A stretch of 32,584 bases of DNA, taken from NCBI GenBank assembly GCA_015057615.1, contig SVEA01000023.1, positions 1 to 32,584 on the forward strand, given 5' to 3'. Below the pieces are notes generated by a model that did no database searches, had not been told where the DNA came from, and worked only from the letters and a program-made list of their open reading frames with translations. A program made the translations under genes and the position numbers. This stretch comes from Lachnospiraceae bacterium (lineage in GTDB: Bacteria > Bacillota > Clostridia > Lachnospirales > Lachnospiraceae). Positions 1 through 32,584 of this stretch are shown piece by piece; position 1 is the stretch's first letter; each line of letters opens with the position of its first letter.

Positions 1-146
1 CGGAGACGCTTTCGCTTAGTTGCATTACGTAGCGGTACATAAGGCTCCAAAATACGGAGCCAAAGTACCGACGAATGCAAATACTCCTTATCGGATATCA
101 TTTGTCGAAATCATATTATAGACTTTGCCCATGTGTGAACAGTAAC
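1..146 (-). mobile_element. Family-1 inverted-repeat element, copy A (cut by window edge)
   Basis: This is a non-coding element read on the minus strand. It matches the copy at 28961-29165 along its whole visible length. The terminal repeat ends at 146 (GTTACTGTTCACAC on the minus strand), followed by the inner repeat ATGATTTCGACAAATG. The core hairpin is at 20-80: TTGCATT and AATGCAA pair, then CGT/ACG, CGGTAC/GTACCG and GGCTCC/GGAGCC, closed by the loop CGTATTTTG (48-56 on the opposite strand). The other terminus lies beyond base 1. It begins 44 nt after the stop codon of the gene at 190-2526. I do not recognise it as a named element. Confidence 0.75.
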
Positions 147-189
147 ACTATTGTTTGAGACAGTATCTGTTTTTCCTCCTGCTTGGGGA

Positions 190-2526
190 TTAGTATTGTT
201 TGTAGTAATTTAAGGTAGCCAAGAGCTCCGGCACCACTTCGATCCTTTCCTTCTCAAGAAGACGATGCCTGGATTCCACCTCTCGTATTTTCTTTAGCTT
301 ATCTCTATTGTAACGCGCCATTGCTTCCTCGAACAACGGCTGCTTCTCTAGTCGTTCACGAATTTCCTTTGCAAACGGGCAATAGGTTGCTAACATTTCG
401 CGAACCGGTTTATTTAATTTGATTGCTCCCTTTGCCTCGTAATTGATCCACTGCTCATAATCGATGACGAAGATTTCTCTGCTGTTATTACGGCCTTTCT
501 GAATCTGATTCTTAAGCTTCTCTTTCCTTTCCTCCGAGAGCTCTTTATTTTTACGGTAGAATTGCAGATAATCGGAGTATTCCGAGGTTAGCGATTTATG
601 CTTGATATCATTCCACGCGGTGCCTTCAATCGTTCTGCACATTTCCCAGCGGAATCTTCCGAAGACCTTCACCATAAGTGAGGTCAGGTTGGTATCGGTA
701 AAGATCGGAAATAGGAAGCGTCCGGAGGTATCTCTTTTTTTACCCGTGATCTCCTGCCACATGATCCCGTTGCATCCGATGGTCGGCATTAGGATAACAT
801 CCGGATAAACCCGTTTTATAATGTATTCCTTAATGATTTTCTTTTCCTCATTGGAATAGATCACTTCATGATCAAAGACCGAATAATCAATCGCAAGCAG
901 CTGCTCCATGGTTGCATTTATTTTCTCCGGCGTAACATGGATTCGGTCAAAATCATTGGCAAGCATATCCCGATGCAATACCGGAACAAAGATAGATATC
1001 TGGCCGTTCGTCGTCCGGTTGTTGTAACGAAACATGTTTTGTATCTCGTATTCAACTTTCCTGATCGGATTAACCAGCCAGTCCTTTCCTTCCTCCTCCG
1101 TTAATTTTCCTTGCTTTCGTAGGGATCTGACATATTCCGGATATTCCATGTCAAATTCATTCTTTGATGGATCCTTTCTGCCCTCGTAAATTAAGGTCAG
1201 CCACTCTTTAATATTATAAACTCCGCAAAGACCGTTATAAGGCGTTTCCTTTAAGAAATAAAGGGAAAGCAGCTGTTCATTGGTTAATAAACGCTCATCG
1301 GCATATCCGTATTTTAAAAACAATTCAATAATTTTTGGTGCCTGCTTTGTTTTATATGCCTTAAGAAACACTTTCATATATATTTCATAATGGTTTACGG
1401 TTACATTTCTTCGGATTAAGCGAGCGTCATTATCGGAGGAGCCCCGATCCCTCAGGTTGATAAAATCCAGCATCGTTTCCATCATAGAATCTGCTTTCTC
1501 CGTGCCGATCTCTGCATAGTCCATAATCTTCTGGAAGGAATTCTCCATCTCCTGTATTGCTCTTTCGGAATCTTCCTTTGAATATTTTAAAAAAGTTTCC
1601 TTATCGATTGCTTCTGTTTCCTTCGTATCGGTTAAAAGAAGGCTGTAGATTTCCTCCATCCGCTTGCGGTCTACGGAATACGGAAGACCGATCATCCGCT
1701 TCACAAAATCATCTGCTTTATAGACTTCTTTCTTGATCCGATCCATCAGGCTTAAAAATTCCTGGTTATCTCCGCCCGCTCGGTTAATCTCAAGGGCCAG
1801 TCCTGCAATCAACTGGAAAAAACAGGTTTCCGTATCATCAAAGAGACACTCGATTAAGGAGATATAATTTTTTGCCTGCTCCTTTAGAATTCCAATCAGC
1901 TGATTAATAATACCAGCCTGATCATTTACCTGATATAACGTTATCGCGTTCCCATAGGAATAGAAAGCCTTGATAACCTCCATCGGCAACGCTCTGCACT
2001 CAATATAATATTGAATTCGATCCTCCATAAGCTCTAAGCCATACTCCGGCAGATATAACTCTTCGAAACGGTCCGAAGTCCGCGCCCGGTATCCCCGCCG
2101 ATTCGCTGTATCTAAGTATTCCTTATAGCTTTCGGTCAGAGCTTCATATATACCGGAGAAATGCTTACGCATACCTTGATAGATTTGATTAAGATCATAT
2201 ATTGTTCTATTATTGGATGCTACCATAAACCCATGATAATCACTGTTAATCGAAAAGATCTGTTCCAGTTCTTCGTTTTGATTCACAGGAAATGCATAGA
2301 TAAACAATTCATCTAAGGCCGTATATGTACTTTGGAATTTACCGGTATAGAGATCATTGACTCCCAGAAATGCGCCTGTACTTACTACCATTTTTGCACC
2401 ATCGTTGTGAATCAGCACTCTTCCCTTTATGACAAGGGCGATACTAAAAACAGGCTCTCCTTCCGTAAAAATAACGGTTCCTTTTGTTAGTTGATTTACT
2501 GCATTCGGATTTAATTTCCATTCCAT
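190..2526 (-). CDS. Cyclic-nucleotide-binding-like domain protein of unknown function
   Basis: This is a 778-residue cytoplasmic protein with no signal peptide or membrane segment. Residues 1 to about 110 look like a Crp-type cNMP-binding beta-roll (for example KGTVIFTEGEP and IKGRVLIHNDG), but no helix-turn-helix follows. The remaining 650 residues are a mostly helical, charged region that I cannot assign. It starts with ATG at 2526, preceded on the minus strand by AAGGCGGTG about 5 nt upstream. A family-2 inverted-repeat element begins 33 nt upstream of the start, and the nearest -10-like TATAAT lies beyond that element, so the mRNA probably carries the element in its 5' leader. A family-1 element follows the stop codon. 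The sensor role is inferred from the N-terminal domain only; the ligand and output are unknown. Confidence 0.8.
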   Translation of the reverse strand: MEWKLNPNAVNQLTKGTVIFTEGEPVFSIALVIKGRVLIHNDGAKMVVSTGAFLGVNDLYTGKFQSTYTALDELFIYAFPVNQNEELEQIFSINSDYHGFMVASNNRTIYDLNQIYQGMRKHFSGIYEALTESYKEYLDTANRRGYRARTSDRFEELYLPEYGLELMEDRIQYYIECRALPMEVIKAFYSYGNAITLYQVNDQAGIINQLIGILKEQAKNYISLIECLFDDTETCFFQLIAGLALEINRAGGDNQEFLSLMDRIKKEVYKADDFVKRMIGLPYSVDRKRMEEIYSLLLTDTKETEAIDKETFLKYSKEDSERAIQEMENSFQKIMDYAEIGTEKADSMMETMLDFINLRDRGSSDNDARLIRRNVTVNHYEIYMKVFLKAYKTKQAPKIIELFLKYGYADERLLTNEQLLSLYFLKETPYNGLCGVYNIKEWLTLIYEGRKDPSKNEFDMEYPEYVRSLRKQGKLTEEEGKDWLVNPIRKVEYEIQNMFRYNNRTTNGQISIFVPVLHRDMLANDFDRIHVTPEKINATMEQLLAIDYSVFDHEVIYSNEEKKIIKEYIIKRVYPDVILMPTIGCNGIMWQEITGKKRDTSGRFLFPIFTDTNLTSLMVKVFGRFRWEMCRTIEGTAWNDIKHKSLTSEYSDYLQFYRKNKELSEERKEKLKNQIQKGRNNSREIFVIDYEQWINYEAKGAIKLNKPVREMLATYCPFAKEIRERLEKQPLFEEAMARYNRDKLKKIREVESRHRLLEKERIEVVPELLATLNYYKQY

Positions 2527-2559
2527 TGTTACACCGCCTTAATCCTATTCTGTAATTAT

Positions 2560-2858
2560 TGATTTGAGTGTCAAAAGCCTTACTGGCAAATAGTCTTCAT
2601 CAATTTGCACAAATCAAGGAAAAACTTAAGTAATAGGAAACAATATTTTAATGCGCAACTGTTTGAAGTCGTTGGTACTTAGATCACGTATTTTGTAGTC
2701 TTACGTACCATTACGTACCTTAACCCAAGTACTGCGTTTTATGCAGTGCTTTGTGAGACAACGGGTTGCGAATGAAATATGTTTCCTATTACTTGTCAAC
2801 ACAAAATTGTGCAAATTGACGAAGGTGGTTTATAAATCGGCTTTTGACACTCAAATCA
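2560..2858 (+). mobile_element. Family-2 inverted-repeat element, copy 1 (complete, 299 bp)
   Basis: This is a non-coding element with perfect 20-bp terminal inverted repeats, TGATTTGAGTGTCAAAAGCC at 2560-2579 and its reverse complement at 2839-2858. A second repeated block (TCAATTTGCACAA and TAATAGGAAACA) continues inward from both ends, so most of the element can fold back on itself. The core hairpin is at 2661-2726, with TGGTAC/GTACCA and loop CGTATTTTG at 2687-2695. A second hairpin follows (AAGTACTGC with GCAGTGCTT). It carries no credible ORF. It closely matches the copy at 7448-7745. No clear target-site duplication is visible. Confidence 0.85.
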
Positions 2859-2870
2859 TTCTTAATTGCT

Positions 2871-2876
2871 ATTATA
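2871..2876 (-). promoter_or_regulatory. Possible -10 box for the cNMP-domain gene
   Basis: TATAAT on the minus strand lies just outside the family-2 element. The -35 region is poor (only a T-run 16 nt upstream). If it is used, the roughly 340-nt leader would contain the complete inverted-repeat element. Confidence 0.3.
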
Positions 2877-2966
2877 ACCTAAATTATCTATTAAAAAAAG
2901 GGAATATCCCATATTTTCTCAATATAGGACAAAATTCTTATATGGCTCTTCCGGATTAAAAACAAG

Positions 2967-3086
2967 GTAGCAAAGAGTTTGCCAAGGCAAACTTTCGCGC
3001 CAAGCGCGTTCTTGCCGCAGGTAGATAAATACCTTACGCGCGAGTATGTCATCCCCATGCGAACTATGTTCGCATGGAGGTTTTTT
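2967..3086 (+). other. Array of four hairpins ending in a terminator-like stem
   Basis: No gene is visible here. Four consecutive hairpins can be read: AGTTTGCC/GGCAAACT, CGCGC/GCGCG, GGTA/TACC, and CCATGCGAAC/GTTCGCATGG at 3055-3077. The last is followed by AGG and TTTTTT (3081-3086), as in an intrinsic terminator on the plus strand. It could be the end of a small plus-strand RNA or another repeat family. I see no strong promoter for it. Confidence 0.45.
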
Positions 3087-3088
3087 GC

Positions 3089-3113
3089 CGTATAGGACGC
3101 AATTTCCTATACG
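3089..3113. repeat. Perfect 9-bp stem-loop between opposing terminators
   Basis: CGTATAGGA (3089-3097) pairs perfectly with TCCTATACG (3105-3113). T-runs lie on both sides: TTTTTT at 3081-3086 on the plus strand, and seven A residues at 3116-3122 (T on the minus strand). It probably reinforces termination from both directions. Confidence 0.5.
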
Positions 3114-3115
3114 AC

Positions 3116-3147
3116 AAAAAAAGAGTACCGCTCATTTACGATACTCC
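3116..3147 (-). terminator. Rho-independent terminator after SRP RNA
   Basis: On the minus strand GAGTATCG pairs with CGGTACTC (one G-T pair) around an 8-nt loop, followed directly by seven T residues. It lies about 40 nt past the 3' end of the SRP RNA. Confidence 0.8.
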
Positions 3148-3189
3148 ATAGAATTCATTCTTACTGTATTTTATTGTTTCTATATTTTA

Positions 3190-3457
3190 ATCCGTGCGTT
3201 CTGCTTTGGATGAATACCATAGGCGTTACCTTTACAGTTAACTCGGTCCAGGCATCCTCACGGCACACAGGAGGTTTTGCTTAGTGCTGCTTCATTCCTG
3301 ACCTGACACGGTTCACAAATTCCTGTTGCGTAAGACCCAAACGTCAACACCACTTATAAAGGGCTGCCCTACAATAAAATCACCCGGGGCAGAACATCAC
3401 CCCTGCTATAGCGGATTGCAGGTACAGGGCACCGCTATCTCCCCGGCTGCACGGAAA
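3190..3457 (-). ncRNA. ffs: Signal recognition particle RNA, large Bacillus type
   Basis: This is the RNA scaffold of the signal recognition particle; it binds Ffh and targets nascent membrane and secreted proteins. The S-domain signature is clear on the minus strand: GTGTCAGGTCAGGAATGAAG followed by CAGCA. The Alu-domain half near the 5' end reads GGTGCCCTGTACCTGCAATC followed by CGCTATAGCAGGGG, as in clostridial and bacillar SRP RNAs. The ends TCCGTGC (3455-3449) and GCACGGA (3197-3191) pair and close helix 5. The predicted mature length of about 268 nt agrees with the known 271-nt B. subtilis scRNA. It follows tadA on the same strand but is not next to dnaX here, unlike in many Firmicutes. 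It has its own strong promoter and a terminator. Confidence 0.93.
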
Positions 3458-3507
3458 TCTTATGACAAAATTTAAAATAAGCTTTTTTAGCGAAAAGCTG
3501 TATGCCA

Positions 3508-3536
3508 AGTATAAAGCTTTTTTACTTTCATGTCAA
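3508..3536 (-). promoter_or_regulatory. Consensus sigma-A promoter for SRP RNA
   Basis: On the minus strand TTGACA (3536-3531) is separated by exactly 17 nt from TATACT (3513-3508). This is the best promoter in the window and fits an abundant stable RNA. Transcription would start near 3500, implying a precursor trimmed by about 45 nt at the 5' end. Confidence 0.85.
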
Positions 3537-3580
3537 CCCTCAAGCTTTTCCTTTTTATTCTTTTCCTCAAGCTTTTCTTA

Positions 3581-4084
3581 TTATTCTTCCGATCTTGCCG
3601 CTTCCTTTGCTGCTAATTTCTCCTGCTTATTCCGGGCTCTCAGTTCTTTAAAGAACATCTGCAATATATCGGTGCATTCCTTCTCCATAACGCCGTAAAC
3701 CAGCTCTACCTGATGATTAAACTCCTCCATCTGCAACAGATTGAGGATCGAACCGGCGCAGCCTGCCTTCGGATTCTTCGTACCTACCACAACCTGCTTA
3801 ATTCTAGCCTGAACAATCGCTCCCGCACACATCTGGCATGGCTCTAACGTAACGTACATAATGCAGTCTTCCAGGCGCCAATCTCCCATTGCCTTACTGG
3901 CTTTCTCGATTGCGATCAGCTCCGCATGGGCTAAAGTCGTTTTTTTTGTATTCCGTTTATTATAACCTCTTCCGATGATTTTATCCTGATAGACGATCAC
4001 GCATCCAATGGGTACTTCTCCCAAGCGGTATGCCTTCTTTGCCTGCTTCAGTGCTTCCTTCATGTATTGTTCATTCGTAGACAT
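3581..4084 (-). CDS. tadA: tRNA-specific adenosine deaminase
   Basis: This enzyme converts adenosine 34 to inosine in the anticodon of tRNA-Arg(ACG). The zinc site is complete: HAE (H53, E55, where E is the proton shuttle) and PCQMC (C83, C86), as in the cytidine/deoxycytidylate deaminase fold. VPIGCVIV near residue 25 is also typical. I chose the second in-frame ATG (4084): AAAAGGG lies about 10 nt upstream of it but directly abuts the first ATG at 4093. The protein is then 167 residues, within the usual range. The C-terminus is a charged helix (about 20 residues, K/E/A-rich). It is the first gene before the SRP RNA, a common clostridial pairing. Confidence 0.95.
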   Translation of the reverse strand: MSTNEQYMKEALKQAKKAYRLGEVPIGCVIVYQDKIIGRGYNKRNTKKTTLAHAELIAIEKASKAMGDWRLEDCIMYVTLEPCQMCAGAIVQARIKQVVVGTKNPKAGCAGSILNLLQMEEFNHQVELVYGVMEKECTDILQMFFKELRARNKQEKLAAKEAARSEE

Positions 4085-4135
4085 TACCTTCATTCCCTTT
4101 TCATATGGACTACTACCAAGAAATTTGATATAGTA

Positions 4136-4164
4136 ATTGTATCATAACCGTAACGAGGTGACAA
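4136..4164 (-). promoter_or_regulatory. Likely promoter for tadA
   Basis: On the minus strand TTGTCA (4164-4159) is separated by 17 nt from TACAAT (4141-4136). The -35 box overlaps the ribosome binding site of the divergent gene at 4166, so the two genes share a 72-bp control region. Confidence 0.6.
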
Positions 4165-4165
4165 T

Positions 4166-4861
4166 ATGCAGATCCATGGCTTTAACAAGACGACTCTGCT
4201 CGATTATCCGCAGCATCTAGCCGCCACTATATTCCTGGGCAGCTGCAATATGCGCTGTCCTTTTTGCCATAATTCATCCTTAGTGCTTCATCCTGATTCT
4301 CTGCCTGCGATACCGGCGGAAGAAGTCCTTTCCTACCTTACGAAACGAAAAGGTATCCTAGAGGGCGTATGTATCACCGGCGGCGAGCCGACCGTCAACC
4401 CGGATCTTCCCGACCTGATAAAAGCGATCAAGGCACTGGGACTTAAGGTTAAATTAGATACCAATGGTACGAACCCTTCCCTTTTAAAAGCTCTCGTTGA
4501 AGATCAGCTCATTGACTATGTTGCTATGGATATTAAAAATTCCAGAGAGCATTACGGTTTATCCGTTGGTATAAAAGATTACAATACGAATAAAATTAAT
4601 GATAGTATAACCTATCTATTAACTTCTCCGATTGCATATGAATTTCGCACGACAATTGTAAAAGAGCATCATACTTTAGAGGATATCCGCTCCATCGGAC
4701 AATGGATAAACGGAGCGGAGGCATACTATCTGCAGTCCTATAAGGACTCCGGAGAAATTCTCTCCCCAGGGCTTAGCAGTCATACGAAGGATACCCTGCT
4801 AAGCTTTGTTAAGCTGCTTACCCCCTATGTCGGGAAGGTTGAACTAAGGGGCGTGGATTAG
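4166..4861 (+). CDS. Radical SAM activase, NrdG2-like
   Basis: This is a 231-residue radical SAM protein of the type annotated as anaerobic ribonucleoside-triphosphate reductase activating protein (TIGR02495-like). It binds a 4Fe-4S cluster through C27, C31 and C34 (CX3CX2C in SCNMRCPFCHN) and carries the GGEP motif near residue 77 for S-adenosylmethionine. The family generates a glycyl radical on a partner enzyme or modifies small molecules; no ribonucleotide reductase lies in this window, so the partner is unknown. It starts with ATG at 4166, with GAGGTGAC just upstream. It is the first of two plus-strand genes, separated by 20 nt from the acetyltransferase at 4882. Confidence 0.85.
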   Translation: MQIHGFNKTTLLDYPQHLAATIFLGSCNMRCPFCHNSSLVLHPDSLPAIPAEEVLSYLTKRKGILEGVCITGGEPTVNPDLPDLIKAIKALGLKVKLDTNGTNPSLLKALVEDQLIDYVAMDIKNSREHYGLSVGIKDYNTNKINDSITYLLTSPIAYEFRTTIVKEHHTLEDIRSIGQWINGAEAYYLQSYKDSGEILSPGLSSHTKDTLLSFVKLLTPYVGKVELRGVD

Positions 4862-4881
4862 TATATAAGGAGGCGTAATTC

Positions 4882-5454
4882 GTGCAGCATACCTGTGAAA
4901 CAGACCGTCTGATCTTAAAAACTCTGGGCAAGGAAGCAGCGCCCATGGTTCTGTCCTTTTATGAAGAAAACAAATCGCACTTTGAACCGTGGGAGCCTAA
5001 GCGGCCGAATAATTTCTATACCCTGTTTTATCAAAAAGCTTCCCTGTCTGCCGAATACCATCAAATGGCAGAAGGAAAGCTCTTAAGATACTGGGTATTT
5101 CATAAGGATAATACCGATGAGATTATTGGTACCGTATGCTTTCAAAACTTTCTTAGGGCTCCCTATCTTAGCTGCAGCCTTGGATATAAGTATGGATATA
5201 AATATATTCATAAGGGCTATGCCTATGAGAGCATTCAAAAAGGAATTCGTCTTGTCTGGGACGAATATAACATGCACCGCATAGAGGCTTATATTATGCC
5301 AAGCAATAAGCCTTCCCTCCGGCTGATCAAACGGCTTGACTTTGTTTATGAGGGCCTCTGTTACTCCTATGCCTGCATTAACGATCAATGGTCCGACCAT
5401 AAACGCTATGCCTTGATCAATCCTGCGGATGAATTGTATAGGATTACTCCCTGA
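4882..5454 (+). CDS. GNAT family N-acetyltransferase, RimJ/RimL-like
   Basis: This is a 190-residue acetyltransferase of the GNAT fold. The N-terminus (ETDRLILKTL) and the segment around residues 131-160 (HRIEAYIMPSNKPSLRLIKR, then the F-x-x-E-G strand) match the RimJ/RimL branch, whose members acetylate protein N-termini or small amines with acetyl-CoA. It starts with GTG at 4882, supported by AAGGAGG at 4867-4873. It is in an operon with the radical SAM gene upstream. The substrate cannot be predicted from sequence. It converges with the gene at 5518-7209, with only 63 nt between them and no strong terminator visible. Confidence 0.85.
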   Translation: MQHTCETDRLILKTLGKEAAPMVLSFYEENKSHFEPWEPKRPNNFYTLFYQKASLSAEYHQMAEGKLLRYWVFHKDNTDEIIGTVCFQNFLRAPYLSCSLGYKYGYKYIHKGYAYESIQKGIRLVWDEYNMHRIEAYIMPSNKPSLRLIKRLDFVYEGLCYSYACINDQWSDHKRYALINPADELYRITP

Positions 5455-5517
5455 TGGGAAAAGGCGGCGCAATACTAAAGAAGTATATGTAAGGTATCAG
5501 CAGGGGCAGTCTCTGTA

Positions 5518-7209
5518 TTATACCGAGACTGCAATATACCAGTATCCGAAATCTCCCTGTCTTAATTCCCTTCTCTTTGCTGACTTAAAGCAATCAAAAC
5601 CAAACATTCTTGCAATAAATTGCTCCTTGTTATGATACGTTCCCGGAACTCCAATGATGTAACGGGTACCGAACCGATCCTTCATCTTTGCAAAAATCAA
5701 GTGCCGGTAGCTGTAGTATCCGTGAAGGAGAAAGCTGTTATTACTTAATCCCCAGAGTTCTCTTGGCAGAAGCCCGATATCCTTCGGCTCGATCTTTACC
5801 GATAGAATGACCTCATTATCTTCAAAAGGATTAATCCGCGGAAAGCTTTGAAATATCCTGGCTGCAACCGGTGATTCCATACTGGTGTAGGGTCTATTGC
5901 CTGCCCGGCTTCCTGCTTCTTCACTTTTGTTCTCATCCGTCACCTGCCTGTCTGCGATGTCTCTTCTCACGGCTGCGGTTTCCTGAATATCGCTTTTAAC
6001 AGCCACCGTTTCCTGGACTTCACTCTTGATATCTGTGGATTCCCGGCTTTCCTGATTAACATCCATGGTTTCCTGAAGCTCATTGCTCACAGCAATGCCT
6101 TCCTGAGATTCATTTCGATCCGTGGTACTCTCCCGGGCTTCTCTTATCGCAGCTACCATTTCCTGTGATTCGTTTCGATCTGTGGTAAGTTCCGGGCTAT
6201 CTTTCTTCGCAGGTATGCTTCCCTGATTTTCCTTTTTCGCAGCTGCACTTTCCTGAAATTCGTTTTGATCCGAAGCAATTTCTGGGGCTTCTTTCGGCGC
6301 AGCTAACATTTCCCTGCTTTCATTCCTGGTATCTACGGGGCTTTCGGTTTCCCTTCTAACGGTCTCTCTTCTACCCAATCCTCTGCTGCCTGCTGTCGGA
6401 TTATTTCCTTCGTTTCTATTATATGATCTCTCCCACGTTCCCCGGCGGTTTGATTCTCTTGACGTTCCTCCGGTCCTACCGATTTCCTTTCCGCTTACAG
6501 GATAGCCAATTCTCATGAATTGATTTGCCGTTCTGGTATTCGCTCCCGCTCCCCTTAAGTCCGTTCTCCTTTTGGGATCATAGGGATTATCCGGCAGACG
6601 CTCTACGGTCTTCCAACCCCGTGGTAACTGATACTTTGGTATCCTTTCCTCCTCTTCTACTGTTACGGTTCTTCGGTTCGGAGCGGTTGTACTCTCCTCG
6701 GAAACCTCTGTTTTCTTTTTCTCTCCCTCCCCCAATTCGCGGCTTTGGGAAACGGACGGTAACGGTTTCACCGGTGCTGCCACTGCCTCTTTTGCCGTTT
6801 CCTTCTTTGGCTTTGGCTTCATTGCCTTCATGATTTCCGTTGCTTCAATCGGCTTATCGTCCCATTCCGTAGCAAAAAACTCACCTGAATTCAGAAAAAG
6901 AATGATTCCGCCTATATCGGAAAGCTTATAGCCGGAGTTCATAATATTACTCTCATCCGCCAAAAGCTTACCATCCAGCACCTGGTTTCTCAGCCGGGAG
7001 TCCCCCAGATAAATAAGCTCTGTACCACTATGGTCCCTATGAATTAAATAAGTCGGAAATATACTGTCTGGTTGTCCCAGCATTTGCATATGCAGAGTAA
7101 CTTTGCACTGTCCATCCCTTGCTTCAATCCGGGCATATCCAACGTTCTTTCTCTTTATTCCATTTTCATATTGATACATATACGAAACCATTCTTTTATA
7201 GTCAGCCAA
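5518..7209 (-). CDS. DUF6128-like protein with twelve decapeptide repeats in its linker
   Basis: This is a 563-residue protein with two folded ends joined by a long, charged, low-complexity linker. Residues 1 to about 135 and about 460-563 (ending LRQGDFGYWYIAVSV) resemble Lachnospiraceae proteins annotated with DUF6128; this is family memory and not a search. Residues 296-415 are exactly twelve 10-residue units (consensus like NESQETxAxK), encoded by twelve 30-nt units at 5965-6324. The upstream linker (about 136-295) is rich in K, E, R and T and is probably disordered. It starts with TTG at 7209, supported by AAGGAG 7 nt upstream. There is no signal peptide or membrane segment. Function is unknown. 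Confidence 0.8.
   Translation of the reverse strand: MADYKRMVSYMYQYENGIKRKNVGYARIEARDGQCKVTLHMQMLGQPDSIFPTYLIHRDHSGTELIYLGDSRLRNQVLDGKLLADESNIMNSGYKLSDIGGIILFLNSGEFFATEWDDKPIEATEIMKAMKPKPKKETAKEAVAAPVKPLPSVSQSRELGEGEKKKTEVSEESTTAPNRRTVTVEEEERIPKYQLPRGWKTVERLPDNPYDPKRRTDLRGAGANTRTANQFMRIGYPVSGKEIGRTGGTSRESNRRGTWERSYNRNEGNNPTAGSRGLGRRETVRRETESPVDTRNESREMLAAPKEAPEIASDQNEFQESAAAKKENQGSIPAKKDSPELTTDRNESQEMVAAIREARESTTDRNESQEGIAVSNELQETMDVNQESRESTDIKSEVQETVAVKSDIQETAAVRRDIADRQVTDENKSEEAGSRAGNRPYTSMESPVAARIFQSFPRINPFEDNEVILSVKIEPKDIGLLPRELWGLSNNSFLLHGYYSYRHLIFAKMKDRFGTRYIIGVPGTYHNKEQFIARMFGFDCFKSAKRRELRQGDFGYWYIAVSV
5965..6324 (-). repeat. Coding minisatellite, 12 x 30 bp
   Basis: Within the gene at 5518-7209, 360 bp read as twelve in-frame 30-bp units encoding decapeptides such as NESQEMVAAI, REARESTTDR, NESQEGIAVS and SEVQETVAVK. 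The units have diverged but keep E at position 2 or 5 and a small or acidic character. No partial unit is left over. Confidence 0.8.
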
Positions 7210-7340
7210 AATATCACTCCTTTGCTATTTAAAATTATCGATGTTTCATGATTCTTTTAAATATATTCCAAAGAAACCGTCAATATTCCAAACACCCTTT
7301 CCAATCCGCTCATCCGATATAAAATCCCTTTCTTACAATT

Positions 7341-7379
7341 AAAAAAACAGGGTTGCTGCATTTGTTTTGCAACAACCCT
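7341..7379 (-). terminator. Rho-independent terminator for carB, beyond the inserted element
   Basis: On the minus strand AGGGTTGTTGCA pairs with TGCAGCAACCCT (one mismatch) around a 7-nt loop, followed by G and seven T residues. It lies about 390 nt past the carB stop, with the 298-bp family-2 element between them. Confidence 0.8.
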
Positions 7380-7447
7380 ATGATTGTAAACTTATCTGCC
7401 TTTACACCGATGTTATCCCCAGGATACCTTCGATTCTTTATATTTTG

Positions 7448-7745
7448 ATTCGAGGGTCAAAAGCCTTCCTAACAAATCGTCTTCATCATTTGCACAAATC
7501 AAGGAAAAACTTACGTTATAGGAAGCAATATTTTAAGTTTCAACTGTTTGAAGTCGTTGGTACTTAGAACACGTATTTTGTGGTCTTATGTACCATTACG
7601 TACTTCAACCCAAGCACTGGCGCTTTTACAGTGCTTGGTGGAACAACGTGTTGCGAATGAAATATGTTTCCTATTACTTGCCAACACATAAATTGTGCAA
7701 ATTGATGAAGTTGGTTTGTATAAATCGGCTTTTGACCCTCAAAAC
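7448..7745 (+). mobile_element. Family-2 inverted-repeat element, copy 2 (complete, about 298 bp)
   Basis: It is homologous to 2560-2858 over its full length. Its two ends share their own variant of the repeat, GAGGGTCAAAAGCC. The core hairpin is at 7546-7609: GAAGT/ACTTC, CGT/ACG, TGGTAC/GTACCA, GAACAC/GTGGTC (one mismatch) and loop CGTATTTTG at 7572-7580. The second hairpin is CCAAGCACTG with CAGTGCTTGG. ATATTTTG occurs directly outside both ends (7440-7447 and 7746-7753), a candidate 8-bp target-site duplication. It sits between the carB stop codon (24 nt away) and the carB terminator. Confidence 0.85.
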
Positions 7746-7768
7746 ATATTTTGTGAATTATTTGATCT

Positions 7769-10700
7769 TTATTGAATTCCCTTATGGATTTCCTGAAGGG
7801 ATTTTACGCCTGCCGCCTGACTGCTCTTCATCTGCTTAATTCCGGCAATGGTTGCTTTCGCCGCTGCCATCGTCGTTACATAGCCAATTCTCGCTTTAAT
7901 CGCAGCCTTTCTGATATAGCTGTCGTCCTGCGCGCTCTTCTTATCGATCGGCGTATTTACGATGATATCGATCTTGCCGTTCGTAACCGCATCTAAAATA
8001 TTCGGTCTTCCCTGATATAATTTGAATATTTTCTCTGCCGGTATCTGCTTGGAGGTGATTAAATCATAGGTACCGCCGGTTGCCAGAATTTTAAAGCCGC
8101 AGTCTGCAAAGCCCTTTGCTACCTCGACAACCTCTACCTTATCCCGATCATTTACGCTGATCAATACCGTTCCGTTTAACGGAAGCTTCGTGCCTGCTGC
8201 CTCCTGCGATTTATAGAAGGCTTCTCCAAAGCTTCCAGATAAGCCGAGTACTTCCCCTGTGGAGCGCATCTCCGGTCCAAGTAACGGGTCCACCTCCGGA
8301 AACATGTTAAACGGGAATACCGCTTCCTTTACTCCGTAATGGATGAACTTCTTATCTCTTAATTCCTTAACCGGAGAAGGCTTCCCCGTAAGTTGGTCGA
8401 TAATAATCTGGGTTGCCAGCTTCACCATATTAATGCTGCATACCTTTGATACCAACGGCACCGTTCTTGATGCTCTCGGATTCGCCTCCAGAACATAGAC
8501 GATACCATTTTCAATGGCATACTGCATATTCATAAGCCCACAGACCTTTAATTCCTTGGCAATCTTTATCGTATATTCCTTGATGGTGTTCAGATTTTCC
8601 TCGGAAATGTTTAAGGATGGGATTACACAGGCAGAGTCCCCGGAGTGAATTCCCGCCAGCTCAATGTGCTCCATCACCGCAGGTACAAAGGCATCCACGC
8701 CGTCACTAATCGCATCCGCCTCGCATTCCAATGCATTGTTCAGGAAACGGTCAATTAAGATCGGCCGGTCCGGAGTAACTCCAACCGCTGCTTTCATATA
8801 GGTCGCGAGGCTTTCATCATCATGGACAACTTCCATTCCCCGTCCGCCCAGTACATAGGAAGGACGAACCATAACTGGATATCCGATTTTTGCTGCAATC
8901 GAAAGCGCTTCCTCTACATCGACCGCCATTCCGGATTCCGGCATCGGAATGTTAAGCTTCTCCATCATGATCCGGAAATGATCCCGATCCTCTGCAAGGT
9001 CAATCGTCTCGGGTGTGGTTCCCAGAATATTCACGCCGTTTGCTTTCAGCTCGGCAGACAGATTAAGCGGTGTCTGTCCTCCGAATTGCGCAATCACACC
9101 AAGCGGCTTTTCTTTCTCATAGATGCTTAATACATCTTCTACGGTCAACGGTTCAAAGTATAATTTATCCGAAGTATCCGCATCGGTAGAAACCGTCTCC
9201 GGGTTGCAGTTGACAATAATCGTTTCGTATCCCAGCTCCTTCAGGGCAAATGCGGCATGTACGCAGCAGTAATCAAATTCAATACCCTGACCGATACGGT
9301 TCGGACCTCCGCCGAGTATCATGATCTTCGGATTTGGTGAAATCGGAGATGTATCTTCCTTAAGATGATAGGTTGAATAATAGTAGTTAGAATCTTCTGT
9401 TCCACTCACATGGATTTTATCCCATGCCTGTTTGATCCCCGCCTGTATTCTGCTGTCCCGAATTCGCTTCTCGGGTACGTCCAGCAGTAAGCTTAAATAT
9501 TTATCTGAGAACCCATCCCATTTTGCAGTTTTTAAAACCGCAGCTGGCGGTACGGTGCCCTTGAATTTCTTTATTTCCTCCTCCTCAAGCACCAGTTCCT
9601 TCATCTGTTCAATAAAATAATGCTTGATCTTCGTCTGCTGATAAAGCTCCTCTACCGTAGCACCTTTTCTTAATGCCTCATACATAATAAACTGGCGTTC
9701 GCTGGTTGGTACATGAAGTAAATCCAAAAGCTCTTCCTTCGTTTTGGAGGCAAAGTCCTTGGCACCGCCTAAACCGTAGCGTCCTGTCTCCAGACTGCGG
9801 ATTGCCTTCTGAAACGCTTCCTTATAGGTCTTTCCGATACTCATAACCTCTCCGACGGCACGCATCTGCGTTCCCAGCTTATCCTCAGCACCCTTAAACT
9901 TTTCGAATGCCCACCGTGCAAATTTAATTACTACATAATCACCGTCCGGCACATATTTGTCCAGAGTCCCGTATTTTCCACAGGGGATATCCTTTAGATC
10001 CAGGCCTGCCGCCAGCATCGCCGACACAAGTGCGATCGGAAAACCGGTTGCCTTTGATGCAAGTGCGGAGGACCTAGAGGTTCTCGGATTGATTTCGATC
10101 ACAGCAATTCTACCGGACACCGGATCATGGGCAAATTGAACATTGGTACCGCCGATTACTTCAATCGCATCCACAATCTTATATGCCTGCCTCTGCAGCT
10201 CCTCTTGAACCTCCTTCGGAATCGTCAGCATCGGGGCGGAACAGAAGGAATCCCCGGTATGCACACCAAGAGGATCGATATTTTCAATAAAGCATACGGT
10301 AATCATTTTCCCGGTTGCATCCCGTACCACTTCCAGCTCCAGCTCTTCCCAGCCTAATATCGATTCTTCTACTAATACCTGACCCACTAAGCTTGCCTGC
10401 AATCCTCTGGATACCACTTTTTTAAGCTCATCGATGTTATAAACCAGTCCGCCTCCGGCGCCGCCCATCGTATAAGCAGGCCGGATAACAACCGGATAGC
10501 CTAAGGTATCTGCTATCTTAAGTGCTTCCTCCACACTGTATGCCACTTCACTTCTTGCCATCTCAATTCCAAGAGTGTTCATGGTTTTCTTGAATTCAAT
10601 CCGGTCCTCGCCCCGTTCGATGGCATCCACTTGTACACCGATCACCTTGACATTATATTTGTCAAGCACCCCCGCTTTCGAAAGCTCAGAACATAAATTA

Positions 10701-10987
10701 AGCCCGGATTGTCCTCCTAAATTCGGAAGCAGCCCATCCGGCCTTTCTTTTTCAATAATCTGAGTTAAACGGTCTAGATTCAGCGGCTCAATATAGGTGA
10801 TATCCGCCGTATCCGGATCCGTCATAATCGTTGCAGGATTAGAATTAACCAATATAATTTCATAACCAAGTTTCTTTAACGCTTTGCATGCCTGCGTTCC
10901 GGAATAGTCAAATTCGGAAGCCTGACCAATAATGATCGGACCGGAACCAATGATTAAAATCTTATGAATATCTTCTCTTTTTTTCAT
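7769..10987 (-). CDS. carB: Carbamoyl-phosphate synthase large subunit
   Basis: This subunit makes carbamoyl phosphate from ammonia (delivered by the glutaminase subunit CarA), bicarbonate and two ATP, for pyrimidine and arginine synthesis. Both ATP-grasp halves are present: residues 1 to about 400 open with the nucleotide loop IIGSGPIIIGQ, and about 550-930 open with ILGGGPNRIGQGIEFDY. The oligomerisation domain lies between them, and an MGS-like allosteric domain occupies the last 140 residues. The length of 1072 residues is standard. I chose the second ATG (10987, MKKREDIHKI), which matches family starts; the first ATG (10999) adds MVIN. CarA is not adjacent: a 470-nt non-coding stretch lies upstream. 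A family-2 element separates the stop codon from the terminator. Confidence 0.97.
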   Translation of the reverse strand: MKKREDIHKILIIGSGPIIIGQASEFDYSGTQACKALKKLGYEIILVNSNPATIMTDPDTADITYIEPLNLDRLTQIIEKERPDGLLPNLGGQSGLNLCSELSKAGVLDKYNVKVIGVQVDAIERGEDRIEFKKTMNTLGIEMARSEVAYSVEEALKIADTLGYPVVIRPAYTMGGAGGGLVYNIDELKKVVSRGLQASLVGQVLVEESILGWEELELEVVRDATGKMITVCFIENIDPLGVHTGDSFCSAPMLTIPKEVQEELQRQAYKIVDAIEVIGGTNVQFAHDPVSGRIAVIEINPRTSRSSALASKATGFPIALVSAMLAAGLDLKDIPCGKYGTLDKYVPDGDYVVIKFARWAFEKFKGAEDKLGTQMRAVGEVMSIGKTYKEAFQKAIRSLETGRYGLGGAKDFASKTKEELLDLLHVPTSERQFIMYEALRKGATVEELYQQTKIKHYFIEQMKELVLEEEEIKKFKGTVPPAAVLKTAKWDGFSDKYLSLLLDVPEKRIRDSRIQAGIKQAWDKIHVSGTEDSNYYYSTYHLKEDTSPISPNPKIMILGGGPNRIGQGIEFDYCCVHAAFALKELGYETIIVNCNPETVSTDADTSDKLYFEPLTVEDVLSIYEKEKPLGVIAQFGGQTPLNLSAELKANGVNILGTTPETIDLAEDRDHFRIMMEKLNIPMPESGMAVDVEEALSIAAKIGYPVMVRPSYVLGGRGMEVVHDDESLATYMKAAVGVTPDRPILIDRFLNNALECEADAISDGVDAFVPAVMEHIELAGIHSGDSACVIPSLNISEENLNTIKEYTIKIAKELKVCGLMNMQYAIENGIVYVLEANPRASRTVPLVSKVCSINMVKLATQIIIDQLTGKPSPVKELRDKKFIHYGVKEAVFPFNMFPEVDPLLGPEMRSTGEVLGLSGSFGEAFYKSQEAAGTKLPLNGTVLISVNDRDKVEVVEVAKGFADCGFKILATGGTYDLITSKQIPAEKIFKLYQGRPNILDAVTNGKIDIIVNTPIDKKSAQDDSYIRKAAIKARIGYVTTMAAAKATIAGIKQMKSSQAAGVKSLQEIHKGIQ

Positions 10988-11469
10988 GTTAATAACCATG
11001 CCCTTTCTTGATCACCTGCAAACCTTGTGCCGCAGGCTCATATTTGCGTGTTAAAAATCAATTTTTAACACTATCCTCCATCCTAATTGTTTGTACTATA
11101 AAATATCGGTATTGCTATGAACAAAGTGCACCAATGGGTTATTTTTGCCCAATTTCTAAACATATTACAGAAAACAAGGAAAATAAGCAACAGCAAAATT
11201 ATTCCTGTAACAGAAAGGAAGTTTATAATTATACAATCGGCATTCCTGTCTCCCCCTTCCTCCTTACCGATCTTTGCCTGCTATATTTAACTCATACTTT
11301 TCAAACATCTTCGGTAACTTCCGGCACATCCCATATTTGCAATTCTTGTTATTATAAAACATCGTTCATATTTATGCAATTATTTTTTTACTATTATTTA
11401 TATTAATGAAAATAATTATTAGAATTTATAAATAAAAGCCGCTCCCATTTAAAGGAAAGCAGCTTATTT
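10988..11469 (-). other. Gene-free region upstream of carB
   Basis: No coding region is supported in these 480 bases. It contains a perfect 10-bp stem (GTGTTAAAAA with TTTTTAACAC, about 11048-11071) and a CCTGC/GCAGG stem just before the start. A weak promoter candidate for carB is TTGTTC, an 18-nt spacer, then TATAGT near 11090-11120. Just before carB lies AAGAAAGGGCATGG, repeated upstream of the small ORF at 13383-13529. I see no PyrR-type binding loop or T-box motif. Confidence 0.5.
11431..11466 (-). terminator. Rho-independent terminator after rsmA
   Basis: On the minus strand AAGCTGCTTTCC folds onto GGGAGCGGCTT, followed by TTATTT. It starts within a few bases of the rsmA stop codon. 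Confidence 0.8.
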
Positions 11470-12351
11470 TCAAATTTCTATATTATTTTTTAATGCGGAC
11501 AGGCGATTCGCCAAGCCGGCAAATTGCTCCAGCGTCAACGCCTCTCCACGGATATTTTCAGAGAATCCTTCCTCTTGTATTGCCTTTTGTATCTCATCCT
11601 TCGTAAAGGAAAGCTCCGAGGAATTATTCAGCCCATTCACCAGGGTCTTTCGTCTTTGATTAAAGGATGCACGAATCAACCGGAACAATAAGGCTTCCTC
11701 TTTCACCTGAACGACCGGCTCCTTATGAAGGGTCAGCCGTATCACCGCGGAACCCACATTGGGGCGCGGCATAAAGCAATTCGGTGGAACATTTGCTACG
11801 ATGTATGGTTCTGCATAGTATTGAACCGCAAGGGAAAGTGCGCCATAATCCTTCGATCCTGGGCGTGCCTGCATACGGTCGGCAACTTCCTTCTGTACCA
11901 TAACAGTTACATTGTCAAGAGGTACATGACGTTCAAACAGCTCCATAATAATCGGCGTAGTAATATAATAGGGCAGGTTTGCAACAACCTTAATGGGTCT
12001 GCCGGCATTTTTCTCCTGTACCAGAGCCATCAAATCCACTTTCAGTATATCCTCATTTAGAACCGTTACATTGGAGTAGGAAGAAAGAGTCTCGGAAAGA
12101 ATCGGGATCAGCATCTTGTCAATCTCAACCGCAGCAACCTCCCTTGCATTTTCACAGAGGTACTGCGTCAGCGTTCCGATTCCCGGCCCAATCTCCAATA
12201 CAAAATCTTCCTTTGTGATCTCTGCTGCCCGGATGATCTTGTCCAGAACATGGGTATCAATGAGAAAGTTCTGCCCGAATTTTTTCTGAAACACAAATCT
12301 ATATTTATTTAATATCTCTATCGTATTCCTGGGATTTCCTAAATCAGCCAT
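11470..12351 (-). CDS. rsmA: 16S rRNA dimethyladenosine transferase
   Basis: It dimethylates the two adjacent adenosines A1518 and A1519 in helix 45 of 16S rRNA, a late step of small-subunit assembly. The protein has 293 residues, which is normal. The SAM-binding motif EIGPGIGT is at residues 53-60 and the catalytic NLPYY motif is at 125-129; the N-terminal FGQNFL segment is also diagnostic. ATG at 12351 is preceded by GAGG 6 nt upstream, overlapping the end of tatD. The two genes are separated by 3 nt and surely co-transcribed. In B. subtilis rnmV lies between tatD and ksgA; it is absent here. Confidence 0.97.
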   Translation of the reverse strand: MADLGNPRNTIEILNKYRFVFQKKFGQNFLIDTHVLDKIIRAAEITKEDFVLEIGPGIGTLTQYLCENAREVAAVEIDKMLIPILSETLSSYSNVTVLNEDILKVDLMALVQEKNAGRPIKVVANLPYYITTPIIMELFERHVPLDNVTVMVQKEVADRMQARPGSKDYGALSLAVQYYAEPYIVANVPPNCFMPRPNVGSAVIRLTLHKEPVVQVKEEALLFRLIRASFNQRRKTLVNGLNNSSELSFTKDEIQKAIQEEGFSENIRGEALTLEQFAGLANRLSALKNNIEI

Positions 12352-12354
12352 CTC

Positions 12355-13137
12355 TTACCTCTTATCTTCGCTATCGATTCGATAGAATTTCATAGCATTT
12401 TCTCTTGTTACCCGTACAACTGTCTCATAATCCACGTTCTTGATTCTGGCAATTTCCCTTGCCACATAAGGCAGATACAGGGAGCTGTTTCTCTCCCCCC
12501 GATGCGGAACAGGGGTAAGGTAAGGACAATCCGTTTCAAGCACCAGCCGGGAAAGAGGCGCATAGGCTACCACTTCCTTAAGCTTTCTTCCGTTCGTGAA
12601 GGTAACGACGCCTCCGATTCCAAGATAGAAGCCCATTTCAAGATATTGCTTTGCCTGCTCCACACCATAGCCAAAGCAATGAATAATTGCGCCAATCGTG
12701 TCCGCATTCGCTTCCTTCATCATATGATAGGTATCGTTTGCCGCATCACGGCTGTGGATCACCAACGGAAGGTTTAATTCCCTGGCAAGCTCCATCTGTC
12801 TGGCAAACCAGATTTTCTGCGTTTCACGGTCCGTCGTATCCCAGTAATAATCCAATCCGATTTCACCGATTGCCACCGTCTTAGGATGCTTTGCTTTTTC
12901 TTTCAGCCAGGCAAAGCTCTCTTTGGTCAAGTCCTTGGTATTCTCGGGATGAATTCCAATTGCACCATATATAAACGGATACCGATCCATTAATTCTATT
13001 GTCTTCTCAACCGTTTCTAAGGTAGAGCTTACATTCACCACATACCCGATTTCCTCCTTTAAGAGGCGGGCAAGGATCTCTTCCCGGTCAGTATTAAATG
13101 CATCATCTTCATAATGTGCGTGCGTTTCAAATATCAT
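12355..13137 (-). CDS. tatD: TatD family metal-dependent hydrolase
   Basis: This is a 260-residue TatD-type amidohydrolase with a TIM-barrel fold and a two-metal site; family members are 3'-5' deoxyribonucleases. Metal ligands are visible: H6 and H8 (THAH), H63 (GIHP), E92 (GEIGLDYYWD), the H in VIHSRDA near residue 132 and D near 204 (ETDCPYL). It is equivalent to B. subtilis yabD by context, since it sits directly before rsmA. ATG at 13137 has AGAGG 8 nt upstream. A good promoter lies at 13173-13201. Confidence 0.93.
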   Translation of the reverse strand: MIFETHAHYEDDAFNTDREEILARLLKEEIGYVVNVSSTLETVEKTIELMDRYPFIYGAIGIHPENTKDLTKESFAWLKEKAKHPKTVAIGEIGLDYYWDTTDRETQKIWFARQMELARELNLPLVIHSRDAANDTYHMMKEANADTIGAIIHCFGYGVEQAKQYLEMGFYLGIGGVVTFTNGRKLKEVVAYAPLSRLVLETDCPYLTPVPHRGERNSSLYLPYVAREIARIKNVDYETVVRVTRENAMKFYRIDSEDKR

Positions 13138-13172
13138 TCGTTTGTCCTCTTTCTAACTGCTTTTCGTATCTT

Positions 13173-13201
13173 ATTCTAGCATAGAGTTTTCAACAAATCA
13201 A
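13173..13201 (-). promoter_or_regulatory. Promoter for tatD-rsmA
   Basis: On the minus strand TTGATT (13201-13196), a 17-nt spacer and TAGAAT (13178-13173) preceded by TGC (extended -10). Confidence 0.7.
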
Positions 13202-13240
13202 TTACAGTAATCCTTTCTTCCGTTTTGATTACAGCACGAA

Positions 13241-13426
13241 TTAATCAACCTTTTTCCTTCCTTTTTCCTGATCTTGCTCTTTGGCAAAATAGGAACTCCG
13301 GCAAAACATAAAATGTCCCGAAGCCATGGCTACCGATTCTGCCGTTTCAGATGCCATACGCTTCGAGACCTGAGAATCATCTCTATCTCTTATTGTTCTT
13401 CGGTCCAATCCCTTCCTCTCTGACAT
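13241..13426 (-). CDS. Small hypothetical protein, 61 residues
   Basis: This is a short, basic, charged ORF (begins MSERKGLDRRTIRDRDD) with one central segment that may be structured (VAMASGHFMFCRSS). ATG at 13426 has CAGGAG 4-5 nt upstream, a convincing ribosome binding site. It overlaps the end of the 48-residue ORF at 13383-13529 in another frame, so the two could be translationally linked. I do not recognise it. It may be a real small gene or a remnant. Confidence 0.4.
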   Translation of the reverse strand: MSERKGLDRRTIRDRDDSQVSKRMASETAESVAMASGHFMFCRSSYFAKEQDQEKGRKKVD

Positions 13427-13529
13427 TATGCTCCTGGTTTTGATTCCTGGGCTTTACGGAATTGGTTACACTGTTAAATTGCTCCTGTTCCTTCTTTTGC
13501 TGTGCTTTTTCCGTCTTTTCTCTATTCAT
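13383..13529 (-). CDS. Small Q/K/E-rich hypothetical protein, 48 residues
   Basis: The ORF begins MNREKTEKAQQKKEQEQF and ends GPKNNKR; it is hydrophilic and probably disordered. The interest is its leader: bases 13530-13557 are almost identical to those before carB, including AAGAAAGGGCATGG and a second in-frame ATG 12 nt upstream. The shared initiation region supports real translation, but the protein itself has no recognised homology. Confidence 0.35.
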   Translation of the reverse strand: MNREKTEKAQQKKEQEQFNSVTNSVKPRNQNQEHNVREEGIGPKNNKR

Positions 13530-13731
13530 ACTAATAACCATGCCCTTTCTTGACCACTAACGCCCATGCTTTTTTGGCATAAATCCTGTAGAATAGCTAC
13601 TTTTGCTATTCTTCCAAAGGCTCTCGTATTTAAAGAGACTTTTTGCTCGTAGCTTTTGCAAGACTATTCACCTCGGAATTAGTATGGATAATATCCTGCA
13701 AAATATGTGTTTTTATTCTCCATCGAAACCT
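13530..13731. other. Gene-free stretch between the small ORFs and the element relic
   Basis: About 200 bases without a supported gene. On the minus strand they contain a hairpin (GAATAGC with GCTATTC) and, at the 3' end of the stretch, the carB-like leader. No clear terminator for amrS is visible. Confidence 0.4.
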
Positions 13732-13857
13732 TGATATGAACGTCATAAGCCTTCTTAACAAATCGTCTTCTTCAAATATGTTTCCTATTGCTTTTCAATG
13801 CATTAATTGTGCAAATTGATGAAGTTGAGTTTATAAATCGGCTTTTGGCGCTCATAC
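13732..13857 (+). mobile_element. Family-2 element, copy 3 (internally deleted)
   Basis: The left end TGATATGAACGTCATAAGCC and about 35 following bases match the left end of copies 1 and 2. They are then joined directly to about 75 bases of the right end, finishing GGCTTTTGGCGCTCATACA. The core hairpin has been lost. The right end overlaps the 3' end of amrS and contains its TGA stop codon. Confidence 0.75.
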
Positions 13858-14679
13858 ATTTCCTTCATGAACATAGTTCAGCTTCTGCCTTGCCACCTCC
13901 GCCAAACGATAAACCATCTGTATCGGTGTCGCATCCCTATCCTGCATCTTCCACCTTGGGAAAAACCGTGAGATATGAAGGGGGATGTCCGGGGAAATGC
14001 CGGCAAGCCATCCGGAAAGCGCCTCCATCTCCTCCTCACTGTCATTCTCTCCGGGTACAATCAGCGTTGTTACCTCCACATGACAGCTTTTTGCTGCAAT
14101 TTCAATGGAGCGCTTTACACAGGCAAGGTCTCCCCGCAGCTTATGATAGTACTCCTCGGTAAAGCCTTTCAGATCAATATTAAAAGCATCGATTAGAGGT
14201 AGTAATTCGCGGAAAGGCTTCTCACAGATATATCCGTTGGTTACAACAACATTTTTAAGATTACTTTCCTTTGCCAGAGCCGCTGCGTCCCGGACGAATT
14301 CATACCCGATCAGCGGTTCGTTATAGGTAAATGCAATCCCGATATTACCTGCGCCTTTTAACTGCAAGGCTTTCTTAACAATCGCCTCCCCGGGCATCAC
14401 AGCCGTATCGATCTGCCCTTCACCAATCATGGAAATATCACAGTTCTGACAGAACGGGCAGCGTAGATTACAGCCATAGCTTCCGATCGACAGAATCCTG
14501 CTGCCGGGGTAAAAATGATAGAGCGGTTTTTTTTCGATCGGATCCAAGGCAAGTGCCGTCAGCTTTCCATAGTTCTCACTAATAATTTTATTATCCCGAT
14601 TAATTCTTCCGCGGCAAAATCCAACCTGTCCCTGCTCCAGACTGCAATGGTGCGGACAGATCTCACATACTGCCTTCAA
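13852..14679 (-). CDS. amrS: AmmeMemoRadiSam system radical SAM enzyme
   Basis: This 275-residue radical SAM protein is the third component of the AmmeMemoRadiSam system, whose reaction I do not know. The cluster motif is C70, C74, C77 (GCNLRCPFCQN). An N-terminal cysteine set (C5, C8, C12, C22) may bind a metal. It starts with TTG at 14679; the stop TGA of the upstream amrB-amrA gene overlaps it as TTGA, so translation is coupled. The protein ends NYVHEGNV and the next codon, TGA, lies inside the terminal repeat of an inserted family-2 element. Many family members continue with a cysteine-rich tail after a GNV-like segment, so this copy may be shortened by the insertion. Some members naturally end near here, so this is not certain. 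Confidence 0.9.
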   Translation of the reverse strand: MKAVCEICPHHCSLEQGQVGFCRGRINRDNKIISENYGKLTALALDPIEKKPLYHFYPGSRILSIGSYGCNLRCPFCQNCDISMIGEGQIDTAVMPGEAIVKKALQLKGAGNIGIAFTYNEPLIGYEFVRDAAALAKESNLKNVVVTNGYICEKPFRELLPLIDAFNIDLKGFTEEYYHKLRGDLACVKRSIEIAAKSCHVEVTTLIVPGENDSEEEMEALSGWLAGISPDIPLHISRFFPRWKMQDRDATPIQMVYRLAEVARQKLNYVHEGNV

Positions 14680-16061
14680 GAATGTCTCACCACCTCAAAG
14701 CGTTCCATCGTAAATGTCTCATTGTCATAGATTCCGGCTTTCTTCTTCGCTATGGCAACCTGTTGACGGACGCTGTCCACCCCTTCCAGGTTTGGAAGAA
14801 GAAGCCCTCTTTTCCTGCCGGAGGTTACAATCACCCCATAGCGCCTGACATCCAGTTCCTCCATGGAGCTAATCTTCTCCGGCTCCGCCAGTACATCCAC
14901 ACTGTAAACCAACTCCGGCAGCTCTTCCTCTGTTACCGGAGGAAAGCGCGGATCCTCGAATCCGGCACTTACGGCATTATGAAGGATTTCCTCTGCCACA
15001 CTGCCGGTAACCGGAGAAATCGTACCGATACAGCCTCTTAGCTGTCCATATTTCTTCAAGGAGACAAACACACCCGCCTTCCGGCTTCGCATCTCCTTCT
15101 TAAGATCTTCCGGCAGCTTGGCATACTTACCGGTAGTAACATAGGTTTCCAAGGATAAACGGGCGAGCTTTACATAGGAATCCTCGTTCTTCTGATTTTC
15201 CAGTGCGATTGCCCGCTGCTTTGCCGCAAATATTGTATCAAAATTCCGGTTTCTATCCTCCCCGGTAATCTCATAAGCGCATACTGCATACCCCACTCCA
15301 AACGGTCCTTCATAGGACAGCAGCGTCGGTTTCACTGCCAAGTTATCTAAGGCTCCCGCCATAATCACAAAGGACCGCAATCCGCATTCGGCAGCTGCCT
15401 CACAAAAATCCGGCGTAAATTCCATAAATTGCAGGAAATTCCCTTCCGCCATTGCGTCCGTCACTTCCTTATCAAACTGCGGACCTTCCTTTGCAAATCC
15501 ATAAGGTCCATCTTCTTTCAGCTTATGGGAAAGGTCACCGCTCGCAACAAAGACAATCCTTTTGTTCTGCTTTTCTGCTGTCTCTGCAATGCATTTTCCC
15601 AAATGATAATGCTCCGGTATCGATAATCCGGACAGCCCGATGCGGACTAATTTATAATCCTTTAAATATTGATTGATAAAATAAAGCGGTATCATAGTTC
15701 CGTGATCTAAGGAAGGGTCTTTTTCTCCTAAAGTGCCGGCTTCTATGCCCTCTCTTTCCGCAAGTACCTCCAACATTTCCACAAATTCCTCATCGTATTC
15801 CACCTGGAAGGATATCTGCTTTGCGCCAAACCCTGCGAAGCTTCCCTTTGCAGATCTTCCCGGTGATATATGGAAATAATCAGAATACATGATGGTATGG
15901 GGTGAGGCTATGATGATGGTATCCGGCTTTAAAGCGGCGATCTGCCTCGCAATCGTATGATAGCTTTCCGTGGTTTTACGGATCTTTATTTCCTCCCCTT
16001 TCCCGATCTTCGGTAAAATAATCGGCGGATGGGGAACAATATAGGCACCAAGCAGCGGCAT
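14676..16061 (-). CDS. AmmeMemoRadiSam system AmrB-AmrA fusion (Memo + AMMECR1)
   Basis: This is a 461-residue fusion. Residues 1 to about 270 form a Memo/class III extradiol dioxygenase-like domain (HPPIILPKIG, IIASPHTIMYS, SLDHGTMIPLYF, VASGDLSHKL; the histidines correspond to the metal site of the fold). Residues from about 285 to the end form an AMMECR1 domain (LRGCIGTISPV is the conserved surface motif). ATG at 16061 has AAGGAGG 7 nt upstream. It overlaps the amrS start by 4 nt. The three AmmeMemoRadiSam parts are thus encoded by two translationally coupled genes. The reaction is unknown to me; co-occurrence of the three families is the basis for the system name. Confidence 0.92.
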   Translation of the reverse strand: MPLLGAYIVPHPPIILPKIGKGEEIKIRKTTESYHTIARQIAALKPDTIIIASPHTIMYSDYFHISPGRSAKGSFAGFGAKQISFQVEYDEEFVEMLEVLAEREGIEAGTLGEKDPSLDHGTMIPLYFINQYLKDYKLVRIGLSGLSIPEHYHLGKCIAETAEKQNKRIVFVASGDLSHKLKEDGPYGFAKEGPQFDKEVTDAMAEGNFLQFMEFTPDFCEAAAECGLRSFVIMAGALDNLAVKPTLLSYEGPFGVGYAVCAYEITGEDRNRNFDTIFAAKQRAIALENQKNEDSYVKLARLSLETYVTTGKYAKLPEDLKKEMRSRKAGVFVSLKKYGQLRGCIGTISPVTGSVAEEILHNAVSAGFEDPRFPPVTEEELPELVYSVDVLAEPEKISSMEELDVRRYGVIVTSGRKRGLLLPNLEGVDSVRQQVAIAKKKAGIYDNETFTMERFEVVRHS

Positions 16062-16301
16062 AGCGTTACCTCCTTCTTTATATTACGAATCTAAAAGACA
16101 GTATAACTTTACCATATTTCTTCCAAACTTTCAAACAATTGTTCTTTGTTTCGAAGTGATTTAGCGTTTCAAGGAGAGTGAATCAAAGAAGCCAAATCGA
16201 ATTACGGCAGGATCCTTTTTGTTCGGATTCCTTCACCACGAATCGTTAGCGTACTACCGGTACTGTTCTTAGACCCATCCTCATCCGTCGTATTTTAATA
16301 T
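16062..16301. other. Gene-free stretch upstream of amrB-amrA
   Basis: About 240 bases with no supported ORF. It lies between the start of amrB-amrA and the end of the decayed hydrolase, and should hold the amr promoter; I see no strong -35/-10 pair. Confidence 0.4.
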
Positions 16302-17060
16302 CTAAGACAAACAACAGCTGTCCCGGCAGGTTCTTCGATACCATGCGGTGTAATCTGTATTATCCGCCAAATTCCCATTCTCTATTCCGAGCAGCTGCTT
16401 CCCCTTTCCCTCTACCGCAACCTGCAGAACCGCCTCCGTATTATTCACCTCTCGTCCCATACCATCCCTCAGCTGAACCTCAACCTGTATAATTTCGGCT
16501 TCTTCCTCCACCCGATCATACCGGTATATTTTTGTCCGCATATCACAAGGAAGTCCGGTTATAACAAGAGAATGCTGCGCCTTTTTCCCCGGAGTCTCCG
16601 CTCTTAGCTCTCCCCGCTCAAATGCAGCCTAGCAAACGGCATAGCCGCGTGCCTCACCCAGGTAATTAATGCCTGTCCACAAAAACTACCCCGCTATGAA
16701 ATCCCGACTTGTCACTGCCTTCCATGCTTCGAAGGAGTGCCCCTCTTCCTAAGATCGGTTTCTTTGGAAACCGCTTATGATCCTTATCATAGAGATGTTC
16801 TTTATAGTTATATCCGATCACATCCAGTACCTCTGACAGACCGATCCTTGAAGCTATCTCCAAATATGCAGATGCAAAGGTGACCGGCCTTGAGGTATCA
16901 TATTGCTTCACCAGCTTTCCTAAATGCGCCGTAATCACAGTTATTATTAAAGGCAATAAATTCACTGCCGGAAATTCCTTTTCGATAGTGAGGACGTAAA
17001 TGCCACGTAGATTCCCGGCAGCGGCATGTAGCTGAACAGGTCAAAAGCATGCTGCTGTTT
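16302..17060 (-). pseudogene. Decayed glycoside hydrolase family 2 (beta-galactosidase-like) fragment
   Basis: Three reading-frame pieces on the minus strand together read as the C-terminal half of a GH2 enzyme. At 16965-16700 are YDTSRPVTFAS, LDVIGYNYKE and KRFPKKPILG. Near 16690-16630 the frame shifts to read FLWTGINYLGEARGYAVC, followed by an in-frame TAG. At 16620-16302 are ITGLPCDMR and LLGIENGNLADNTDY, ending YRRTCRDSCC. FLWTGxNYLGE and LLGxENGxxxD are typical of GH2 enzymes. The catalytic N-terminal half is missing and there are at least one frameshift and two stops. It fills the gap between spmB and amrB-amrA. Confidence 0.85.
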
Positions 17061-17066
17061 TCTTTC

Positions 17067-17594
17067 CTAAAATATAAGATTCGTTAAAACTACACTTGCT
17101 ATGACTCCCACGATCGTGGCTGTTAACGCTCCGGCAAGGGTATATCTGGTTTTCTTAACGCCTGCTGCCATAAAATAGACTGACATGGTATAAAAGATCG
17201 TCTCGGTACAGCTCATCATGATCGAGACAATTCTGCCGAGATAGGAATCCGGTCCATACTGTTTAAAGATATCCAGAACCAAGCTGGTCGCAGCGGAGGA
17301 TGAGAACATCTTAATCAGCGTGACCGGCACCAGTTCTGAAGGGAAATGAAGGAAATCGGTAAGCGGCTTGATTATATCCGATAGGAGATCTAGCGTCCCG
17401 GAAGCGCGTAAAATCCCCACAGCCACCATTAAACCGATCAAGGTAGGCATAATATCAAGCACCACCTTAAAACCGTCCTTAGCCCCCTTAATGAACTCGT
17501 CATAGATATTCGTCTTCGTTACCAAACCCAAGGCTATGATATAGAAAAAAACAAACGGAATTACATAATCCGAAAAATAAATAATAAACTTCAT
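17067..17594 (-). CDS. spmB: Spore maturation protein B
   Basis: This is an integral membrane protein of the SpmA/SpmB pair needed for normal dehydration and heat resistance of the spore core. It has 175 residues with several hydrophobic helices (for example VIPFVFFYIIALGLV and IMPTLIGLMVAVGIL) and the family segment KMFSSSAATSLV. I chose ATG at 17594 (MKFIIYFSDY): GAGG lies 6 nt upstream of it and is inside the sequence if the upstream ATG (17606) is used. Its leader carries the GCGCAGAAATGAGG motif also seen before three other genes. It is 68 nt downstream of spmA in the same operon. Confidence 0.93.
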   Translation of the reverse strand: MKFIIYFSDYVIPFVFFYIIALGLVTKTNIYDEFIKGAKDGFKVVLDIMPTLIGLMVAVGILRASGTLDLLSDIIKPLTDFLHFPSELVPVTLIKMFSSSAATSLVLDIFKQYGPDSYLGRIVSIMMSCTETIFYTMSVYFMAAGVKKTRYTLAGALTATIVGVIASVVLTNLIF

Positions 17595-17662
17595 ATTCAA
17601 CCTCATTTCTGCGCAGCTTTTTATGCATCATCATATTTCTCCACCAACGGCGGCACAAAGTG

Positions 17663-18256
17663 TTAACGTCTTCCCCGCTGATTGCTGCATCTTCTTGCAA
17701 TTAGTGCAAAAGCAACTCCAACAAACGTAGAAATTAAGGTGGCGATAATCCCTGCTCCCAGAATTTCCGCCGGATTTACAGATCCATACTGGCTTCGATA
17801 CGCAATGATATTTACCGGTATTAATTGGAGTGAGGAAATATTAATGATTAAAAAAGTACACATATCGCAGCTTGCGACATTCGAATCATGGTTTAATTTC
17901 TTCAATTCCCGCATTGCCATTAGCCCCATGGGAGTGGCCGCCCAACCCAATCCCAGTATATTCGCTATGATATTGGATGCCAGATATTCATTTACAATGT
18001 GGTCTTTCGGGATATCGGGGAACAGAAGCCTCAGAATCGGCCGAAGTGCTCTGGTAAAAGAAGCTACCAGCCCGCATTTCTTAGCTACCTGCATCAGCCC
18101 TGTCCACATCGCCATAATTCCCAACATTGTGATACAAAGCGAAACCGCTTCTTTTGATGAGTTCAGAGTGGCGTTACTTACCTCGGCTATATTTCCCCGT
18201 AATATTCCTACTGTAATTCCTAAAATAATCATAATTCCCCAGAGATAATTTAACAT
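17663..18256 (-). CDS. spmA: Spore maturation protein A
   Basis: This is the membrane partner of SpmB, 197 residues, nucleoside-recognition (Gate) domain type. Hydrophobic helices cover most of the sequence (WGIMIILGITVGILRG, AVSLCITMLGIMAMWTGLM); LGLGWAATPMGLMAM is a conserved family segment. ATG at 18256 has GAGG 6 nt upstream. It is divergent from the AbrB-type gene at 18539. Presence of spmAB indicates an endospore former. Confidence 0.94.
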   Translation of the reverse strand: MLNYLWGIMIILGITVGILRGNIAEVSNATLNSSKEAVSLCITMLGIMAMWTGLMQVAKKCGLVASFTRALRPILRLLFPDIPKDHIVNEYLASNIIANILGLGWAATPMGLMAMRELKKLNHDSNVASCDMCTFLIINISSLQLIPVNIIAYRSQYGSVNPAEILGAGIIATLISTFVGVAFALIARRCSNQRGRR

Positions 18257-18538
18257 TTACACCCTCGCTTTTCTTCTTCAATCTATAAAACTATATTCCA
18301 AAAAAAGCGTATCATGTACTAGTTTTCCAATAATTAAGGTGCTATTTGCTCCTCTTTTACATAAATTGTTTAAATTGTGCTATGTTTTGACAAATATTTT
18401 AGTTGACATCAAAATATTCCTATGTTATTTTATTTAATGCTATATACAAAAAATGTAATTTAGGTTTTATTGCCTTGAAGCATTTTCGTATTTGCATTTA
18501 TTATTCCCCAATACACTTGAGAAAAGGAGGCAATATAG
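18257..18538. other. Divergent control region between spmA and the AbrB-type gene
   Basis: No gene. It is AT-rich, and holds the plus-strand promoter at 18403-18431 and a 107-nt leader before the AbrB-type start. I see no clear sigma-A promoter toward spmA; a sporulation sigma factor would be expected for that operon. Confidence 0.5.
18403..18431 (+). promoter_or_regulatory. Promoter for the AbrB-type regulator
   Basis: TTGACA at 18403-18408, a 17-nt spacer, and TATTTT at 18426-18431. A second TTGACA begins at 18387, so two overlapping -35 choices exist. Confidence 0.65.
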
Positions 18539-18796
18539 GTGAAAAGTACAGGCATCGTAAGAAGGCTCGATGAATTAGGAAGGATAACACTTCCCATAGA
18601 GCTGAGAAGAACTTTAGATGTAAACGAAAGAGATCCTCTAGAAATTTTCGTTGAAGAAGGAAAGATCATTCTTCAAAAATACGAACCTACCGATATCTTT
18701 ACCGGTGGCAAGGATAACCTGATTGAATATCAGGGTAAGAAAGTTTCAAGAGATACCATCCTGGAACTTGCGAAACTTGCAGGAATTGTACAATAG
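18539..18796 (+). CDS. AbrB/SpoVT-type transition-state regulator
   Basis: This is an 85-residue DNA-binding protein with the swapped-hairpin AbrB domain at the N-terminus (STGIVRRLDELGRITLPIE, then LRRTLDV). AbrB-type proteins bind AT-rich promoters as tetramers and repress post-exponential and sporulation genes. It starts with GTG at 18539, with AAAAGGAGG 8 nt upstream. It lies where abrB lies in B. subtilis relative to rsmI (yabC), but is transcribed in the opposite direction to its neighbours. It is equally close in size to SpoVT-like paralogues, so no symbol is given. Confidence 0.92.
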   Translation: MKSTGIVRRLDELGRITLPIELRRTLDVNERDPLEIFVEEGKIILQKYEPTDIFTGGKDNLIEYQGKKVSRDTILELAKLAGIVQ

Positions 18797-18818
18797 TTTA
18801 CATATTATATCCATAATT

Positions 18819-18848
18819 AATAAAAAGAGGGCTTGCCCTCTTTTTATT
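18819..18848 (+). terminator. Strong terminator after the AbrB-type gene
   Basis: AATAAAAAGAGGGC pairs perfectly with GCCCTCTTTTTATT around a 2-nt gap. The A and T runs make it functional on both strands. Confidence 0.9.
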
Positions 18849-18868
18849 AATGTATTTAGAGATAAAAT

Positions 18869-18929
18869 GGTTCTATAATAAATGCTGAGGGTGTGTGAAA
18901 AACATACTTCCAACATTTATTATAGAACC
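18869..18929. repeat. Long perfect inverted repeat, 16-bp stem
   Basis: GGTTCTATAATAAATG (18869-18884) pairs perfectly with CATTTATTATAGAACC (18914-18929). The 29-nt loop can form an inner GTGTG/CATAC stem. The outer ends faintly resemble insertion sequence termini of the ISL3 type, so it may be two abutted ends without a transposase. No target duplication is visible. It is placed between two terminators. Confidence 0.65.
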
Positions 18930-18965
18930 TATTATAGTACCATAAATTATTGATATGAGTTCGAT

Positions 18966-19011
18966 ATATAAAAACCATGAGTATGAATCATCTTAAGGAT
19001 GACTTATGGTT
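18966..19011 (-). terminator. Terminator of the holB-rsmI operon
   Basis: On the minus strand AACCATAAGTCATC folds onto GATGATTCATACTCATGGTT (with a bulge), followed by TTTATAT. It lies 40 nt past the stop of the TPR/MORN gene. Confidence 0.75.
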
Positions 19012-19051
19012 CTCCCATCCTTATTTTATGACCGGTACACCTTTGATCGGA

Positions 19052-20602
19052 TCATTTGATCGCAGGCTCGTTATAGCACTGTACAAACGGCTTCACGCCC
19101 CATATGGTACCCGGTTCAACATAGTAATATTCTTCGGTTGGTGTTCCATTCTTAACGACAATTCCAATCGGATACCTTTCCCCATCCGTTGGCGGCAGCA
19201 CATTCTCATCCTCAAGCAGCATAGGAACACCATTGCGCGCCGAGTAGGATACCGTTCCTGCCTCCTCGTCATTGATGTAGAAGGATTTTACCATAGAATC
19301 CATCTCCGCACCATTATTGAAATTACCTTCGGTAATGATCTTAAGCGTATGCTTACTGCCGTCTTTATCCTTCTCAGTCACTACCTCTGTTGTTTTTCCC
19401 TTCCCATTCGGGATATCATTACTCCAATCCCCCTGGTAATAGTAGTATCCCTGTTCTCCATTACTTTCCGTCAATTGAAAGGCAATGCCCTTGCCTCTTT
19501 TGATGCCCTGATCAATGGTTCCGGAATAAAGATTTTTATCTGTAAACAGGATCATTCCATCGCCCTTCGAGATGTTGCCTTCCCCTAAGGGACTATAATA
19601 GACCGGAATATCAACCGCAATTTCCTTGATAAAGAATTCCGAATTCATAATTTTCTTAATCTTTCCTATATCCAGACCCTCTACCGCATCATACAAGGTT
19701 TTAAGCGTTTCGTTTCGTTTCTCTTCCACTTTCTTTAATTTGGCTGCCTTCTCCAGCGTAAAATCCAATTCTTCGCTGTTGATATGCTCTTTCGCACCCT
19801 CTAATAGGGTAATTGCTGTCTGATACTTCTCCTGGGTGATATAAACATTTGCCATACCGATGTAAGCCTTGTCTTCCTCCGGAAGCAGGTGCATGGCCTC
19901 CTGATATTTTGCTATCCCATCTTTATAATTTTCCTGAAAGATAAATTCCTCCGCCTGTTCAAGGATCGTATCATACTGCTGCTTTATAAGATGAGACTCT
20001 ACCACCGCAAGGATCTGATTTAACTCTTCGCTCTGGGTTATGGTTAGCCCCTCCAGCACTTCTGCCTGTGCCTCTTCGTATTTGCCACTCTTAATATAAG
20101 CCTGCGCAATCCTTTGGTAGGAAATAACTTCCTTACTTTTGATCAGCTTCGCTTTTTCATATTCCTGGATCGCCTTATCATATTCCTCATTGGAATAATA
20201 GACATCACCGCGGGAAATGGTCTGCTGATATTCATAATCCGCTTTTCTTGAAGTTACCTCTTCAATCTTTTCCTTAATAGCAATCCCAGCCGTCTTTTTA
20301 TAGCAATTACGCAAAACCTCCAGGGCTTTATCATAATCATTAATACCAATATAAGCCTCCGCCAATTCCATGGATAGATACTCCTGATCGCTGCCTTTCA
20401 TGGATATTGCCTTTTGATAGGATTCTACCGCCTGCTCATAATCGCCTGCCTCCAGAAATTGCTTCGCCATTACCGTCTGCTTCTCATACCGTCTGCTATC
20501 CCTGTTCTTTTTAAACAGAAAGATTCCCATGATACCTAAAATTAAGATTAGGATTAATACAATAATTTTACCTACTTTTGCACGTAATACCCCACGTAAC
20601 AC
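19052..20602 (-). CDS. Membrane-anchored TPR protein with MORN-like C-terminus
   Basis: This is a 516-residue protein. Residues about 11-31 form one transmembrane helix (VGKIIVLILILILGIMGIFLF) with a basic flank, so the rest is a soluble domain attached to the membrane. About five to six TPR units follow (residues 40-290: AKQFLEAGDYEQAVESYQKA, DVYYSNEEYDKAIQEYEKA, ANVYITQEKYQTAITLLEGA). Residues about 345-430 resemble MORN repeats (LYSGTIDQGIKRGKGIAF, YYYQGDWSNDIPNGKGK). It starts with GTG at 20602 with GGAGG 7 nt upstream. It ends the rsmI operon, 31 nt after it. The function is unknown; TPR suggests a protein-binding scaffold. Confidence 0.85.
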   Translation of the reverse strand: MLRGVLRAKVGKIIVLILILILGIMGIFLFKKNRDSRRYEKQTVMAKQFLEAGDYEQAVESYQKAISMKGSDQEYLSMELAEAYIGINDYDKALEVLRNCYKKTAGIAIKEKIEEVTSRKADYEYQQTISRGDVYYSNEEYDKAIQEYEKAKLIKSKEVISYQRIAQAYIKSGKYEEAQAEVLEGLTITQSEELNQILAVVESHLIKQQYDTILEQAEEFIFQENYKDGIAKYQEAMHLLPEEDKAYIGMANVYITQEKYQTAITLLEGAKEHINSEELDFTLEKAAKLKKVEEKRNETLKTLYDAVEGLDIGKIKKIMNSEFFIKEIAVDIPVYYSPLGEGNISKGDGMILFTDKNLYSGTIDQGIKRGKGIAFQLTESNGEQGYYYYQGDWSNDIPNGKGKTTEVVTEKDKDGSKHTLKIITEGNFNNGAEMDSMVKSFYINDEEAGTVSYSARNGVPMLLEDENVLPPTDGERYPIGIVVKNGTPTEEYYYVEPGTIWGVKPFVQCYNEPAIK

Positions 20603-20633
20603 AAATTCACCTCCAAAAGACAGATAATCCCCT

Positions 20634-21482
20634 TCAAGAGTCCCTTTGAATAAGCTCTTGGTAAACCTCCCGTTTGCTTATTCCCCTATCTTTAGCAACA
20701 GCTTTCATTGCCTCTTTCTTATCCAGTCCCTTATCCATGTAAATCTGCATGTGTTCTATGATTGTAATAGCATCCCACCGGCTCTGCTCCTGTGCCTTGA
20801 TTTCCTGCAGGGATTTTCCCTCTATGACTAGTACATACTCGCCTCTGGGAACCTCTGCCTCAAAATGAGCGATTGCTGCAGAGATTGTTGTTTGCCAGGC
20901 TGTCTCATATCTCTTTGTAAGCTCTTTGATAACAGTAACTTTTCGGCTGCCTAAAATATCGTATAGCTCCTGTAACGTTTTACATAATCTGTGAGGTGCT
21001 TCATATAAAATAATGGTTCTTGTTTCTTTATCTAATTCTTCTAAAATCCGAAGCCTGTCTTTCTTATCCGAAGGCAAAAATGCTTCGAAGCAGAATCTCC
21101 TTGTCGATAGGCCGGATAAGGTCAGTGCGGTGACCGCTGCACAGGCTCCCGGCAGCGAGGTTACACGGATCCCGGCTTCATATGCCTGTCTTACTAATTC
21201 TTCCCCAGGATCGGAGATACCAGGGGTACCGGCATCCGTTATCAGCGCAATATTCGTGCCGTCTTTCAGCCGCTCTACCAGGTATTTTGCCTTATCCACT
21301 TTATTAAATTCATGATAACTGGTCATCGGTGTCTTAATTTCAAAATGATTCAGCAATTTTATACTGTGTCTGGTATCCTCTGCTGCAATCAGGTCCACCT
21401 CTTTCAGCGTTCGAACTACCCGGTAAGTAATATCCTCTAAATTGCCGATCGGGGTGGCACATAAATATAGCATTCCGGACAT
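20634..21482 (-). CDS. rsmI: 16S rRNA (cytidine-1402-2'-O)-methyltransferase
   Basis: It 2'-O-methylates C1402 in the decoding centre of 16S rRNA. It has 282 residues, normal for the SAM-dependent tetrapyrrole-methylase fold. Diagnostic stretches are LCATPIGNLEDITYRV (residues 7-22), AAEDTR near 34-39, ITDAGTPGISDPGEELV near 81-97 and YEAPHRL near 160. ATG at 21482 has AAGGAG 9 nt upstream. It sits 15 nt after the trmN-like gene, matching B. subtilis yabB-yabC. Confidence 0.97.
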   Translation of the reverse strand: MSGMLYLCATPIGNLEDITYRVVRTLKEVDLIAAEDTRHSIKLLNHFEIKTPMTSYHEFNKVDKAKYLVERLKDGTNIALITDAGTPGISDPGEELVRQAYEAGIRVTSLPGACAAVTALTLSGLSTRRFCFEAFLPSDKKDRLRILEELDKETRTIILYEAPHRLCKTLQELYDILGSRKVTVIKELTKRYETAWQTTISAAIAHFEAEVPRGEYVLVIEGKSLQEIKAQEQSRWDAITIIEHMQIYMDKGLDKKEAMKAVAKDRGISKREVYQELIQRDS

Positions 21483-21497
21483 GATGGCTAACTCCTT

Positions 21498-22256
21498 CTA
21501 ATATCCATAGATATCGTAAATTTCATTGGTATAAACATTTGGCTTCTGATATACGATCAGAGGCGCTTCCACCGTAAGTCTGGACTTTCCACCTTTCAGG
21601 CATTCAATTAAAACCATGTTCGGCTCCTTATCCACATAGGGATGCACAAGCTTTAATCTCTTCGGCTCTAATTGATAGGAACTTAAGGTGGTTAAGATCT
21701 CAACCAGACGAAATGGTCGATGCACCATATAGAACCTTCCATTCGGCCTCAATACCCTGCTGGCTTCCCGAACTACGTCCTCTAAGGTACATAGAATCTC
21801 ATGCCTTGCGATTGCCTTTGCCTGATCCGGATTGACCAGCCCATGATGATTATGCATATAAGGTGGATTACAGGTAACAACATCAAAGGAAGCCCGTCCA
21901 AAAACAGAAGAGGCCTCCTTGATATCTCCTACGACTATATCAATTTTATCTTCAAGGTAATTGATCCTTACACTGCGCTTTGCCATATCTGCACTTTCCG
22001 CCTGAATCTCAAGACCGGTAAAATGCTTTCCCTCGGTCTTCGCTTCTAAAAGGATCGGTATGATTCCGGTTCCTGTACCGAGATCAAGAACCTGCTCCCC
22101 CGGATTGACTCTGGCAAATCCGGAGAGCAGCACCGCATCCATTCCAAAGCAAAATTTATTAACATTTTGGATAATTTGATAATCTTTTCTATGAAGGCTA
22201 TCTAGCCTTTCTCCAGGCTTTAGATACTCCTTTGCTTTCTCCATATTAATCATCAT
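21498..22256 (-). CDS. tRNA1(Val) A37 N6-methyltransferase-like protein (YabB type)
   Basis: This is a 252-residue class I methyltransferase. The SAM motif is LDLGTGTGIIPILL near residues 57-70, and the catalytic NPPY motif (VTCNPPYM, near 128) marks N6-adenine specificity as in TrmN6/YfiC. The N-terminal segment FCFGMDAVLLSGFA is typical. The start is taken at 22256; ATG codons at 22253 and 22244 are alternatives. It overlaps the end of ricT by 11 nt, so the genes are coupled. B. subtilis yabB occupies the same place. Confidence 0.9.
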   Translation of the reverse strand: MMINMEKAKEYLKPGERLDSLHRKDYQIIQNVNKFCFGMDAVLLSGFARVNPGEQVLDLGTGTGIIPILLEAKTEGKHFTGLEIQAESADMAKRSVRINYLEDKIDIVVGDIKEASSVFGRASFDVVTCNPPYMHNHHGLVNPDQAKAIARHEILCTLEDVVREASRVLRPNGRFYMVHRPFRLVEILTTLSSYQLEPKRLKLVHPYVDKEPNMVLIECLKGGKSRLTVEAPLIVYQKPNVYTNEIYDIYGY

Positions 22257-23157
22257 TGAGAAGAGATTTTCCTTCCTTCTTTTCCAAAAGCTCCAGGACC
22301 TTCAGCTCTTCATCTTCAATAAACGTCTTATCCTTCTTTCTTCTTCTATTAAACTTTAATTCCTCCACCTTATATTCACGTACTTCTTTCTCATCGTTTT
22401 CCAAGGTAACGATCACCTTCACCAACTGCTTTAGTACGCTGACGCTTTGCACTTCCCCTTTTAAGCTGTCAGAGGTAGTAACATAATCTCCTACATTGGG
22501 AAGTCTGCTGTTTAGCTCCTCATATGCCTCTTCCTCATTTTTTAAGCAGCACATCAATCTTCCACATACCCCGGATATCTTTGTCGGATTAAGGGAAAGA
22601 TTCTGCTCCTTTGCCATCTTAATCGATACGGGAGCAAATTCCGATAAAAACTCGTGGCAGCACAATCTTCTTCCGCAGATTCCGATCCCGCCTACAATTT
22701 TAGTCTCGTCCCTTACACCGATCTGGCGAAGCTCTATTCTTGTTTTAAATACACTGGCTAAATCCTTCACCAGCTCCCGGAAATCAATTCTTCCGTCTGC
22801 CGTAAAATAAAACAATACTTTATTGTTGTCAAAGGTATATTCGCAATCGATCAGCTTCATTTCAAGCCCATGCTTCTTAATCTTCTCTAAGCATATTTTG
22901 AAAGCATCTTTTTCCTTATCTTTATTTCTCTGCTCAATCGCATCGTCCTCTTCCTTGGCGATACGGATCACCGGCTTCAGCGGCTGAATAATCTTATCCT
23001 CTTCCACATCCCTCGGTCCCAAAACCACCCTGCCGTACTCAATACCCCTGGCGGTTTCGACAATAACATTGTCATTCTGCTTAATATTATACCCGGCGGG
23101 ATCAAAAAAATAAATTTTACCTGCCTTGCGAAATCTCACTCCAATCACATTAACCAT
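22246..23157 (-). CDS. ricT: PSP1-domain protein RicT/YaaT
   Basis: It is equivalent to B. subtilis YaaT (RicT), which with RicA and RicF supports RNase Y-dependent mRNA maturation and entry into sporulation. It has 303 residues. The PSP1 domain covers about residues 60-150 and is followed by the two cysteine motifs CGRRLCCHEF (near 170) and VCGRLMCCLKNEEE (near 205) that bind Fe-S clusters in the complex. ATG at 23157 has AAAGGAG 7 nt upstream, within the end of holB (8-nt overlap). Position between holB and the yabB-like gene is as in Bacillus, except that yabA is absent. Confidence 0.95.
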   Translation of the reverse strand: MVNVIGVRFRKAGKIYFFDPAGYNIKQNDNVIVETARGIEYGRVVLGPRDVEEDKIIQPLKPVIRIAKEEDDAIEQRNKDKEKDAFKICLEKIKKHGLEMKLIDCEYTFDNNKVLFYFTADGRIDFRELVKDLASVFKTRIELRQIGVRDETKIVGGIGICGRRLCCHEFLSEFAPVSIKMAKEQNLSLNPTKISGVCGRLMCCLKNEEEAYEELNSRLPNVGDYVTTSDSLKGEVQSVSVLKQLVKVIVTLENDEKEVREYKVEELKFNRRRKKDKTFIEDEELKVLELLEKKEGKSLLNDD

Positions 23158-24142
23158 TGCTATTCTCCTTTATCGTAAGCAGCATCAATTCGATTGTAAT
23201 ATCAAAATTAACATTTGCCCTTAGTCTAAGTTTTGCCTTATCAACTGCATTTATAATATTTTCAATTTCATCGTAGCTTCGAAAGTTCGCCTGCTTTTTA
23301 ATAAATTGATATTCCTCTTTATATAGTAATAGATTTAGGTCATTTGTGGCTTTCAGCATTAAGATATCCCGGTACCATAAAAGGATCAGATCCAGATAAT
23401 CATCAATTGTACTTTTATTTGCAAAGGTCTTTAAGCCGGAAATAATTTCATAAATCTCCATCTCGTCCAGGTATTTTAAGATGTGAAGTACGTCATCCTT
23501 CGTCTTTTCAAATTCTTCCGAAGAGGCATATTTAATTGCTTTCCCTACATTTCCTCCGGAAAAATCAGCAGCAATCCTTGCCATATAATCCGGTACATGA
23601 TGCTGTGACATGAGAAACTCTTTGATTAGCTGCTTATCGATCGGTCTTAAGTTAAGCATAACCGCTCTTGATAATATCGTTGGTAGTAAACGGTTTATAT
23701 TATTGACCAGAAGCATGATTACCGCATACTCCGGCGGCTCTTCCATGGTCTTAAGCAGCGCATTTTGTGCTGCTTCCGTCAGCTTGTCCGCTGAATCGAT
23801 AATATATATTTTATGGCGACTGCTATAAGGCTTGATCTGAATATCTCCATTTACCTGATTCCTTATGTCATCCACGCCTATGCTGGCTTTTTCATGGGTT
23901 ACCCATAGAATGTCCGGGTGATTGTTTGAATCTGCCTGCATACAGGAGATACAGTGGTTACAGGAAGCCTTGCTGCCTTCTTCACACTGCAATGTCTTTG
24001 CAAATGCAGCTGCCAGCGTTTTCTTACCGCTGCCTTCTTCCCCATGTATAATGTAGGCATGAGAAACCTTACCGGACTCTATTGCGTTCTGTAGATGCTG
24101 TATGACACTTTCGTGTCCTATCATTTGATGGAAGCCTTGCAT
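23150..24142 (-). CDS. holB: DNA polymerase III delta-prime subunit
   Basis: It is a clamp-loader component that opens the beta ring for loading on DNA. It has 330 residues. The AAA+ N-terminus has the P-loop HGEEGSGKKT (residues 33-42) and a zinc module formed by C53, C61, C64 and C67. IIDSADKLTEAAQNALLK is the Walker B and sensor region, then TMEEPPE, and SRAV replaces the usual SRC arginine-finger motif while keeping the arginine. ATG at 24142 has GGAG 7 nt upstream. It is 29 nt after yaaR, as in B. subtilis. Confidence 0.95.
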   Translation of the reverse strand: MQGFHQMIGHESVIQHLQNAIESGKVSHAYIIHGEEGSGKKTLAAAFAKTLQCEEGSKASCNHCISCMQADSNNHPDILWVTHEKASIGVDDIRNQVNGDIQIKPYSSRHKIYIIDSADKLTEAAQNALLKTMEEPPEYAVIMLLVNNINRLLPTILSRAVMLNLRPIDKQLIKEFLMSQHHVPDYMARIAADFSGGNVGKAIKYASSEEFEKTKDDVLHILKYLDEMEIYEIISGLKTFANKSTIDDYLDLILLWYRDILMLKATNDLNLLLYKEEYQFIKKQANFRSYDEIENIINAVDKAKLRLRANVNFDITIELMLLTIKENSNG

Positions 24143-24171
24143 AATATCACTCCGTTCGCAAAAGGCATATC

Positions 24172-24612
24172 CTAGGTCAGGATATCTAACAACAGTCCTC
24201 TAATCTCGTCTATCTTATCTAAAATTATCAAATGATCCTTTTCGTCTTTAATCAATTCTGCTGCCAGCTCATCCAGGTTCTGATCCACTAGCTTGATCAT
24301 AGTATAAACTCTATGCCGCCCCTTCCGATCCAGAAAATTCTCTCTTGAAAATTTGTGGGAGCGGTTCACGATCTCATTTAAAAACCCCCGGACAAGCTCG
24401 CGGTAACACTTCATATCCGTTAGATCCATACGCTTTGCCAGTTTCTTGCCCTGCGTCGTGATCTCCTCCAGCATGGTATTCAGCCTTGCCTGTAGATCGT
24501 GCTCTTCGATATTTGATATTAAAGCAAACTTAAAGGAACCGTCTGCTTCCTGCACCGGCTTTTTTGCCTCAACCTGATTCAATGCTTGCATATTGTTTAC
24601 CTTAATATCCAT
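24172..24612 (-). CDS. YaaR family protein (DUF327)
   Basis: This is a 146-residue helical, charged protein of the YaaR/DUF327 family. The conserved core is about residues 60-110 ([32 protein letters not shown]). The biochemical function is unknown. ATG at 24612 has AGGAGG 6 nt upstream. It lies directly before holB, the normal position in Firmicutes, and 175 nt after the guanylate-kinase-like gene, with a structured leader between them. Confidence 0.9.
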
Positions 24613-24785
24613 AGATATCCTCCTGTTCGTATTGACTGCTGTTTGGCGCAGATTAGGATTGACTTACTTATGCCGGTCGCAGATTAGGATGCACGTCTGC
24701 ACTTCTCTATCCTCGTATGAGTGTTTACTCGAGCAAGCTCGGTAAACTCTCCTACTCGGCTAGACTAATCTGCTTATACGTGTAC
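24613..24785 (-). other. Structured leader before yaaR with duplicated pairing arms
   Basis: No gene. On the minus strand GCAGATTAG (24773-24765) can pair with either of two identical downstream CTAATCTGC segments (24687-24679 or 24656-24648). Between them sits a strong hairpin at 24719-24751 (GAGAGTTTAC with GTAAACACTC, closed by CGAG-CTTG-CTCG). The second arm is part of a 13-nt direct repeat. It could be a repeat element or a switch-like leader. Confidence 0.5.
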
Positions 24786-24814
24786 ATTATAACATAGGAT
24801 GGCTTTTGTTTACA
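24786..24814 (-). promoter_or_regulatory. Candidate extended -10 promoter for yaaR-holB
   Basis: TATAAT at 24791-24786 on the minus strand is preceded by TGT (extended -10); a poor -35 (GTAAAC) lies 16 nt upstream. It overlaps the stop codon of the guanylate-kinase-like gene. Confidence 0.45.
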
Positions 24815-25398
24815 GTTAATTTTTTGATATCTTGGGTGACCTGGTGCAGGCACTCTTCTATATCGATATTATGATATCTCTTCGTTATTCCGGCTTTCTG
24901 TAAATTTTCTTCGGAGAAATCTTCCTCATCCGCCAGGTATCGTCTGCAGATCTCTGCGTACTTCGGCTGCTCCTGCTTTTGCTCTCTTCCGATGGAGCGG
25001 AGCAGTCTTATGTCCGCCTCTACCTCTAGATAGATCGGTTCTACTTTTTCCTTTCCAAAGTATTCTCGAATCTGTTCGTAGGTCTCTAAGGTCCCGATCA
25101 TCAAATAATTGTTTTTATCCAGGGTAATTTGACCGTCATTTACCGTAAAGTAATGCCATACCCCCTGCGTCGTATGATAGAATCTATGCTCTATCACTTT
25201 CCTATCCGCCTTTAACTCTCCCAGCGTCTTCTCGTCTACGAAGTGATACTCTACCCCTTCGATTTCGCCCATTCGTATCGGTCTTGTTGTATACATAACA
25301 ACCGTCTTAAGTTCCAGATCGGACCACTCTAATAAACGCTTATATAGCGTGTCCTTGCCGGTTGCACTTTTGCCTATGATAATAAATATTTTTCCCAT
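24787..25398 (-). CDS. Guanylate-kinase-like protein in the tmk position
   Basis: This is a 203-residue P-loop kinase of the guanylate kinase fold. The P-loop is IIGKSATGKDT (residues 7-17), followed by the GMP-site-like TTRPIRMGEIEGVEYHFV (about 41-58). The rest diverges from Gmk: the lid is RSIGREQKQ and the C-terminal third is not typical. A nucleotide monophosphate kinase role is likely, but GMP specificity is not assured. ATG at 25398 has GAGAGG 7 nt upstream. It occupies the place of thymidylate kinase between the decarboxylase and yaaR in B. subtilis. A short palindrome related to the family-2 ends separates it from the decarboxylase. Confidence 0.8.
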   Translation of the reverse strand: MGKIFIIIGKSATGKDTLYKRLLEWSDLELKTVVMYTTRPIRMGEIEGVEYHFVDEKTLGELKADRKVIEHRFYHTTQGVWHYFTVNDGQITLDKNNYLMIGTLETYEQIREYFGKEKVEPIYLEVEADIRLLRSIGREQKQEQPKYAEICRRYLADEEDFSEENLQKAGITKRYHNIDIEECLHQVTQDIKKLTVNKSHPML

Positions 25399-25424
25399 TA
25401 TTTTTCCTCTCTACGCTTTCATAC

Positions 25425-25460
25425 TGATATGAGTATAATCAGCTTTTGTCACTCATATCA
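25425..25460. repeat. 36-bp palindrome resembling family-2 ends only
   Basis: TGATATGAGT (25425-25434) and ACTCATATCA (25451-25460) form a perfect stem. The right arm, read inward, is TGATATGAGTGACAAAAGCT, matching 16 of 20 bases of the family-2 terminus. It would be an extreme internal deletion. It holds the stop codon of the decarboxylase. Confidence 0.55.
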
Positions 25461-26880
25461 TTACTTCTATCTCCTCTTTCCCGCCCCCGGATAATCCGGT
25501 AACGGTAAAGCCATCCTCGATCGCCCGGGTAATAAAGTCGATGAAATCCCTTTCAATTCTCTCCCCGGATACCAAGAGAGGGGTTCCCGGCGGATACATA
25601 CTGATAAAATCGGCGCAGATGCGCCCGCAGCTATCCTCTAACTGGATAACTTCCGTCCCATGCTCCAAGGCTTCATAAGGATACCTCTGCATCACGGGGC
25701 GGGCAAACGATGCGTTTCCAGCCGGCTTCTTTTCCTTCCCCTGATTATAATTATCAAGCTCCCGGTCAATCGAAAGCAGCGCCTTTGTAAACCTCTCAAG
25801 GCCTTCCTCGGTATCGCAGATACTTGTCATTCCTAATATATAATCCCTGGATTCCATCTCCACCACAATATGATATTTTTCCCGAAGGTGTTCTCCCAGC
25901 TGATGCCCATTCCACGAAGTATTCGAAGTGAAAACCGTTATTTTCGAGGGATCCCAATCGTAGACCCCATAATTTCCTCTGATATCTCCAGTTAAAAGCT
26001 TTAAGTTTCTTAATTGCTCCATGGACCGATAGAACAGTGCCAGCCTCGCATAATAAGTATCAAATAAGCATTTTCCTTGCTCCTCTATAAGACGGATACA
26101 GCGGTCGATTCCTGCCATAAGAAGATAGGAGGGACTACTGCTTTGATAGACCGACAAATATTTTCGTATCCTGCGGTTTAATTCGGGCAGATTGGAATGC
26201 AATACTGCGGTCTGGGTAAATGCCGGCAGGGTTTTATGAAGACTTTGAATCACAAGGTCCGCTCCTAAGGTGACTGCACTCTTTGGGAAACCGTCATGGA
26301 AGCCAAAATGAGCTCCATGCGCCTCATCCACAAGAAGTACCGCCTTGTACCTATGTGCGATATCAGCGATCCTTCTAATATCGGAAACCACTCCCTCATA
26401 GGTAGGGGAGGTGATGATGATCAGCTTGATATCCGGATTCTTTATCAACGCCTCTTCGATTTTTTCCGGAGAAATTCCACAATTGATCGGTATTTGCTCC
26501 GCCATTTGTGGATAAATATAGACCGGCTTAAGCTGCTTCATAGAAATCGCATGATACACTGCCTTATGGCAGTTTCTTGCAACCAGAACCTTATCCCCCC
26601 GATATGTCGCAGCCGATATGCCGGCAAGAAGCCCAGCTGTGCTGCCATTTACCAGAGGAAACGCTTTGTTTGAATGATATATTCTGCTGATGCGCTCCGA
26701 GAGTACTCTTAAGATATTCTCTGGCTGATGCAGGTTATCAAACCCCGGGATCTCTGTAATATCGATCGCATAAGGATTCTCCATGGAAAGCATCGAAGTA
26801 TTTCGCTTATGCCCGGGCATATGCATGGGATAATAATCTTTTTTACTGTATTTTACCAATTTATCATAGAGTTCGTCCAT
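25453..26880 (-). CDS. Orn/Lys/Arg decarboxylase family protein (YaaO-like)
   Basis: This is a 475-residue PLP enzyme of the Gram-positive group III decarboxylase family; substrates in the family are arginine, lysine or ornithine, giving polyamine precursors. HMPGHKRN opens the protein (residues 20-27), VDEAHGAHF (184-192) contains the PLP aspartate and histidine, and K216 in SLHKTLPA is the Schiff-base lysine. The C-terminal domain has YPPGTPLLVSGE. ATG at 26880 has AAAGGTGAG upstream. It lies 33 nt after the LacI/GGDEF gene and is likely co-transcribed. The last codons ATG ATA are followed by TGA inside a family-2-like palindrome. Confidence 0.93.
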   Translation of the reverse strand: MDELYDKLVKYSKKDYYPMHMPGHKRNTSMLSMENPYAIDITEIPGFDNLHQPENILRVLSERISRIYHSNKAFPLVNGSTAGLLAGISAATYRGDKVLVARNCHKAVYHAISMKQLKPVYIYPQMAEQIPINCGISPEKIEEALIKNPDIKLIIITSPTYEGVVSDIRRIADIAHRYKAVLLVDEAHGAHFGFHDGFPKSAVTLGADLVIQSLHKTLPAFTQTAVLHSNLPELNRRIRKYLSVYQSSSPSYLLMAGIDRCIRLIEEQGKCLFDTYYARLALFYRSMEQLRNLKLLTGDIRGNYGVYDWDPSKITVFTSNTSWNGHQLGEHLREKYHIVVEMESRDYILGMTSICDTEEGLERFTKALLSIDRELDNYNQGKEKKPAGNASFARPVMQRYPYEALEHGTEVIQLEDSCGRICADFISMYPPGTPLLVSGERIERDFIDFITRAIEDGFTVTGLSGGGKEEIEVMI

Positions 26881-26913
26881 TTTTAAGTCTCACCTTTCCC
26901 GCAGCCTGCCAGT

Positions 26914-28779
26914 TTATCCTTTTCTTTCTGATTTTTGCCGATACATTCTTTGATCCGCCAGAATCAGACATTCCTCCAAGGTTGTCTGCGCATTTGGAAT
27001 CAGCATGTTCCAGCCGTAGCTTACCTGTACCTTATATTGATTCTTACCGCTATGGTTAAACAAATCCAATTCCTCCTTAAACTTCTTAAGGAAGGCATCC
27101 AACTTCCGGGCATCATAGTCCATTCCGATGGACATAAACTCATCCCCGCCATAGCGTATGCAAATCTCATCATCCTCCGCCGCCGCGCTGATCGCTCTGG
27201 CAATCGCCTGCAAGGCAACATCCCCCTGCGCATGACCAAAGGTATCATTGATATACTTTAGATTATCCATATCGATCGTTAAGACCATAAAGCCAACCTG
27301 CTTTTGTATACATTGCTTCAAATACTTCTGCCCCAGCGTTTCGATTCCTCTCCGGTTATACAGATCGGTAAGATCATCCTTATAGGACATATCCTCCAGC
27401 CTATAGATCAAAAGATTAAGTTCCCTGTGGATTCTCACATTCTCAATTGCATTACCGATGTTGATCAGCCAGTTTTGAAACGTAATCATATCGATCTGAA
27501 GCCTTTCATAGCTGATCGCAATATAACCAAAATTTTTATCCAGATAATGCAGCATTGCAAAATAATAAATCATGGGCTGTTCTTCTGTAAATTCTTTCGT
27601 AATTAGATTCCTTCGCGAAAAATTTATTTTACGATGCTCCCTTTTATTCCGTATTCCAAATTCCATCACCATTTCATTATTTCCAAAGGAATGATTCGTG
27701 TCCCAATCCTCTCTTAAGCACAGTAAAAAGCTCTTTAATTCGGTTTTATTCATAATATAAGCCTTTAAATTATTTACGACCTGTTCCAGCCTGGTAAGAC
27801 CAGTCAAAGCCGTTGTCATGCGGGCATTTATTGCGATTTTCCTTTTCATAGAATCAAAGAGGGCGATACTATATTTTCTCTGCTTATTGCATTCATCATG
27901 CCAATCTTTTCTGCAGCCACAGGATTCCCGATACCGGGTCGTTGTTTTTATATAAAAATCCTCCGGTGTACCGTCGTTTCCCTGCTTTCGGTGTACGATA
28001 TTGACCGCCTCCACACCGATCTCATGTACCGGGATGGTAACGGTTGTTAAGGACGGTACCAATTCGGAAGCATCCTCAATATCATCGCAACCAGTTACAA
28101 CCACATCCTCCGGAACAGAAATTCCATTTTCCTCCAATGCATTACATACCGTAATCGCCATATAATCATTGGCACATATAATCGCCTGCGGCAACTCTAG
28201 GGATCCATTCAGCCAATGCCGGACCGCATCATAGCCCAATTCCTTCCAGAAGTCTCCATAGTAAATATGGTCCTCTTCCACAGGAATATTATGTTTGGCT
28301 AAAATACGCCGGTAGGTGCGTAATCTTTTCCCGGAAGCGATAGAATCCTTTGGTCCCGCCAAAAAATTGAGACGGGTAAAGCCGTGAACTTCAATTAGAT
28401 GAGAGATTACATCTTCCAAGATATGGTCATCCTCGATTAAAACATTGTGGAGTCCTTCAATTTTCCTGCGCACGCTGACAACGGGGCAGGTACTGTATTT
28501 TTCAATCAACCTCTTAATGTTATTATTTAATTTATCTATTGTAAATGTATCTGGTGCAAGAATAATTCCATCAAAATCTTGGTAGTAGGGAAGTTTGGCG
28601 ATCTCATTCTCTCCCATATCGAATTCCGGCTTACCGTACCCTCCGAAGCTGGTAAAGAAAGCAACATTATAATCCAGCTCCTTTGCGCGGGAGGTAATCC
28701 CTTTGCAGAGAACATCCTGAAATTCGTCATTTAATTGAGAAATAAACACACCGACGGTTCTTTTTCCATTCGCAAACAT
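26914..28779 (-). CDS. LacI-type sensor fused to GGDEF diguanylate cyclase
   Basis: This is a 621-residue cytoplasmic protein without signal peptide or HTH. Residues about 6-285 form a periplasmic-binding-protein-like sensor of the LacI/GalR type (VGVFISQLNDEF; IICANDYMAITVCNALEENG; DDIEDASELVPSLTTV). A SCGC motif follows near 290, then a helical linker, then a GGDEF domain (about 455-615) with the intact active-site motif RYGGDEF near 542-548. The product would be cyclic di-GMP, controlled by an unknown ligand, probably a sugar or other small molecule. The residues before RYGGDEF (EDDEICI) contain no RxxD inhibitory site. ATG at 28779 has AAAAGGGG about 10 nt upstream. It has its own promoter. 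Confidence 0.9.
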   Translation of the reverse strand: MFANGKRTVGVFISQLNDEFQDVLCKGITSRAKELDYNVAFFTSFGGYGKPEFDMGENEIAKLPYYQDFDGIILAPDTFTIDKLNNNIKRLIEKYSTCPVVSVRRKIEGLHNVLIEDDHILEDVISHLIEVHGFTRLNFLAGPKDSIASGKRLRTYRRILAKHNIPVEEDHIYYGDFWKELGYDAVRHWLNGSLELPQAIICANDYMAITVCNALEENGISVPEDVVVTGCDDIEDASELVPSLTTVTIPVHEIGVEAVNIVHRKQGNDGTPEDFYIKTTTRYRESCGCRKDWHDECNKQRKYSIALFDSMKRKIAINARMTTALTGLTRLEQVVNNLKAYIMNKTELKSFLLCLREDWDTNHSFGNNEMVMEFGIRNKREHRKINFSRRNLITKEFTEEQPMIYYFAMLHYLDKNFGYIAISYERLQIDMITFQNWLINIGNAIENVRIHRELNLLIYRLEDMSYKDDLTDLYNRRGIETLGQKYLKQCIQKQVGFMVLTIDMDNLKYINDTFGHAQGDVALQAIARAISAAAEDDEICIRYGGDEFMSIGMDYDARKLDAFLKKFKEELDLFNHSGKNQYKVQVSYGWNMLIPNAQTTLEECLILADQRMYRQKSERKG

Positions 28780-28847
28780 GATAGCGTTTCCCCTTTTCTC
28801 CTATACCGCCCTCAATAAAGCCATATAGAAAGCATTTTTCTATACTA

Positions 28848-28876
28848 AATATATCTCTTTTCCCTTGAAAAAACAA
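28848..28876 (-). promoter_or_regulatory. Promoter for the LacI/GGDEF gene
   Basis: On the minus strand TTGTTT (28876-28871), a 17-nt spacer and TATATT (28853-28848). It starts just past the bidirectional terminator at 28892-28933. Confidence 0.55.
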
Positions 28877-28891
28877 TCCACCATTCCTATC

Positions 28892-28933
28892 AAAATAAAT
28901 CCTGACTCGCCGAAACGAATCAGGATTTATTTT
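28892..28933 (-). terminator. Terminator of the ABC operon
   Basis: AAAATAAATCCTGA pairs perfectly with TCAGGATTTATTTT around a 14-nt loop that can form three more pairs. The A/T flanks suit either strand. It lies 240 nt past the ATPase stop, with the complete family-1 element in between. Confidence 0.85.
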
Positions 28934-28960
28934 ATCGCAATCACAATAATTAAATTAAAC

Positions 28961-29165
28961 GTTACTATTCACACCCCTAACAAAGTCTATAGTATGATTT
29001 CGACAAATGATATCCAATAAGGAGTATTTGCATTCGTCGGTACTTTGGCTCCGTATTTTGGGGCCTTATGTACCGCTACGTAATGCAACTAAGCGAAAGC
29101 ATCTCCGAATCGGATACATTTGTCGAAATCATAACATGGTATACATGTCAGGTGTGAATAGTAAC
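28961..29165 (+). mobile_element. Family-1 inverted-repeat element, copy B (complete, 205 bp)
   Basis: The outer terminal repeats are GTTACTATTCACACC (28961-28975) and GGTGTGAATAGTAAC (29151-29165), perfect over 15 bp. The inner repeats are ATGATTTCGACAAATG and its complement. The core hairpin is at 29028-29088: TTGCATT/AATGCAA, CGT/ACG, CGGTAC/GTACCG, GGCTCC/GGGGCC and loop CGTATTTTG at 29052-29060. It has no ORF. It starts 8 nt past the stop of the ABC ATPase and precedes that operon's terminator. Confidence 0.85.
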
Positions 29166-29173
29166 AATTAAAT

Positions 29174-29968
29174 TTAAGATAATATCATACGGTCGTTTGC
29201 AAATTCGCCGCCGCTGACACTTTGGAATTTTTCCAGAAGATCATTCACATGAAGCTTCTTTTTCTCCTCTCCGGATACATCATAGATGACCTTCCCCTCA
29301 TACATCATGATCAACCGATTCCCATACTGGATCGCATTTTTCATATTATGCGTAACCATCAGTGCCGTAAGAGAATTTTGAGAGATAATCTGTTCGGATA
29401 GCTCCAGCACCTTTTGCGCTGTCTTTGGATCTAGTGCAGCCGTATGCTCATCCAGCAGCAAAAGCTTTGGTTTTTGAAGAGCTGCCATGAGTAAGGTCAA
29501 CGCCTGCCTCTGCCCGCCGGATAAAAGGCCGGCTTTCGAGGTTAATCTGGTTTCCAGACCTAGATCCAATATTTTCAGCTTCTCTACATAGAGCTCCTTC
29601 TCCTCTCTTGTAATGCCCCATCCAAGTCCGCGCTTCTTACCCCTTCGGTATGCCAGAGCCAAGTTCTCCTGGATCTCCATATTGGATACCGTGCCCATCA
29701 TCGGATCCTGAAATACTCTTCCCAGATATTTCGCACGCTTGTATTCCGGCATATAGGTTATGTCTTCTCCGTCTAGTAAGATCGAGCCCTCATCTGGAAA
29801 ATAAACTCCGGCAATCATATTCAGCACTGTGGATTTTCCTGCTCCATTTCCTCCAATGACCGTGACAAAATCGCCGTCCCGCAATTCCAGATTCAGTCCG
29901 TTAAGAACCTGCTTTTCATTCACCGTATTGGGGTTAAAAGTTTTATATAAATTACTGATTTTTAACAT
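29174..29968 (-). CDS. ABC transporter ATP-binding protein, TrpZ-like (COG1101 type)
   Basis: This is the ATPase subunit of a three-gene uptake system, 264 residues. Walker A is GGNGAGKST (39-47), the signature is LSGGQRQ near 150, Walker B is LLLLDEHTAALD near 170, and the switch histidine is in MVTHNM. The combination with this permease and lipoprotein matches the uncharacterised COG1101/COG4120/COG2984 family, which includes the streptococcal TrpXYZ tryptophan system. I chose ATG at 29968 (MLKISNLYKTF) because GAGG lies 6 nt upstream; using the ATG at 29980 would put the RBS inside the gene. It is 42 nt after the permease. Confidence 0.92.
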   Translation of the reverse strand: MLKISNLYKTFNPNTVNEKQVLNGLNLELRDGDFVTVIGGNGAGKSTVLNMIAGVYFPDEGSILLDGEDITYMPEYKRAKYLGRVFQDPMMGTVSNMEIQENLALAYRRGKKRGLGWGITREEKELYVEKLKILDLGLETRLTSKAGLLSGGQRQALTLLMAALQKPKLLLLDEHTAALDPKTAQKVLELSEQIISQNSLTALMVTHNMKNAIQYGNRLIMMYEGKVIYDVSGEEKKKLHVNDLLEKFQSVSGGEFANDRMILS

Positions 29969-29974
29969 GTCATA

Positions 29975-29998
29975 CCTCATTTCTACGCGCTTTATATG
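29975..29998 (-). promoter_or_regulatory. Recurring leader motif before the ABC ATPase
   Basis: GCGCGTAGAAATGAGG directly before the start supplies the GAGG ribosome binding site. The same motif precedes spmB (17601-17625) and the lipoprotein gene (32165-32189), with a shorter form before the guanylate-kinase-like gene (25406-25422). Confidence 0.55.
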
Positions 29999-30010
29999 TT
30001 TCCTACACGC

Positions 30011-30937
30011 TTAGCTCCTTTTTCGCACAACTGCCCTATTCTTTTTGAGTGCCGGGATGGAAAGCGCGATGGTGACAACGACTGCCGTAAATAATTTTAG
30101 GTCATCCGTATTTAATCCCAGCTGCAATACGACAGCAATAATCATGCGATAGATTACAGAGCCGATCATAATGGAAAAAAGGCGGGAAGCAAAATTTCTT
30201 GGTCTTAAGAATAAGACTTCACCGATTACAATCGATGCTAACCCGATTACAATGGCGCCTACGCCCATTTTAACATCCGCATATCCCTGGCTCTGCGTTA
30301 CGATCGCGCCAGACATAGCGATAAGACCGTTACTAATGACCAGACCAAGAATCTTCATATGATCGGTATTGACTCCCTGCGCCCGCACCATGACTTCATT
30401 ATTCCCGGTTGCCCGGATACAGCAGCCGGTTTCCGTTCCAAAGTACCAGTAGATCAAGCCGATCACAACTATGGTAAATACCAGTCCGATTCCCATGGTA
30501 ACCCATGTCTGTAAAGTGGAATCTTGAATTCCGAGTGCCGCCGCTTCCGGAAGAAGCTCCTTTCCCATGGAGATCATGGTCCCCTGCCCGATTAAAGGTG
30601 TATTCGCCTGCCCCATAATTCTTAAGTTGACCGAATATAGCCCGACCATCGTAAGAATACCGGAGAGAATTGCGGGAATCTTAAGCTTTGTATGTAAAAA
30701 GCCGGTTACATATCCGGCAAGCATTCCCGCTAAAGTTGCCGCAAATACGGTTAAAAAAGGATTCCAGCCAAGCCGGACCATCAATACAGCACTGATGCTT
30801 CCTCCAAGGGCAAAGCTGCCTTCACAGGACATATCTGCAAAGTTTAATATTCGAAAGGTGAGATATACGCCAAGTGCCAGAATTGCCCAGGTAAGCCCTT
30901 GAGAAACCGCACCAAACATTGCCATAATTATATTCAT
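30011..30937 (-). CDS. ABC transporter permease, TrpY-like (COG4120 type)
   Basis: This is a 308-residue membrane permease with about eight to nine hydrophobic helices (for example GLTWAILALGVYLTFRIL, VFAATLAGMLAGYVTGFL, AIVIGLASIVIGEVLFL). NFADMSCEGSFALGG near residues 32-46 is the typical segment of the branched-chain-type permease fold. ATG at 30937 has AAAGGAAA upstream. It is the middle gene of the operon; a 225-nt spacer with an inverted repeat separates it from the lipoprotein gene, and 42 nt separate it from the ATPase. Confidence 0.92.
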   Translation of the reverse strand: MNIIMAMFGAVSQGLTWAILALGVYLTFRILNFADMSCEGSFALGGSISAVLMVRLGWNPFLTVFAATLAGMLAGYVTGFLHTKLKIPAILSGILTMVGLYSVNLRIMGQANTPLIGQGTMISMGKELLPEAAALGIQDSTLQTWVTMGIGLVFTIVVIGLIYWYFGTETGCCIRATGNNEVMVRAQGVNTDHMKILGLVISNGLIAMSGAIVTQSQGYADVKMGVGAIVIGLASIVIGEVLFLRPRNFASRLFSIMIGSVIYRMIIAVVLQLGLNTDDLKLFTAVVVTIALSIPALKKNRAVVRKRS

Positions 30938-30997
30938 ACTACAAATTTCCTTTCCGTAGAAGATATCTATTCAGCAATTACGAGACTCTTTCGATGG

Positions 30998-31040
30998 ATT
31001 ATTGTATATACCGAAATGCATCTGCTGTATACACAATAAT
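30998..31040 (-). repeat. Stem-loop between lipoprotein and permease genes
   Basis: ATTATTGTATATAC (30998-31011) is complementary to GTATACACAATAAT (31027-31040) at 13 of 14 positions. A hairpin here could stabilise the upstream lipoprotein mRNA and lower expression of the permease. There is no T-run. Confidence 0.5.
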
Positions 31041-31048
31041 GACAATAT

Positions 31049-31103
31049 TGATTTGAGAGTTAAAGGCCTTTCGGGCAAATAGTCTTCATCAACTTGCACA
31101 AAT
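31049..31103 (+). repeat. Family-2 left-end fragment, copy 4
   Basis: TGATTTGAGAGTTAAAGGCC followed by 35 bases ending TTGCACAAAT matches the left end of copies 1 and 2. The rest of the element is absent. It is 60 nt past the stop of the lipoprotein gene, inside the ABC operon. Confidence 0.65.
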
Positions 31104-31162
31104 AATATTAGAGTTTTGCAATCACCTGGGAAAACCCCTATTTTATTGCGATGTTATCTCCA

Positions 31163-32158
31163 TCACTCATCTAGTTTCGCAGCCAGCTCATCCGGAATTT
31201 CAATTCCCAATTGCGCCGCTGTCTCTTCATTAATTTTAAGAGTATATTCCTCATCCGGAATATACTCGATGGGCATTGTAGCAGTCTCCGATGTTCCTTC
31301 AATAATTCTTACCGCCTGCTCACCGGTTAATCTACCCAGCTTATAATAATCAATTCCGTAGGTCGCCAGGCCGCCATTATCTACCTGTCCTTCTTCTCCG
31401 CAGATTACCGGAATTTTATTCGTGTTTGCTATGGAAGCTATCGTAGGCATCCCCTCCGCAATAATATTGTCGGTAGGGGTGTAGATCGCATCCACGGTTT
31501 CCACTAAGGACTGTACGACCTGCTGGATTTCATTCGAATCGGAGACGGTTGTAAGAATCGCATTGATTCCCATGTTTTTTGCTTCCTCCATCGCCATCTC
31601 CGCCTGGATCTTGGAGTTACTTTCACTGGAACAGTAAAGAACCGCAACATTGATTGCATCCGGTACTAGCTGTTTTAATAGCTCCATCTGTCTTTTGACC
31701 GGTGTCAGATCGGACGTTCCGGACACATTACCACCGGGTGCATCATTTGCTTTAACCAATCCGGAGCTTGCCGGGTCCGTTACCGCAGTAATAAGAATCG
31801 GTATATCCTTGGTTGCATTGGCAACCGCCTGTGCAGCAGGAGTTCCGATTGCAAGAATCAAGTCATTGTTATCATTTACTAATTTGGTAGCTATTGTATT
31901 GGTATTGGGCTGATCCCCCTGTGCATTCTGGTAATCAATTTTAATCTTTTCCCCGTCTTGATAGCCGGCATCCGCCAGTGCATCCACAAATCCCTGATAG
32001 CTTGCATCCAATGCCGCATGCTTTACCAGTTGCGAAACACCTATTGTAAAAACCTCACCGTTTTTACCGGATCCGGTTTCTTTCACACCACAGCCAATCA
32101 GGGTTAAGCCCGCCAATGCCATAACCGCAATCCCCATCCGTAATTTATTCTTTATCAT
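31163..32158 (-). CDS. ABC transporter substrate-binding lipoprotein, TrpX-like (COG2984 type)
   Basis: This is a 331-residue lipoprotein. A hydrophobic signal (MGIAVMALAGLTLIGC) ends in the lipobox LIGC, with C23 as the lipidated residue, so it is anchored outside the membrane. The mature part has the two-lobed fold of the family (AIGTPAAQAVANAT; VTDPASSGLVKAND; DAIYTPTDN). The ligand is unknown; some relatives bind tryptophan. I chose ATG at 32158 (GAGG 6 nt upstream) over the ATGs at 32161 and 32170. It is the first gene of the operon, transcribed from a good promoter through a leader of about 180 nt. Confidence 0.92.
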   Translation of the reverse strand: MIKNKLRMGIAVMALAGLTLIGCGVKETGSGKNGEVFTIGVSQLVKHAALDASYQGFVDALADAGYQDGEKIKIDYQNAQGDQPNTNTIATKLVNDNNDLILAIGTPAAQAVANATKDIPILITAVTDPASSGLVKANDAPGGNVSGTSDLTPVKRQMELLKQLVPDAINVAVLYCSSESNSKIQAEMAMEEAKNMGINAILTTVSDSNEIQQVVQSLVETVDAIYTPTDNIIAEGMPTIASIANTNKIPVICGEEGQVDNGGLATYGIDYYKLGRLTGEQAVRIIEGTSETATMPIEYIPDEEYTLKINEETAAQLGIEIPDELAAKLDE

Positions 32159-32340
32159 CATTATCCTCATTTCTACGCGGCTTTTTGCGTATTATGAGTT
32201 TGCGGACGCCGCGTGGACACAAACTCTGCGGGACTACTAAAGCACCATGCAAACGATGCCGTCCCTTCTCCCATAGAATAATCTATAATTTGCATAATTC
32301 GGAATTCTCTCCCGCTTTAAAGCTTTAACGCTTTTACCGG
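32159..32340 (-). other. Long structured leader of the ABC operon
   Basis: No gene. On the minus strand there is a stem GGGAC/GTCCC (32265-32230) enclosing GCATC/GGTGC, and a second stem GAGTTTG/CAAACTC (32226-32196). The GCGTAGAAATGAGG motif follows. I recognise no riboswitch class and no T-box sequence. There is no terminator-like T-run before the start. Confidence 0.45.
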
Positions 32341-32344
32341 ATAA

Positions 32345-32373
32345 AGTGTAACACCAAAAGAGTACTAAGTCAA
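32345..32373 (-). promoter_or_regulatory. Promoter of the ABC operon
   Basis: On the minus strand TTGACT (32373-32368), exactly 17 nt, then TACACT (32350-32345). Confidence 0.8.
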
Positions 32374-32391
32374 CTGTTTTTTCTGAATTTT

Positions 32392-32436
32392 AATAAAAGC
32401 CTGCTCCGGTATAGGAAACCAGGGCAGGCTTTTATT
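32392..32436 (-). terminator. Terminator between the partial gene and the ABC operon
   Basis: AATAAAAGCCTGC pairs perfectly with GCAGGCTTTTATT around a 19-nt loop. It lies about 50 nt past the stop of the partial gene at the window end. Confidence 0.85.
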
Positions 32437-32487
32437 TTAAGGGATATTTCTACAAATCTATTTCTATATATTATTCCAGCTTTCTAT

Positions 32488-32584
32488 TTACTCGATCTTA
32501 ATCTTAAATACCACCGGATATTCGGAACGAATACCGCTTGTATTGATTTCAAGAGCCTCCTGTGTTCGATTCCAGTTAATTGCA
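32488..32584 (-). CDS. C-terminal end of an unidentified protein (partial)
   Basis: An open frame on the minus strand enters from beyond the window and stops with TAA at 32490-32488. The visible residues include NWNRTQEALEINTSG and end VVFKIKIE. The frame and the following terminator support a real gene end. The piece is too short to assign. Confidence 0.6.
   Translation of the reverse strand, partial: AINWNRTQEALEINTSGIRSEYPVVFKIKIE

Follow-up and report, generated by a model that had tools for sequence, protein, structure and literature searches.

A homologous three-way-junction core inside MITEs with unrelated ends in Lachnospiraceae

The window analysed here is a stretch of 32,584 nucleotides that makes up the entire contig C205 (SVEA01000023.1, assembly GCA_015057615.1) of a Lachnospiraceae bacterium. 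It carries four MITE copies whose core, of about 90 nt, folds into a three-way junction of stems P1, P2 and P3, together with a core-less derivative and a fragment. An earlier note on this DNA had sorted the four copies into two families of inverted repeats; its family 1 is called A here and its family 2 is called B, with element ends GTTACTRTTCACA in the former and ATTYGAGKGTCAAAAGCC in the latter. The features are the following:

1..146, minus strand: family A MITE, copy 1, truncated by the contig start; end AGTAAC at 141-146
1-89, minus strand: core of copy 1, 98.4 bits; P2 34-69, P3 8-15
2562..2857, plus strand: family B MITE, copy 2; ends ATTTGAGTGTCAAAAGCC and its complement
2654..2741, plus strand: core of copy 2, 61.8 bits; P2 2674-2709, enlarged P3 about 2727-2751
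7448..7745, plus strand: family B MITE, copy 3; ends ATTCGAGGGTCAAAAGCC and GGCTTTTGACCCTCAAAAC
7440-7447 and 7746-7753: 8-bp target duplication of copy 3, ATATTTTG twice
7539..7629, plus strand: core of copy 3, 73.1 bits; P2 7559-7594, enlarged P3 about 7612-7636
about 13732..13857, no strand assigned: family B deletion derivative without core, both ends retained
28961..29165, plus strand: family A MITE, copy 4, complete, 205 bp; ends GTTACTATTCACACC and GGTGTGAATAGTAAC
28953-28960 and 29166-29173: 8-bp target duplication of copy 4, AATTAAAC and AATTAAAT
29019..29108, plus strand: core of copy 4, three-way junction, 100.1 bits to model R1; P2 29039-29074, P3 GCGAAAGC at 29093-29100
about 31049..31105, plus strand: family B fragment, left end

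Since the window spans the contig from end to end, copy 1 is cut short; the flanks of copy 2 show no clear target duplication. The earlier note had overlooked the element ends and the duplications of copies 3 and 4, the core-less family B copy and the left-end fragment. It had also missed P3, a stem with a GNRA cap lying directly 3' of the P2 core, and with it the three-way junction. The rest of its structural description agrees with our analysis: all four copies exist and have the fold claimed for them, the GGTAC/GTACC stem is conserved in all of them with a C-G/T-A exchange adjoining it, the outer and upper stems differ between copies, and the two-base bulge is kept. Within P2 lie an internal loop (UUA/UUAU), a bulge (YU) and a loop of 7 nt, and P1 continues into the arms of the element. 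Folded singly, copies 4 and 3 give z-scores of -4.4 and -5.0, and copy 2 just -2.3.

At least three unrelated types of ends occur among the MITEs that carry the core. It is correct that a homologous core is common to two families whose ends are unrelated, but the core is not confined to them: it is also found with a third type of end (C) and with several ends left unclassified. Elements of type A are 200-207 bp long (31 copies) and those of types B and C about 200-300 bp; they have no gene of their own, and all three types have terminal inverted repeats. The arms have no defined end in G346, G326, G094 and G264. Target duplications identical at seven or more of eight positions flank 20 of the 31 A copies, against 2.4% in the control. 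For B and C, duplications of at least 85% identity were found in 13/40 (control 0.8%) and 13/52 (control 0.3%), counts that take the best of many registers scanned and include core-less elements. Two A copies (L026, L039) sit within B-like sequence.

A degenerate pattern allowing up to three mismatches matches the core 234 times in the 4.07-Mb source genome, whereas the reversed pattern has no match in the same genome, and chance is therefore excluded. Most of the copies are in intergenic DNA: 134 of 178 model hits lie between ORFs and 14 inside one, 30 being unscored. The core is present in 121 of the 299 genomes sampled from Lachnospiraceae and is rare in those sampled outside the family; its cultured carriers include Anaerocolumna sp. 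MB42-C2, Roseburia porci and Coprococcus catus. The class search gave one match beyond the family, in G730 (E 4e-5), and there most of the lower P2 is broken; a better match outside the family is G1143, with seven matches. Spread by viruses was rejected as an explanation, as a collection of viral contigs (viral_contigs) gave zero exact core matches.

The orientation of the core relative to genes is random (48 antisense, 43 sense, 22 divergent and 21 convergent among the 134 hits scored), and for this reason a cis-regulatory RNA is disfavoured. No autonomous element combining the core with a protein was seen in the 602 ORFs that lie no more than 2.5 kb from a hit, and clustering of these ORFs brought out no protein family beside the core. 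The largest cluster, of 16 loci, consists of ABC transporters in the three members tested; of two further clusters one member each was tested, and these proved to be MatE and a response regulator, and a 7-locus cluster is read-through of the element itself.

The suggestion of the earlier note that a transposase would act in trans is plausible, and a gene carrying the same ends, which that note had proposed looking for, was found for type A only. The relative G023 has a 2256-bp element (L385) in which A-type ends and an 8-bp duplication, GAGCAAGT, frame an IS66-family transposase gene (PF03050, E 5.8e-21), just as such ends and duplications frame the A MITEs; the G023 element lacks the core, whereas the MITEs lack the gene. 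In the places searched, an autonomous partner of the B or C ends was not found.

The same ends also frame elements that have no core, and in two relatives C ends bear other hairpins, so that ends and tip are modular and the core is dispensable for transposition as such. In L347, L354 and L369 the P2 tip has been lost. Three 97-bp core-less A elements in G029 have one common left flank (L373 read reversed) and thus may be a single insertion. Short A-type pairs in G024 were rejected as core-less MITEs: all eight that were fetched contain internal N, which marks assembly gaps and gives no evidence for such elements, and one of them (L381) retains part of a core.

The pairing of the core is conserved despite changed sequence, as the earlier note had argued from four copies. 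In 28 cores, 92.7% of 784 cells are paired, against 24-43% when the partners are slid, with two-sided changes at 21 of the 28 pairs. Among 84 distinct cores from named contigs, in an alignment fitted to the model, the figures are 93.6% and 24/28. In A3, which like A4 is an alignment leaving out other copies of the source genome, the top 29 pairs by mutual information include 26 of the 28 modelled pairs. The upper stems in a set of 172 cores include 62 distinct ones that are fully Watson-Crick, besides 7 containing G-U and 20 containing a mismatch; the few duplicates in the set (at least three identical pairs: L120/L159, L097/L204 and L124/L223) leave the tally of different stems unchanged. Covariation thus exceeds both shuffled and slid controls, and the claim survived the test named beforehand, covariation across many homologues, by R-scape-like counts. 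The unpaired bases are kept too: in A3 the left loop is UUA in 74/90 cores, the right one UUAU or UUAC in 71/90 and the bulge CU or UU in 83/90, and a GNRA loop caps P3 in 162 of the 172 cores.

The divergence of core and arms was compared on 24 B copies located through the right arm, since a comparison on core-selected copies was biased and was dropped. Divergence is 0.094 in the core against 0.160 and 0.158 in the arms, with private changes of 0.026-0.031 against 0.036, a modest difference; in the right inner arm it is lower still at 16 sites adjoining the search pattern (0.065), and the enlarged P3 is the most divergent part (0.216). Removed by hand from the set were L348 (no B interior), L353 (an A insertion beside the arm) and L356 (interior replaced); copies lying too close to the end of a contig were left out as well.

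We think that these elements are probably MITEs moved in trans whose one homologous, conserved tip of about 90 nt aids their spread through its fold. The data suggest that the fold itself, beyond the transposon ends, matters for this. DDE transposases recognising the ends alone would move the elements, as the matching IS66-family element indicates for the A ends, and the tip would be a module joined to at least three unrelated end types. It may form the hairpin end of the element's transcript or of one DNA strand, and the most likely mechanism would be its binding by a trans-acting factor shared among Lachnospiraceae. We propose that the fold is conserved, in its pairing and in its unpaired bases, because it aids the spread of the element rather than serving the resident locus, selection presumably acting at the level of spread. 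A more far-reaching version, which we regard as rather doubtful, is that of a "universal passenger": one fold and one shared Lachnospiraceae factor would allow a 90-nt module to be carried by several unrelated DDE systems, and selection would then act on a folded nucleic acid, RNA or DNA, within cut-and-paste elements.

As to the acting form of the tip, RNA has about an even chance in our opinion, DNA a clearly smaller one and any other form a slight one. GNRA loops and the G·U pairs of family B in the source genome hint at RNA, and the rarity of G·U at other loci hints at DNA. The strongest competitor, possible although somewhat unlikely, is that a factor recognises the tip as folded DNA, either a one-strand hairpin or a cruciform, with RNA uninvolved. 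The carriers are DNA transposons with random orientation to genes, and Watson-Crick pairs make up nearly all of the stems in A3 and A4. G-U takes up 51 of 4,601 core cells there (one junction pair omitted), against 30 A-C and 242 other non-pairs, which is close to expectation from decay alone. The GNRA rule speaks against this reading, although DNA hairpins can carry similar loops, and so does the excess of G-U over A-C. The latter is found in the upper stems of the 24 family B copies (144 cells: 21 G-U, 9 of them at one pair, 6 A-C and 10 other non-pairs) and in the innermost 10 nt of the arms, where 85 dereplicated copies give 35 against 13.

A less likely alternative is that the pairing is mostly mutational, produced by quasipalindrome arm-to-arm correction during replication, with the loop bases forming a double-stranded protein-binding site. 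Templated correction of imperfect palindromes could yield part of the covariation, so that the covariation, strong as it is, is by itself insufficient proof of the claimed selection on RNA or single-stranded DNA structure. Besides the nearly complete Watson-Crick pairing in A3 and A4, the outer arms of G346, distant from the core, vary between copies yet remain complementary, as correction would predict. However, correction would be expected to remove unpaired features such as the bulge and the internal loop, yet both are conserved, and U-G persists at one upper-stem position in 18/35 and 9/24 family B copies of the source genome. That the core is a functionless neutral passenger of ordinary MITEs, copied along with the arms from one ancestor, is very improbable: core-less derivatives that retain both ends and the lost P2 tips are in its favour, but 93% pairing over 62 Watson-Crick stems, with fixed unpaired bases in many genera, would be unexpected.

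Folded single-strand DNA with bulged bases is important in mobile DNA, as in the attC sites of integrons and REP/IS200-type hairpins; unlike these, the present elements end in terminal inverted repeats and are flanked by target duplications. Searched against Rfam, the window had no match that reached the gathering score. Permissive scans brought only matches below cut-off: Arrc11 for copy 2 (15.5 bits, cut-off 52), mir-2001 and REN-SRE among 14 loci, and a "mir" match on G006 elements, rejected as under the gathering score. The literature searched contains no description of an element with this core, nor any report of a folded RNA or DNA under selection inside cut-and-paste elements. BOX/RUP of pneumococcus, ERIC and Correia/NEMIS are short, gene-less, foldable, many-copy elements with inverted ends, probably mobilised in trans by an IS transposase (PMC3049150, PMC10969869). 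The elements reported here are alike in those features and, compared by description, differ in having one covarying three-way-junction tip on at least three end types, family-wide. A 50-genome study counts 250 mobile or repeat candidates, among them MRSC-65-2, described as one long stem that carries a UYCCGG repeat and comes from diverse phyla (PMC11109978). Both motifs covary, have many copies per genome and inconsistent gene orientation, and leave the RNA or DNA form open; as far as that description goes, ours differs in its three-way junction, in a consensus without UYCCGG and in being centred on one family. One of the 250 candidates could be the present motif.

A covariance model is available and, together with the 62 perfectly paired upper stems, the natural deletions and the ends with and without the tip, it provides material for testing. 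It is customary to regard a bacterial MITE as two ends with filler between them. In the present elements the filler shows the higher conservation, has a defined fold and is joined to unrelated ends across a major gut family. This opens the question of whether the interior of a non-autonomous element affects its spread, and whether it does so as RNA or as DNA.

The window is one entire contig of its own genome (4.07 Mb, 215 contigs), and the earlier note described four covarying hairpin cores in it. All four were found. The observation was correct, and it was understated in extent: when up to 3 mismatches are allowed, this genome has 234 matches to the degenerate core GGTACNNNGNNNNCGTATTTTGNNNNCNTANGTACC and 0 to the reversed-pattern control. 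Since cores lie less than 100 bases from the ends of contigs C22, C23, C38, C60, C83 and others, the core-bearing repeats probably break this assembly. At a locus of another genome (L116, G167), four tandem cores follow each other at 148-base spacing (1353, 1501, 1649, 1797). Other features of the window are:

3192-3454, minus strand, large bacterial SRP RNA (RF01854), 200.9 bits
10983-11015 and 13525-13557, 33-base direct repeat D7, 91% identical
18869-18929, inverted repeat I2, 28 nt with a 5-nt gap, 82% complementary

The SRP RNA is a few hundred bases off MITE copy 2, D7 is separate from the MITEs, and I2, immediately past a short ORF, may be a terminator or else a degenerate repeat.

The core is more than a hairpin. 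A second stem (P3), typically GC-GNRA-GC, lies directly 3' of the hairpin noticed earlier (P2), and P1 carries both stems and runs on into the arms of the element. This three-way junction of 28 pairs was modelled on 28 cores from the own genome and 13 relatives, in which 92.7% of 784 cells were paired, compared with 24-43% when partners were slid by 1-3 columns. Two-sided changed cells numbered 157 vs 52 in shuffles (0/500 shuffles reach 157), and RNAalifold, unaided, gave a nearly identical structure. The set from named contigs (88 matches, 84 distinct, 80 loci) was 93.6% paired, with 513 two-sided changes vs 141; because its rows were aligned by fitting to the model, and the loci had been picked by exact core pattern, weight is placed on its variable stems and not on fixed bases. 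Locus L097 (G027, same genus) equals L204, on a MAG contig, over 3,036 identical bases. In A3, an alignment that leaves out the other copies of the own genome, 26 of the 28 modelled pairs are among the top 29 by corrected mutual information. Of the three top pairs outside the model, columns 8-110 and 11-105 extend P2 to the junction, with Watson-Crick bases in 62/90 and 77/90 rows, and columns 1-138 are mixed. Among 172 cores with ungapped upper stems, 142 stems are fully Watson-Crick (62 distinct), 8 need G-U and 22 hold a mismatch.

The unpaired parts are largely fixed. Of the 90 rows of A3, 74 have UUA as left internal loop, 71 have UUAU or UUAC as the right one and 83 have CU or UU as the bulge; GUAUUUU is the prevailing 7-nt loop, with GUACUUU, GUUUUUU and GUUCUUU as top variants in A3. 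A GNRA cap closes P3 in 162/172 cores, and many family B copies of the own genome, both window ones included, have a larger P3 that has lost it.

Covariance model R1 matched 121/299 genomes of the family sample (E 1e-3), 21/246 of the order sample, all of the window's family, and 8/245 of the class sample, 7 of that family (both E 1e-4). With the model R2, 5/398 genomes of the phylum sample matched, 4 in the family and one outside it (G1143, 7 divergent copies). Named carriers among at least 118 stretches from exact scans include Anaerocolumna, Roseburia porci, Coprococcus catus, Butyrivibrio, Kineothrix and Ruminococcus turbiniformis. Some MAG titles suggest Muribaculum/Bacteroidales as hosts; we take these for mislabelled bins, since one such contig probably belongs to G245, a genome placed in the window's family. 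The core had zero exact matches in IMG/VR and zero Rfam matches at gathering score, with sub-threshold matches alone in permissive scans.

The carriers are MITEs with different ends. Type A elements (31 complete copies, 200-207 bp) have ends GTTACTGTTCACAC and 8-bp duplications, at least 7/8 identical in 20/31 vs 2.4% of shuffled pairs. Type B ends in a TTYGGGTGTCAAAAGCCC-like repeat and type C in TAGGYAATTGCGAAACTC, with duplications of at least 85% identity in 13/40 and 13/52 (controls 0.8% and 0.3%), counted at the best of the registers scanned and with core-less elements among the copies. Because these ends differ and core elements of G346, G326, G094, G264 and G006 bear other arms, a single tip is joined to at least three end types. 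The converse also occurs, as C ends carry non-core hairpins in the relatives G003 (3/6 fetched elements share one, the other 3 being shorter) and G006 (3/3 share one, unlike that of G003). Four such elements folded with z of -5.5 to -12.6, and R2 gave zero convincing matches to these C-end elements. The MITEs with another tip are L394, L395 and L397 (G003) and L399-L401 (G006). The G003 tip contains CGGAAGTTAAGC, which we take to resemble 5S rRNA; a 5S match was absent from Rfam searches of the G003 and G006 tips. Tip-less deletion derivatives occur; in L347 and L369 of the own genome, the P2 tip is cleanly gone with GGTACGTACC or GGCACGCACC left behind, as expected for palindrome deletion. 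A C-end element of G151 (L324) has extra hairpins at the P2 internal loop and 344 bp between ends vs ~206.

A relative (G023) holds a 2,256-bp core-less element with A ends (one mismatch at the left) and a perfect GAGCAAGT duplication, encoding a 558-aa protein with PF03050 (transposase IS66 family, E 5.8e-21). From the common ends and the 8-bp duplications, we infer that an IS66-family-type enzyme mobilises the A MITEs in trans. No autonomous partner for B or C ends was found in the stretches fetched.

On whether the tip acts as RNA or DNA, we lean weakly to RNA. The GNRA rule in P3 points this way, as do the upper stems of the own genome's family B: the 144 cells of arm-found copies hold 21 G-U (9 of them at a single pair), 6 A-C and 10 further non-pairs, and the 210 cells of core-found copies hold 23 (18 at that pair), 9 and 6. 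Also for RNA, G-U outnumbers A-C by 35 to 13 over the innermost 10 nt of the arms (85 dereplicated copies; p 0.002, copies non-independent), but the outer bins give 23 to 17, 30 to 31 and 36 to 60. Against RNA, family A of the own genome has 6 G-U, 3 A-C and 2 other in 312 cells, and A3 with a companion alignment (A4) has 4,278 Watson-Crick cells beside 51 G-U, 30 A-C and 242 other non-pairs, counted without one junction pair, a G-U level about what decay alone would leave. Such nearly pure Watson-Crick stems favour action as DNA, or pairing from templated correction, and so do the outer arms of G346 (L282-L286), which vary by copy within one genome and retain complementarity. Without the own-genome family A and B pair counts, the lean would be to DNA, equally weakly. 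A host cis-regulatory RNA is disfavoured by mixed orientations: of the 134 matches that simple ORF calling places between genes (a further 14 inside ORFs and 30 at edges are not counted), 43 are sense to both neighbours, 48 antisense, 22 divergent and 21 convergent.

The folded tip belongs to a known kind, the structured mobile repeat. It is close to BOX-type MITEs and to the mobile/repeat class of PMC11109978; from both, the Lachnospiraceae tip differs in its three-way junction and in being common to unrelated ends. Rfam 15 has no named model for this modular, family-wide folded tip of MITEs. In the 24 own-genome B copies retrieved via the right arm, the core has diverged less (0.094) than the arms (0.160 and 0.158), whereas private changes per site are 0.026 to 0.031 vs 0.036. 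The 16 right inner arm sites adjoining the search pattern fall below the core (0.065), and the enlarged P3 is the most divergent part (0.216). On the core, arm and private-change figures, we cautiously think that selection acts on still-spreading copies and not on resident ones.
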